A DNA stretch of 64,000 nucleotides from Halichondria panicea (Eukaryota > Porifera > Demospongiae > Suberitida > Halichondriidae): assembly GCF_963675165.1 (NCBI RefSeq), contig NC_087381.1, positions 2,480,001 to 2,544,000 on the forward strand, in the 5' to 3' direction. The notes beneath the pieces are model-generated. The model made no database searches. It was not told where the DNA came from and saw only the letters and a program-made list of their open reading frames with translations. The position numbers were made by a program, and so were the translations under genes. How positions within the stretch are numbered: position 1 is the first letter of the stretch; every line of letters starts with the position of its first letter. This document shows, piece by piece, positions 1-64,000 of this stretch.

Positions 1-127
1 CCTCACTCTATATGGTATACTTTTAGTTTCATTTGGAAATCATATAGATCTATAGCTATACTTGCGCCATGCCATAATATTATAGCTATAGTGGATACAG
101 TGAAATTGGACACATGGTAATTAAGCC
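1..127 (+). promoter_or_regulatory. Conserved 5' flank of a subfamily-A transporter copy
   Basis: Nearly the same sequence precedes the copies at 33562 and 56358 (33442-33561 and 50961-51061, the latter interrupted by the LTR element). It holds the block ACTTTTAGTTTCATTTG at about 19-35, which recurs upstream of most array copies, so it is a candidate promoter element. Function is inferred only from conservation and position. Confidence 0.4.
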
Positions 128-1668
128 ATGAAGTGCAAGTACAGAGTGAGATGGTTCTATTCCAAAGGAGCACTACTTGTTCTGTTCTGGTTACTGCTTA
201 TCACCTTTGTCATCACATCAATGCTCAAAGTTTTTCCGAGTCCTTCCACAACATTAACAAATGATTTATACACTTGGATGTATGGTGTTTTATTAATTCT
301 GTCGCTTTTGGTTGGGCCACTGGCAGGATGGCTGGCTGATGCTAAGTTTGGAAACTATAAAGTAGTAAGATTTGGTGTATGGCTTTATTTCTGGCTACTG
401 TTCATAATTGCTTCTATTACTTAATTGCAGACAACACTTTGGCCCTGAGATTATTATTGTTTGTGATATACATTTTGTTTATTGCAGGATGTGTTAGTTC
501 TTTTTTGGTATTGTTTCAACTGGGTACATGGATCAGTCGCCTGATGAGCTAGATGCTTCAAGCTCCAGCATTAGCAGTTATATCACTTGGTTTGCTTGTA
601 GTGGTATATTGGGAGCCTATTGTAGCAATTTCTTATCTACTTTGAAGTTGTTTTGCTTGCAGGATGTTTCATGGTACTCTAACTACCAACAGGTTTGGAG
701 CTTGCTTCTTGTTCTGTCTTTAAGCTGTGTTCTTATTTTGGATTTTTGTCTCTCCCGAAAATGGATAATAATTGAACCAAAGTCACCAAACTCTCTCAGA
801 ACCATCTAATATACCAAGTTCTCAAGTTTGCAGCCAAGCATAAAGCTCTCCTCAATCACAGTGCTCTCACATACTGGGAGGAAGACATTCCTTCAAGAAT
901 GGACCTGGGAAAGTCAAGATATGGTGGTCCATTCACTACAGAGAAAGTTGAAGATGTAAAGACTATGTTTCGTATTTTCCTGGTAGGCTTGTCATTAATG
1001 GTGATTGGCTTGTCTATTTCCTTGCATCCAGGCTATTTAATATGCCCAGGGGTCTGAACATATGTAATTCACATAATTATAGTGAGATCATTTTCATATA
1101 ATTTGAATTTATGTTTCATAGTTTGGACTTTATTGCACGAGTTTCTAATATTTCCGCTGCTTAGAGTCAGGTTTCAAAGTATTTTAAAGAGGATATAGGA
1201 ATTGCTTCATTTCTTTTTGTTGTCGTTAGTTTGATATGCCTGATTCTGAAGCTCATTAATTATCACTTTGAAGGAAGTTTGATAGCAATAGATTGGACTG
1301 TTCTTGTACTTTACGGATCAATGCAAGGATTGCTTTCTCAAACTTTTTTCACTTCAGCAGTTGAATTTATTGTTCTCAATCACCATACAGCATGAGAGGT
1401 CTGCTTACAGCATGTTTAGTTATTTTGTCTTCCATACTCAGTTCTGGTACAACTTTTTTATTGGAGAAATATACTTGTCAGGCAAGTTGGTGTTTTCCTG
1501 TGTCTTGGTGTGTAAAAGTAACTCTAAGCAGTATTGGACTAATCTTTTACTGTGTTGTGGCTCGTCAGTACAAGAGAATAGTGAGGGGAGATGGTTATTT
1601 TGCACAGACAATTGTGGAAGAAGTTTACGATCGTTATATCACTCCAAGAGACGTACAACTAGACTAGT
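128..1668 (+). pseudogene. SLC15/POT-like transporter, subfamily A, frameshifted pseudogene
   Basis: The copy starts with the family's N terminus ([17 protein letters not shown]) and keeps the POT motif [12 protein letters not shown], but loses a T in the tract near 380 and terminates at 424. Homology then continues in other frames: DASSSSISSYITW around 555-590, the cytoplasmic loop at 765-965 with an extra TA near 809, and the C-terminal [13 protein letters not shown] up to about 1668. At least four frame breaks preclude a full product. It is closest in sequence to the copies at 33562 and 56358, sharing the FPSPSTTLTN stretch. It lies upstream of the first visible exon of the oxidase gene, possibly in an earlier intron of it. 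Confidence 0.85.
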
Positions 1669-1800
1669 GACAGACTGTAACATGTATATACAGTACTTTG
1701 GTATTACAACTTTAGCAGTCATTAGTATTATCATAGTTAGTGCATGTATACTCTTTGCTGATCATGATTAGATTTGTGTATGTGCGCATGTTTTTAAGAG

Positions 1801-1848
1801 GTGTTCAGGGAGAAAATATCGCACTTGGACAGCTAGGTGCTTGCTGGT
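1801..1848 (+). pseudogene. Fossil copy of aldehyde oxidase exon 8
   Basis: This matches the resident exon at 7013-7070: both share GAGAAAATATCGCA and end in GCTTGCTGGTGAGT, including the splice donor. The copy has lost about 15 nt in the middle and gained an in-frame TAG. It stands downstream of a transporter copy exactly as the real exon 8 stands downstream of the nested transporter, so it is a duplication relic and not a usable exon. Confidence 0.75.
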
Positions 1849-1855
1849 GAGTATT

Positions 1856-2342
1856 ATTTTTTAGTCAGTATACTATGCTGTTATCTGTGAAACCAGCATG
1901 TATTCTGACTGTGTTGCTTTAATTTGTTAATTCGTGTGTACACTGATGAAGTTGTTATAACCGAGTTACTTCATCTCATTATAGTATAATTTCATGTGTA
2001 GTCTACCAGAGCTTCAAGATTATGCCTAGAGCTGTGGTATGCATAATGAATTAAGTATTATACATGTATATCTACCATACGGCCATGCATGTAGTAGTAC
2101 TGTAGCTTGTGTAGTACGTAGCCTCTAGTATTATTTAGTCGGTCAATATATATGCTGTGTGTACATTGTACAGAGCATAACTGCATTGGCTACGAGTTAT
2201 ATCCATAATGATAAAGCCATGGCTTTGTGTACAGGGCTCATTAAATTTCAAGATTGCATAATTATTAAGGGTATAAATTATATACTAGTCAGATTGAGAG
2301 CACTATAATAATTATCATACTATTATTTTCATCTCCCCAAAG
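1856..2342. other. Non-coding stretch before first visible oxidase exon
   Basis: The first part follows the intron sequence that lies downstream of exon 8 in the resident locus (the 'accagcatgtattctgactgtg' region). The rest is AT-rich sequence with a pyrimidine tract ending in the acceptor AG at 2341-2342. No gene is visible. Confidence 0.4.
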
Positions 2343-5300
2343 AACTCTCATGCTTACGTCAACGCCTCCTTCTGTGCCAAGGTGGGGGAGGGCTCAGTGA
2401 TAAAGGCCACGCCCACCATCATCTACAGCGGACTCACCAACAAACCAGTGTGTCTATATCTGTCTCATATGTCATAGTTATGCGATTACTAATACACATA
2501 CTCAACATTTTTCAGGTTTTAATGACGGCTCTCTGTGATTACTTGGTGGATAAAGATTTCTCTGATCCGGCCACCCTTAAAGGTGTGCTCTATTTCTTTA
2601 CATAAGTACAACTTCTCCCTTGTGGTTGAGTTCCTACAAATTTATAATGCTCTCTTTTAATCATTGATTGCTTTTAATTTGTTAACATGTCGTACCTAAC
2701 AGCAATTCTTGATCACTAATTTCCTTCCTTGTTTTCAGATGCTGTGGACATCCTGAGCAGTTTAGTCTTGCAGGACACACCTCTTTCTGCCTCGTCTGAG
2801 TACAGAATGAGCCTGGCAACAACACTGTTCTACAAGGTATAATATGTAATATTCATTTGGCGATAACATTTTTATGATGATATGTATATGCATGGTTACT
2901 CAGAGCGTTGACTCTTTAGTGTAAGTGTATATGTAGTACGTACTTTACATTCCCCTAGCTCAGAAAATTGTAACACACACACACACACATACATCTAGTT
3001 CATCGTTTGTATCCTCCCAAAGCCGCTCCCCCCTTCCCTCCAGTCAGTGGTTGTCCCACCCACCAGAGCTGTGTCAAGAGGCAAACAGCTGTTTTCTAGT
3101 ATACCCTCCGAATATCCGATAACACAACCGCTGACAAAACTGACCGCTAAGTTACAGGTTAGAAATAATATTATAATGTCACTTATTTAGTTGAGTCTAT
3201 GATATAATTAACATCTCGGTAAATGCATTGGAGATGTGATTTGTGCAGGCCGGCCAGCTGGGATATACAAATACATTATACAAACTGGGCAGAATAAGAA
3301 TTATAATTTTTGTCTAATACAATTATGTATGTGCCCTGCTTGATTAATCCTTAACCTAGTATCAGGAGCAAATGAGTAGATGAAGCTATGCATAGTATTG
3401 CGGAATCAGTATTGTAACTTGTTTGTAATGTGCTAAGTGCTCTGTACATAACGCGTTTGACTAAATAATTATAAGTACAATGAAATGTCAGCACTTAATT
3501 AGCGGTGTGACATAATTATAATTACGGCAATATTTGTACACCAGGACAATCAAATCCGCGTAGTAAGACACTCTATCTACTCATGTGCTCTTGATAGTAC
3601 ACACATGTTGTGTAGTGTGAAAGTTGCCAGCTGTGCACGCATGTCACCCCCTTATACAGGCGTCAGGTGAGGCCCAGTATATCAGTGACTGTCCTGTCCT
3701 ACCCAAAGAACTAGCCGCTGCTTTCGTCCTAACCACTATGGCACGTTAGCACATCCAGTGTATATCCTGTATTGATAACATCTTTTTTATACTTAGGGCA
3801 ATGCTGAGATAATATCAATTGACTGCTCCACTGCTAAGGTATGTCTATTATTTTTATGCCCTCTCGTTTGATGCAATTTCTATATCTGTACTATTCTAGA
3901 AACTGCCTGGCTTTGTCAAGATGCTCACATCAAAAGATATTCCCGGTGATAACAACTTCATGTCTGATCGAGATGCTGAGATCCCTGAAGAAGTAATTAA
4001 GTGATACAATAATTATTCATTTCGTATAATAATGCATGGGGAGGTTTATTAAGACACAACGAAGAATGAGGTTAGCACCTCCGTGTTTAAAGGTCCTTTG
4101 ACATGTACCATGTAAGCATATTAAGTAATTCCATCTACAGCACTTTTTAGGTAAGATAATCACACGAAGAAGTTATAATGTTGAACTTCCAATAATTGAT
4201 TGTTCAGAAGCAATTGATGAATTGATACTTTTGTGAATCAGTCAGAAATGCAGCCCGACTTTGCATACTTTTAGTTTAGATCATTTTTGAGAACCAACCA
4301 CCAAAGTACACATATAGCCGCTTGTGTCAATACCACAGATTGTATATATAGTTAATACGGCAAAGTTGAGCGTATGGTTTTAGCTAAGCCATGAAGTGCA
4401 AGTACAGAGTGAGATGGTTCTATTCTAAAGGAGCACTACTTGTTCTGTTCTGGTTTCTGCTTATCACCTTTGTCATCATATCAATGTTCAGAATTTTGCC
4501 TCCTCCAATAACACTTTCAGCAAGTTCTTATTGGGTGCCTGATGTTTTGTTACTTCTGTCAGTGTTGACGGTGCCACTAACAGGATGGCTGGCTGACGCA
4601 AAGTTTGGAAACTATAAAGTAGTAAGATTTGGTGTATTGCTTTTATTCCTTGCTACTGTTTTTAATTGCTTCTATTACTTAATTGAACCATTAAATTTTG
4701 TAGTTAACGTTTTGGTTCTGAAATGGTTTGTGTTTGTGATAAACGGTTTGTTTTTGGTAGGATGTGTTGGTTGCTCTTTAGTATTATTTCAACTGGGTAT
4801 GGATCAGATGCCTGATGCTTCAAGCTCCAGCATTTGCAGCTTTATCACTTGGTTTTCATGTAGTGGTGTATTGGGAGCCTATTTAAGCAATGTTTTATAT
4901 AATCTGAAGGTAGATTGCTTGGATGTTTCATTGCGTACCAACTACCAACAGGTTTGGAGCTTACTTCTTGTTCTATCTTTAAGCTGTGTTCTTATTTCGG
5001 ATTTTTGTCTCTCCAAAAATTGGCTAATAATTGAACCAAAGTCACCGAACTCTCTCAAAATTATCTACCAAGTTCTCAAGTTTGCAGCCAAGCACAAAGC
5101 TCCCCTCAATCGTAGTGCTCTCACATACTGGGAGGAAAATGTACCTTCAAGAATGGACCTCGGAAAGTCGAGATATGGTGGTCCATTCACTACAGAGCAA
5201 GTTGAAGATGTAAAAACTATGTTTCGTATTTTCTTTGTAGGTGTATCATTAATGGTGATTGGCTTGGCTATTTCTTTGCATCCAGACGTTGTATTGATGC

Positions 5301-8300
5301 CCAGTGGTCTGAACTTATGTAATTCGCAAATCGTGAGATTTGTTTCATATGATGAGACTTTATTTTTCATACTTTGGACTTTATTTCATGAGTTTCTAAT
5401 ATTTCCACTGCTTAGAGACAGGCTTCCAAGTATTCTAAAGAGAATAGGAATTGCTGCATTTCTTTTGTTTGCTGTGAGTTTGATATGCCTGATTCTGAAG
5501 CTCATTAATTATCACTTTGAAGGAAGTTTGATAGCAATTGATCAGACTGTTCCTATACTTTACAAATCAATGCAAGGATTGCTTTCTCAAACTTTTGTCA
5601 CTTCAACAGTTGAATTTCTTTGTTCCCAATCACCATACAGCATGAGAGGTCTGCTTACAGCATGTATAACTATCTTAGGTATCTTTTCCTCAATGCTTGG
5701 TTTTGGTACAAGGTTTTTTTTGGAGAAATACACTTGTGACACAAGCTTGTGTTTTCCTATTTCTTGGTGTGTGGAAGTAACTCTAAGCAGTATTGGACTA
5801 ATCTTTTACTGTGTTGTGGCTCGTCGGTACAAGAGAAGAGTGAGGGGAGATGGTTATTTTGCACAGACAATTGTGGAAGAAGTTTATGATCGTTATCTCA
5901 CTCCTAGAGACAACTAGTGACAGAATGTATATTATATATATAGCTATACGTATAGTACAGAATTGTATATAGAAGGTTTAGATGTTTAGATAATTAAATG
6001 TTGTATAGCCGGGAAATGTTTGTGAGGTGGCAAAATTTTGTTTTTTCGAGGGCAGAGCAGTGCCAAGATTAAAACTCCCACGCACCAGCATTCACATGCA
6101 AAGCTACTGGTGGGTGTGGATTCCTTGCAAATATTAAAACCCACCAACATTTCTGCTGAGGGCTCTGGAGCCAAATAGTGAAAATTTGCACCCATGAAAA
6201 TTTCCCGCTCTACAGTAGTTAATAATGATAAGATCTACATGGAAACTACAAGAAAAGTGCCTCAGAAGAGGTATATACAGTAGACTCTCGTTAATCCGGC
6301 CATCTTAATTTGTGGCAGTGCAGCTTGGCCAGAATAGCGAGGTGGCTGTATTTCTAATGACTAATTTTGCGGTTCTGTCTCGAGGATAACGAAGGATATG
6401 GATCATTCTACTCTCTAATCCAATTTTATCTGCCAAACCACACCCAAAACGTCTTACCTGGCTGTAACAAACGTATAAAATACCTAGTTTGGGGTAGCCA
6501 GTGCTGGCCAGTATATACGGAATAGCGAGTGGCCGCATTTTCAGGGCGAGTTTTGTGCAGTAAACATACATCTAGCTAGCAAACTGTGCCAAACCAAATT
6601 GCCGGTATATCGAGGTGGCCGTACTTCAGAGAGCCGGAATAGCGAGAGTCTACTGTACTATGAGACTTAGTATACCTACAACTTACTTATATTATAGTAT
6701 CCTATTAGCCAAGCCTCGAGGGAAAGGTTTGCGCATGCGCACAGTATGTAAATGAATAAAATCAGATGTTTTGTCGGTGTCCATGTGGTTTAGAAGCCCT
6801 CAGGCACTCGTAGTACCCTCGTTATGCTCAGGATATACTAAAGCAATACACCTTTGGGCTTCTAAATCCCATGCACAGACACCTCTAAAACATATTATGA
6901 TATTTTGGTTAGTATATATAATAATTATGCTAAGTTAAATAATCATGCTAAAATTGTACTTGACAGTCGTTTTACTGATTAAATTGTGCACTAATACGTA
7001 TACTTTTAACAGGTGTTTGCGGAGAAAATATCGCAATATGCTGGTCAACCTGTTGCTCTGGTACTTGCTGGTGAGTATATCTGTATGAAACTGGCATCAT
7101 GCACCTGTGTTGTCTTTGTTGCTTCTTACATGCACGTAAAATCTACAAACCTGCAAAGGACTATATACATGTACTTTTAGGATTGTGTGGTTCACTCTTG
7201 CCTTCTTAATATTGCATGTGTTATATACAATACATGCATGCATGCACGTGTCCATCAAAAATTATGAATAGTGAAGCGTGTTAATTTGTTATAGAAAGGC
7301 TGCCGTATACAAACGATATAATCATAGAGGTGATACAGTAACTATAATTATGTTCACACATTAACCATCCAGGCCGAGTAACACATGCAACCATGCACCC
7401 CCTTCTGTATATAGACACACAGGAGCATGCTGATAGGATTGCTTGTGCTGTGGAGGTCACTCACAAGACTCTGGGGCCACCCATACTCACTCTGGAGGAA
7501 GCCATTCAGAGACAGTCTTTCTTCTCCAGTCCTCGCAGAACCGAGCGGAAAGTGGGAGACACTGAAGGTGTTAAAAATGCAACAGTGTCGAGTATACCAG
7601 TGCCTATAATTTACCTCTATAAGTGTACTAATTATGGTAGTGCATATAATTATGTCTGTTTGTATTTGTTAAGCATTAAAAAATGACTCTCAGAGTTTCA
7701 AGCACTTGAATACATTCAAGAAGTTGCAATTTATCGCTTATTAAAATGACTTGTGTATATAGCTGCCATGTCTGGTGCTGATCACGTGATCACGGGCAAA
7801 GTGGAACTCGGCTCTCAATACCATTACCACATGGAGACACACACAGCCGTCGTTATTCCGGATGAGGGTGGGTTTAAAGTCCAATCTGCCACTCAATGGG
7901 TCGACAGAGTACAAGCCGCTGTTGCTATGGTGATGAACATCCCAGCAAGCTCTGTAGATGTATCAGTGAAGAGGATAGGAGGTGCTTACGGTGCCAAGAC
8001 CACCCGTCCCAATCTGGTAGCTGCAGCTTGTGCACTCGGTGCTTCAGTTACTGGGAGGTAAAATTGGCAAATCAATGCAGTCACTGTGGCTTTAATACTA
8101 AATGCTATAGCATTGAGAATGGCCCCAAAAGTTTTGTGATCAATTATGGCATGGGTGTTGTATAACTGGTTATTAAACGCCATGGATAGACTTATTAATA
8201 AATAAATTATAGCTGTTAGGAGATTATTACCTATATACAGCATGCATACAGAGAAGTGCTTTTTAACATGCAATCCAATGGTGACATTTTGAATTTGAAC

Positions 8301-11300
8301 AAAGACAACCAACGGCTACAACAAAGTGATGGTAACATTAAGAGGGCCATTCTTAGACTTAAAAATCTGACAAATGCTTATTTTCTTGTTTTAAATGAGA
8401 TTCTATATTAATATCCAGGCCTCATGCAGTTTAATTCGTTTGTTGAGCATTTTTAGCTGATCGTAATTATTTTCTCTTTACGGAATAAATCTTACACTAT
8501 TATATGTAACTGTCAACATGCACCGCTTGTACACAGGCCAGTGCGTATGTACATGGATCTTGAGACGAACATGAAGGCCATCGGGAAGAGATTCCCGTAC
8601 ATGGTTAGGTACAAACTAGGCAGCACTAAAGAAGGAGTCATCACGGCTATAGATGTTGAGATATTTGCTGACTGCGGTGTTGCCCCTAATGAGAATGCTA
8701 TATCTGTAGTGAGAGACTTCATTGACAATGGTACGCCGCGAGTTTGTCTCTAGTAGTATGTTTACAGTACACTGTTAAAAATGTGGTGCTATTGTAACAC
8801 CCAAAAGTGGGGTAAAACCATTGTACCAAATATGGCACTCATATATGGAGTTATTACAGCACCAGATTTTAGTGTTATTAAAACACTCATTTTGGAGTTG
8901 TAACAGCATGAAAATGTGCTGTACTTGCACTTTCTTGGAGTTACTGCAACTCCAAACTGTGTGTAACTTTTACAACTACACCTACAATGGTGTTATTAAA
9001 GCACTGGGGATGGGTGCTGCTGTTACTACAGGTACAGTTGTCATTGCTACTCTTCATGCAAAGCATAAAATATTGCATGCATGCTTATTGCACTTCTCGA
9101 TAAGCTCATGCACTTGACTTAAATGACGTAACATAATTATAGCATGTGTATAATGATATGCATCACGATAGCATACAATAAAAGTATGAAGATATGTATA
9201 CCTATAACCTCATAAAGTGTTTAATAACTACGACCACAATACACTTAGGCAGTTCGGGACCTTAAAAATAAAAAATAAAAGGATGCCATGCAGACATGCA
9301 CGTGGGTACTAAAATGTCAAAAACATAGTACAAGAGTTTCATAGAATGAATCTACTTCATACACTTCTTTCTCTACGATGACGAAGTAGTTCATTGATCC
9401 AGATTCAATAGCACTTTTTCTACCTTGAACGAACGTTGCATGTCATCCACCTGCATGTATATATTATGATGGGATAAGGATGGGGCTCACAAAAACAGTA
9501 GGCAGTGATATAAGTGAGTAGGAGACAATTATTCAAATAAGCCGAAAGCCTAACACTTTAACAACTGTTGTCACCTCTTCCAAATATCCAGTGTGCATGC
9601 ATTACTGTGTATAATTATATATGTATGATGACAGGGTTATTCTCGTTATAATAAGCATATACCCCCCCACACAGGATGAATTCAAGGGCAACAGAAGAAT
9701 CTGTTCTCAAGTATCAAGTATTTGTAACTGTTTATGCATTACATACGTGGAGCAGCAGCTTGACAAATATCATTTGTACTGCATCCTTCTTCTTACAGTA
9801 TTATCTTCAGAACTGAATAAAAAAAAATGTATGTTTGAAGATATGGGTTTCTATTTACCATTAGATTGTGACTGCACCAGTGACTGCATAGTCTTCGACC
9901 AGCTCCTGTAGCTTAACATTGTTCTCCTTTGTTCGAATTCTTTCCAATTTACCTCAAAAGTAAATCTATAGGTATCTTTTCCTGTAATTTCAAAAAATTC
10001 TATTACTACTGCAAACATTTACAGCTATATGCTTGAACACAATAATGATTAATAGTGAACTTACATAGACATAATCGGTCAGTGGTGGATAGAAGGTAAG
10101 TATATACGCACATCTGTAACTGCTGGTCGATCATATCACTCCTGATAGCACCTTTGTTACGCTTTGTTTTTGGACTATTCCTTTTAAAGAGCAGTGGTTT
10201 ATCTTTGGACAGATATTGAATCTCAATTTGCGACGCATATTCTTTAACCTCGTTTAAATAGCTCGACTCCATGAACCCTGCATGAAAAGAGTACCTATAG
10301 CTCTTACGATGCGATAATTTTGTAAGAAACAACCATTATCTTGTTGTCATTGGAAATTAATTTAACAATAATCGGAAGACAAAAATTATAATTATGATGA
10401 TTTGTATGCAAATGTAGATACGTGCGAAAAACCAGTCTGACAGGAAAGTGTTCCTAACGCTCAACATACATCTAACTGACGGACACGTACCCACAAAGCC
10501 CAACATATCAGACTGACAGACAAGTGCCCACAAAGCCCAACATATCAGACTGACGGACAGCTGCCCACAAAGCCCAACATATCAGACTGACGGACAGCTG
10601 CCCACAAAGCCCAGCATATCAGACGGACGGACAGCTGCCCACAAAGCCCAACATATCAGACTGACGGACAGCTGCCCACAAAGCCCAACAAGAATTATTA
10701 TATAGTTACAATTATAGTAGTGAGTAGTAGACTTGCAGTCTGTCTATGTCAAGCTTTTTAGCACAACAATGGTTTTGCAGCAACTTACTCTATAGTTCCG
10801 AGTCAAAGCAGTGTGCCATCTTGCAGTGTAGTACATCTAGCAACTTAGTCCATGTAGTACCAGAGCACAGTACAGAGCTAGAGTAGGCCTGGCGCCTTTG
10901 TACAGTTAAGGTGCACGCAGCTGTGTGCAGAGACTCTCATGCAGGCAGCTGTCTATCACAAGGTTCACGTGAGATCAGTGCTGCACGTCTACCACCCACG
11001 ATTTTGTTTTGTTTATGTAGTCTTGGCTACCCACCACGCATTTGAGTCTGTGCTCATCAATTAATTATGATCACATCATCAGTGTATGCCCTTGCATGGA
11101 AGAGGGGAGGGGTGGGAGCAAAGTAAGAGTTAAATTTGCAGGGCAACTGTACGAGTAGAAAGAACACACTATAAGCCAGCTACTTTGCTAAATACAGGAT
11201 GTATGATTTTTCAGACGATTGAATTGTTAATAATAATTATTGTTGGGCATTAATTTGTCCGTTAGCGTGACATGCACATAGTCTAGACCTCAATAGATGT

Positions 11301-14300
11301 TGCAACTTCAAACACATAGTTTTACAGTAACTAATAATGATAACTAGTACTGGTTCATCACATAAGTTATAAATACTGAATAGCTAAAATATTGCCGGTA
11401 CACTTGAAAAGTGCACTAATTTTTTCTTGGAAAGTTCCTCACAGGGCCAATTGTTCCGTCATCAGTACAAGTGTGCTGCTTCACCCCTGTATACATAATT
11501 ACGCATGTGATTAGAATTTATACTGAATAAGTATAATAAATAAGGTGACTATAATTATAATCTACTTGCATGCTTGAATATAAAGGTATAATAATTATAC
11601 CAGATTCAACTATTTTAATGGAACGGGTTTGTTACTATATAAGCAACTATTTATTTACACATGCAACTACACGAATCATTATAGACTGGCCTTGATTTGC
11701 ATGCAGGTGATTTGTAGAGGTGCTTACATTGCACCATGTATAGTGCTACAATCACACAATTCTTATTTGAGTAACACCATCTGGTGTATAGTTAGAGTAA
11801 TATGATTTTAACAACTAGGTAAGTGCATGCACAACACTGTTTAAAGTGTTCCACAAGCACTTATAAGTGTATAATAGCACCCTTTATTGTTCTAGTAACA
11901 CGTAGCAGTTACGACTGCACTCTTAGTGTTGTGATAGCACCATTAGGTGAGTGTTGGCATAGCACTTTGGGTGCTATTGTAACTACCCATTTTTAACAGT
12001 GTATATATACATATGAATGTACGTGCTCTTTGTTATAATTATTGTTGTGGTATATATGGACTGCTAGTATACATAATTATGTGTTGTATACCTTGTTGCT
12101 TACATTGTATCCCAATTAAAAGGTATCTCACTCCTTAGCGTACTACGTTCCCAATTGGAAGATTGCTACACAGCCATGCAAAACAAACACACCCGCCAAC
12201 GTCTTCTGCAGGTCACCAGGTAATAATGCATGCATGTGTACTCAACTGCATGTGAGGTATACTGCGTGTGAGGTATACATGCAATGAAATTTAAGTTACA
12301 GTACATATACATCAAACATTCTTTAATGGCATATTGCATAATAATTATAATAGTATTACTATTATAGTGCACAGTGTGCAAAATAATTACAGGTGGCCAC
12401 TGGCCAATTTTCGTGCACTGATGCAATTAACAAATTGCCAGCAAATGATCAGCCAGTGCATCCGATCAATCGTTTTGGGTGTGTGCTTCCTCGCACGCGC
12501 AGAACAGTTTGCACAAACGTGTTAAAAATTGCTAGATCGTGAGATTATTATACTTAACAGTTCAAGAGATGTATCAAGACGAGTATTTATAGTGTTATGT
12601 AATTGTTACATTCTCTTTAGGTACTCTACCGAGTATCTTTATGATGGAGACCATGATAGACCACCTCGCCACCTCATTGGGCATGGACGTCGAGGTTGTC
12701 AAGGTAGCCAATCTATACAAGAATGGTCACATGACTCTTGTCGGGAAGGAGCTGACTAACTGTAACATGTCGAGAATCTGGGAACGTGAGTTTTAATGTA
12801 TTTACGACTGTACGTAGAATAAGTTTATGTGAATTGGTATCAGTGAAACAATATTCTCTTGACATGTTATAGTGCGAACACATCTTTCAATTTATTCAGA
12901 GCTGTACCAATCTGCTGAAGTTGACAGAAGAAAGAAAGAGATTTCTGAATACAACAAGGTGCTTGACAGCTAGCTTGTTGTGTTAACTTTTTGTTGTAAA
13001 ACATCATTTACATGCACGATGATGTCATAATTGTTTCACATATACACTGTACAGACGAGTCGGTGGTACAAGCGTGGACTGAACATGATGCCACTGAAGT
13101 ACACTATCAACTGGGCGGAGGCCACACCCTATTACGTGACAGTCAACATTTACGCTGAGGATGGCACAGTGGCCATAGCTCACGGTGGTGTGGAGATGGG
13201 CCAGGGGATAAACACCAAGGCAATTAAGACCTTGTGTGCAGTATAGTATATAGACACTAACATGTATACAACTGCAAAAAGTTTGTATTACATGTGCACA
13301 TAAAGGCTTGATTTTATCATTTCTCCGGCGACATAATTATTGATTGTGTAGTCAACTGTTTGAGCCAAGTACTAGATAACTCAGCCGTACAATTACAGCA
13401 TATCAATTGGAATACGTCTATTGGATAATTTACCTGCATGCTCCCTCCTCTGATAGGTAGCCCAGGTGGCATCAAAGGTGTTGGGTGTTCCCTTGGAGAA
13501 GATACGCATCAAGCCTACGGACTCCATGCTCAATCCCAATGGCATATGGAGTGGAGCCAGCACCACCAGTGAACTGAACTGTCTGGTGAGCCAAACATAA
13601 AAATCATACTGTTGAGCCTTCAAAAATTGACCTCTGAGACTTAGCCAATCACTTACGTTCACACTGGCTCTTATATTCACTTTTGTGGCATGTGCAGGGG
13701 ACCATAAATGCTTGCAAAGAGCTGAATAGTCGCATTGACAGTATCAGAGAGCAGATTCCCGGACTGGAATGGGAGGACCTTATACAGATGGCCAGCAGTG
13801 CTGGGGTCAACCTATCAGCAAGGGCATTGTCAGTAATGTCTGTATAATTATCATGCATGCCCACATAATTATATGTACAATGCATGCATGTAGCTATAGT
13901 AGGCTCTAAGTATAATATAAGAGATTGAGTGTGTTGGCAAGAATGGCGCTAACGAGTTAATTCCAGTCTAACGTTTGCACTCAAGTATTGTCTCCTGATA
14001 AGTATGATAGAAAAAAGTATTACTGTATAATTATAAAGTACCTGACTGAGCTTTTAATAGCGTGATCACGAAATACTTAATCTAATCGTGTCTTTATACC
14101 TGCAGTGTGTCTGAATCTTGTGACGGCAAGTTCAATTACGTTTGCTGGGGTAGTACAGTAACGGAGGTGGGCGTGGACGTGCTGACGGGGGAGACGAGGG
14201 TGGAGAGGGTGGACATCCTCTATGACTGTGGGGACAGGTAGGGGAATAGGAGGAGCTTATATTCACATTTATTTATGGATGAATGTATTGAGATGAGTAT

Positions 14301-15730
14301 AATATATGGAACTTGTATAATATCTTCATGTACTTATGCAATGTATACATGTACATTCAAGCAAGTATAGTCACCAAATGCACACTACTTTCTCCGTCAT
14401 TAACTTTATAGGCACAATGCATGTGTCATGGTACAATGTTGTATCTATATACTCCCGGGGATCATGTATTTATTGGTCATCTCATTTATGCATATACAGC
14501 CTGAACCCAGAGATAGACATTGGTCAAGTGGAGGGTGCGTTTGTGATGGGTCTGGGCTACTGGCTCTCTGAGAAGATTGTCTACAATAAGGAGACAGGAC
14601 AACTGCTAACTCACAACACTTGGGTAAGTCTATATATACAGCTTAGCTGCTACTAATAATAATTATAGTACACGCGGCAACTAACGTTTTGTGTCCTACA
14701 TTTACAAGAGTACTTTGACACTGTCGAACACATCCTACGCATAATTAACAGAGATTGATATTTTAGCGAAAGTCATTCGGCATAATTATAAGTTAATCAG
14801 GCATTACGAGCTTTTAATTGTAATTATTTTCTGAATAAGGTTTGACATGATTATGGTGTGTGCATGCATGACTGTGCTGTTTTTCACTTTTCACTTTGCA
14901 ATATTTACAGGAGTACAAGCCCCCCTCTCACAAAGACATCCCCATTGATTTTAGAGTTGAACTGCTCAAGGATGCAACTAATCCATTCGGAGTGCTCGGA
15001 TCCAAAGGTATAAGTTACAGTCACGTATACTGTCTATTGTGGTTGGGGTCTAAATTATGCTTCGGATCCATATATAGACTATCCTCAAATATAAAGTTGC
15101 CTATTATAAACAGAGCCAATGCAGTACTTTAATGTGTACACTACATGACTGTGTTGTTCCTCTAGCTAATGTTCGTAATAATTATATCGTGAGACAGGCT
15201 GCATACGTAGTTCCTTTGCTTAAATGGTCTGTCTATCTATATAGCTATATAATATACTTGTACTTGGTACATGCACACACACACAGCTGCTGGCGAGCCT
15301 CCTCAGTGTATGAGCTGCTCCGCACTGTTTGCAGTCAAGAGAGCTATTGAGAGTGCTCGAGCAGACGCTGGAATCAGCACACATTTCACACTAGGTGTGA
15401 TATAGTATACTGCATGGACATATAATAGGCACTTTATGCAGGGGAGGGAGGTGTATGCAAATGTTAGTTGGTTATAATTATTGTTAAGATCCACTCTGCA
15501 TGTGATTGCTATATGATTAGACCTCTCTTGACTATAGTCTTAGCCACATTTTCATGTAACTTATACACATGCAGTATCGTATCCCCCTTAATCTGTCTAC
15601 CATGTATTACAATAGTGCATTGATATCTGATTTATCTGACCATCTGTTATTTTCAGATGGACCTGCCACAGTGGAGAATATTCAACAAGCTTGTTTAACA
15701 TCAACAGAACAGTTGAGTATAATAAACTGA
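2343..15730 (+). CDS. Aldehyde oxidase/xanthine dehydrogenase-like molybdenum hydroxylase, 22 exons, 5' end outside window
   Basis: Exons inferred from homology, phase and splice sites: 2343-2447, 2516-2582, 2739-2836, 2999-3157, 3660-3740, 3797-3838, 3900-3992, 7013-7070, 7415-7567, 7763-8057, 8537-8730, 12139-12219, 12621-12785, 12900-12958, 13055-13219, 13457-13585, 13698-13828, 14106-14237, 14500-14623, 14911-15007, 15287-15394, 15657-15730. The joined frame is open for 869 codons and ends in TGA. The first three or four exons are the end of the FAD domain ([23 protein letters not shown]); the rest is the molybdopterin domain, with [13 protein letters not shown] and the catalytic-loop AAGEPPQCM containing the conserved Glu. 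Family members oxidise aldehydes or N-heterocycles using Moco, 2Fe-2S and FAD. By eye, positions known to define xanthine specificity are changed (AKTTRP for GKETR, FCRSPG for FRGFG), so an aldehyde-oxidase-like substrate is more likely. Exons 5 and 15 appear to use GC donors. The 2Fe-2S N terminus (~460 residues) should lie to the left. Confidence 0.9.
3993..4390 (+). promoter_or_regulatory. Intron segment upstream of the nested transporter (unit 5' region)
   Basis: This intronic stretch contains blocks repeated upstream of array copies: GGTTTATTAAGACACA near 4042, a GTTAGCACCTCCGTGTTTAAAGG-like block near 4070, TCAGAAATGCAGCCC near 4241 and ACTTTTAGTTT near 4266. These recurring blocks probably carry the transporter's promoter. 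No TATA box is confidently assigned. Confidence 0.4.
4391..5917 (+). CDS. SLC15/POT-like multipass transporter (subfamily A), intact, nested in an oxidase intron
   Basis: This single-exon ORF encodes 508 residues with about 12 hydrophobic segments. POT/PTR (SLC15, NRT1) signatures are visible: [12 protein letters not shown] at 65-76, [11 protein letters not shown] at 135-145 followed by [16 protein letters not shown], a charged loop at about 213-278 containing [13 protein letters not shown] (like the loop of SLC15A3/A4), and [13 protein letters not shown] at 408-420 matching the family's E-x-x-Y/C-S-Q-x-P-x-S-M-R. Such proteins move di/tripeptides, histidine or nitrate with protons across plasma or lysosomal membranes. 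The helix-1 ExxER proton-coupling motif is not present, so substrate and mechanism are uncertain. The gene lies in the same orientation inside the intron between visible exons 7 and 8 of the molybdenum hydroxylase. The start ATG is shared by all subfamily-A copies. It is the probable template type for the array further right. Confidence 0.85.
   Translation: MKCKYRVRWFYSKGALLVLFWFLLITFVIISMFRILPPPITLSASSYWVPDVLLLLSVLTVPLTGWLADAKFGNYKVVRFGVLLLFLATVFNCFYYLIEPLNFVVNVLVLKWFVFVINGLFLVGCVGCSLVLFQLGMDQMPDASSSSICSFITWFSCSGVLGAYLSNVLYNLKVDCLDVSLRTNYQQVWSLLLVLSLSCVLISDFCLSKNWLIIEPKSPNSLKIIYQVLKFAAKHKAPLNRSALTYWEENVPSRMDLGKSRYGGPFTTEQVEDVKTMFRIFFVGVSLMVIGLAISLHPDVVLMPSGLNLCNSQIVRFVSYDETLFFILWTLFHEFLIFPLLRDRLPSILKRIGIAAFLLFAVSLICLILKLINYHFEGSLIAIDQTVPILYKSMQGLLSQTFVTSTVEFLCSQSPYSMRGLLTACITILGIFSSMLGFGTRFFLEKYTCDTSLCFPISWCVEVTLSSIGLIFYCVVARRYKRRVRGDGYFAQTIVEEVYDRYLTPRDN
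6001..6218. mobile_element. MITE, 'tatagcggg' TIR family 1
   Basis: Ends are GTATAGCCGGGAAATG and CATGAAAATTTCCCGCTCTAC, imperfect inverted repeats. The interior matches, in reverse orientation, the element at 60262-60512 (shared blocks around ccctcg-aaaa, ccaccaaca, ctctggagcc). Non-autonomous and without coding capacity. It sits in the oxidase intron, just after the nested transporter. Confidence 0.65.
6278..6655. mobile_element. 378-bp TIR element (cagtagactctcg), TA target
   Basis: Ends CAGTAGACTCTCGTTAATCC and the reverse complement of CAGTAGACTCTCGCTATTCC form ~25-bp TIRs with three mismatches, flanked by TA on both sides. It is a MITE of Tc1/mariner type by target site. A truncated inverted copy lies at 37150-37258. 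Antisense ORFs inside it have no recognisable product. Confidence 0.75.
6764..6894. repeat. Imperfect inverted repeat ~130 bp
   Basis: Left arm ATGTTTTGTCGGTGTCCATG...TTTAGAAGCCC pairs with a right arm reading GGGCTTCTAAATCCC...CACCTCTAAAACAT. It could be a small foldback element. It has no target duplication that I can see. Confidence 0.5.
9357..10332 (-). other. Coding-like minus-strand fragments, unrecognised
   Basis: On the minus strand an ORF runs from 10332 (starting [20 protein letters not shown]) to about 10055, where a donor-like GTAAGT occurs. A second open piece lies at about 9984-9880 after an acceptor-like TTACAG; two of its frames are open, one reading [20 protein letters not shown] and one reading [13 protein letters not shown]. 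Another open piece ([20 protein letters not shown]) lies near 9440-9350. They could be exons of a gene carried by the surrounding element. I recognise no family and cannot join them with a confirmed phase. Confidence 0.25.
10461..10690. repeat. 37-bp minisatellite, about six units
   Basis: Tandem units of the form CCAACATATCAGACTGACGG + ACAGCTGCCCACAAAGC follow each other without spacers. The four central units differ at only a few positions; the first unit is more divergent. It lies upstream of the minus-strand coding-like fragments, within the TIR element. Confidence 0.9.
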
Positions 15731-16600
15731 CTGATATAGAGAATGGTATATGCTATAATTATATTGCAGTTAATGTAGCCTAAATTTTATATAATTATTT
15801 TGTAATTAATGGTTGACTTGAAATGTGTATAATAATTATTTATAGCTATATACTGCTACAATAATTATTATATCTAGCAAATAGTAATCCTTGAGATAAA
15901 TCACTGAGATCTCCATGCATGTTATCCCACACTTGTCTTTAGCATAAAGAAATGTACCGGTATGTGCTTTATTTTGAGATAAGGATTATCTATAAGCTCT
16001 CTAAACAAAATCTTGAGTTCTGACATGAACAACAATTTAGACTCATAATAACAGTTTTTGATTGCGTAACCATAATCTTGTGTTGAATGTCATATCCCAT
16101 TTCACTTACAGTTTATTTTACGGTTTATTTTACAGTTTATTTTACAAGATCTTCATTTCCGTTTGTTTGTGTGAAAGACAAGTCATCAGTTTTATTTGCA
16201 AAATTATTGTTTGTTATCACAGTTTATTATGCAAAATCTTCATTTCCGTTGGTTCGTGTGAAAGAAAAGTCATCTCATTTCACAGTTTTATTACCCTGTG
16301 CATGCGTGTATGTGTGGAAGCGTTTGGGAAAACTAGACAATTTCATGGACCACTTCAACTGTGATAAAACAGTAGTTGAACGCTATATTTATACTAGAAA
16401 CTTGTATAGGCGATCCTCGAAAGCCATCAAAACTATGTTTTGCCTCGATCGTTGGCTTTCTTCAATCATTCCCTATATAGTATATCAGGAGCATAATTAT
16501 GAGGGGATGGAGCGTCTAATTACTACGCGGATTCTGTATCGTCTATTTTATAGCTGGATCTATATATATGCCATGTCAATGCAAGTGCTGCTAACATTAT
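15731..16600. other. Intergenic, low-complexity and short repeats
   Basis: This stretch holds three TTTATTTTACAG-like repeats (about 16110-16147) and a repeated CATTTCCGTTTGTTTGTGTG-type block at 16156, 16238 and again at 17007. An open frame of 206 codons crosses the repeats but looks compositional. No gene is supported. Confidence 0.4.
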
Positions 16601-16607
16601 TCATTGA

Positions 16608-16831
16608 TATTCAGGATCAACCAGGTTATCAGATACACATGTACAGAGCACTTAACACGTTACAAACGAAATGTGGTGAATCCTGCTATAAGAGCCTCCC
16701 TAAGTGAGGAGAGAGCTGGACAGATTGTTAAGAAGTAGTTAGCTGCTGAGTTTGGAGGTGGCATCGCCGGGTGCAGCATTGGTGTTTCTAAGAACTTATA
16801 TCTTGAAGCGTCTACTTCAAGGCCCGCGTAA
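16608..16831 (+). pseudogene. Coding-like remnant with in-frame stop, unrecognised
   Basis: After an acceptor-like TTCAG, one frame reads VVNPAIRASLSEERAGQIVK, hits TAG at about 16735, and resumes in the same frame as LAAEFGGGIAGCSIGVSKNL before TAA. The amino-acid composition looks like real protein. I do not recognise the family; it may be the last exon of a decayed gene or a transposon piece. Confidence 0.3.
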
Positions 16832-17172
16832 GAAGACAGATTCTGAAATTTGATCTGACCTCTGACCTCTGACTTCTGCATGCCACTGATTGTTTGCATT
16901 CTGCCAAAATAATAAAACACGGAAAATCCGTAAAATTAACAATGTGGTGTGGTATGCCAAAAATTAATGACAAGTCATCCCATTTCAATTTAATGTTTAA
17001 AATCATTCATTTCCGTTTGTTTGTGTGAAAGGTCAATTTCACAGTTTATTTGCAAACTTAAGTCACTGGCCATGATCTAATGATCGTTACTGCAAATACA
17101 AAAAAACCGTATAGATACAGAAGTGATAATTATGGAGATAGTTTAAGTATGGCGAGATGTGTGCATGAATCA

Positions 17173-18999
17173 CTATAGATCTATATCTGTGTATTTGTGT
17201 GAGTCTTTGACATGATCCAGTAAATCAGACAAGGATTCAAATGTTGGCCTTGTCCAAGGATCTAGTTTCCAGCAATCCAGCATAAGTGTGTAAAATTTCC
17301 CTAAGCAGTTATGTGGGCGTGGCATGTGGGTTCCTGAGCATATGTGTTGTTCTGCTTCTTCAATCGTTAGTCCAGGATAAGGATCTGTGCCATTTGCAAT
17401 GACCTGCCATAGAAGAATCCCATATGCCCACACATCGGTTTTAAGGCAGAATCGGTGCTCTTTAAGAACTTCAGGAGCACACCATTTAACTCTTAGTTTA
17501 AAGGTATTTTCAGCCATAAACTCTTCATTATAATTCTGCAGGACCACAGCTGAGCTGAAATCATTGATTTTGCATTTTAAATTTTCTCCAACTAAAACGT
17601 TATCTACTCTAATGCGTCGATGAATGCAGAGATTTTCCTGAAGATACTCAAGTCCATTCGCAAGTTGCTTTCCAACAAATACTTGTTGATGCAGCAGCAA
17701 AGGGCTATTGTTTCGTAGGTAGTTCTCTAGGTTTCCATTTGACATGTATTCCAATACCATGTACACATGTTCACCTGTTGTTGTTGCATCCACCATCCTT
17801 ACAAGATTGGAATGCACGAGTTTCTTTAAAATGTGTATCTCAGCAAGAATTTCAGCTGGTGAGGCACCTGCTACTGGTCTCTTAATTGCGATTTCAATAC
17901 TATTGTACTTTCCTTTCCAAATTTCGGTGTTTTTTTTACCTCTGTGAATTATTTCAGTCTTTTCTAACTGTTGTTCATCTACGGCTGGTGAACTAATTGC
18001 AGAGGGTAAATGATAAAGCCTGCTTAAATTAAATTTTAGTTCGTCATACTTAGATTCAAACTCTTCTGTCAATTTCTCTAGCTGGCCGTTTACTTTTGTT
18101 TCTTCCTCTTTCACTTGTTTTTGAATCTCTTCGTCTCTCTCTTTTATCAACTTGTGAAGTGCTTCATCCTTTTCCATTAGCTGTTGGCTATGTTGTTCAA
18201 GCATCTTCTCAAATTGTTCATCTTTTTCTGCAATTAAGTCATAAAGTTGCAATTCCTTATTTTGTAGTTCGTCTTCAAAAAATTCTACCAGAAAGGCAAT
18301 GTGTATTTGCCAATTATTTTGGTGATGTTCTGCCAAGTCTTTTCTGAGCATTGATTTAGAGCAGCCAGCGTAACTAAAATCACATTTGATTTCATGTAAT
18401 GAACACTCAACCAAGTGATCTTCTAAATTGATTTGTTTGATAGCATTCGCTCCACAGTTGTTAGGACACTGAATCGAAAGCTCGGGGCACACATTCTTAT
18501 GCTCTCCATTGATGAATTCTTGTTTATCTTGTTTGTTGCAGTGATTACAAACGACCAGCCGTTGAGGGCAGAAAAAGTTCAAGTGCTCAGTTAATTCCTT
18601 CTTGTCCAATCTTTCTCCACATCCATTCGTACAAGTGGTAATAACGTATTCACAATCGCCAGTAAGAACATCGATATGAGCAGCTCCTGCTTTCAGTTCC
18701 CCAGTCCACAAGCAACCATTGCTAGTAAATGGGCACTTAATATCCAGTTCAATTATTTTTCCCCATTTTTTTCTGTTGAGAATAGCAGCAACATCCTTAT
18801 CGTTGCAATCTGGGCAAGTATAATTGATATCACCAGTATAAGGATCTTCTTCTATTATACAAGAGGCGCAAAAAGTACTTCCACAGCATTCGATCATCAT
18901 AGGCTTCCTAAATACTTGCTTGCAGTGGCCACAGATGTAATCTTTTGTTGGAGGATCTATGAAGTCCCATTCGTACAGAAAGAGCTTTGTTTCATCCAT
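17173..18999 (-). CDS. RING + TRAF-type zinc fingers + coiled coil + pseudokinase protein
   Basis: The intronless ORF encodes 608 residues. A RING-like cluster lies at 22-66 (CGHC, ECCGSTFCASC, CPDC) with Ser-Thr where the RING His is usual. TRAF-type zinc fingers at about 89-228 include TNGCGERL and CPNNCGA. A glutamate/lysine-rich coiled coil spans about 236-325. A tyrosine-kinase-like domain spans about 346-600: AIK lysine K373, helix-C Glu387, HRR at 460-462 instead of HRD, N467, DFS at 480-482 instead of DFG, APE at 508-510, and no G-x-G-x-x-G loop. Loss of the catalytic Asp predicts a pseudokinase. TRAFs are ubiquitin ligases or adaptors downstream of TNF/Toll-type receptors; here a kinase fold stands where the MATH receptor-binding domain would be. 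The partner gene at 19199 has the same architecture and is divergent from it. Role inferred: signalling scaffold. Confidence 0.88.
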   Translation of the reverse strand: MDETKLFLYEWDFIDPPTKDYICGHCKQVFRKPMMIECCGSTFCASCIIEEDPYTGDINYTCPDCNDKDVAAILNRKKWGKIIELDIKCPFTSNGCLWTGELKAGAAHIDVLTGDCEYVITTCTNGCGERLDKKELTEHLNFFCPQRLVVCNHCNKQDKQEFINGEHKNVCPELSIQCPNNCGANAIKQINLEDHLVECSLHEIKCDFSYAGCSKSMLRKDLAEHHQNNWQIHIAFLVEFFEDELQNKELQLYDLIAEKDEQFEKMLEQHSQQLMEKDEALHKLIKERDEEIQKQVKEEETKVNGQLEKLTEEFESKYDELKFNLSRLYHLPSAISSPAVDEQQLEKTEIIHRGKKNTEIWKGKYNSIEIAIKRPVAGASPAEILAEIHILKKLVHSNLVRMVDATTTGEHVYMVLEYMSNGNLENYLRNNSPLLLHQQVFVGKQLANGLEYLQENLCIHRRIRVDNVLVGENLKCKINDFSSAVVLQNYNEEFMAENTFKLRVKWCAPEVLKEHRFCLKTDVWAYGILLWQVIANGTDPYPGLTIEEAEQHICSGTHMPRPHNCLGKFYTLMLDCWKLDPWTRPTFESLSDLLDHVKDSHKYTDIDL

Positions 19000-19198
19000 A
19001 CTGATATAACAACTTCTGAATAGCAGCAGGCTAGCAGGAAAAGTTGAATTTGAACTAGTTTGTGTTATTTATATAGTGCAACAGTGCATGCACATTGCAC
19101 ATATCAGAATTAATCAATCTACACTTCCAGGTGCCAATTTCTATATAAACAGCTGCATGTTATGATTATGTGCACAAAACTCAGTGTTATAAAGTTGC
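19000..19198. promoter_or_regulatory. Bidirectional promoter between two RING-TRAF-pseudokinase genes
   Basis: Only 199 bp separate the start codons. TATATAAA at 19142-19149 is placed for the rightward gene, and TATATAAAT (minus strand, 19067-19075) for the leftward gene, each about 50-80 bp from its ATG. Two TATA-like boxes facing opposite ways suggest shared, coordinated transcription. Confidence 0.55.
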
Positions 19199-21220
19199 AT
19201 GCAGCTAAAGACTCTAGCTGCTATGGCAAGTTATGATCAGAGAAACGTGTTCGATCTACACCAGTATCAGTGGTCTTTTATTGATAATCCACTAACAGAA
19301 GACGATTTGTGCAGTCGATGTGGTAAAATCCTCAAGGAACCAATGCTAACTGAATGCTGCGGAACACATCTCTGTAGAACATGTGCTGAGCCTGACTTCA
19401 TTGAAGGAAAACTTAATGAATGCCCTGGTTGTAATCAGCCGTCTGTTACATGCATCCTAGATAGACCAAAATGGAAGAATATTCTTTGTTTAAAAGTGAA
19501 ATGCCCAATGAAAGAAAGAGGGTGCCAGTGGAATGGAGACATTCAAAGCATCCACGATCACCTGACTGTGGACTGCAAGTATATGGATTTCGAGTGCAGC
19601 AATGGATGTGGCGAGAGTCTTGAAAGACATGAGATCGCTGATCATCTAGAAAATGCTTGCCCCAAACGCTCTGTGGCATGCCAGCATTGCAATCAAGTGG
19701 GTGCTTTAGAGAACATCGTTGGTGATCATATCTTAATCTGCTTTGAATATATTATTACTTGCCCAAATGGTTGTGGAGAGCAAATGAAGCAGTCCTGGTA
19801 CTATAATCAACATTCAGAAGATTGTACCCACTTGATTGTACCATGTCCCTTCAATTTCGTTGATTGTAGTGCTCTATTTCAGAGAAGGTTGATGCCCCAA
19901 CACCTTATAGAAGACAATCAAAAGCATGCTCATCTTCAGTCAAAATTCATCTGCAGCAAATTAGAAAAGATAAATAACGAATTTCTTCAGCAGATGGAAG
20001 TAAGTGAAAGGCTATACAAATACTATCAAGAGGTGAGTAAAATGAATACTGATGAAATGAGGGAGTCAATTGAGCAACAGATAGAACGTACTACTTCAAG
20101 ACGTGCGCAAAAGATTGAAAATAGTAGAAAAAAATCAATTCAGAGAATTGTCAATTGTGAGAATAGATTTGAACAAACACATAAGCATCTGGAAAGCACA
20201 GTGAAAACGTTGTTCACGAAAGCACCCAATACACTGTGGGAAATAAACTACAACGTGATTCAGTTCGAAAGTAAACTGTATTCTGGTCAATTCAGTGAAT
20301 TATGGACAGGACTACATCATCGAAAGCATCAAGTTGCTATCAAAAAACATAAAACGGGTTCAATGACGCCATCAAAATTCCTTCAAGAAGCGTACATGCT
20401 GAGCACTCTACATCACTACAATATTCTGACACTCCGTGGTGTAGGCACAAGCCAAGAGCCTCTCCTTATTGTCACTGAATATTTGATTCATGGTAATTTG
20501 ATCAACTTTTTTAGTAGCACGAAGAAGGAAAACTTTAGTGTTGGCCTGAAAATGATTGAACAAGTGGCATCTGGAATGGCTTATCTTGAGCGTGTGAATT
20601 GTATTCATAGACGTATTACGTCTCGTTCAATCTTAATTGGCGACAAATTCCATTGCAAGATAGGAAGTTTCTCGTTAGCTCGAAGGTTGAAAGAAGGTGA
20701 ATTTGAATATAAAATTCCACAAGGAGAGAGAGTACCTATCAAATGGTCTGCACCTGAGGTTCTTTCCGAAAATATATATTCCATGAAATCTGATATTTGG
20801 TCGTTTGGAATTTTACAGTATGAGATTATGAGCCACCATACTCTTAAAATGTCTAATTCAAATCTCATAAATACAGAATACAATTTGAACTGTCCTGAGG
20901 ATTGTCAAGAGGAACATTATAAACTCATAGTTCAATGTTGGAGTGGGAACCCTGATTTGAGACCTTCTATCAGCATGTTTTTAAATTTACACACTGCAAT
21001 TTATAGCGTTGCTGACGTAGACAAATTGGCTGAGAATAAAAAAGTTGATTCCAGCTTAGATCTAAATAATGAAGAACTTTATGTGGATGTAGGATCAGAC
21101 CCACGAGAAGACAACAGCCAGAAACAAGGCCCCAAGGAAACTCCTTTTGACGAGGAAGACCCTTGTGATGACCTGAGCGCTATTGACGAGGAAGAAATTT
21201 ATGAGAAATTTACCTTTTAA
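19199..21220 (+). CDS. RING + TRAF-type zinc fingers + coiled coil + pseudokinase protein, second copy with acidic tail
   Basis: The intronless ORF encodes 673 residues; the ATG at 19223 (residue 9) has the better Kozak context (G at -3 and +4) and may be the true start. RING-like cluster at 38-78 (CSRCG, ECCGTHLCRTC, CPGC); TRAF zinc fingers at about 102-235 (SNGCGESL, CPNGCGEQ); coiled coil at about 255-335; kinase-like domain at about 352-600. The domain keeps VAIK (K382), a helix-C Glu397 and SAPE (517-520), but has HRR at 470-472, Ser477 for the metal-binding Asn, and SFS at 490-492 for DFG, so all three catalytic positions are lost. The C-terminal ~70 residues are acidic with two tyrosine motifs (LYVDV, IYEKF) that could be docking sites. 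It is paired head-to-head with a paralogue at 17173-18999. Function is inferred as a signalling adaptor; ubiquitin-ligase activity is possible. Confidence 0.88.
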   Translation: MQLKTLAAMASYDQRNVFDLHQYQWSFIDNPLTEDDLCSRCGKILKEPMLTECCGTHLCRTCAEPDFIEGKLNECPGCNQPSVTCILDRPKWKNILCLKVKCPMKERGCQWNGDIQSIHDHLTVDCKYMDFECSNGCGESLERHEIADHLENACPKRSVACQHCNQVGALENIVGDHILICFEYIITCPNGCGEQMKQSWYYNQHSEDCTHLIVPCPFNFVDCSALFQRRLMPQHLIEDNQKHAHLQSKFICSKLEKINNEFLQQMEVSERLYKYYQEVSKMNTDEMRESIEQQIERTTSRRAQKIENSRKKSIQRIVNCENRFEQTHKHLESTVKTLFTKAPNTLWEINYNVIQFESKLYSGQFSELWTGLHHRKHQVAIKKHKTGSMTPSKFLQEAYMLSTLHHYNILTLRGVGTSQEPLLIVTEYLIHGNLINFFSSTKKENFSVGLKMIEQVASGMAYLERVNCIHRRITSRSILIGDKFHCKIGSFSLARRLKEGEFEYKIPQGERVPIKWSAPEVLSENIYSMKSDIWSFGILQYEIMSHHTLKMSNSNLINTEYNLNCPEDCQEEHYKLIVQCWSGNPDLRPSISMFLNLHTAIYSVADVDKLAENKKVDSSLDLNNEELYVDVGSDPREDNSQKQGPKETPFDEEDPCDDLSAIDEEEIYEKFTF

Positions 21221-22162
21221 TGTTCTGGAAAATCCCAAGGACGGCATCTATATTAGTCTTATAAGTTCTTACCAGATAATTGTTTCACAACAGGAAAGAT
21301 TGAGTAAACTTTATAGTAAATTTAATTGATGCCGTACATAGCTGTGTCCAGTCCAGGGACAGTCCACTCTGTAGTATATCTGCATGTCTATACGTACAGA
21401 ATATATTTAGCATACTAACAAATCGACACTAAGGTGGTGGGTGATGGCCGTGACGGTAATCGCTTCGCAGAACAGAGGTGGCAACTGCACATGCAGTTGA
21501 CTCTTTTAAAAATGAAAAAAGTTCTAATAAACAGAAGTATAATAATTATGCATGGTTTGAGCACTTAGTGCAACTTTAATGTTTAACATTCATGATGTGG
21601 CAATATCCCCCCATTTCCTCAAGGGGAAAAAAGGGGGGGTTTGGTAAACTGTGGGGCCACTCCCTCACTGTGCTAACATTCATACCGCTGCATGCCTGAA
21701 CAGCAATTTTTTAAGCCTTATGCTGATGATTGCTTTGGCCGCTTGGCCATACCACATTCATTATAATTTTATCCTTAATAATTATAATTTTATGCTTAAT
21801 AATCACGTATACTCTAATCTGACAGCGATCACGCCCGAAGGCGGAGAAGTATATATTATGGTAATATATAAGCGTTAATAACAACATTTTCAAACCATGC
21901 TATATAGAATTAAGGGTGGGAAGGGAGGGAAAGACTTTGCAGCTGACAACTGAATATGTTTCTTCTTGTAATGGAGCTAGCAGTAGCTATAGTGCACAAT
22001 AATTGTCATTATGTGCAACACATGATCCCTATACCTGGCCTTGCATTTGACCACAATTATGCTGCTAAACAGGAAGTAGCCCCATCTGATGTTAAATGCA
22101 TGCCTTTAACTAGAGTCTAATATCATTATTTTAGCTCTGTTAAAAGACTTCTAACAGAAAGG
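21221..22162. other. Intergenic, no gene seen
   Basis: AT-rich sequence with an A/G-homopolymer tract near 21618-21640 and several inverted AT runs near 21770-21800. It separates the pseudokinase pair from the transporter array. No exon or TIR pair is apparent. Confidence 0.4.
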
Positions 22163-23645
22163 ATGAGGTACAAGTTGCGATATTTCTACTCAAAGGGAAC
22201 TTTTCTAGTTCTTGTGTAGAGAATGCTTATAACATCAACATCGACTTTCCTATTTCTTATGCTCACCAAATCAGGAGGTATCCATTGGCAAACCAATAAG
22301 GACCCAAATTTCTTCTGATACCGATGATTGCATTTTTCCCCATAGCAGGCTGGCTAGCTGATGTACAGTATGGAAACTTCAAGGTGTTTAGGTTCGGTGT
22401 ACTGCTATTATTTGTTTCAACGGTAATGACCTGTATTTTTCTGATAATTAAAGAAGAGGGAGTTCATCCGACTGTTACTAGGGTTGCTACAACTGCAGCT
22501 GTGTTAGGTGCTTATCTTGGAGTTAGTGCATGCATATATAGTAACAGCTCTTCAGCTATAGGCTTGGATCAGATGCCAGATGCTTCGTCTGCATGACAAC
22601 ATTATAAGTTTTATAAAGTGGTTCATTTTTTCAGCTCTCTTCGATGAATGGAGCAGTGAAGTAATCATAAGAAGTACAAAAGTATGTACTTCTGTAGATC
22701 CTGACAATAAATTCAAGTCTCTACCCAGTGTTTGCTATGAGCATTCTGTGCTATAGTATATTTCTTTTAGCCCTCAAATGGCTAATAATTGAACCAAAGT
22801 CACCTCAGTCCCTCAACATCATCTATACCAAGTGCTCAAGTTTGCAGCCAAGCACAAAGCTCCCCTCAATCGCAGTGCTCTCACATACTGGGAGGAAGAC
22901 ATACCTTCAAGAAGGACTTTGGAAAGTCGAGATATGGTGGTCCATTCACTACAGAACAAGTTGAAGATGTGAAAACATTCTTCAAGCTTATTGTTATCCA
23001 AATACCATTATTTATTGTCTCATTGTCATTTCGGAAATTATTTGTACATATTAATCACCAACCATTAACCTCCTCTGTCGACATATTATATGCACTGCTT
23101 CACTTATTAGTCTCTTCACTTATCACCCATGTGTCTGTGCAATGTTAGTAACGCTTATCTCAGAATTTATAGTCTATCCTCATTAAAATGGAACCACCAA
23201 GTATCCTGAAACAGATTGGATTTGCTTGCTTCATCATTGTGAATTGTGATAGCATGGAATATTGAGTGCAGAAGTTGTGAGCTATTTCCATGATATACAA
23301 TTGAAATAGCTAGTTCAATTATTGGTAGTCTTGTTCATATTTCCTTCTAGACAAATACTGTTCTGTTGTTTGTTTGTGCATAATCTCTATATAACATAGT
23401 TTATTGGCGGGATTTGCATTATTACTTCACGCCTCATCATTAGGCCTTGGTAAAGTTTTCTTCCATGCCACGATGAAGTTTTGCAACAAATGCTATTTTC
23501 ATCAGCCATGGTAGCAATCACTTTGTTTTGGTACTGTCTCCTGGCTCGCTGGTACAAGAGGAGAGTTAGAGACAAGGAATACAATGCACACAGAGTGGTG
23601 GAGGAGGTCTATGATCGATACCTTTCCAACGACATGTATACTGAA
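22163..23645 (+). pseudogene. SLC15/POT-like transporter, subfamily B, pseudogene
   Basis: It begins MRYKLRYFYSKGTFLVLV and meets TAG at about 22218. Subfamily-B homology continues in shifted frames: GWLADVQYGNFKVFRFGV at about 22345-22400, [10 protein letters not shown], the conserved cytoplasmic loop at 22780-22975 with an extra TA at 22829, and the C-terminal YKRRVRDKEYNAHRVVEEVY. Several stops and frameshifts make it non-functional. Its best match is the intact gene at 27221. Confidence 0.88.
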
Positions 23646-23889
23646 CAACTAAGATATAATTATAACAGAGCAACCTCGTATAAGTATATGGGTCATAAAC
23701 TGTTTCTTTACATAATTATTATGATAGTCATTATTAGCTTTATTTGTCTTTAAGTACATACATGCACTGTGTGGTTTCATTTTCAATCAAGATTATTACA
23801 GCCAATCTTTCCCTCCTCTGGCTTGCGCCCTCAGGCTCGATTGGTTTACTGCTATAAGTACCTATATATAATAAAATATGTATCGATCT

Positions 23890-24358
23890 TATGGCAAGCG
23901 GAGTGGTTCAAAAATAGAAAGCACAAAACGTACTGTTATTATGCCTAAAAACGTAAGTGTTTCATTATACTTCTACGTCTCCTGCAACGTAATGTTATTT
24001 ATTATAAACGTACGTGGTTTTTCATACAAAAACGTACGTGCCAGGTTATATATATATCTGAAACACCTAGCAAGTGACAGAGAGACTTGCACAAAAAGCG
24101 TAGCTGGCTAATTATTACATTAATACGTCTCCAAGAATAGGTTTTTGCGTAAAATGAAACGCGTATGTTTATAACAAAATACGTACGTTTATAATAAACA
24201 CCTTACGTTGCAGGAAGACATAATAGCGGTATAATGAAACACGTAAGTTTTAGGTATCTATAGAAAACAGGTATGTTTTTAGCCAACACACGTAGGTTTT
24301 AAGGTATAATAACAGTACGTTTTGTGCTTTCTATTTTTGAACCACTCCGCTTGCCATA
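23890..24358. mobile_element. 469-bp TIR element with 6-bp target duplication
   Basis: The ends are TATGGCAAGCGGAGTGGTTC... and its complement. About 53 bp at each end are a perfect inverted repeat, and similarity extends a little further. CGATCT flanks both sides (23884-23889 and 24359-24364). The interior is rich in ACGTACGT-type and ACGTAAGTTTT motifs and has no convincing ORF. Matching unoccupied sites remain in paralogous units near 28965 and 44512, which defines the ends precisely. Confidence 0.9.
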
Positions 24359-24689
24359 CGATCTCGTCCTCCACACTGTCCAATTGTGTATTAGTACAAC
24401 CAGTAGGTTGTACAAATAGGATTGACAGTGCAGTTGTGTGTGTTTTCAATTATTGCACACATTTTGACTTGTGTTTAGACTGCTCTATTTCTGCAGGGAA
24501 ATTAAGGCCACATCAAGAAACTAACTGGATAGATAGCTTAGTTAGCCTTTTATCTGTATACATGTGTGATATTATAGTCTATGAATATTCTCATGCAATA
24601 CTATTGATATTTGAAAAATTGCCCTATTTTCATTTCACCATGTTTTGTCTGACTGACTAAATATAAGTAAGTTAGTAAGTAAGTAACAT

Positions 24690-26880
24690 TCTTGGAAAGC
24701 ATTTCCTCCTTGTACAGACATGTTCAGAAGATTCTAGATACAGCCTCTAGTCGACTAGAACCCGGACCATGGGTGTTTTTCAAAATTGCATTCGCTTCCA
24801 AGAGGCAGATGACCTTTCAGGCTCCACATTTCTTACCTACGGAATTCCGCCATCTTTAAATGACTGCCACTGCTAAATCTATTCTAATGATTATTGAAGA
24901 CAGATATCATAGAGGCTTCAGGTTCATTACAGCTATGCGCCGGGCAGGAAGCCGGCTCAGAGGCTGCGATCCATGCCATGAGATCCATCTTTTCTGGGGA
25001 AGAATGTGAGGCGGTACTCCTAGTTGATGCTAAAAATGCCTTCAATACTCTGAATCGCCAAGCCACGCTTCACAACATTCGCATTATCTGTCCTGCTTTT
25101 TCAACCATTCTCATCAACACCTATCGGTCCCTCAAACTACTCCTGCAAGGTGGTGAGCACTTACTCTCGGAGGAAGGCACCACACAGGGAGACCCTTTAG
25201 CAATGGCTATGTATGCTCTGGGCATGTGCATATATCCACTCATTACTCAACTGTGCGGCCCTGCTCGACAAGTTTGGTTTGCCGATGATGCAACTGCAGC
25301 CACTGCTAAATCTATTCTAATGATATTGAAGACAGATATCATAGAGGCTTCAGGTTCATTACAGCTATGCGCCGGGCATTTCCATCAAGGAAATCAAGAA
25401 GTGGTGGGACACACTAGTCTCGTCTGGTGGAGCCTTCGGCTATGACCTGGCTGATTGTCAAAGAAGAGTTTTACGACAAAGCTATGGACACTTTCAAAAC
25501 AACTGGCATTGGGATCTCTGTAAATGGAAAACGACACTTAGGTGCAGCCATCGGAAAGCGGTCATTTGGAAGAATATGTTACCATAAAGGTAGAAGAATG
25601 GGTTGACCAAGTTCATCGTCTCTCAACCATAGCCAAAACACAGCCCCATGCGCAGCGGCATATGCAGCCTATACCCATGGCCTGACTAGTAGATGGACTT
25701 ATTTCCTTCGGACCATACCCGACATCAATCACATCCTACAACCCCTGGAGGAAGCAATACATCAGGTCTTCCTTCCCGCTCTAATTATAACGGGTCAACC
25801 AACGTTCAGTCTCAAAGTAAGAGAAGTGCTGTCTCTACCAGTATGCTTAAGTGGTCTAGGCATCTCAATTCCATCAAAATCTGCATCCAGTGAATTCTCA
25901 ACATCAGAAAAAGTAACAGCCCCCCTAGTGACACTTATCACTGATCAAGAGCCCTGCTACAATGTAGACTATGAGAAACTGAAGGAGATCAAAGCCAAGA
26001 TAAGATCTGACAAAGCCCAGAATCAGACTTCTAGACTAACAGATCTAAAGAAAGACCCTCATTAAAGCGTGCACTCGACCTTGCTGAGGAGAAAGGAGCC
26101 TCAACATGGCTCACAGTACTCCCAATTGAAGAGTATGGATTTGCTCTGCACAAGGGGCCTTTTGTGATGCTTTGTCCCTCCGCTATGCGTGGCACATTCC
26201 TCATCAGCCAGAGACTTGTGCTTGTGGGAAGTCTTTTGATGTGAACCACGCAATGATTTGCCCTAAAGGTGGCTTTCCTATTATTCGCCACAATGAAGTA
26301 AGAGACATAACAGCTGACCTGCTTACGGAGATCTGCCATGATGTTGAATTAGAGCCAACGCTGCAACCGCTCACCGGTGAAAGGCTATCTCACCGCACAG
26401 CAAACACAGAAGATGGAGCAAGGCTGGATGTTAAAGCCCGTGGGTTTTGGGACAGGATGCAATGTGCATTTTTTGACATTAGGGTTTTTTACCCCAACGC
26501 ACAAAGTAATCGCTCAGCCCAGTTATCCACAGCATACAACAAACACGAATCAGAAAAAAGACGCGTATATGGCCACAGAGTCAGGGATATATAATATGGC
26601 TCATTCTCTCCCTTGGTATTCTCCTCAACTGGAGGTATGGGCAAAGAAGCCAAGATTGTGTTCAAGAGGATAGCATCACTCGTGTCTGTTAAGAGGAACA
26701 CCCCGTCTCCAAAGCGATTAATTGGATTCGCTGCAGGCTCTCTTTTTCGCTCTTAAGATCATCACTTCACTATGCATTCGTGGCACACGCTCCCACACCC
26801 ACAATGCGCTGAAGAACAGTGACATTTCAATTGAGCTGGCTCTTAGCGAGAGCCACCTCAATTAACAGTTGACAGTGTAC
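24690..26880 (+). mobile_element. Non-LTR-type retrotransposon relic (RT plus C-terminal zinc-knuckle/nuclease-like part)
   Basis: A reading frame before 24860 is open (TASSRLEPGPWVFFKIAF). From about 24945 a reverse-transcriptase core follows, with LVDAKNAFNTLNR, EGTTQGDPLAMAMYALG and the catalytic FADD at 25278-25289. After further frameshifts, 26172-26594 encodes [19 protein letters not shown], a CCHC-like knuckle, then ARLDVKARGFWD and AFFDIRVFYP, resembling the C-terminal region of nuclease-bearing non-LTR retroelements (family by inference). An ~80-bp direct repeat (24865-24946 and 25299-25378) shows an internal rearrangement. Stops and shifts make it inactive. Part of its 3' tail (26940-27015) recurs inverted at 44565-44635. 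Confidence 0.75.
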
Positions 26881-27220
26881 TTACATGTGTTTCTCACTAC
26901 TTTACTATTTTTACAACTAGTCTACATGCTTGCCCTCTTGTAATTTCTTGTTTCTTCGCTTTTTCGCGCTTTTCTTTTCCTGGAAATCCTAGCAACGTTC
27001 ACATTGCAAATGTTTTTTTAGTTTGATATCATTATACAGAATAACAGAAGCTTGTGTAGACTAATAATTGTGATAGATATTCCCACATGCATTCATACGC
27101 ACAATTGATACTTGTTTACATGGAAATAGAAAGTGATAAAGGTCAAAATGAGAAAGTTTATATAGAGTATATAGCTAGCTAGCTAGATCATTAATTTTAC
27201 ACTTATTCAAAGAAAAAAAG

Positions 27221-28717
27221 ATGAAGTACAAGCTGCGATATTTCTACTCAAAAGGAGCTTTTCTAGTTCTTGTGTGGATGATGCTTATTACATCAGCAAT
27301 GAATTTCTTATTTCGTATGCTCAACAATTCATGGACGAGAATCAAAACCTATCATTCCTACAATGATCAAACACTTTTGTTACCAATGATTGCCTTTATC
27401 CCCATAGCGGGCTGGCTAGCTGATGTACGGTATGGAAACTTCAAGGTGTTTAGGTTCGGTGTACTACTATTATTTATCTCAACAGTATTGACATGTATTT
27501 GTTTGATTATAAGAGTTCATCCGACTGTTACTATGGTTGCTACAACTGCAGCTGTGTTAGTTGCATATCTTGGAGTTAGTGCATGCGCAGTAACAGCTCT
27601 TCAGCTAGGCTTGGATCAGATGCCAGATGCTTCGTCTGACAACATTATAAGTTTAATTGAGTGGTTCATTTTCTCAGCTATCTTTGGTGTATGGATTAGT
27701 GATATTATCCTAAACAGTACAATATCCTGTGCTCTCGTAGATCCTGATAATGATTTTATTTTCTTTAGTCTCTACCCAGTGCTTGCTATGAGCATTCTGT
27801 GCTGTAGTATTTTTCTCTTAGCCCCAAAATGGCTAATAATTGAACTAAAATCACCTCAGTCTCTCAAAATCATCTACCAAGTTCTCAAGTTTGCTGCCAA
27901 GCACAAAGCTCCCCTCAATCGCAGTGCTCTCACATACTGGGAGGAAGACATACCTTCAAGAACGGACCTGGGAAAGTCGAGATACGGTGGTCCATTCACT
28001 ACAGAGCAAGTTGAAGATGTGAAAACGTTCTTCAAGATTATCGTTATCCAAATACCACTGTTTTTTGTCTCATTATCAATTCGCAAATTACGTGTATATC
28101 TTGATTCCCAACGATTCCTATCTATCAACAGATGCACTGCTTCACTTATTAGTTTCACTTATCACCCGTGTGTCTGTGCAATGTTAGTAACGCTTATCTC
28201 AGAATTTATAGTTTATCCTCTAGTTAAAATGGAACCTCCAAGTATCCTCAAACAGATTGGATTTGCTTGTTTCATCATTGTGGCATCAAATATAGGATTA
28301 TTGAGTGCAGAAGTTGTGAGCTATTTCCATGATATACAAATTTGGATTGAAGTAGGTAGTTCAATAATTGGCGGTCTCGTTAACTTATCCTTTTTGACGA
28401 ACAGTATTTTGTTGTTTGCTTGTGCGCAATCTCCATATAACATGCGTGGTCTATTGGCGGGATTTGCATTATTACTTCATGCCTCATCATTAGCCCTTGG
28501 TGAAGTTTTCTTCCGTATCACGATGAAGTTTTGCAACAAATGCTACAACTATATAATATATTCATCAGTCATGGTAGCGATTACTTTGTTTGGATTCATC
28601 CTGTACTGCCTCCTGGCTCGCTGGTACAAGAGGAGAGTTAGAGACGAGGAATACAATGCACACAGAGTGGTGGAGGAGGTCTATGATCGATACCTTTCCA
28701 ACGATATGTATCACTGA
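27221..28717 (+). CDS. SLC15/POT-like multipass transporter, subfamily B, intact
   Basis: This single-exon ORF encodes 498 residues with about 12 hydrophobic segments and is the only intact subfamily-B copy here. POT marks are GWLADVRYGNFKVFRF at about 66-81, [29 protein letters not shown], the charged loop ending [16 protein letters not shown], and CAQSPYNMRGLL near 400. It ends YKRRVRDEEYNAHRVVEEVY then a short tail NDMYH. Outside the loop and C terminus it differs strongly from subfamily A, so it is an old paralogue. Broken B copies lie at 22163, 29134 and 43356. The ATG follows an A-rich leader (agaaaaaaagATG). The helix-1 ExxER motif of proton-coupled transporters is not visible. Substrate unknown. 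Confidence 0.85.
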   Translation: MKYKLRYFYSKGAFLVLVWMMLITSAMNFLFRMLNNSWTRIKTYHSYNDQTLLLPMIAFIPIAGWLADVRYGNFKVFRFGVLLLFISTVLTCICLIIRVHPTVTMVATTAAVLVAYLGVSACAVTALQLGLDQMPDASSDNIISLIEWFIFSAIFGVWISDIILNSTISCALVDPDNDFIFFSLYPVLAMSILCCSIFLLAPKWLIIELKSPQSLKIIYQVLKFAAKHKAPLNRSALTYWEEDIPSRTDLGKSRYGGPFTTEQVEDVKTFFKIIVIQIPLFFVSLSIRKLRVYLDSQRFLSINRCTASLISFTYHPCVCAMLVTLISEFIVYPLVKMEPPSILKQIGFACFIIVASNIGLLSAEVVSYFHDIQIWIEVGSSIIGGLVNLSFLTNSILLFACAQSPYNMRGLLAGFALLLHASSLALGEVFFRITMKFCNKCYNYIIYSSVMVAITLFGFILYCLLARWYKRRVRDEEYNAHRVVEEVYDRYLSNDMYH

Positions 28718-29133
28718 ACAATACAACTAAGATATATTTATAACAGAGCAACCTCGTATACGTATATGAATTAATGTAATAAATTTTTTTCTTCACATAT
28801 TATGATAGTCATTATTAGCTTTATTTGTCTTTAAGTACATACATACAGTCATGCACTGTTTGGTTTCATTTTCAATCAAGATTATTACAGCCAATCTTTC
28901 CCTCCTCTGGGTTGCGCCCTCAGGCTCGATGGGATAAGTACTATATATCTATGTATCGATCTCATCCTCCAATTGAGGTTATAATTATACAGGTGGTTGA
29001 ATAACAAAAAAGCTGTGTAATTGTGATCAATTAATGCTTAATTGTTTACATGGAAAGTGATAATGTCAACAGAACATGTTAGAAAGTTTAGAGTATATAG
29101 CTAGCTAGATCATTAATTTACAAAGAGAAAAAG

Positions 29134-29840
29134 GTGAAGTACAAGCTGCGATATTTCTACTCAAAGGGAGCTTTTCTAGTTCTTGTGTGAATAATGCTTA
29201 TTACATCAGCAATGAATTTCTTATTTCGTATGCTCAACAATTATTCATGGAGAATCAAAACCTATATCATTCCTACAATGATCAAACACTTCTTCTGATA
29301 CCGACGATTGCCTTCATTCCCATATCAGGCGGGCTAGCTGATGTACAGTATGGAAACTTCAAGGTGTTTAGGTTTGGTGCAGTACTATTATTTGTCTCAG
29401 GGTATTGACCTGCATTTGTTTGGTAATTCAAATGGAGGGAATTCATCCGACTGTGGCTATGGTTGCTACAACTGCAGCTGTGTTAGTAACATACCTTGAA
29501 ATTAGTGCATGCGCAGTAACAGCTCTTCAGCTAGGCTTGGATCAGATGCCAGATGCTTCGCCTGACAACATCATAAGTTTTATTAAATGGCTCATTTTCT
29601 CAGCTCTATTTGGTGTATGGATTAGTGACACTATCCAGTATCTTGTGCTTTCGTAGATCCTGATAATGATTTCATTTTCTTTAGTCTCTCTCTACCGGGT
29701 GTTTGCTATGAGCATTCCGTGCTGTAGTATTTTTCTTTTAGCCCCAAAATGGCTAATAATTGAACCAAAATCACCTCAGTCCCTCAAAATCATCTACCAA
29801 GTTCTCAAGTTTGCAGTCAAGCACAAAGTTCCCCCCAATC
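29134..29840 (+). pseudogene. SLC15/POT-like transporter, subfamily B, 3'-truncated pseudogene
   Basis: The start codon is GTG instead of ATG, the codon after LVLV is TGA, and a frame break lies near 29404. It retains LDQMPDASPDNI and [20 protein letters not shown]. Homology stops inside the cytoplasmic loop at about 29840, exactly where a MITE begins, so the C-terminal half was replaced or deleted. Confidence 0.88.
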
Positions 29841-30012
29841 ACATTCTATATACCATATAGCTGGTTATTTTTTTCGATTTATAGAGCATCACACGAAAAT
29901 GAAATTATTGCACTGCAATAAGTTCAACATCACTATAATTATTGAGCTGTACGAATATTAAAAATACGCAAATGGTAGTTCATACAAAATAATTTGAAAA
30001 TTACGCTATACG
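29841..30012. mobile_element. MITE, 'tatagcggg' TIR family 2
   Basis: It begins near ATTCTATATACCATATAGC and ends AAAATTACGCTATACGGTAC. The same element occurs at 45565-45755 and 48940-49112, each time upstream of a subfamily-A copy and followed by related sequence, so it was duplicated along with the unit. No coding capacity. Confidence 0.65.
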
Positions 30013-30520
30013 GTACTAAGAAAAGGACGAAAATATAGGTGCAGTCAGACGATAAGACAGTTATCATGCACCTCTGTGTTGAAAAGCCCTTTCCCATGTT
30101 AAGTGACATACATTTACGTAGCACTTTTGTTAGTATTCTAATTAGATAAAAAGGTTCTTGGGACAACAATTCTATCGATTATTCGGAAGCAATTGAGGAA
30201 GCACTTGAGAAGCTTGTGAAACATAAAAACGTGGTTACTGCATGTAGCTATAGGTGCAAACTTTTAGTTTCATTTGAGAATATCGTATGCATGATGATGT
30301 AGCTGCAGCCATGCTTGTGTTGATGCCACAGATTATAACTTTCAATAATTGATTGTTTAGAAGCACTTGATGAATTAATTTTGATTGTAAAGCATTCAGA
30401 AATGCAGCCCTACTGTGGACATACTTTCAGTTTCATTTGAGAACTCACAATCATATAAATGTAGCTACTTGTGTCAATGCAACAGATTGTAGTGAATACG
30501 TCAAAGTTGAAGATTTAACC
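30013..30520 (+). promoter_or_regulatory. Duplicated 5' region of transporter unit
   Basis: It contains the recurring blocks CACCTCTGTGTTGAAA, GAAGCAATTGAGGAAGCACT, AACTTTTAGTTTCATTTGAG (near 30258) and a second TTTCAGTTTCATTTGAGAAC near 30425. It resembles 45756-46188 closely. Probable promoter area of the following ORF. Confidence 0.4.
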
Positions 30521-32038
30521 ATGAAGTGCAAGTACAGAGTGAGATGGTTCTATTCTAAAGGAGCACTACTTGTTCTGCTCTGGTTTCTGCTTGTTACGTT
30601 TGTCATCGTATCAATGAAGAGAATCTTGCCTTCCATAAAATATTCAACAGGTGTCTTTTGGGTATACGGTGTTTTATTGCTTCTATCAATTTTGACAGTG
30701 CCACTAACAGGGTGGCTGGCTGACGCAAAGTTTGGAAACTATAAAGTAGTAAGATTTGGTGTATGGCTTTTATTCCTTGCTACTGTTTTTAATTGCTTTT
30801 ATAGTTTAATTGTACCATTTGTAGGTAATGTTTTGGTTCTGAGATCATTTGTGTTTGTTATATACAGTTTGTTTTTGGTAGGAGGTGTTGGTTGCTCTTT
30901 AGTATTGTTTCAACTGGGTATGGATCAGATGCCTGATGCTTCAAGCTCCAGCATTAGCAGCTTTATCACTTGGTTTGTATATTGTGGTATATTGGGAAGC
31001 TATTTAAGCGATGTTTTATATACTCTGAAGGTAGACTGTTTGGATGTTTTATTGGGTACCAACTACCAACAGGTTTGGAGTTTGCTTCTTGTTCTATCTA
31101 TAAGCTGTGCTCTTATTTCGGATTTTTGTCTCTCCAAAAATTGGCTAATAATTGAACCAAAGTCACCAAACTCCCTCAGAACCATCTACCAAGTTCTCAA
31201 GTTTGCAGCCAAGCACAAAGCTCCCCTCAATCGCAGTGCTCTCACATACTGGGAGGAAGACATTCCTTCAAGAATGGACCTGGGAAAGTCGAGATATGGT
31301 GGTCCATTCACTACAGAGCAAGTTGAAGATGTAAAGACTATGTTTCGTATTTTCCTGGTAGGCTTGTCAATAACACTGATTAGTTTGTCTAGTTCCTTTT
31401 ATCCAGACGTTGTATTGATACCCAGTGGTCTGAACTTATGTAGTGCGCATATAGTGAGATTTTTTTCATATAGTGAGGCTTTATGTTTCATACTTTGGAC
31501 TTTATTTCATGAGTTTCTACTATTTCCACTGCTTAGAGACAGGCTTCCAAGTATTCTAAAGAGAATAGGAATTGCTTCATTTCTTTTGTTTGCTGTGAGT
31601 TTAATATGCTTGATTCTAAAGCTCATTAATTATCACTTTGAAGGAGATTTGATAGCAATTGATTGGACTGTTCTTATACTTTACAAATCAATGCAAGGAT
31701 TGATTACTCAAACTTTTGCCACTTCAGCACTTGAATTTATTTGTTCCCAATCACCGTACAGTATGAGAGGTCTGCTTACAGCATGTATAGCCATATTCAC
31801 TTTTCTGTCCTTTAGTGTCGGTTATGGTACAAGGTTATTATTGAAGAAATACACTTGTGAGGCAAGCTGGTATTTTCCAATTTCTTGGTGTGTGAAAGTA
31901 ACTCTAAGCAGTACTGGACTAATCCTTTACTGTGTTGTGGCTCGTCGGTACAAGAGAAGAGTGAGGGGAGATGGTTATTTTGCACAGACAATTGTGGAAG
32001 AAGTTTACGATCGTTATCTCACTCCAAGAGACAACTAG
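30521..32038 (+). CDS. SLC15/POT-like multipass transporter, subfamily A, intact
   Basis: The ORF encodes 505 residues from the family-conserved ATG ([17 protein letters not shown]); an upstream in-frame extension to 30437 begins with TTG and is not conserved, so I reject it. Motifs: [23 protein letters not shown] with FITWFVYCGILGSYLS, the near-invariant loop [13 protein letters not shown]...[26 protein letters not shown], and the C-terminal [20 protein letters not shown]. About 12 membrane segments. It follows a MITE-marked 5' region and is followed by a relic of oxidase exon 8 at 32187. Role by family: solute/peptide-type transport; substrate not deducible. Confidence 0.85.
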   Translation: MKCKYRVRWFYSKGALLVLLWFLLVTFVIVSMKRILPSIKYSTGVFWVYGVLLLLSILTVPLTGWLADAKFGNYKVVRFGVWLLFLATVFNCFYSLIVPFVGNVLVLRSFVFVIYSLFLVGGVGCSLVLFQLGMDQMPDASSSSISSFITWFVYCGILGSYLSDVLYTLKVDCLDVLLGTNYQQVWSLLLVLSISCALISDFCLSKNWLIIEPKSPNSLRTIYQVLKFAAKHKAPLNRSALTYWEEDIPSRMDLGKSRYGGPFTTEQVEDVKTMFRIFLVGLSITLISLSSSFYPDVVLIPSGLNLCSAHIVRFFSYSEALCFILWTLFHEFLLFPLLRDRLPSILKRIGIASFLLFAVSLICLILKLINYHFEGDLIAIDWTVLILYKSMQGLITQTFATSALEFICSQSPYSMRGLLTACIAIFTFLSFSVGYGTRLLLKKYTCEASWYFPISWCVKVTLSSTGLILYCVVARRYKRRVRGDGYFAQTIVEEVYDRYLTPRDN

Positions 32039-32186
32039 CTATTAACAGACTGTAACATGTATATAATTATAGTATTTTGGTATTACAACTTTAGCAGTCA
32101 TTACTATTATCATAGTTAGTATGTATATTCACTCATTGCTTTGCTGATCATGATTAGATTTGTGTATGTGCGCATGTTTTTAAGAA

Positions 32187-32230
32187 GTATTCGGGGTGAA
32201 AATATCGCACTCGGACAGGTGCTTGCTGGC
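32187..32230 (+). pseudogene. Fossil copy of aldehyde oxidase exon 8
   Basis: GTATTCGGGGTGAAAATATC then GGTGCTTGCTGGCGAGTAG matches the resident exon at 7013-7070 with its donor region, shortened in the middle. It lies ~150 bp after the transporter stop. Confidence 0.7.
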
Positions 32231-33561
32231 GAGTAGTATTTTTAGCCAGTATACTATACTGTTATCTGTGAAACCAGCATGTATTCCGACTGTGTTGCTT
32301 TAATTTATTAATTCATGTGTACACCGATGAAGTTGTATTATAACCGAGTTACTTCATTTCATATATATAGTTTCATCAGCTCGCAAAGAACGATACTTTT
32401 CTTTATAGGATTGTGTGGTTCACCATACTGTATAGCAGGTATAAGGTTTTGAAAATGAGGCAATTGAACTATTATTGTCGATTTTAAACGTCGACGATCA
32501 TGGTGCATGGCATTACTTATCACGTGGGATATAATAATATACTGGGACTGAGTAGTAGACTATAGTGAGCTATCAATTTGTAAGAAGAGAGACTCTGCAT
32601 TACAATACAAAAGCCCAAGAATTAATTTCGTATCAGCAAACTATACAAACGACAGAACCAGAACCAAACGACAGAACCATGCAACAACAACTGAAAAGGG
32701 TAATGAATGGACAACTCGAATAATCCAGAACAATCCGAAGAGGAAGGATGCACGATAAATCGGAAACCAAGGAAAAACTGTGATCACACAACATCATAAA
32801 TGTGGTATAACAAGTGTAATAAATACATAACAAAACACATCAGGATAGAATAGGATAGGTCAAGATAGATCACGTACAGCACATCATGAACAATCACGCT
32901 CTCGCCAGTACACACCAACAGCCTATTCTGATTCAAACTTTGAAAAAATCTTCAAGCCTAATCATGTGCTGAGATCCATGAAGTAGTGATAATACTGAGT
33001 GCATGGGAAAGGTTTATGGTTAGCATACATATTGAACCACATCAAAGAAAGAGAAAGATAACACCACCTTTGTGTTGAAAGGTTCTTTGGGAAACTTCCC
33101 AGTATATAGATCTACTAAGTGAATTTGATGTGGCTATTATAATAATAGCACTTTCAAATTGGGGAAATTTCGCTTGTGAATCAATTGATTAAATGCACAT
33201 GCATGCAGGCTAATGAATTTTAATGAGGCTCATCATTCATACCGTTAGCAAGAAAGATATAAAATTTGTTCCGTTTTATCGAGGTTTGATAATCAATAAT
33301 ACACCCAACACAACACTCGTTTTTACACCGTCAATAAGAAAGTTAGACCTTATGTTGAAAGCCTTTCCAAAGCCTTTTGGAAAACCTTCCAATGCTGATA
33401 CAGCACTAGGTGAATACATGTGTGAATCATTGGAATTGCTGCCTCACTCTATATGGCATACTTTTAGTTTCATTTGGAAATCATATAGATCTATAGCTAT
33501 ACTTGCGCCATGCCATAATATAGCTATAGTGGATACAGTGAAATTGGACACATGGTAAGCC
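32231..33561. other. Duplicated unit flank, including exon 7 trace and promoter-like region
   Basis: The first part matches the intron after exon 8 (ACCAGCATGTATTCCGACTG, TATAGGATTGTGTGGTTCAC). A short trace of exon 7 (GTGCTGAGATCCATGAAGTA) lies near 32965. From there to 33545 the sequence is nearly identical to 50465-51061, a recent segmental duplication, and contains ACTTTTAGTTTCATTTG near 33468. The stretch 32590-32950 has no match I recognise. Confidence 0.5.
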
Positions 33562-35084
33562 ATGAAGTGCAAGTACAGAGTGAGATGGTTCTATTCCAAA
33601 GGAGCACTACTTGGTTCTGTTCTGGTTTCTACTTATCACCTTTGTCATCACATCAATGGTCAAAGTTTTTCCGAGTCCTTCCACAACAGATTTATACACT
33701 TGGGTGTATGTTTTTTTTTATTAATTCTGTCGCTTTTGGTTGGGCCACTGGCAGGATGGCTGGCTGATGCTAAGTTTGGAAACTATAAAGTAGTAAGATT
33801 TGGTGTATGGCTTTTATTTCTTGCTACTGTTCTTAATTGCTTCTATTTACTTAATTGCAGACAACACTTTGGCCCTGAGATTATTTTTGTTTGTGATATA
33901 CATTTTGTTTATTGTAGGATGTGTTAGTTCCTTTTTGGTATTGTTTTAACTGGGTATGGATCAGTTGCCTGATGCTTCAAGCTCCAGCATTAGCAGCTAT
34001 ATCACTTGGTTTGCTTGTAGTGGTATATTGGGAGCCTATTATGGCAATTTCTTATATACTTTGAAATTGTTCTGCTTGCAGGATGTTTTATGGTACTCAA
34101 ACTATCAACAGGTTTGGAGCTTGCTTCTTGTTGTGTCTTTAAGCTGTGTTCTTATTTCGGATTTTTGTCTCTCCCGAAAATGGCTAATAATTGAACCAAA
34201 GTCACCAAACTCTCTCAGAACCATCTACCAAGTTCTCAAGTTTGCAAAAAAGCACAAAGCTCCCCTCAATCGCAGTGCTCTCACATACTGGGAGGAAGAC
34301 ATTCCTTCAAGAATGGACCTGGGAAAGTCGAGATATGGTGGTCCATTCACTACAGAGCAAGTTGAAGATGTAAAGACTATGTTTCGTATTTTCCTTGTAT
34401 AGGCTTGTCATTAATGGTGATTGGCTTGCCTATTTCTTTGCATCCACACTATTTTGATATGCCCAGTGGTCTGAACATATGTAATTCACATAATTATAAT
34501 GAAATCATTTTCATATAATTTGAATTTATGTTTCATAGTTTGGACTTTATTGCACGAGTTTTTAATATTTCCGCTGCCTTAGAGACAGGCTTCCAAGTAT
34601 TTTAAAAAGGATAGGAATTGCTTCATTTCTTTTTGTTGTCATTAGTTTGATATGCTTGATTCTGAGCCTCATTAATTATCACTTTGAAGGAGGTTTGATA
34701 GCAATTGATTGGACCGTTTTTGCACTTTACGGATCAATGCAAGGATTGATTACTCAAACTTTTGCCACTTCAGCACTTGAATTTATTTGTTCCCAATCAC
34801 CATACAGCATGAGAGGTCTTCTCACAGCATGTATAGCGGTCTTAGTTTCTTTATCCTCCGTATTTGGTTTTGGTACAAGGTTATTATTGGAGAAATACAC
34901 TTGTGAGGCAAGCTGCTGTTTTCCTGTTTCTTGGTGTGTGAAAGTAACTCTAAGCAGTATTGGACTAATCTTTTACTGTGTTGTGGCTTGTCGGTACAAG
35001 AGAAGAGTGAGGGGAGATGGTTATTTTGCACAGACAATTGTGGAAGAAGTTTACGATCGTTATCTCACTCCAAGAGACAGTTAG
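33562..35084 (+). pseudogene. SLC15/POT-like transporter, subfamily A, frameshifted pseudogene
   Basis: An extra G at about 33614 (CTTGGTTCTG for CTTGTTCTG) shifts the frame, a second shift lies in the T-run near 33712, a TAA stops the frame near 33947, and another shift follows the loop at about 34398. The rest is well preserved: [49 protein letters not shown] and the C terminus to TAG at 35084. Most sequence remains close to functional copies, so loss is recent. Confidence 0.85.
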
Positions 35085-35244
35085 CTAGTGACAGACTGTA
35101 ACATGTATAATATACTTTTTTGGTTATAGTATTTTGGTCAGCTAATTATGCCAACTTTAGCAATCACATAGTGCATGCATGTATACTCGTTGCTTTGCTG
35201 ACATGATGATTTGTGTATACATGACATGTGCATGCTTTTAAGAC

Positions 35245-35318
35245 GTGTTGTTTGCAGAGAAAATATTGCGCTGTATATATGCTGGCCAACCTATTGCCTT
35301 GGACAGGTGTTTGCTGGT
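35245..35318 (+). pseudogene. Fossil copy of aldehyde oxidase exon 8, longest version
   Basis: GTGTTGTTTGCAGAGAAAAT then TATGCTGGCCAACCTATTGC corresponds to the resident exon's [21 protein letters not shown] sequence, then GGTGTTTGCTGGTGAGT. It preserves more of the exon middle than other relics but is out of frame. Confidence 0.7.
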
Positions 35319-35329
35319 GAGTCAGTATC

Positions 35330-36147
35330 CTATAAATTATGTTTAGCAGTCACTAGGAGAAAAGAATGCAATAATTATGTTGGTCAATCTATATAGCTGT
35401 TGTCCTAGTTGGTGTTTGCTGGTGAGTTGTCTGTATGAAACCAGCATGCATTTGACTGTGTTGCTTTTGTTAATACATGACTTGTATGAAGTAACTTCAA
35501 ATCATAGTAGTATAAAATTATACTAGATACATAAGCTTGCAAAGAACGGATTGTGCATGTGGTTTACCATACCATATAGCAGGTAGCATATATGAATGAT
35601 TTGATGATCATGGTGCTTCGTGTTATTTATGACGTGGGATACGATATACTGGGACTGAGTAGTAAATTAGTGAACTAATCAATTTTTATGAAGAGAGACT
35701 CTGCCTTTACATATAATACAAAGTCCAAGAATTAAGTATAATTATGGTCAATGCGACTCCACTCAATGATATCCCCTATAGTGTTGTACCAGTAGAACAC
35801 ATCTACAATATTTTTTATTCACTGTTTTTGTTTTTGGATACAAGGTTGTAGGTTACAGGTAACTGGTTGTATAGGGGTATAGCATGCTCGAGATATAACC
35901 TATTACTTTATACGTCAAGTTAACAGCAATATCCTTTCAAATTTCCTATTAAATCACTTATTATTCCCTCCAAAGCACAACATAAATCTCATGTTATCGC
36001 ATGCACAAGTAACATCGAACTATATAAAATAGCCACATGACACCAAAGAGATAGTTAACCACCAGTACTTCCATCAGGCCCATATGTTTATACTAGACAA
36101 TGGATGACCTGTATTTCCAAAACTTGCATGCCTGTTATATTCTCATA
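35330..36147. other. Non-coding array spacer
   Basis: Intron-like sequence following exon 8 continues to about 35660. The block 35925-36030 resembles the reverse complement of about 48757-48860, so an uncharacterised repeat is present in both places. No gene seen. Confidence 0.35.
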
Positions 36148-36348
36148 GAGCAATGCTGAGAAATGATTGCTCCACTGCTATAGGTATGTGTGTCTATATA
36201 TTTTACCCTCTCATTAATTTTGCATAATTTCTGTCTCCATGCACTTAATATTATTCTAGAAACTGCCTTGCTTTGTCAAGTACATCAAAAGATGTTCCCG
36301 GAGAGAACAACTTATGTCTGATCGAGATACTGAGATCCCTAGAGAAGT
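36148..36348 (+). pseudogene. Fossil copies of aldehyde oxidase exons 6 and 7
   Basis: Exon 6 relic at 36148-36183 (CAATGCTGAGAAATGATTGC then TCCACTGCTATAGGTATG) and exon 7 relic at 36259-36347 (AACTGCCTTGCTTTGTCAAG, GTCTGATCGAGATACTGAGA) match the resident exons at 3797-3838 and 3900-3992, with the same intron between them. Small deletions break the frame. Confidence 0.85.
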
Positions 36349-37149
36349 AAGTAAGTAAGGATGTAAAACTCATTTTTTCTATGCATGGTAGGACACTGAT
36401 CAAATTGTTGACACAAATTACAAATTCAGTTTCCTGAAATTCCATTGTTTATCAGGATAATTATCTCTTTAAGATAAACCCTCACGCAGATCATTTTAAT
36501 ACAATGGAACATAGATTATGCTGGCATAATTTTGAGCATCATAATTATAGACACATATATTTTGGCGAGAATTATGCTGGCATAATAATGGGAACCTTTA
36601 TAAACAATTTAGAACAATTATAGGCAGATTTTGAAAATACAGGTCAGTCAAGTCAATAGTATGAACATATGTAGTCCTGATGGGAGTATACTGGGTAGCT
36701 CATACAAATTGGTGGATAATTATCTCCTTAATTAGCATGGCATCATTCTATATAGCGTTTAATGAGTGATCCTGCTCTGCGTCATGCAGGCATCCCAACA
36801 ACAGCCGATACCAGCACCCAGACGTCATTTGACAAGAGATAGGTAGGAACCTTAACCATGAATCGAACTAATTAACTAAATTATGTCTTATGTTATTTGT
36901 GTGATTATTATTTACGCATACATGTATTCCTTTGTTTGGTGCCCGCTGCATCATCATATTTCCAACTCTCAGAATAATTTTTATATGCTTAACTTAGAGT
37001 TTGTCATGCAGTAGACTTGGAAGTAAAACTATGCACTGGTAGTCTAACACTGTATTTCAATGATCAGCAACAAAGTAATACCGATCTATAATCCAAACCC
37101 ATGCAGTTAAACTAAAGAGCAACCAGCATTTGGAAAGCATAATGACATT
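36349..37149. other. Spacer with palindromic repeat motifs
   Basis: Contains ATTATGCTGGCATAAT-type near-palindromes at about 36518 and 36575, also present at 48605-48675. A short open exon-like piece (ASQQQPIPAPRRHLTRDR) between AG at 36790 and GTAGG at 36840 is flanked by splice-like sites but has no recognisable partner. Confidence 0.3.
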
Positions 37150-37258
37150 ATCCTCGAGACAGAACGGCAAAATTCTTCATTGAGGTATTTTTTGAAATGC
37201 AGCTATCAGCCAAGCGCTGCACTGTCCTAAGGGTTGCCGGTAGATTAGCGAGAGTCTA
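37150..37258. mobile_element. Truncated inverted copy of the cagtagactctcg TIR element
   Basis: CCTCGAGACAGAACGGCAAA matches the reverse complement of 6370-6390, and the end AGCGAGAGTCTACTGTA matches the right TIR of the element at 6278-6655. The other end is missing. Confidence 0.6.
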
Positions 37259-37506
37259 CTGTAGATATGCACTGAAACAAACGAATGTACTCATCTAATT
37301 TCATCTTTGCAGTAGCCAGTGTAGCAATCAAAACGATAAAGGAGGGTGCTCCAGCTGATCTCTAACCCGTCTGCAATAATAGAAAAGTACTTGAGGACAC
37401 AAATGGATTATTGTAAAACTGATATATAAAACATCAGACTCACCACAACATAACTTAAAAACCCCGGAGATAAGATTGAATAAAGGTCGCCATTAACAAC
37501 ACAAAG

Positions 37507-37925
37507 ATGGACTCGATTGTGAAGATTAATGTCTTTGTGCTACTGACAATCACACTCTATGGTGGTGGTCTATCCTTTGTGGTGTGGAATCTACATATAT
37601 ATGCCAAAGTGTGAGTCTAAAGACTGACGATTTAATGACAGAATTTCACAGTCTAAAGATCGAGAATCAGAACCAAAACACTGAATTGCAAAGTCTGAAG
37701 TCTGAGAATGCAAATCTACAGAACCAAATCACTCAACTGCAAGATATTGTCGGAACTAATCCAAACCCCTATCACTTGAGTGACGAAGCCACGGTGATGG
37801 ACACACTAAAGCGACTAACTCGACAATCTCGCTCCTCTCAAAATGCTAAAGAAGGCCCTCAGGGAATTCATGGAGAGCCTGGAGTCAAAGGACACATTGG
37901 CTATCCTGGCTATAATTATATGACG
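37507..37925 (+). pseudogene. Membrane-anchored collagen-like gene, 3'-truncated
   Basis: From ATG at 37507 the frame encodes a short N terminus plus hydrophobic segment (VFVLLTITLYGGGLSFVV), then would stop at 37611. Removing a 41-bp intron (37611-37651, GTGAGT...ACAG) joins it in frame to a coiled coil with heptad-like spacing (LKIENQNQNTELQSLK) and then Gly-X-Y repeats (GPQGIHGEPGVKGHIGYPG). Type-II membrane collagens of sponges and other animals have this layout. Only about seven triplets remain before the sequence runs into a transporter unit's 5' region (about 37975), so the gene is probably truncated by array expansion. A frameshift instead of a micro-intron is the alternative. Confidence 0.5.
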
Positions 37926-38228
37926 TTGCGTACACCGCTTAAATTAGGTTTAAGGCAATCTTTGGTAAAATATACCAAATTGCACATACACATTATCAAA
38001 GAGAAAGTTAGGCCCTGTGTCACATACATAACATTGTATATATAGGCCAATAATTGATGCATCACTTGGTGAATACGCTCGTGAATCACTGATTAATTTT
38101 GGCAATTCAGTAAGCCCCACTTTTAGCTTCAAATAACAGTCATCTATATAGTAACGGTGTCAATGCCACAGAAGATTGTAGTACGTGGATCGATATAATC
38201 ATAGTGATATTGAAAGTACAGTTTAGCC

Positions 38229-39764
38229 ATGCAGTGCAAGTACAGAGTGAGGTGGTTCTATTCCAAAGGAGCTCTACTTGTTCTGTTCTGGATTCTAATT
38301 ATCACCTTTGTCATCACATCAATGCTCAAAATTCTACTTTTCAAGGAATATTCAACGGATATCTATTGGATGTACGGTGTTTTAGTTCTTCTGTCAATTT
38401 TGGTTGCACCACTGGCAGGATGGCTGGCTGATGCAAAGTTTGGAAACTACAAAGTAGTAAAATTTGGTATATGGACTTTATTTCTTGTTGCTGTTCTTAT
38501 TTGCTTCTATTACTTAATTGCACCATTTGTAGGCGACACTTTGGTTTTGAGGTTGCTTCTTTTTGTGATATACGTTTTGTGTATGGCAGGAGGTATTGGT
38601 TGCTCTTTATTACTGTTCCAACTGGGTATGGATCAGATGCCTGATGCTTCAAGCTCCAGCATTAGCAGCTATATCACTTGGTTTGCTTGTAGTGGTATAT
38701 TGGGAGCATATTTTAGCAATTTCTTATATACTTTGAAGTTGTTCTGCTTGCAGGATGTTTCATGGTACTCCAACTACCAACAGGTTTGGAGCTTGCTTCT
38801 TGTTCTGTCTTTAAGCTGTGTTCTTATTTCGGATTTTTGTCTCTCTCGAAAGTGGCTAATAATTGAACCAAAGTCACCAAACTCTCTCAAAACCATCTAC
38901 CAAGTTCTCAAGTTTGCAGCCAAGCACAAAGCTCCCCTCAATTGCAGTGCTCTCACATACTGGGAGGAAGACATTCCTTCAAGAATGGACCTGGGAAAGT
39001 CGAGATATGGTGGTCCATTCACTACAGAGCAAGTTGAAGATGTAAAGACTATGTTTCGTATTCTCTTAGTAGGTTTTCCGTTAGTATTGATTGGTTCGCC
39101 ATTTTTCTTGTATCCAGGAATGGATATATTGAAGCCCTATGGTTTTAATTTATGTAGTGCAAAAGTAGTGAAACTATTTTCATATGACGAAGTTTGGTGT
39201 TTCATAGTTTGGACGTTAGTGCACGAGTTTGTAATCTTTCCACTGTTTAGAGACAGGCTTCCAAGTATTCTAAAGAGGATAGGAATTGCTTCATTTCTTT
39301 CTGCATCTGTGAGTTTGATATGCTTGATTCTCAGCCTCATTAATTATCACTTTGAAGGAGGTTTGATAGCAATTGATTGGACCATTTCTGTACTTTACAG
39401 ATCAATGCAAGGATTGATTGCTCAAACTCTCGTCTCTTCAGCAATAGAATTTATTTGTTCCCAATCACCATACGGTATGAGAGGTCTACTTTCTGCATAT
39501 GTTGTCATCTTGGCTCCTCTGTCTGCCGTGTTTGGTTCTGGTATGTCGTTTTTATTAAAAATATATACTTATAAGGCATGCTGCTGTTTTCCTGTTTCTT
39601 GGTGTGTAAAAGTAACTCTATGCACTATTGGACTAATCTTTTACTGTGTTGTGGCTCGTCGGTACAAGAAAAGAGTGAGGGGAGATGGTTATTTTGCACA
39701 GGCAATTGTGGAAGAAGTTTACGATCGTTATCTCACTGTAAACAAAACTATTGACAAAATGTAA
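38229..39764 (+). CDS. SLC15/POT-like multipass transporter, subfamily A, intact
   Basis: The ORF encodes 511 residues. It starts [17 protein letters not shown] and carries [32 protein letters not shown], the conserved loop with [26 protein letters not shown], and [20 protein letters not shown]. The C terminus differs from other copies (TVNKTIDKM instead of TPRDN), and two extracellular/helix stretches near residues 285-330 are more divergent, so this is an older A paralogue. About 12 membrane segments. Its 5' region (37975-38228) has the usual ACTTTTAG block near 38110. Substrate unknown; POT membership is clear from motifs. Confidence 0.85.
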   Translation: MQCKYRVRWFYSKGALLVLFWILIITFVITSMLKILLFKEYSTDIYWMYGVLVLLSILVAPLAGWLADAKFGNYKVVKFGIWTLFLVAVLICFYYLIAPFVGDTLVLRLLLFVIYVLCMAGGIGCSLLLFQLGMDQMPDASSSSISSYITWFACSGILGAYFSNFLYTLKLFCLQDVSWYSNYQQVWSLLLVLSLSCVLISDFCLSRKWLIIEPKSPNSLKTIYQVLKFAAKHKAPLNCSALTYWEEDIPSRMDLGKSRYGGPFTTEQVEDVKTMFRILLVGFPLVLIGSPFFLYPGMDILKPYGFNLCSAKVVKLFSYDEVWCFIVWTLVHEFVIFPLFRDRLPSILKRIGIASFLSASVSLICLILSLINYHFEGGLIAIDWTISVLYRSMQGLIAQTLVSSAIEFICSQSPYGMRGLLSAYVVILAPLSAVFGSGMSFLLKIYTYKACCCFPVSWCVKVTLCTIGLIFYCVVARRYKKRVRGDGYFAQAIVEEVYDRYLTVNKTIDKM

Positions 39765-39828
39765 TTATACTATAGTCGGTCTCTTAGTTGTTTTACGGAT
39801 TAAATGTGTGTATGCATGTACTTTAACA

Positions 39829-40150
39829 GGTGCATGTACATGCTTGTAGTGAACATAACGTATCGTAAAATGCTGATAAATTTAATGTGTTGCCTTAATT
39901 GGGTGGTTGCCGGTGATCTAGTATATATATCTATCTGAATCATGTATCACCTGTGTTGCTTTTGTTACGTCATGCCTTCACTTATAATATAAATTTCTCC
40001 AGCTCAAGATGTTTTGATTATTTAGTTCACCCTACATTATTTCAAGTATGTTTGCGTATTGTATACAGCCATGCATGAATGTGTCGATTATGTCTGCATG
40101 ATCAAGATATCCATGGTGACGCTGATTCTGAGATCCTTTGACCATTTTGT
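39829..40150 (+). pseudogene. Weak fossils of oxidase exon 8 and exon 7
   Basis: AACAGGTGCATG...TCGTAAAATGCTGATAAA...GGGTGGTTGCCGGTGA at 39829-39915 resembles exon 8 with its acceptor, and GATATCCATGGTGACGCTGA then TTCTGAGATCCTTTG at about 40105-40140 resembles exon 7. Both are heavily decayed, consistent with the older age of the neighbouring transporter copy. Confidence 0.45.
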
Positions 40151-40422
40151 ATGTGAGGAGGTTTTAAATTATTAGGACACATCAAAGTTTGCGCATTTAT
40201 GTTGAAATACCAATCACATATAAAAGCGAATTTCATAATTAAAAGGCTTACTTTGTTATTCAGAAGCACTTGGTGAATATTCTGGTTATTCAGAAATGCA
40301 GCTGTATTGTCTGCACTATAGATACTTCTTAGTTTTAGTTTCATAAATGCCCACATAAATGTAGTTGCTCGTGTCAATGTAGATTGTAACGAATACGGAA
40401 AAGTTGAACGCATAGTTTAGCC

Positions 40423-41942
40423 ATGAAGTGCAAGTACAGAGTGAGGTGGTTCTATTCCAAAGGAGCCCTACTTGTTCTGTTCTGGACTCTAATTATCATC
40501 TTTGTCATCATATCAATCGCGAATGTTTTTCCTTCCATAAAAAAGTCTTATTGGGTGTACATTATTTTTTATTTCTATCAATTTTGGCTGCACCACTGGC
40601 AGGATGGCTGGCTGATGCAAAGTTTGGAAACTATAAAGTAGTAAGATTTGGTGTGTGGCTTTTATTCGTATCCGCTGTTTTTAATTGCTTCTATTATCTA
40701 ATTGTACCATTTTTCGGTAACACTTTGGTCTTGAGATGGTTTGTATTTGTGATATACGTTGTGTTTATGATAGGAGGTGCTGGCTGCTCTTTAGCATTGT
40801 TTCAACTTGGTATGGATCAGATGCCTGACGCTTCAAGCTCAAGCATTAGCAGTTTTATCACTTGGTTTGTTTGTAGTGCTATATTGGGAGCCTATTTTGG
40901 CAATTTTTTAATTGCTTTATTGGTGTTTTGCTTGGATATTTCGCTGCATTCCAACTATCAACAGATTTGGAGCTTGCTTGTTGTTCTGTCTTTAAGCTGT
41001 GTTCTTATTTCGGATTTTTGTCTCTCCAAAAATTGGCTGATAATTGAACCAAAGTCACCAAGCTCCCTCAAAACCATCTACCAAGTGCTCAAGTTTGCAG
41101 CCAAGCATAAAACTCCCCTTAATTGCAGTGCTCTCACATACTGGGAGGAAGACATACCTTCAAGAATGGACCTGGGAAAGTCGAGATATGGTGGTCCATT
41201 CACTACAGAGCAAGTTGAAGATGTAAAAACTGTATTTCGTATTTTCTTGGTAAGTTTGTCAATAACGGTGATTGGTTTATCCATTTCGAATTCATTGCAT
41301 CCAGGTTTAGATAAGTTGATACCCAGTGATTTGAACTTATGTAATGCACAAATAGTGAAGTTATTTTCATATAATGAGAGTTTTTGTTTCATACTTTGGA
41401 CTTTAGTGCACGAGTTTCTAATCTTTCCACTACTTAGAGACAGGCTTCCTAGTATTCTAAAGAGGATAGGAATTGCTTCATTTCTTTCTGCTTTAGTGAC
41501 TTTGATATGCTTGATTCTGAAGCTCATTAATTATCACTTTGAAGGAGGTTTGATAGCAATTGATTGGACTGTTTCTGTACTTTACGGATCAATGCAAGGA
41601 TTGATTGCTCAAACTTTTTCCACTTCAACAGTTGAATTTATTTGTTCCCAATCACCATACAGCATGAGAGGTCTGCTTACAGCATGTATAGCCATCTCAG
41701 TTCTTTTGTCTTTCATACACAGTTCTGGTACAACATTTTTATTGAAGAAATATTATACTTGTGAGGCAAGCTTGTGTTTTCCTGTTTCTTGGTGTGTGAA
41801 AGTAACTCTAAGCAGTATTGGACTAATCTTTTACTGTGTTGTGGCTCGTCAGTACAAGAGAAGAGTGAGGGGAGATGGTTATTTTGCACAGACAATTGTG
41901 GAAGAAGTTTACGATCGTTATCTCACTCCAAGAGACAACTAG
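40423..41942 (+). pseudogene. SLC15/POT-like transporter, subfamily A, single frameshift
   Basis: The start [17 protein letters not shown] is in one frame to about 40560; the remaining ~460 residues ([18 protein letters not shown] to RYLTPRDN) are in another. The break lies in ATTATTTTTTATTTC, a T-rich tract near 40563, so one base appears lost compared with relatives (GVLLLLSIL). All later motifs are intact: [37 protein letters not shown]. It is either a very young pseudogene or a sequencing/assembly slip in a homopolymer; in the latter case it is a sixth functional copy. Confidence 0.8.
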
Positions 41943-42093
41943 CTATTAACAGACTGTAACATGCATATAATTATAGTATTTGGTATTACAACTTTAGCAG
42001 TCATTACTATTATCATATAGTTAGTGCATGTATACTCACTCGTTGCTTTGCTGATCATGATTAGATTTGTGTATGTGCGCATGTTTTTAAGAA

Positions 42094-42142
42094 GTGTTCG
42101 GGGAGAAAATATCGCACTTGGACAGCTAGGTGCTTGATGGTG
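42094..42142 (+). pseudogene. Fossil copy of aldehyde oxidase exon 8
   Basis: GTGTTCGGGGAGAAAATATC then GCACTTGGACAGCTAGGTGC matches the relic at 1801-1848 almost exactly, including the in-frame TAG. The shared damage shows that these two units share an already broken ancestor. Confidence 0.7.
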
Positions 42143-42980
42143 CATGAGTACTATGCTGTTATCTGTGAAACCAGCATAATTATGATGAAGTTGTAGTATA
42201 ACAGAGTTACTTCATCTCATAGTATAATTTCATCAGCTCACAAAGAACGGTATTTTTATTTATTGGATTGTGTGTACCGTATAGCAGCTAGGTACTGCCC
42301 TTTGCAGCTCAATTGGAAGTAAATTAAAAACAAAAAAACCCTTGAGATAAGTGTAACAGTAAACCACAATACTATATATGGAGCAAGGACAAAATTTGGG
42401 AACAATAGTGTAAGACCAGTTTAATTTGTTGTTGTAGTTTTTTCACGCTATTTGGTGTAACTCATAATTATTAGCTCACGTGAAGTTTTAGTAAATAGTA
42501 AAATGCAAAAAATCACTTGAGATAAGTGTTTACCTGATGCTGAACCAGTCTCCAATTCTCTGCCACATAACTCCTCTTGATAAGCAGTGGTGTCGGAAAG
42601 GGGGGGAGGCTCCAGGGGCTGGAGCCCCCATCTTTCTAGGCTAGATGACTTGTCAAGCTGCACTATGTAGATAGCCGCACTTAAAAAACTAGATCCCCTC
42701 ATTGAGAAATTGCTTCGTATGCCACTGATAAGGGTTTCCTGGTTACCCAACCAGTAGTTTATTGAATGTTTAGGTTAACTTATAAATCTATATATATCCA
42801 CATGAATCTTCTGTTTCAAAATTTAAACGTTTTTATTTTATTTTATTTTATAATAATTCAGCATATAGCATAGGATATACACAATTAGCTAGTATAGCTA
42901 TAGATGTAAAGTGCATCCTAAAGAATGTGTACAGAAATATTTAAACACACTGACAAGCAGTAACAATATCTTCTATATTG
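42143..42980. other. Spacer with transposon-like debris
   Basis: Unit 3' flank continues to about 42290. Two CTTGAGATAAGTGT blocks (42343, 42513) and a G-rich block AGGCTCCAGGGGCTGGAGCC near 42608 look like repeat debris. No gene seen. Confidence 0.35.
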
Positions 42981-42986
42981 TGCGTA

Positions 42987-43349
42987 CTAACAAAGTTTGT
43001 TCCATAAAGTTACAGCATGTGGGAAGAATGAGTATTGGTACATTGATGTTTGAAATCTAATTGGTACCAGGGAAAGACCATTAACTGAACGGCTATTGTA
43101 GACAATCTCTCTTCTTTCAACCGGTGGGTTGGGAAAGTCTATCATGTCATGTAAAATTTTGTACAAGTGGCACATTCTTGCAACTACTCTTCTTGTCTCC
43201 AGACTTGTAAGGCCAGATGCTGACAGCAGTTCTCCCTGCTTTAGATCCCACTGACCCAGACACACTCTCATGGCAAATCTCTGTACTTTTTCCAGGTTTT
43301 CTATATCTCTTCTATAGTGGGGACTCCATACTTCTGAAGCATATTCCAT
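42987..43349 (-). mobile_element. 5'-truncated LINE fragment (end of reverse-transcriptase ORF)
   Basis: The minus strand encodes MEYASEVWSPHYRRDIENLE, KVQRFAMRVCLG and RRVVARMCHLYKILHD, the standard C-terminal region of LINE ORF2 proteins (CR1/L2/jockey-like). Only about 120 residues remain. It abuts a subfamily-B transporter fragment at about 43355, suggesting the insertion or a rearrangement removed that copy's 5' half. Confidence 0.8.
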
Positions 43350-43355
43350 ATATGT

Positions 43356-44366
43356 GGCCTGGTACAGTATCTTGTGCTTTCGTGGATCCTGATAATGATT
43401 TTATTTTCTTTAGTCTCTATACCCAGTGCTTGCTATGAGCATTCTGTGCTGTAGTATTTTTCTTTTAGCCCCAAAATGGCTAATAATTGAACCGAAATCA
43501 CCTCAGTCCCTCAAAATCATCTACCAAGTTCTAAAGTTTGCTGCCAAGCACAAAGCTCCTCTCAATCGCAGTGCTCTCACATACTGGGAGGAAGACATAC
43601 TTTCAAGAATGGACCTGGGAAAGTCGAGATTTGGTGAACCATTCACTACAGAGCAGGTTGAAGATGTGAAAACGTTCTTTAAGATTATCGTTATCCAAAT
43701 ACCACTGTTTTTTGTCTCATTATCAATTCGCAAATTACGTGTATATCTTGATTCCCAACCATTACCATCTATCGACAAATGCACTGCTTCACTTATTAGT
43801 CTCACATATCACCCGTGTGTCTGTGCAATGTTAGTAACGCTTATCTCAGAATTTATAGTTTATCCTCTAGTTAAAATGGAACCACCAAGTATCCTAAAAC
43901 AGATTGGATTTGCTTGTTTCATCATTGTGGCATCAAATATAGGAATATTGAGTGCAGAAGTTGTGAGCTATTTCCATGATATACAAATTTGGATTGAAGT
44001 AGGTAGTTCAATAATTGGCGGTCTCGTTAACTTATCCTTTTTGACGAACAGTATTTTGTTGTTTGCTTGTGCGCAATCTCCATATAACATGCGTGGTCTA
44101 TTGGCAGGATTTGCATTATTACTTCATGCTTCATCATTTTAGCCCTTGGTGAAGTTTTCTTCCGTATCACGATGAAGTTTTGCGACAAATGCTACAACTA
44201 TATACTATATTCATCAGTCATGGTAGCGATTACTTTGTTTGGATTCATCCTGTACTGCCTCCTGGCTCGCTGGTACAAGAGGAGAGTTAGAGACGAGGAA
44301 TACAATGTACACAGAGTGGTGGAGGAGGTCTATGATCGATACCTTTCCAACGACATGTATCACTGA
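43356..44366 (+). pseudogene. SLC15/POT-like transporter, subfamily B, 5'-truncated
   Basis: Homology to the gene at 27221 starts at its residue ~167 (sequence TATCTTGTGCTTTCGTGG) and continues with an extra base near 43420, the conserved loop (with F-for-Y and E-for-G changes in [16 protein letters not shown]), CAQSPYNMRGLLAG, an extra T near 44138 that shifts the frame, and YKRRVRDEEYNVHRVVEEVY to TGA at 44366. It is otherwise nearly identical to 27221-28717, so the duplication is recent. Confidence 0.88.
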
Positions 44367-44369
44367 ACA

Positions 44370-44889
44370 ATACAACTAAGATAACAGAGCAACCTAGTAT
44401 ACGTACATGTATTCATAAACTTTTTTCTTCACATATGATAGTCATTATTAGCTTTATTTGTCTCTTAGTACGTACAGTCATGCACTATGTGGTTTCATTT
44501 TACCTCTATGTATCCATCTTGTCTTCCACACTGTCCAATTGTGTATAATTATCATCCGACTAGAAAAACATTTGCAATGTGACTAGGATTGGCCGGGGGA
44601 ACCACCAAAAAGCGTGAAAACAAGAAATCAGACGAGAGCATAACTCCAATCCGTTACTGTTATAATTGTACATATAATTTTAGTAGGATTATAATGATCA
44701 CATTAAAAGGTGGTTCATAGGACAACAACTTCAAAATTGAAGCAATTGAGGAAGCACTTGACACTTAAGCTTAGTGTGCGAACATGGTACATTTAGTTTC
44801 ATTTGATGAGAACCCACAATCATATACACATATATATAGCTGCATGTGTCGACTGATGGTGTTGAATACGGCAAAATTAACAATCTTAT
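44370..44889. other. Array spacer with retroelement-tail copy and promoter-like relic
   Basis: The subfamily-B 3' flank runs to about 44560. 44565-44635 resembles the reverse complement of 26940-27015 (the retroelement's tail; shared CATTTGCAATGTGA). 44700-44880 matches a unit 5' region (GAAGCAATTGAGGAAGCACT, ATTTAGTTTCATTTGA) without an ORF. Confidence 0.4.
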
Positions 44890-45045
44890 GGGACAATGCC
44901 GAGGTAATATTAATTAGCTCCACGGCCTAAAGTAGGTGTATATTTCTGATATGACATCTCTTCTCTGTTTGAAAAAAAGATGTGTTCCTGGAGAGAATAA
45001 CTTCATGTGTCTGACTAGGATACTGTATCCCTAAAAAATAAGTAA
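44890..45045 (+). pseudogene. Fossil copies of aldehyde oxidase exons 6 and 7
   Basis: GGGACAATGCCGAGGTAATA then TTAATTAGCTCCACGGCCTA (exon 6) and AGATGTGTTCCTGGAGAGAA then TAACTTCATGTGTCTGACTA (exon 7) line up with 3797-3838 and 3900-3992 in order and spacing. Both frames are broken. Followed at 45060-45260 by a unit 5' region lacking a transporter ORF. Confidence 0.75.
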
Positions 45046-45263
45046 GGATTAATTATTCATTTTTATGTGATTAGGGCACATCAAAAAACCAGAGAAAGTT
45101 TCCATATATGGAAAGACCAATCAAATTTTATGTTGAAAAGGGTTGATTTTGTTATTAAGAAGCACCTGGTGAATCCCTTGTTATTCATAAATGCAGCTGT
45201 TAGTCTGAATCATAATACTTTTAGTTTCATGTCAACCCACATACATGTAGTTGTGGTGAATGG

Positions 45264-45319
45264 TAGCCTCGAATCCAGGCCGATTAGTATTTTAATCAGC
45301 CGGCCTGGATTCGAGGCTA
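45264..45319. repeat. 56-bp hairpin repeat (tagcctcgaatccaggccg)
   Basis: TAGCCTCGAATCCAGGCCG is followed after a short spacer by its complement CGGCCTGGATTCGAGGCTA, a near-perfect hairpin. A related hairpin is at 59406-59460. Confidence 0.85.
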
Positions 45320-45564
45320 GGTGAATGATGGCCTATATACCGTATAGCGGGTATATTTCGAGGGTATTAACTTTCGCAGAGTGACCGTTAGAAAGGTTTT
45401 TGCGGATTTATTTTTCGCGGAATAGCAGCCTTTCTGAAGCATGATTAATTATATAATTATGTACGTACCAAAAGCAAATATGAGACAGTAGCTAATTATT
45501 TTAATGCACATGGATGCGCGATAGACTGTACACTCGTTATGATAAAAACCGACCATCACACATT

Positions 45565-45755
45565 CTATATACCGTATAGCGGGTTATTTTCGCATATTTA
45601 GATTTATAGAGCATCCACACGAAAATAAAATTATTGCACGTATATAAGGTTCAACATCACTATAATTATTGAGCTGTACGAATTTTTTAAATAAGCAAAT
45701 GGTAGTTCATACAAATTTGCACTAATGAAAATTACCCGCTATATACGGTACTAAT
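45565..45755. mobile_element. MITE, 'tatagcggg' TIR family 2
   Basis: Starts TATACCGTATAGCGGGTTAT and ends GAAAATTACCCGCTATATAC. Interior shared with 29841-30012 and 48940-49112. It lies ~430 bp upstream of an intact subfamily-A gene. Confidence 0.7.
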
Positions 45756-46188
45756 CAGTCTGGCGATAAGAAAGTTAGCATGCACCTCTGTGTTGAAAGG
45801 CCCTTTGAAATGACGTACGTAGCACTTTCGTGAGCATAAAAAGGTTCATGGGACAACAATTCTATTGATTATTCAGAAGCAATTGAGGAAGCACTTGAGA
45901 CGCTTGTGAACCTTTCAAAAATGTAGTTACGGCATGTGTGCAAACTTTTAGTTTCATTTGAGAACTCACAATCATATACATGTAGCTGCAGCCATGCTTG
46001 TGTCAATGACACAGATTAATTAACTTCGATTGTTTTAGAAGCACTTGATGAATATTTGCTTGTAAAGCATTCAGAAATGCAGCCCTACTGTGTGCGTGCT
46101 AAGTTTCATGTGAGAAGTCAATAAATGTAGCTGCTTGTGTCAATGCAACAGATTGTAGTGAATTCGAATTTGAACGTATGGTTCAACC

Positions 46189-47691
46189 ATGAAGTGCAAG
46201 TACAGAATGAGGTGGTTCTATTCCAAAGGAGCACTACTTGTTCTGTTCTGGTTACTGCTTGTTACATTTGTTATCATATCAATGATGAGTGTCTTGCCTT
46301 CAACAGATGGCTACTGGGTATACGGTGTTTCATTGCTTCTGTCAATTTTGACGGTGCCACTAACAGGATGGCTGGCTGACGCAAAGTTTGGAAACTATAA
46401 AGTAGTAAGATTTGGTGTATGGCTTTTATTCCTTGCTACTGTTTTTAATTGCTTCTATCACTTAATTGCACCGTTTGTAGGTAACGCTTTGGTTCTGAAA
46501 TCGTTTTTGTTTCTGATTAACGTTTTTTTCATTGTAGGATGTGTTAGTTGCTCTTTAGTATTGTTTCAACTGGGTATGGATCAGATGCCTGATGCTTCAA
46601 GCTCCAGCATTTGCAGCTTTATCACTTGGTTTTCATGTAGTGGTGTATTGGGAGCCTATTTAAGCAATGTTTTATATACTCTGAAGGTAGACTGCTTGGA
46701 TGTTTCATTGCGTACCAACTACCAACAGGTTTGGAGCTTGCTTCTTGTTCTGTCTTTAAGCTGTATTCTTATTTCGGATTTTTGTCTCTCCAAAAATTGG
46801 CTAATAATTGAACCAAAGTCACCAAACTCCCTCAAAACCATCTACCAAGTTCTCAAGTTTGCAGCCAAGCACAAAGCCCCCCTCAATCGCAGTGCTCTCA
46901 CATACTGGGAGGAAGACATACCTTCAAGAGTTGACTTGGGAAAGTTGAGATATGGTGGTCCATTCACTACAGAGCAAGTTGAAGATGTAAAGACTATGTT
47001 TCGTATTTTCCTGGTAGGCTTGTCATTAATGGTGACTGGCTTGTCTACCTTGCATCCACACTATATCGATATACCCAGTGGTCTGAACAAATGTAATTCA
47101 CAAATAGTGAGATCATTTTCATATAATGTGAGTTTATGTTTTATACTTTGGACTTTATTGCACGAGTTTCTAATATTTCCGCTGCTTAGAGACAGGCTTC
47201 CAAGTATTTTAAAAAGGATAGGAATTGCTTCATTTCTTTTTGTTGCCGTTAGTTTGATATGCCTGATTCTGAGCCTCATTAATTATCACTTTGAAGGAGG
47301 TTTGATAGCAATTGATTGGACCGTTTTTGCACTTTACGGATCAATGCAAGGATTGATTACTCAAACTTTTGCCACTTCAGCACTTGAATTTCTTTGTTCC
47401 CAATCACCATACAGCATGAGAGGTCTTCTCACAGCATGTATAGCGGTCTTAGTTATTTTGTCTTCCATATTCAGTTCTGGTACAACCTTTTTATTGGAGA
47501 AATACACTTGTGAGGCAAGTTGTTGTTTTCCTATTTCTTGGTGTGTGGAAGTAACTCTAAGCAGTATTGGACTAATCTTTTACTGTGTTGTGGCTCGTCG
47601 GTACAAGAGAAGAGTGAGGGGAGATGGTTATTTTGCACAGACAATTGTGGAAGAAGTTTACGATCGTTATCTCACTGCAAGAGACAACTAG
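46189..47691 (+). CDS. SLC15/POT-like multipass transporter, subfamily A, intact
   Basis: The ORF encodes 500 residues, starting [17 protein letters not shown]. The N-terminal half ([36 protein letters not shown]) is nearly identical to the nested gene at 4391, while the C-terminal half is closer to the pseudogene at 33562 (WTVFALYGSMQGLITQ), suggesting a mosaic made by recombination or gene conversion. Motifs [36 protein letters not shown] and [13 protein letters not shown] are all present; about 12 membrane segments; C terminus TARDN. 5' region 45756-46188 carries AACTTTTAGTTTCATTTGAG near 45942. Substrate unknown. Confidence 0.85.
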   Translation: MKCKYRMRWFYSKGALLVLFWLLLVTFVIISMMSVLPSTDGYWVYGVSLLLSILTVPLTGWLADAKFGNYKVVRFGVWLLFLATVFNCFYHLIAPFVGNALVLKSFLFLINVFFIVGCVSCSLVLFQLGMDQMPDASSSSICSFITWFSCSGVLGAYLSNVLYTLKVDCLDVSLRTNYQQVWSLLLVLSLSCILISDFCLSKNWLIIEPKSPNSLKTIYQVLKFAAKHKAPLNRSALTYWEEDIPSRVDLGKLRYGGPFTTEQVEDVKTMFRIFLVGLSLMVTGLSTLHPHYIDIPSGLNKCNSQIVRSFSYNVSLCFILWTLLHEFLIFPLLRDRLPSILKRIGIASFLFVAVSLICLILSLINYHFEGGLIAIDWTVFALYGSMQGLITQTFATSALEFLCSQSPYSMRGLLTACIAVLVILSSIFSSGTTFLLEKYTCEASCCFPISWCVEVTLSSIGLIFYCVVARRYKRRVRGDGYFAQTIVEEVYDRYLTARDN

Positions 47692-47827
47692 CTAGAGACA
47701 GACTGTAACATGTATAATTATATGGTATTACAACTTTAGCAGTCATTACTATATTATCATAGCTAGTGCATGTATATACTCACTTGTTGCTTTACTTTAT
47801 ATTTGTGTATGTACATGTTTTTAAGAG

Positions 47828-47876
47828 GTGTTCGAGGAGAAAATATCCCACTTGAACAGATAGGTGCTTGCTGGTG
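47828..47876 (+). pseudogene. Fossil copy of aldehyde oxidase exon 8
   Basis: GTGTTCGAGGAGAAAATATC then GGTGCTTGCTGGTGAGTAG, the same shortened form as at 1801 and 42094, ~135 bp after the transporter stop. Confidence 0.7.
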
Positions 47877-48939
47877 AGTAGTATACTATGCTGTTATCTG
47901 TTAAACCAGCATGTATTTCAACCGTGTTGTTAATTCGTGTGTACACTGATGAAGTTGTAGTATAACCGAGTTACTTTATCTCATAGTTTCATCAGCTCGC
48001 AAAGAATGGCACTTTTCTTTATAGGATTGTGTGGTTCACTATTATTGGCTGATTTAAAATTTTAAACTTGACGATAGCATAGCATAGCATTATTTATCAC
48101 GTGGGATACTATATACTGGGAAATGGTTATCAAACGGGATACCATTCTTTTCTCCTTAGCTTAAATCTGTATTTTATGTGGAGTGTGGCCGCAACTTCAT
48201 GCATTGCCTACTGATGTGGCCGGGACTGAGTAGTAGACTGTAGTGAGCTAATTAATTTGTAGGAAGGAGACTCTGCATTACAATACAAAAGCCCAAGAAT
48301 TAAGTTCGTATATGTATAATTTTTATGGTCCAAGCGACTCCACTCAACGATTCCCCCTCCTTTTCTATAGTATCGTAATCAGTAGAACACATGCATGCAT
48401 GCATCCACAAATTATTGCTATTCTTGTTGGGTATAGGGTAGGACAGTCATGGATATGCTGGGCCTCACCAGATCCTAGGGGGACATGTACAATTTTCACA
48501 CTGCAACAAATTGCCTGGTGCATGGTGGCCACTATGCACCAGGCAACTTTCAGGCACTGATTTGTTGCCTGCACTGTTATAAGCAACCAGTTAGGGGTTG
48601 GTAGATTATGCTGGTATAATTTTTGTCATAATAGGCACATTTTTTGGTAAGAATTATGCTGGCATAATGGGCACCTTTAGAATTATGAGAATTAGGTTTG
48701 GAGGTTAATTATCTCCTTGGCATTCTAGATAGAGTCATGCATGTGTGGCCATTATTTATAGTTCGATGTTACTTGTGCGACAACATGGAGTTTATGTTGT
48801 GATTTCTTATGGAGGAATAATGAGGAATGGATATTTGAGTTGAAAAGAATAATGCTGCTAACATGAGCTTAATTTTTTTAATGCACATGCATGCACAGTA
48901 GATTTAACACTCGTTATGACAAAACAGCGACCATCACAT
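47877..48939. other. Spacer with palindrome and repeat debris
   Basis: Unit 3' flank to about 48060. A near-perfect ~36-bp palindrome at 48511-48546 (TTGCCTGGTGCATGGTGG and its complement with one mismatch) is the main structure. Two GCTGGTATAAT/GCTGGCATAAT motifs at 48609-48665 match 36518-36590. No gene seen. Confidence 0.45.
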
Positions 48940-49112
48940 TTCTATCATAATTTATAGCGGATTATTTTCGTATGATAGAAAGTGTATTTCGTTTTGTAGA
49001 ATTGCACTGCAATTGGTTCAACGTCACTATATTGAGCTGTACAAATATTAAATGAGTATCAGTTCATACACAAATTTGCACCAATGAAAACTACCCACTA
49101 TACGGTACTAAG
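48940..49112. mobile_element. MITE, 'tatagcggg' TIR family 2, decayed
   Basis: Starts near TTTATAGCGGATTATTTTCG and ends CCAATGAAAACTACCCACTATACGG; interior matches 45565-45755 (TTGAGCTGTAC-AATATT block). More diverged than the other two copies. Confidence 0.55.
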
Positions 49113-49274
49113 AAAATAGCACTTTCATGAGTATTCATCACTGTTAAAAAGGTTTATAGAAGTTCTTCATTATATTGATTTATTTGGAAGCAATTGAGGA
49201 AGCACTTCACGCTTGTGAATCATACCTACTGTGCAAACATTTAGTTTCATTTGAGAAAACCCACAATCTTATAT

Positions 49275-49795
49275 TAATTATCTAAAAGGAGCCCTACTTG
49301 TTCTGTTCTGGTTTCTGCTTATTATCTTTGTCATCGTATCAATGATGAGTGTCTTGCTAATTGCTTTTATAGTTTAATTGCACCGTTTGTAGATAGTGCT
49401 TTGGTTCTGAAATCGTTAATTTTGTGTTTGTGATCTAAAAAAAAAATTAAATTAAATTAGTATTGTTTCAACTGGGTGTGGATCAGATGCCTGATGCTTC
49501 AAGCTTCAGCATTAGCAGCTTTATCACTTGGTTTGTATGTTGTGGTATATCGGGAACCTATGCGGTGTTTTATATACTCTAAAGGCTTATACTGTTTGAA
49601 TGACTCTTTGGTACATGCACTGTTTGGATGTTTCATTGTATTCCAACTACCAACAGGTTTGGAGCTTGCTTCTTGTTAAGCTGTGCTCTTATTTCGGATT
49701 TTTGCCTCTCTACTAATAATTGAACAAAAGTCACCAAACTCTCTCAAACCAAACTCCATCTACCATGTTCTCAAGTTTGCAGCCAAGCACAACAT
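49275..49795 (+). pseudogene. SLC15/POT-like transporter, subfamily A, fragment
   Basis: Pieces match subfamily A in order: AAAGGAGCCCTACTTGTTCT (N terminus), CAACTGGGTGTGGATCAGAT (LGVDQMPDAS), TTCCAACTACCAACAGGTTT, and AAGTTTGCAGCCAAGCACAA (loop), with large internal deletions and shifts. Homology ends at about 49795. Highly decayed. Confidence 0.8.
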
Positions 49796-50464
49796 GTGTT
49801 ATTATAATTATACCGTATGACTGGAAAGTTTGGTGGGTGTTTTAATTTGGCCATTACATCCTCATATTTAATGCAGTTCTCGATCTTTAAACTGGCCCAG
49901 TTATAATTATACTGCATGTATACACTGTATCCAGCTATAACTGTATCCAGCTATTATAACGTCCATGTTTTTCGCATAATCGTGATAGTTCTTTTGTTGT
50001 CAAACTGTCTGTATAATTATAGGACGTCATAGCTTACATATATAATTAGTAACTGCATCGAAACCATGCATATACTGTCTAGTAAATTTACCACAGGAAC
50101 CATGTCACTATAAAAGCAATGATTTGAAGTATTGAAGTATTGGGTGGAGGGTGGGCTCCGGTCAAAAAGGTCACTTTACCCCAGTGCAACATGCCATATT
50201 ATACGTACTGCTCTTCCTTTGATCTCAGAGGTCAAAAGGCAACACAGTATACACATTCACAAGATGAAAAATAACTGAGTCAAATTCATTTTTCTGCAGT
50301 TGTGCTCTAATTATAGCATCAAACAGTCAGTTAGTAAATACTCTTTCAACAGCTGCTGATGATGGCTGCATGCATGTACTGTACTAGCAACACAATACAA
50401 TTTGCCACTAGTGAGAAAATTGCTAGAATGCTCACATTTAAGGATGTTCTGGATCTTCATGCGT
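49796..50464. other. Non-coding spacer, no feature seen
   Basis: AT-rich sequence with a GTATCCAGCTATAACT short tandem repeat near 49929-49955. No ORF, TIR pair or array homology recognised. Confidence 0.35.
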
Positions 50465-51061
50465 ATAATCATGTGCTGAGATCCATGAAGTAGTGATAAT
50501 ACTGAGTGCATGGGAAAGGTTTATGGTTAGCATACATATTGAACCACATCAAAGAAAGAGAAAGATAACACCACCACCTTTGTGTTGAAAAAGGTTCTTT
50601 GGGAAACTTCCCAGTATACTAAGTGAATTTGATGTAGCTATTATAATAATAGCACTTTTCAAATTGGGGAAATTTCGCTTGTGAATCAATTGATTTTCAA
50701 TGCATAATTATATGCATGCAGGCTAATGAATTTTAATGAGGCTCATCATTCAATATATACCATTAGCAAGAAATATATAAAATTTGTTCCGTTTTATCGA
50801 GGTTTGATAATCAATAATACACACAACACAACACTCGTTTTTACACCGTCAATAAGAAAGTTAGACCTTATGTTGAAAGCCTTTCCAAAGCCTTTTGGAA
50901 ACCTTCAAATGCAGATACAGCACTAGGTGAATACATGTGTGAATCATTGGAATTGCTGCCTCACTCTATATGGCATACTTTTAGTTTCATTTGGAAATCA
51001 TATAAATCTATAGCTATATACTTGTGCCATGCCATAATATATAGCTATAGTGGATACAGTG
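50465..51061 (+). repeat. Recent segmental duplication of transporter unit 5' region
   Basis: Nearly identical to 32960-33545 apart from small indels (for example CTTTCCAAAGCCTTTTGGAA in both). It includes a trace of exon 7 (GTGCTGAGATCCATGAAGTA), recurring unit blocks and the ACTTTTAGTTTCATTTG block near 50986. The LTR element inserted at its right edge; the continuation resumes at 56324. Confidence 0.8.
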
Positions 51062-51351
51062 TGTGGTGAACTAGAACATTCTGTGACTGGGTTAATTAAG
51101 AACTAGAACATTCCGTGGTAAAGGACCAGAACTTTATGTGTTAAGAACCTTCCAGAGGTTCAGTATTCTAGAACTTTGTGGGTGTTGTAGAACAATCTAG
51201 ATCTTTGGTGCATGTGTCTGTATAAAATAGCTAGAGAAGGAGTTATGTTCAGTTCTGTTCTCATGTTAAAGTTATAGAAGACTCCTATTTACTTGGATCG
51301 TGTTCTGTTTAAGTCAACTGCGAGCCTTGGCGCAGCCGGGGGCTCATGACA
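51062..51351 (+). repeat. 5' LTR
   Basis: 290 bp, TGTGGTGAAC...GGGCTCATGACA. Contains TATAAAATAG at about 51221-51230 as the likely TATA box of the element's promoter. Confidence 0.95.
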
Positions 51352-51353
51352 AT

Positions 51354-51371
51354 TGGTGGCAGCGGTGGGAT
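51354..51371 (+). other. Primer-binding site, probably tRNA-Leu
   Basis: TGGTGGCAGCGGTGGGAT starts two bases after the LTR. It is complementary to a 3' end ATCCCACCGCTGCCA-CCA, which from memory is that of animal tRNA-Leu (AAG/UAA type). Confidence 0.7.
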
Positions 51372-51429
51372 AGTCGAAGACAGTGGTTTTTCGAGACCCA
51401 CAAATTTGAGAAGCGAATGGTAGATCTGT

Positions 51430-54400
51430 ATGTCGGTGACAAGGACTGGCAGAATCTACAACCTAGGAGAATCGGCGAACGAAACAGAACAAGACGTGGA
51501 GAGTGACCAAGCTGTAATAACGATGGCAGAGACAGGAACTGGAGTGACTGAACTTCTACAGATGCTGCTGAAAGATCGCCGGAGCCGTGACGAGGCAGAA
51601 ACGGAAAGGGCCAGAGCAAGAGAAGAAGAGAACAGACAACGAGAGCGAGAACGAGCAGAAGAACAGGAACGTAGAGAGAGAGAAAGTGAACAAAGAATGC
51701 AAATGATGCAAAGTCAGGTGGAGATGATGAGAAACTGGATGGACCTAAATCAGAGTCGAGAGGAGATCAAGGCGAAACGAGCGGAAGATCTACGACATTT
51801 GAACCTAGCCAAACTCACGGAAAAAAAAGACATTGAGGCATACTTGACTACGTTTGAGCGACTGATGACAGCCTTTGAAGTGAAAGAAGAGCACTGGGCC
51901 CATAAGTTAGCGCCACAACTTATGGGGAGAGCCCAGCAGGCCTTTGCTGCAATGGATGTAGAGAAAGCTAAGAACTATGAGGACGTGAAAAGAGCTATAC
52001 TGCAACGCTATGATATTAGCGAAGAAACGTACCGCAAACGCTTCCGAACTACGAAGAAGGCCGAAGGGGAGGCGTACCTGGAGCTCGCAACAAAACTGAG
52101 AGACCTCCTGGAGAAATGGACAGCAGGCTGCACCACGATGGAAGCACTCAAGGAGAAAATTGTAGTGGAGCAACTGATGGAGGGGATGCCTAGAGACCTG
52201 AGAATTTGGTTGGGCGACCGAAAGCCCACTACCGGAGAAGAAGCGGGAAGACTGGCCGACAGCTATGTTCCTAAGGAGTTACCGCCACGAGAGACTCGTC
52301 GGCCCAGCAGTGAGAGCGGAGCAACCAAAACGTGCCACTACTGCAAGATAAAGGGCCATATTGCCAAAGACTGTAGGAAGGCTATGGCTGATCGAAGGAC
52401 AGAGAAGGGACGGAGGGAGGCCAACAAAACAAAGATGGAATGGAACAAAATCAAATGCTACAACTGCCAAGAGACCGGACATATTGCCGCAAATTGCCCT
52501 AGCAAGTCAAATCTATTCACAGAAGAAACTGAATTGGTGTACATGAATGAGGACAAGTTGGAGAAGAAAATCAACCCCCAGATTACACGATCCGGCACAG
52601 TGGAGGGAAAAGCAGTAGACGAGATTGTCCTTGACACCGGTTGTGCCCGTTCGATGGTGAGAAGTGATCTGCTACCACAGAAGAAGCAACTAGGACGAGT
52701 TCGCATCCGATGTGCTCACGGAGACGTTCGAGAATATCCACTCGTAAGTGTAGAAATTGGCCTCGGAGAAGGAAGACACCAAATCGAAGCAGCAATTTCA
52801 AAGACCCTCCCAGTACCAGTGCTACTCGGACGAGATGTGGCAGGCCTACTCGAAATGTTACAGAATAAGGAAGGGACAGTTCGGACTGAAGAAGCCCTTG
52901 CCGTAATGACCAGAGCCCAGGCCAAGAAAAACGAAGAAGAAAGAGTGGAACTGGAGAAGATACAACAACAGGAGGGAAGCAAACAGCCTACTACCACGTC
53001 CGACACATCCACTGATGAGATGCCTGATGACCAAGTGGCCAAGATGGTTCCAAACACTCCCAACACTCCTGATGACCAACAAGCCGAGATGCTAACGGAC
53101 TTGGACGTAACCGATGACCAAATTGCTGAGATGCCAATTGGCGCAGAGATGGACCCAGATCTTTTTCTCGAAGTAAAGAAACACCAGCAACTAACTAGGA
53201 GAGAGAAGAGGCAGCAGAGGCGTGAAGTGGCTCAAAACAAGCAGACACACCCCTTGGACCTGTCCCCCATTGAGTTGCGACGAATGCAGCAAGAAGATGT
53301 CACGCTTAAAGGTATTCGAGAAGCAATGAACGGTGCTACTGGAGCCAGCAAGATGGTCTTTCACGAAGAAAATGGACTGATTTACCGTCAATGGATCTCA
53401 CCCCATGGCGAAGACAGCAGCCCGATACAGCAGTTGGTGCTACCAGAGTCGTGCCGTAGCCTAGTGATGTCCCTTGCTCACCATATTCCAATGGCCGGCC
53501 ACATGGGGCAGCGAAAGACCGTAGAACGGATTCTCCAGCAGTTCTATTGGCCGACAGTATTCGAAGATGTGAAGAAGCTATGCCAATCGTGCGAAGAGTG
53601 TCAGAGGACATCAAAGGGGAAAAAGCAGCGTGTACCAATGATTCCCCTACCCATCATTCGAGAGCCGTTTGAACGTATTGCTATGGATATCGTGGGTCCT
53701 CTTCCTCGTAGCCGCACGGGAAACCGCTACATCCTGGTGATTTGCGACTATAGTACAAGGTACCCAGAAGCTGTCCCCCTACGAACCATAGATGCTGAGC
53801 ACGTAGCCAAGGAGCTGATAATGTTTTTCTCAAGAGTAGGCATACCCCGAGAGATCCTGACTGATCAAGGAGCTAATTTCACATCTGGATTGCTAGCAGA
53901 GCTCTACCGCTTGTTGAAGATACAGCCGATCCAGACCAGCCCTTACCACCCTCAAACGGACGGATTAGTAGAACGTTTCAATCAAACCTTGAAGTCCATG
54001 CTTCGCAAAACCGCCAATGAAGAAGGAAAAGACTGGGACCAACTAATTCCGTATTTGCTGTTTGCCTACCGTGAAGTACCCCAGTCATCAACCGGATTTT
54101 CTCCCTTCGAACTAATGTATGGAAGGCAGGTGCGAGGACCTCTTGATGTGCTCAAAGAATCGTGGGAATCTAGCAAGAAATCTACAGAGAGTGTCGTTTC
54201 TTATGTCCTGACGATTCAAGAAAAACTCGCCAAGATGTCGGAGCTAGCTTGTGAGAATCTGAAGAAGGCCCAAACAACCCAAAAGAAGTGGTATGATCGA
54301 AATGCACGAGAGAGGCAGCTGCAGGTAGAGGACAACGTACTAGTCCTTCTACCTTCCTCGACCAACAAACTCCTAGCGAAGTGGCAAGGTCCCTACCCCG

Positions 54401-56046
54401 TGAAGAAAGTGATTTCACCGGTGACATATGAAGTGGACATGTTCGATCACAAGAAGCGGAGAAGAGTCTTCCACATCAACATGTTGCGAAAGTGGAATAC
54501 CCCCACGATCCCAAACCTCTTGGCGGAGGAAGAGAGAGGAGAATTAACGGATGAACTCCCGTTGTGGAAAGAAAGTGACGGTATCACAAAGAAGATTGTC
54601 ATGGACAAGCGACTGGAAGAGACCCAACAGTATGACCTCCGTCAGCTAACCAACGAATTCGTAGAAGCTATGCGAGACACCCCAGGACGGACAGCAATCA
54701 TTGAGCACGACATTGAAACCGGAACGGCACGCCCAATCAGGTTGCCTCCTTACCGCTTACCTCATGCCTATCGAGAGACAGTGAAGAAAGAAATTGCGGA
54801 AATGCTAGAACATGGAGTGATCGAGCCTTTGACAAGTGAATGGTCAGCCCCTATTGTATTGGTGAAGAAGAAAGATGGTACTATGCGATTCTGCGTTGAC
54901 TATCGACGTCTAAATGGAGTTTCTGAGGCAGATGCATACCCAATGCCCTGCATTGACGAGATGATCGACAGACTAGGCCAAGCTAAGTACATCACCACTT
55001 TGGATCTGACAAAAGGATACTGGCAGGTACCCCTCACCAAGAAAGCCCAGACGAAGACGGCATTTGTAACCCCTTTTGGTCTTTATCACTTCAATGTTAT
55101 GCCATTTGGCTTGCAAGGCGCACCGGCAACTTTCCAGAGGCTAATGGACCGGGTACTGCAAGGACTGGAAGAATATGCTGCAGCATACCTAGATGATGTT
55201 GTAATCTACAGCTCCAATTGGAAGGACCACCTCTACCATTTACGTCAGGTGCTGGAGCGGATCCAAGATGCCGGCCTAACCATGAAGCTCAGCAAATGTC
55301 AGTTTGGGATGGCCCACTGTATATACCTAGGCCATGTCGTTGGGAGTGGAGTGGTGAAACCAGAGGAAACAAAACTAGAGACAATGATGGAATTTCCAAG
55401 ACCAAAAACGAAAAAAGAAGTGCGTTGTTTCCTTGGATTAACTGGATATTACAGGAGGTTTATCCCGGATTTCGCCTCCATTGCCACCCCCCTGTCCGAC
55501 CTCACCCGGAAGAATTTACCCTCAACAGTAATATGGACACCAGCTTGTGAGACAGCATTCCAGACCCTGAAGAAGCAGATGTTGTCACAGCCGATATTGC
55601 ACAATCCAGACTTTTCGAGAGCCTTTGTCCTCCAAACCGATGCATCCCAGCGAGGTGTAGGGGCAGTCCTCAGCCAAACTGATGGGGATGGCGCTGAACA
55701 CCCAGTAGGATATTTTAGCCGAAAACTCCTTAACCGAGAAGAACACTACTCGACCGTGGAGAAGGAGTGCCTAGCAATTAAACTCGCTGTTGAAGCTTTC
55801 CGAGTCTACCTCCTAGGACGACCCTTTGTAATCCAGACGGACCATCACTCCCTGGAATGGATGGAGCGAATGAAAGAGAACAACAATCGTCTCATCCGAT
55901 GGAGCCTGGCCTTGCAACCATTCAACTTTTCTGTCCGCTATCGGAAGGGCAAAGACAACCAAAACGCAGACGCCCTCTCCCGATTGCCTATTTCTCACCC
56001 CGACATGAATGTCGCAGGAGAAGGGGAGAGGAATGTGGTGAACTAG
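51430..56046 (+). CDS. Gag-Pol polyprotein of LTR element, order gag-PR-INT-RT-RNaseH
   Basis: One ORF encodes 1538 residues without a frameshift between gag and pol. Gag has a coiled, charged N terminus (45-120) and a capsid C-terminal part at about 200-285 resembling the SCAN domain (KIVVEQLMEGMPRDLRIWLG). Two CCHC knuckles lie at 302-315 and 343-356. The protease has DTG at 402-404 and LLGRDV near 465. The integrase zinc finger (HHIPMAGHMGQRK, CQSCEEC) starts near 684; catalytic D753, D812 and E848 fit D,D35E; a GPY/F module follows (KWQGPYPV). Reverse transcriptase follows the integrase, with YLDDVV near 1253, then RNase H (QTDASQRGVGAVLSQ, about 1400-1520). The stop codon lies 13 bp inside the 3' LTR. 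No chromodomain. Codon usage is GC-richer than in neighbours, in keeping with a mobile origin. Confidence 0.93.
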   Translation: MSVTRTGRIYNLGESANETEQDVESDQAVITMAETGTGVTELLQMLLKDRRSRDEAETERARAREEENRQRERERAEEQERRERESEQRMQMMQSQVEMMRNWMDLNQSREEIKAKRAEDLRHLNLAKLTEKKDIEAYLTTFERLMTAFEVKEEHWAHKLAPQLMGRAQQAFAAMDVEKAKNYEDVKRAILQRYDISEETYRKRFRTTKKAEGEAYLELATKLRDLLEKWTAGCTTMEALKEKIVVEQLMEGMPRDLRIWLGDRKPTTGEEAGRLADSYVPKELPPRETRRPSSESGATKTCHYCKIKGHIAKDCRKAMADRRTEKGRREANKTKMEWNKIKCYNCQETGHIAANCPSKSNLFTEETELVYMNEDKLEKKINPQITRSGTVEGKAVDEIVLDTGCARSMVRSDLLPQKKQLGRVRIRCAHGDVREYPLVSVEIGLGEGRHQIEAAISKTLPVPVLLGRDVAGLLEMLQNKEGTVRTEEALAVMTRAQAKKNEEERVELEKIQQQEGSKQPTTTSDTSTDEMPDDQVAKMVPNTPNTPDDQQAEMLTDLDVTDDQIAEMPIGAEMDPDLFLEVKKHQQLTRREKRQQRREVAQNKQTHPLDLSPIELRRMQQEDVTLKGIREAMNGATGASKMVFHEENGLIYRQWISPHGEDSSPIQQLVLPESCRSLVMSLAHHIPMAGHMGQRKTVERILQQFYWPTVFEDVKKLCQSCEECQRTSKGKKQRVPMIPLPIIREPFERIAMDIVGPLPRSRTGNRYILVICDYSTRYPEAVPLRTIDAEHVAKELIMFFSRVGIPREILTDQGANFTSGLLAELYRLLKIQPIQTSPYHPQTDGLVERFNQTLKSMLRKTANEEGKDWDQLIPYLLFAYREVPQSSTGFSPFELMYGRQVRGPLDVLKESWESSKKSTESVVSYVLTIQEKLAKMSELACENLKKAQTTQKKWYDRNARERQLQVEDNVLVLLPSSTNKLLAKWQGPYPVKKVISPVTYEVDMFDHKKRRRVFHINMLRKWNTPTIPNLLAEEERGELTDELPLWKESDGITKKIVMDKRLEETQQYDLRQLTNEFVEAMRDTPGRTAIIEHDIETGTARPIRLPPYRLPHAYRETVKKEIAEMLEHGVIEPLTSEWSAPIVLVKKKDGTMRFCVDYRRLNGVSEADAYPMPCIDEMIDRLGQAKYITTLDLTKGYWQVPLTKKAQTKTAFVTPFGLYHFNVMPFGLQGAPATFQRLMDRVLQGLEEYAAAYLDDVVIYSSNWKDHLYHLRQVLERIQDAGLTMKLSKCQFGMAHCIYLGHVVGSGVVKPEETKLETMMEFPRPKTKKEVRCFLGLTGYYRRFIPDFASIATPLSDLTRKNLPSTVIWTPACETAFQTLKKQMLSQPILHNPDFSRAFVLQTDASQRGVGAVLSQTDGDGAEHPVGYFSRKLLNREEHYSTVEKECLAIKLAVEAFRVYLLGRPFVIQTDHHSLEWMERMKENNNRLIRWSLALQPFNFSVRYRKGKDNQNADALSRLPISHPDMNVAGEGERNVVN
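56016..56033 (+). other. Polypurine tract
   Basis: AGGAGAAGGGGAGAGGAA directly adjoins the 3' LTR, the expected plus-strand primer site. It is also coding, inside the last codons of the polyprotein. Confidence 0.85.
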
Positions 56047-56323
56047 AACATTCTGTGACTGGGTTAATTAAGAACTAGAACATTCCGTGGTAAAGGACCA
56101 GAACTTTATGTGTTAAGAACCTTCCAGAGGTTCAGTATTCTAGAACTTTGTGGGTGTTGTAGAACAATCTAGATCTTTGGTGCATGTGTCTGTATAAAAT
56201 AGCTAGAGAAGGAGTTATGTTCAGTTCTGTTCTCATGTTAAAGTTATAGAAGACTCCTATTTACTTGGATCGTGTTCTGTTTAAGTCAACTGCGAGCCTT
56301 GGCGCAGCCGGGGGCTCATGACA
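56034..56323 (+). repeat. 3' LTR
   Basis: 290 bp, identical by reading to the 5' LTR. The first 13 bp contain the polyprotein's last codons and stop. Confidence 0.95.
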
Positions 56324-56357
56324 CAGTGAAATTGTGAAATTGGACACATGGTAAGCC

Positions 56358-56841
56358 ATGAAGTGCAAGTACAGAGTGAGATGGTTCTATTCCAAAGGAG
56401 CACTACTTGTTCTGTTCTGGATTCTAATTATCACCTTTGTCATCACATCAATGTTCACAGTTTTTCCGAGTCCTTCCACAACATTAACAAACAATTTATA
56501 CACTTGGGTATATGGTGTTTTATTAATTCTGTCGCTTTTGGTTGGGCCACTGGCAGGATGGCTGGCTGATGCTAAGTTTGGAAACTATAAAGTAGTAAGA
56601 TTTGGTGTATGGCTTTTATTTCTGGCTACTGTTCTTAATTGCTTCTATTACTTAATTGCAGACAACACTTTGGTCCTGATATTATTTTTGTTTGTGATAT
56701 ATACTTTATTGCAGGATGTGTTAGTTCCTTTTTGGTATTGTTTCAACTGGGTATGGATCAGTTGCCTGATGCTTCAAGCTCCAGCATTAGCAGTTATATC
56801 ACTTGGTTTGCTTGTAGTGGTATATTGGGAGCATATTTTTG
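56358..56841 (+). pseudogene. SLC15/POT-like transporter, subfamily A, 3'-truncated
   Basis: Begins [17 protein letters not shown] with [16 protein letters not shown] and runs open past LIADNTLVLILFLF; a small deletion near 56705 shifts the frame before [18 protein letters not shown]. Transporter homology ends at about 56838 (GVLGAYF equivalent) and is replaced by unrelated sequence, so two-thirds of the protein is missing. Its promoter region has been split from it by the LTR element. Confidence 0.88.
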
Positions 56842-56968
56842 AGTCATGCATGGGTTATCACACTAAATCATTGGACTCATCCCATCAGTATAGTAAGATA
56901 GACGTAATTATACTACCCTATAATGTATCAAAAGAGAACTCAAATTTAATCAGTTATATAGCTGTCTC

Positions 56969-57724
56969 CAGGAGCGGATCCAGGAAAAATGAAAGGGGGG
57001 GCTAGTAGAGAGGGGCGAAGCCCCGTACGAGGGTGGCGGAGCCACCCAGGGGGTGGGTGTGGGAGGGGGAGCATCCCCCTCCCGCCTCGCCGGAGGCGAA
57101 ATTTTTGCTTTTTTACAATTTGCTCACACTTTTACCTTTGAACTGTCATATTAATAAGTGAATACTGAATATGAAAAAGTTAATCAAAAAACTCGTTCTA
57201 ATCAACAAAAGGATGTATACTGTAGATGTTACATCTACATTCATGCACTCTTGGTACTACATGAAAGAATCACAATGCCTACCCAGACTGCACTGAGAGT
57301 GAGAGGAGGTAAGGCTGGTTCCTTGCAACTAGCTGAAAAAGTCTGAGATCTGCTCCATGTTGCAGCTCAATAGCATGCACAATAGCCTCCTTCACAAGGC
57401 CTAGGAAGAGAGGCCTGGGATATGATCGAGGCTACAAACATTGCACAAGGAGCTGACTCAGCAACAGCAATAGTTGACCTATGCACTTTTAGCTAGCTAG
57501 TATAGTATGTACTTCCAGCTAGCTAGCCTACATCCTTTATACTCTCAGTAGCTAGACTTGGCTGTTGTCTAGCATCTCTTAAGTCAGTGAGTCTACATGC
57601 AGATGCATAAGTAACAAGGTTGGTGGCAAAATTGTTGTAACCTCAGACTAGCAATACATAGGTAGTTTTTTCAAAAGGGGGGGGGGGCTTCAGCCCCTCA
57701 AAATCACCCCTGGATCCGCCCCTG
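56969..57724. mobile_element. 756-bp TIR element (caggagcggatccagg)
   Basis: CAGGAGCGGATCCAGG and CCTGGATCCGCCCCTG are inverted ends, flanked by GTCTC on both sides (56964-56968, 57725-57729). Subterminal G-runs (GGGGGGGCT / AGCCCC) continue the symmetry. The interior has no recognisable transposase; superfamily not assigned. Confidence 0.8.
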
Positions 57725-57779
57725 GTCTCTACCGAGGGCAGTTCTATATGTATTCCCCGAGGCCATTTACAACTGAGTA

Positions 57780-58007
57780 CAGTTGAGCCTCGGTTATCCG
57801 AACACCTTTGTCCCCGGGCCCATTCGGGTAAGTGAAATATTCGGATAATCAAAAGCTGGCTTTTTGCCAGCCACGTGGGCAATTTCCTACTGCGCATGCT
57901 CAGATTGCACTATGCTCTAGCATTCGGATAATCGAGGATTCGGATAACCGGGATTCGGATAATCGAGGATTCGGATAACCGGGATTCGGATAACCGAGGC
58001 TCAACTG
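57780..58007. mobile_element. 228-bp TIR element, pogo/Tigger-like ends, TA target
   Basis: CAGTTGAGCCTCGGTTATCC begins a perfect 23-bp TIR, flanked by TA on both sides. The right half has repeated ATTCGGATAATCGAGG / ATTCGGATAACCGGG subunits. Such ends are common in pogo/Tigger-type non-autonomous elements. Confidence 0.85.
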
Positions 58008-58371
58008 TAGTAGTAAACACTCTTTGATCCCTGCCGTGCATGCACTCTGCACATTTTGTGTGCGTGTGCTTCACTTGACAAACCACATTTACTTTCAACA
58101 CCCGCACATTTTTGTGCTTTCCATGCACAGATTTTGTCTCGGTAGTCTTCTTTAAATTAAAACAGAGGGTTCTTAAAGGGTGGAGGGAGGGATTCTGGCT
58201 GACCACAGCCAATGTACCCTAGGGTATATGAATGTACACCATGGGATTTGTACCCTGAAGAACTCTGAGAGTTTCAATGCATGGATATTCCTTAGTGTCA
58301 GAGCACATCATGGTATACATGAGTATTATGTTTGCATATTGTATATACATGCAGCTATGCATGTGTCGATT

Positions 58372-58407
58372 ATGTCTGATCGATGCTGAAATCCCTTGAA
58401 AAATATG
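58372..58407 (+). pseudogene. Short fossil of oxidase exon 7
   Basis: TGTCTGATCGATGCTGAAAT then CCCTTGAAAAAT corresponds to GTCTGATCGAGATGCTGAGA-TCCCTGAAGAA of the resident exon 7. A MITE begins immediately after it. Confidence 0.5.
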
Positions 58408-58408
58408 T

Positions 58409-58809
58409 TACCGTATATCTTCTAATTTATCGGACAGCAAAAAATAATTATTTTGGAAATTGTCCGGGTATAATTGGAACAGATTTTTATAGAGCATGCA
58501 AAGTGTCCGGAATAGTTAGAACAAGCAAGCAGCTGCATGCGAGCTAGCTAAGTTTAATAGAACAGTGTGCGACTGAATAGTTGCACTAGCTATCTAAAAC
58601 TAGCTACTCAAAGCTATCTAACTGCAGCACTCTAAGTCTTACTTGCCGTCTATGGAATGAAACTCAACTTTTCAAGGGTATTGTCCGGATATTTAGAACA
58701 AATGTAATATTAAAGCACTGGAGTGTCCGTTGTATTAGAACAACGAAAATTGCCCAAAAGAGTGTCCGGGGTAATTAGAAGTGTCCGATAAATTAGAAGA
58801 TATACGGTA
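58409..58809. mobile_element. 401-bp TIR element (taccgtatatcttctaattt)
   Basis: A perfect 28-bp TIR including terminal TA: TACCGTATATCTTCTAATTT... and its complement at 58782-58809. The interior repeats TGTCCGG-type motifs several times (58468, 58506, 58681, 58726, 58762). No ORF. Confidence 0.92.
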
Positions 58810-58927
58810 TATCCATTTTGTATGCGTGAAGGTTTATTAAAACACATCAAAGCTAAAGTTCACACATTTATGTTGAAAGACCAATCACATAATATGCAGA
58901 CACACACACAGTCAGCTTCACCGTATC

Positions 58928-59005
58928 CCTCGTGCGGCTACGCCTCGAGGCCTAATTATACAAATTCATAATCATAATTATGCCTCGAGGCGTAGCCGCA
59001 CAAGG
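58928..59005. repeat. 78-bp hairpin repeat (gtgcggctacgcctcgaggc)
   Basis: Two 32-bp arms (58928-58959, 58974-59005) match in inverted orientation at 30 of 32 positions around a 14-bp loop. Confidence 0.9.
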
Positions 59006-59059
59006 CATAATTATTATGTGTAGATCTACATGTATAATTTATGTGTGTGTGTTATGTGT

Positions 59060-59060
<1 letters not shown>

Positions 59061-59114
<54 letters not shown>
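59061..59114. repeat. (TG)n microsatellite
   Basis: About 26 uninterrupted TG dinucleotides, preceded by shorter TG runs from 59041. Confidence 0.95.
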
Positions 59115-59116
<2 letters not shown>

Positions 59117-60261
59117 TGTTCCAGCTGTAACTGCTCAACGGTTGCAATGCGACAAAAGCTAACAGCTTCTATAGGCTTCTAGCCACGTTCTCTTGGATTT
59201 TGATTCGTGGATTAGCAAACTAAAGCTTCTTCTCGAGTTATGGCTAGTTTGACTCACATTGAAGGCTGTTGCAGTCTCTTCAGAATCTTTCATAGCATCA
59301 TCTGTCCGCACAAACTTTCTATTTCAACATATGAGTTAGCCTTGCACTAAAGCGCTAGCTTTTTGTTAGCTACAATGCTCAGAAAATAATTATATGCTAG
59401 CTCTAGCTAGCCTCGATTTCAGGCCGCTTGAACAAGGCGCGGCCTGGAATCGAGGCTAGCAGTAGCCATTTGTGAAATTGATCTCTTTGGACACACCCTT
59501 TAATTATTCCTGTGGATGTAATGCGCATGCGCATTAATCCCCACGTGTGAGAAAATAATATCCAAAATAATATCCAAGATCCAGATCCTCCTGGCAGAAT
59601 CATCTTTGTCTTGAGGGCCTGGTAAGCCATAAAACACTACCATAATAACAATATATAGATAACAATATGCATGTACATAGGTCTTTTCTTCTTAGATATT
59701 ATATACACTGAACTACAGATCCTGGAAGAATCAACTTCTTAAGGTCCTGGTAAGCCACATAATACAACAATAGATGCATGTAAATAAGTCTGTTCTTCTC
59801 AGTGACTTTATATAGATAAGTTAACTTTAATATAAAATTCATTATAGAAACTAATATAACACTCTAATACTTTTGAGCGAAAGCAAAAACATGGCGAGAG
59901 GCATTAGCACAACGCCAGCTTGAACGCTAGTTGTATGTATGTATGTTGTGGTGATTATATATGTACTGAGAAAGCACACTCATTATACTCACATCTTGGA
60001 TTGTCATTATACACTTTTGCAACATTAAATTGCAGTGTGCTTCATTTAAACTTACGCATTATCGGATCAAAACATAATCCTTGAGTCCTTGCGAACCTTA
60101 CACTTTGGGCCAACTAACAAGCTGTCATTCTGCAGTCATACAAAAAAATGCATTCAATCTAGTTTAATGGATTGCATAAATCTCCGTACTTTGTTCCAGT
60201 CCTCCTCCCCCGACTGAGTGGCCTCAAAGATCGTGTCAGAGACTCCGGGGAAGCAATCATA
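59115..60261. other. Non-coding stretch with one hairpin
   Basis: Apart from the hairpin at 59406-59460, there are two diverged copies of a short block (AGATCCTCCTGGCAGAATCA...CCTGGTAAGCCATAAAACA near 59578-59635 and AGATCCTGGAAGAATCAACT...CCTGGTAAGCCACATAATAC near 59717-59765), an old tandem duplication. No gene recognised. Confidence 0.4.
59406..59460. repeat. 55-bp hairpin repeat, same family as 45264-45319
   Basis: GCTAGCCTCGATTTCAGGCC... pairs with ...GGCCTGGAATCGAGGCTAGC (22-bp arms, one mismatch). Confidence 0.88.
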
Positions 60262-60512
60262 TACTGTATAGCGGGAAATTTCCGTGGGTGCAAAATGTTC
60301 GCTATCTGGCTCCCAGAGCCATCAGCAGAAATTTTCGTGGATTCTAATATTAGCGTTTCAATGCCAGTAAACCACACCCACCAATAGCTTTGCATGCATG
60401 TGAAATACTGGTGAGTGGGAGTTTATCCCAGTTTTAATTTTCGCGTTAACTATACTCTGCCCTCGGAAAACGAGAAATTTTGCAGCCCACGAAAATTTCC
60501 CGCTATACGGTA
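60262..60512. mobile_element. MITE, 'tatagcggg' TIR family 1
   Basis: CTGTATAGCGGGAAATTTCC at one end and GAAAATTTCCCGCTATACGG at the other. The interior matches the element at 6001-6218 in reverse orientation, with better preserved ends here. Confidence 0.8.
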
Positions 60513-60943
60513 AACATTAAGCTCAGGTTAACGTTTACTCATCAGTATAGTGCTGAGAGAAGTACAAGAGCTTTGACCAGATGTTACTGCTATGTGTCCA
60601 AACTAATTCCAAGTGACCAATTCTATACAAGCATGTGAAGTTAGTACTTAATTAGTGAATAGTGAATCATTCGGCAACGAATTCCGACTTTGATGTTAGC
60701 AATGCCTGTTTAGAGAGCTATATATAATTTGAGTTTTAGCTCTTTCGATACATTAGGGTAGTATAATTATACCATCTTGAAACTCATACGACATCTTCCC
60801 ATATTATTGGATGTATATATAAAAGCACTTGGTGAATAGTGAATCATTCAGTAATGCATCCCTACTTCAAAAAACAAATTTTGAGAGCCTATTATAATAT
60901 TATTATTATAGGTGCTTGTGTAAGGTTTCAGTTGAAATTATAT
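60513..60943 (+). promoter_or_regulatory. Decayed 5' region of transporter unit
   Basis: Contains AAAGCACTTGGTGAATAGTG (60821) and ATTCAGTAATGCATCCCTAC (60847), recurring unit blocks, with an earlier partial duplicate near 60655-60690. No clear ACTTTTAGTTTCATTTG block remains. Confidence 0.35.
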
Positions 60944-62483
60944 ATGAAGTGCAAGTACAAGAGTGAAGTGGATCTATTCCAAAGGAGCACTACCGTTCTG
61001 GTTTCTTCTTATCATCTCATAAATCATCAATAATGATTGTTTTGCCTTCCATAAAATATTCAGCAAGTTCTTATTGGTTGTATGCTGTTTCGTTACTTCT
61101 GTTAATGTTATAGCTGCACCACTGGCAGGATGGCTGGCTGACGCAAAGTTTGGAAACTATACAGTAGTAAGATTTGGTGTATGGCTTTTATTCCTTGCTA
61201 CTGTTTTTAATTGCTTCTATCACTTAATTGCACCGTTTGTAGGTAACGCTTTGGTTCTGAGATCGTTTGTGTTTGTGATATACGTTTTGTATTTGGTAGG
61301 AGGTGTTGGTTGCTCTTTAGTATTGTTTTAACTGGGCATAGATCAAATTCCTGATGCTTCAAGCTCCAGCATTAGCAGTTATATCACTTGGTTTCATTGT
61401 AGTGGTGTATAGGGAGCATATTTTAGTTGTTAGTATTGAAAGTAGACTGTTTGGATGTTTCATCGCATTCCAACTATAATTATACCAACAGGTTTGGAGT
61501 TTGCTTCTTGTTCTGTCTTTAAGCTGTGTTCTTATTTCGGATTTTTGTCTCTCTCAAAAGTGGCTAATAATTGAACCAAAGTCACCAAACTCTCTCAAAA
61601 CCATCTACCAAGTTCTCAAGTTTGCAGCCAAACACAAAGCTCCCCTCAATCGCAGTGCTCTCACATACTTTGAGGAAGACATTCCTTAATTCAAGAATGG
61701 ACCTGAGAAAGTCGAGATATGGTGGGTGGTCCATTCACTACAGAGCAGGTTGAAGACGTGAAGACCGTGTTTCGTATTCTCTTACTTTATAATTATGCCA
61801 TCAGTGATGATTGTTTTCTCTTTTTCTTGTATCCAAGGATTGATATAATTATTGATGCCCAGTGATCTGAACTTATGTAGTAAAAATAGTGAACATATTT
61901 TCATATAACGAAGTTGGAATTTCATACTTTGGACTTTATTTGCATGAGTTTCTGATATTTCTGCTGCTTAGAGATAGGCTTCCAAGTATTCTAAAGAAGA
62001 TAGGAATTGCTTCATTTCTTTCTGCTTTTGTAAGTTTGATATGCTTGATTCTGAAGCTCATTAATTATTATCACTTTGAAGGAGGTTTGATAGCAATTGA
62101 TTGGACTGTTTCTGTACTTTACAAATCAATGCAAGGATTGATTGCTCAAAGTGTTGCCACTTCTGCAATTGCGTTTATTTGTTCCCAATCACCATACAGT
62201 ATGAGGGGTTCTTACAGCATATATGGCCATTTTTGCTCCCCTGCATGGCTGTCGTTTTTGGTTTTGGTACACAAGTGTTTTATTGGAGAAATACACTTGT
62301 GAGGCAAGTTGGTGTTTTCCTATTTCCTGGTGTGTAAAAGTAACTCTAAGCAGTATTGGACTAATCTTTTACTGTGTCATGGCTCGTTGGTACAAGAGAA
62401 GAGTGAGGGGAGATGGTTATTTTGCACAGACAGACAATTGTGGAAGAAGTTTACGATCGTTATCTCACTCCAAGAGATAGTTA
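60944..62483 (+). pseudogene. SLC15/POT-like transporter, subfamily A, multiply frameshifted pseudogene
   Basis: The start ATG at 60944 gives MKCKYK before an inserted base. Later frames show [20 protein letters not shown] (61131-61190), a stop near 61330, [15 protein letters not shown], the conserved loop with an insertion of AAT at 61687 and GGT at 61723, [30 protein letters not shown], and the C terminus [13 protein letters not shown] with a 4-bp duplication (CAGA) near 62428. Too many breaks for function. Nearest relatives are the copies at 38229 and 40423. Confidence 0.88.
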
Positions 62484-62797
62484 GTAACCAACTAATCGAC
62501 TATGTCAGTTTAGTGAATGTAGTCACGTGACTCCCGTGGTTAATAATTATGTTTAACATCGCTATGTAATAGTACGTGCTATAGTCATCTTAGAAAGTTT
62601 GTCCAGATCATGTACATTTATATTAGCAGGTGTTTACCAAGATATAAACAATCTGACTACAATTATTTGGCCGTGGATTGTCTCATTAATGTTTTGTGCA
62701 TGTCTCGTACGTATACGTGATTATAGTGTAGTGTGTTTTAACTTCACGGTCTATAATTTGTACTCAGTTACCATTGATTTATGAAATGCTGTGAGCA

Positions 62798-62972
62798 GTG
62801 GAACCTCTGTTAACAACTACCTCCGAATAAAGGCCAGCTGCTATATAACGGCCAGGCACCCAGGTCCCAGTTTGTGTACAAAACAACCTCTCAACAAAGG
62901 CCACCTCTGTATAAAGGCCAAAACATTGTTCCCCAAAGGTGTCCGTTATAGAGGGATTCCTCTGTAATTCCA
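62798..62972. mobile_element. Small TIR element remnant (cagtggaacctctgttaac)
   Basis: CAGTGGAACCTCTGTTAACA faces CCGTTATAGAGGGATTCCTC at the other end, an imperfect inverted repeat. The interior repeats ATAAAGGCCA blocks. It resembles short non-autonomous Tc1/pogo-type elements. Confidence 0.6.
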
Positions 62973-62976
62973 ATAA

Positions 62977-63135
62977 TAATTTTTTATTGACTGCTCCATA
63001 GCTTATAATTATGCATGCTCTCTGATTTAGAATACTGAAATGTTCTATAAAAATTAATTGCCTGGCTGCATGTGCTCACATCAAACATGCAGACAAAAGC
63101 TAACTTGGATGCTGAGATCCTTTGCATGGGAAAAT
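62977..63135 (+). pseudogene. Fossil copies of aldehyde oxidase exons 6 and 7
   Basis: TTTATTGACTGCTCCATAGC (62983-63002) recalls the end of exon 6, and ATTGCCTGGCTGCATGTGCT then CACATCAAACATGCAGACAA and TTGGATGCTGAGATCC recall exon 7 at 3900-3992. The order and spacing match the resident gene. Confidence 0.6.
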
Positions 63136-63500
63136 CTCTAATACGTGATGATGCAACAATATCTTTGGTGAAATATCGCTGGTGAATCAATGGATGCAAT
63201 AATATATATACTGCATTGCATGCATCAAAGAAAGAGCACTGAGTCTTTATTGTTGTAAGCATTAGTCAACTTTCGAATTGACGATTCAGAAGCCCTTGAT
63301 GAATACATTTGTGAATCATCAATCATCGGCAATGCAGCCCTTAAAGTACTTCGCATACTTTTAGTTTCATTTGAATAATTGTGTCAATATAGCCAAAAAG
63401 TGCAGCATGCATGTACAAAGTGAAGATAACAGCAAAAAACTACTCAAAAATTTGCATATGTTCATGACATTGTAGATCGTTTGTGTTTGTGATATACTGA
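63136..63500 (+). pseudogene. Last array unit: 5' region and a scrap of transporter sequence
   Basis: CATACTTTTAGTTTCATTTG at 63354-63373 and AATGCAGCCC near 63334 mark a unit 5' region. Then only AAAGTGCAGCATGCATGTAC AAAGTGA (N-terminal remnant) and AGATCGTTTGTGTTTGTGAT (63475, transmembrane segment remnant) survive. Confidence 0.6.
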
Positions 63501-64000
63501 AATGGTGATAGACCAGAGTGTAGCACTCATATCAGCTAAGGTATAGGGTATAAATATTGCAACAAGAGTTATAATTAAACAGATCTCACAATTGGAGCAA
63601 TGTATATAAAAAGCACACACACAATAATTATAACAACAACAATTAATGCATATAATTATGTCTATTGCGTTCAATTCAGTGCAAAAGTCCTACACATAGC
63701 TATATACAGTCAGTCACTCGTAGATCACCGGGTCTGCATGTAAAGAAAGTACTATACATGAATTCCCGTTTTATTATGAACTAGCATAATTATGCAATCT
63801 AGTCTATACACAAGCTTGTATGTCAATACTAGCATAATAATGATGTTGGCCAGTCACTGTACAGTGGATCGATACTAATTACTTTTTGTTTTAAGTACTG
63901 GCATATTTTGGTAGCCATCTCTTCCTTCCCCAGATCCAATAATATCCTAATCAGTGCTCCGAAGGTTGCTTCGCTGGGTTCGTGACCCCTCCAGATCAAC
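63501..64000. other. Right edge, no gene recognised
   Basis: AT-rich sequence with GCATAATTATGC-type palindromes. The last ~60 bases (from 63930) are less AT-rich and could belong to an exon of a gene beyond the window, but nothing can be assigned. Confidence 0.3.

Follow-up and report, generated by a model that had tools for sequence, protein, structure and literature searches.

A tandem transporter family in the sponge Halichondria panicea carries relics of host exons and was probably founded by copying of an XDH gene segment

When a gene nested in an intron has relatives arrayed beside its host, did the family leave the intron, and by what route? The question is raised by C5:2480001-2544000 of the 131 Mb Halichondria panicea genome (the window, 64,000 nucleotides numbered from 1; coordinates that are negative or above 64000 lie outside it). 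A first-pass annotation of this DNA had described an intact transporter gene within one intron of an oxidase gene, and had proposed that the array of transporter copies around it expanded by copying of an intron segment together with flanking host exons, leaving fossils of those exons behind.

A transporter gene nested in an XDH-like host

Searches with tblastn using sponge and animal XDH proteins identified the host as a xanthine dehydrogenase/oxidase-like (XDH) gene, and an NCBI XDH-like protein model (P0121, 832 aa) is 98% identical to the XDH of the window. The exons annotated as 6, 7 and 8 are real XDH exons by tblastn, and open reading frame analysis confirmed an intact transporter frame of 508 codons in the intron between exons 7 and 8. 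The frame lies wholly inside this intron, on the same strand as the host. The host features are:

2338..15727, plus strand: XDH-like host, a truncated duplicate without N-terminal exons (tblastn)
3660..3740, plus strand: XDH exon 5 (tblastn; bounds from sequence)
3797..3838, plus strand: XDH exon 6 (tblastn; sequence)
3900..3992, plus strand: XDH exon 7 (tblastn; sequence)
4391..5917, plus strand: nested single-exon SLC15A4-like predicted transporter, intact, 508 aa (ORF; SLC15A4 structures, E 7e-9)
5990..6900, no strand: repeat-rich host-intron sequence separating the transporter from exon 8 (matches given below)
7013..7070, plus strand: XDH exon 8 (tblastn; sequence)

By sequence likeness the nested gene is SLC15A4-like and a predicted transporter. 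Its SLC15/POT resemblance was detected by phmmer against SLC15A4 structures over residues 119-365 (E 7e-9), and a relative (P0089) bears the NCBI name solute carrier family 15 member 4-like. Pfam assigned no family at E 0.001 to 4388-5914, and reported MFS_1 alone, under its cut-off, for 38214-39761 in the array. The wider family is large: a whole-genome protein search scored at least 85 matches, among which 11 form the nested-gene subfamily (72-100% identical) and the other 74 are 42-49% identical. Open frames are found in two nested copies and seven non-nested copies. Pairwise dN/dS values of 0.5-0.9, mostly ~0.6, suggest weak purifying selection on the transporter frames, with dS of 0.04-0.28 once the two near-identical nested copies are excepted.

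Between the nested frame and exon 8, the segment 6276-6659 resembles many contigs, while 6003-6229 and 6664-6892 recur elsewhere in the 244 kb region that was scanned. Exon 8 lies 1.1 kb from the frame in the host versus 137-170 bp in eight array copies, probably because repeats entered that intron of the host later.

Relics of XDH exons 5-8 accompany the transporter copies

The following transporter copies and host relics were mapped in the window ("left intron" denotes the host intron left of the transporter):

128..1652, plus strand: transporter copy, broken frame
1785..1854, plus strand: exon 8 relic (shuffle test passed)
30337..30510, plus strand: left-intron relic (77% over 189 columns, E 3e-30)
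30521..32038, plus strand: transporter copy, intact frame
32171..32209, plus strand: exon 8 relic (shuffle test passed)
32941..32990, plus strand: exon 7 relic (shuffle test passed)
33562..35079, plus strand: transporter copy, broken frame
35232..35322, plus strand: exon 8 relic, without the deletion common to seven other copies
36132..36388, plus strand: best relic, comprising exon 6, intron, exon 7 and the first part of the following intron (73% over 276 columns, E 9e-36)
38229..39764, plus strand: transporter copy, intact frame
39762..40088, plus strand: relic of exon 8 (weak) and intron 8 (61% over 348 columns, E 5e-10)
40131..40421, plus strand: left-intron relic
40423..41942, plus strand: transporter copy, frame broken close to its start
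42058..42180, plus strand: exon 8 relic (shuffle test passed)
44894..45062, plus strand: exon 6 and exon 7 relics (shuffle test passed)
46189..47691, plus strand: transporter copy, intact frame
47819..47880, plus strand: exon 8 relic (shuffle test passed)
49285..49792, plus strand: transporter fragments
50428..50497, plus strand: exon 7 relic (shuffle test passed)
56358..56838, plus strand: transporter fragment
58372..58403, plus strand: exon 7 relic, short (0/500 shuffles reach its score)
60944..62477, plus strand: transporter copy, broken frame; exon 8 relic not found
62977..63135, plus strand: claimed exon 6+7 relic, insecure (8/500 shuffles reach its score)

Relics extend past the window to about +98 kb. 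The farthest copy, C5:2721133, lies ~237 kb to the right of the nested gene of the window and carries a relic running from exon 6 to exon 7 (E 6e-9).

Flanks were scored for every full-length copy that is not nested: the 11 of the cluster and C5:2721133, 12 in all. An exon 8 relic was present within 600 bp downstream of eight copies (0 or 1 of 200 shuffles reaching the score), was marginal for copy 38229 (12/200 shuffles) and was not found within that distance of copies 60944, 90541 and C5:2721133. Within 1.5 kb upstream, an exon 6/7 relic was detected for seven copies (0/100 shuffles) and not found for the other five. The left intron scored above its 60 shuffles in all 12 copies (0/60), exceeding the best of 300 random windows in nine and falling below it in three. 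Left intron alone does not demonstrate descent from XDH, because this stretch may belong to the transporter itself as its upstream region; it is the exons that demonstrate it.

To which part of the host do the relics belong? The whole XDH gene, plus strand, with the transporter frame and intron repeats masked, was compared with the 244 kb region. Array relics derived solely from host 3655-4389 and 6940-7255, and the remaining matches lay in other introns of an upstream host copy or in a repeat beyond its end. On the right, XDH homology does not stop at exon 8 but reaches host ~7255, within intron 8. A separate search on both strands used the 26 exon segments mapped by tblastn, a set from which small exons may be missing. 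Exons 5, 6, 7 and 8 matched in the cluster, with best E values of 6e-21, 1e-6, 6e-21 and 3e-6, respectively, and none of the 22 other XDH exon segments reached E 0.05 there.

This restriction bears on the possibility that duplications of the whole XDH gene, or of a large block, carried the transporter, with subsequent deletion, from each copy, of all host exons but 5-8. Duplication of a block with a ~31 kb period and a truncated XDH did occur here, and LRRTM4 is a case of host loss after co-duplication (PMC3933685). Yet exon segments 9, 10 and 11 (150, 297 and 195 bp) exceed exons 6-8 in length and should persist at least as visibly, none of the 22 segments outside exons 5-8 left a relic at E 0.05, and the junction at 40088-40131 joins intron 8 straight to the left intron. 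Such a history appears distinctly improbable. The family very probably began when an XDH segment running from exon 5 to early intron 8 was copied as DNA, and the resulting unit then multiplied.

Copying of DNA and exchange between units

The relics retain introns and splice-site dinucleotides, the latter read from the alignment of 36132-36388, indicating that copying was of DNA and not by retroposition. Dispersed retrogenes would lack the introns and flanks of their source; here, both host introns and host exons are present. The spacer that separates copies 38229 and 40423 is the shortest; it reads from frame end through exon 8 and intron 8 (to host 7255) directly into left intron (from host 4091) and the next frame, with the head-to-tail junction of intron 8 to left intron falling between 40088 and 40131. 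Two entries of the first-pass annotation lie here. Its exon 8 relic at 39829 was rescued by context (39762-40088 against host 6940-7255, E 5e-10), and its exon 7 trace at 40105 is better read as intron 8 up to 40088 and left intron from 40131, exon 7 being undetectable.

As read from the alignment, one deletion in exon 8 is common to seven copies and absent from copy 33562, indicating that the unit from which these seven derive had decayed beforehand. A clear recombinant is copy 94910-96430, which has a 33562-type 5′ part and a 40423-type 3′ part. Its identity to copy 33562 is 96-98% over the 5′ flank and 93-99% across frame windows to nt 900; from nt 1301 onward, 3′ flank included, it is 94-100% identical to copy 40423, while copy 33562 drops to 42-78% from nt 1501. 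The switch therefore falls inside the frame, at ~nt 900-1300, and the array contains a recombinant unit of the kind produced by unequal crossing-over.

Comparison of frames with flanks, which the first-pass annotation had suggested as a check, gave agreement on one side only. Left-flank distances track frame distances (r 0.73 and 0.76, reached by 0/5000 permutations), but right-flank distances are unrelated to them, with r 0.22 when the nested copy is included (1007/5000) and -0.04 without it (1856/5000). The mismatch on the right is compatible with recombination but not with units simply inherited whole; such a pattern is what exchange within frames would generate. The frame tree places the nested gene within the family, together with copy 30521 (support 96), and not at the base. 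Flanks have diverged from the host by 0.37-0.74 per site, values that are inflated by alignment error, and this exceeds the divergence at synonymous sites of the frames (0.15-0.28), so that the dates disagree unless frames were converted or flank alignments are poor. Conversion of frames between the nested gene and the array may account for the low synonymous divergence.

These observations can be assembled into a sequence of events. A single-exon SLC15A4-like transporter would first have lodged, in sense orientation, in an intron of the XDH-like gene. The segment from XDH exon 5 to early intron 8, transporter included, would then have been duplicated as DNA, a step to which the intron-bearing relics and contiguous exons attest; the exit of this founding copy from the host gene is the presumed first step of the expansion. 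Freed from the host frame, the exons would have decayed, while seven non-nested transporter frames are seen to have remained open. One or a few units that had escaped with host exons would subsequently have multiplied, in part by unequal exchange between frames, which would carry "exon 8 - spacer - exon 6/7" along as an intergenic spacer, as is evident in the one clear recombinant and presumed for the others. Later, a block with a ~31 kb period, containing the truncated host, kinase genes and array units, was duplicated in tandem, and the observed identity of its XDH part may reflect recent homogenisation or recopying. The first-pass proposal is thus supported as regards the origin of the family but not as regards copy-by-copy growth from the intron: the shared exon 8 deletion and the mosaic unit point to secondary amplification with exchange, and departure from the intron was not a separate event for most copies. 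A stronger proposal, that nesting both seeded and shaped the family, through a unit bearing a host promoter, a frame serving as crossover substrate, a tag of exon fossils and continuing conversion between nested gene and array, seems to us unlikely.

Relic exons could alternatively have been kept for a role in the transporter genes, either regulatory or as untranslated sequence, with the host supplying a promoter or 3′ end. Conservation is best in the first 23 bp of exon 8 and in left-intron blocks, as such a role might predict; the deletion in exon 8 shared among copies speaks against it, and the left-intron blocks may be the transporter's own promoter. Judged from these sequence comparisons, a retained function would be about as improbable as whole-gene duplication.

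The host in the window is a truncated tandem duplicate

The first-pass annotation had treated the host of the window as the resident, original locus. Using XDH proteins of other animals, tblastn located a complete XDH gene, N-terminal exons present, at C5:2448373-2461724 (-31627 to -18276). It lies ~31 kb to the left of the window copy and has a transporter nested in the corresponding intron, 99.7% identical to that of the window. The "resident" XDH is therefore a truncated tandem copy of the complete upstream gene. One boundary of the duplication was placed:

1996, no strand: left junction of the duplicated XDH block (identity to C5:2451229 onward begins here)

From this junction, 1996-8769 is 99.87% identical to -28771 to -22000, and 12001-24391 matches -22002 to -9495 with a mean identity of 95.6%. 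In 400-bp windows the two XDH copies are 99-100% identical to ~16000 and 92-99% identical from there to ~24000, and a 3.2 kb insertion (~8770-12001) is present only in the copy of the window.

Near-identity in 400-bp windows across ~10 kb might suggest that unmerged haplotypes, an assembly error, created the duplicated host locus. We consider this slightly more improbable still, as the left flanks of the two XDH copies differ, identity is ~95% over the next 8 kb and the insertion is confined to one copy; an assembly error would also leave the array relics wholly unexplained.

Specificity of the relic matches

Each of the 13 relics listed in the first-pass annotation was tested, with 60 bp on either side, against 500 dinucleotide shuffles of the respective exon. 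Ten exceeded every shuffle (36148, 44890, 32965, 50470, 58372, 1801, 32187, 35245, 42094 and 47828), and three did not: 62977 (8/500), 39829 (14/500) and 40105 (71/500). Most of the list was therefore upheld as more similar to exons 6-8 than shuffled sequence. Near the insecure relic at 62977-63135, a left-intron relic at 63276-63367 is stronger (E 2e-7).

Transporters of the wider family, away from this locus, did not show such flanks. For 10 distant members (of the 74 listed), matches to exon 8, exon 6/7 and left intron never exceeded the random-window maximum. Whole-genome searches with the segment from exon 6 to the left intron and with a relic spacer, both of limited sensitivity, returned the cluster alone among the matches listed. 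A whole-genome search with host exon 8 recovered two XDH copies only and missed known relics, so its silence elsewhere is weak evidence and the relic spacer is the better query. In control DNA, one unrelated exon segment (N5) reached E 0.03. That the relics are chance or low-complexity matches, as the shortness of single relics, the three of 13 that fail to beat all shuffles and the N5 match might hint, is effectively refuted by E values to about 1e-36, by the position of relics adjoining transporter copies, by their limitation to four contiguous exons and by the lower scores of 300 random windows and 10 distant-family flanks.

Comparison with known nested genes

Searches of the openly licensed PMC literature yielded no described case of a tandem array with a series of host-exon fossils, and no relevant title on SLC15A4 expansion in sponges; given this scope, a described case may exist. 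The statement of the first-pass annotation that no family formed in this way had been described was too strong, since F8A/int22h and LRRTM/alpha-catenin provide close precedents. In human factor VIII intron 22, a nested single-exon gene lies in a ~10 kb repeat (F8A1-3/int22h-1 to -3) that also occurs twice outside the host, and recombination between copies is known (PMC7725122). As in that system, an intron-nested single-exon gene of the sponge was copied beyond its host with surrounding host DNA. To our knowledge, the int22h repeat carries no host coding exons. Host intronic DNA is likewise kept around the sponge gene (left intron, and relics of intron 6 and intron 8). Long near-identical duplicons are not seen in the array, where relic flanks are 60-89% identical to the host and near-identity (99-100%) is limited to the truncated host block. 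Whereas int22h consists of three near-identical copies ~0.5 Mb apart, the sponge has 12 full-length copies that are not nested, 11 of which share a single cluster, and four fossilised host exons.

The human ELOA3 cluster lies in an intron of KATNAL2. Its available description reports an intronless retrogene in the KATNAL2 region, in a tandem array of 12 near-identical repeats, and mentions a KATNAL2 intron mapping to ELOA3 genes (PMC10664989). Unlike the sponge unit, the ELOA3 repeat is described there as transposable elements plus the coding exon, without host exons (PMC10664989). LRRTM genes, nested in alpha-catenin genes, were presumably co-duplicated with their hosts, and LRRTM4 became un-nested by later loss of its host (PMC3933685). 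The nested gene was likewise copied along with host sequence in the sponge; however, the authors of that study invoke whole-genome duplications (PMC3933685), in contrast to the small local DNA copies, with flanking exons only, found here. In Drosophila, the ng genes and Sgs4 are several small genes in one intron of dunce, and near short repeats of this kind the number of gene copies is unstable (PMC10835880); unlike the sponge case, the available description is without host-exon relics (PMC10835880). In the accounts consulted, each precedent shares part of the sponge arrangement, and in none is a tandem family marked by successive host-exon fossils.

The exon fossils constitute an independent and polarised mark of origin for the transporter copies, from which the birthplace of a young gene family, the boundaries of its units and later exchanges can be read directly. 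They indicate that a nested gene can leave its host and found a cluster when DNA is copied locally, with no retroposition involved. A scan for fossil host exons next to tandem genes could serve as a test for other expanded families, for example the other SLC15A4-like clusters of this sponge, which lie on contigs C5 (0.98-1.15 Mb), C6, C14 and C15.

Additional matches and relic order

Relics mostly follow the order of the host exons, as the first-pass annotation had stated. The exceptions were seen beyond the edges of the window: at -6735 and 89518 an exon 7 relic is followed on its right by one of exon 5, and at 80333-80280 and 92341-92286 fragments of exon 5 are inverted. Short ~90% matches at 22776, 27809, 29746 and 43473 were considered as fragments of the nested-gene subfamily and rejected; they lie in, or resemble, the distant member 27218-28699 and truncated copies, and represent a segment conserved family-wide. 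Host-like DNA beside copy C5:2721133 was likewise rejected as a later XDH exon: it corresponds to window ~16300-16440, past the 3′ end of the gene, and is a dispersed repeat found in six further places.

Identity within the duplicated host locus and the transporter subfamily

Across window positions 1996-15600, comparison of the two copies of the host gene (xanthine dehydrogenase/oxidase-like, XDH) revealed 99-100% identity over about 10 kb, versus a difference of ~5% in the next 8 kb, and from this disparity we infer that the XDH part was recently converted or recopied between the two host copies. An XDH intron carries a 3.2 kb insertion (about 8770-12001) that was found only in the window copy; it is bounded by terminal inverted repeats (ACACTGTTAAAAATG) and is apparently a recent DNA transposon.

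When the subfamily copies were compared with the nested transporter gene (4391-5917), identity alternated sharply along the frame (62-76% at frame nucleotides 101-200 versus 94-99% at 1401-1500), and this alternation was also seen in copies with broken frames. Three database proteins that are close relatives of the subfamily (P0008, P0010 and P0012) have best matches in the surrounding 244 kb region that are just 77-79% identical; they may come from additional copies, from different haplotypes or from a sister species.

The SLC15A4-like family elsewhere in the genome

At least 74 more scored SLC15A4-like matches, mostly long intronless open frames, were located on contigs C5 (0.98-1.15 Mb), C6, C14 and C15 of the H. 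panicea assembly (G000), where they form several clusters. The SLC15A4-like family is a very large expansion in the sponge.

Other genes in the window

Two genes are arranged head-to-head, each encoding TRAF-type zinc fingers and a protein kinase domain, and the stretch that they span (17173-21220) is present too in the left-hand duplicated block:
17173-19068, minus strand, TRAF-type zinc finger and kinase gene
19193-21220, plus strand, TRAF-type zinc finger and kinase gene

The open frame of a Ty3/gypsy-like retrotransposon lies at 51424-56046 on the plus strand. Its 1540 codons encode SCAN and zinc-knuckle domains, with the integrase preceding the reverse transcriptase, an order known from Gmr1-like elements.
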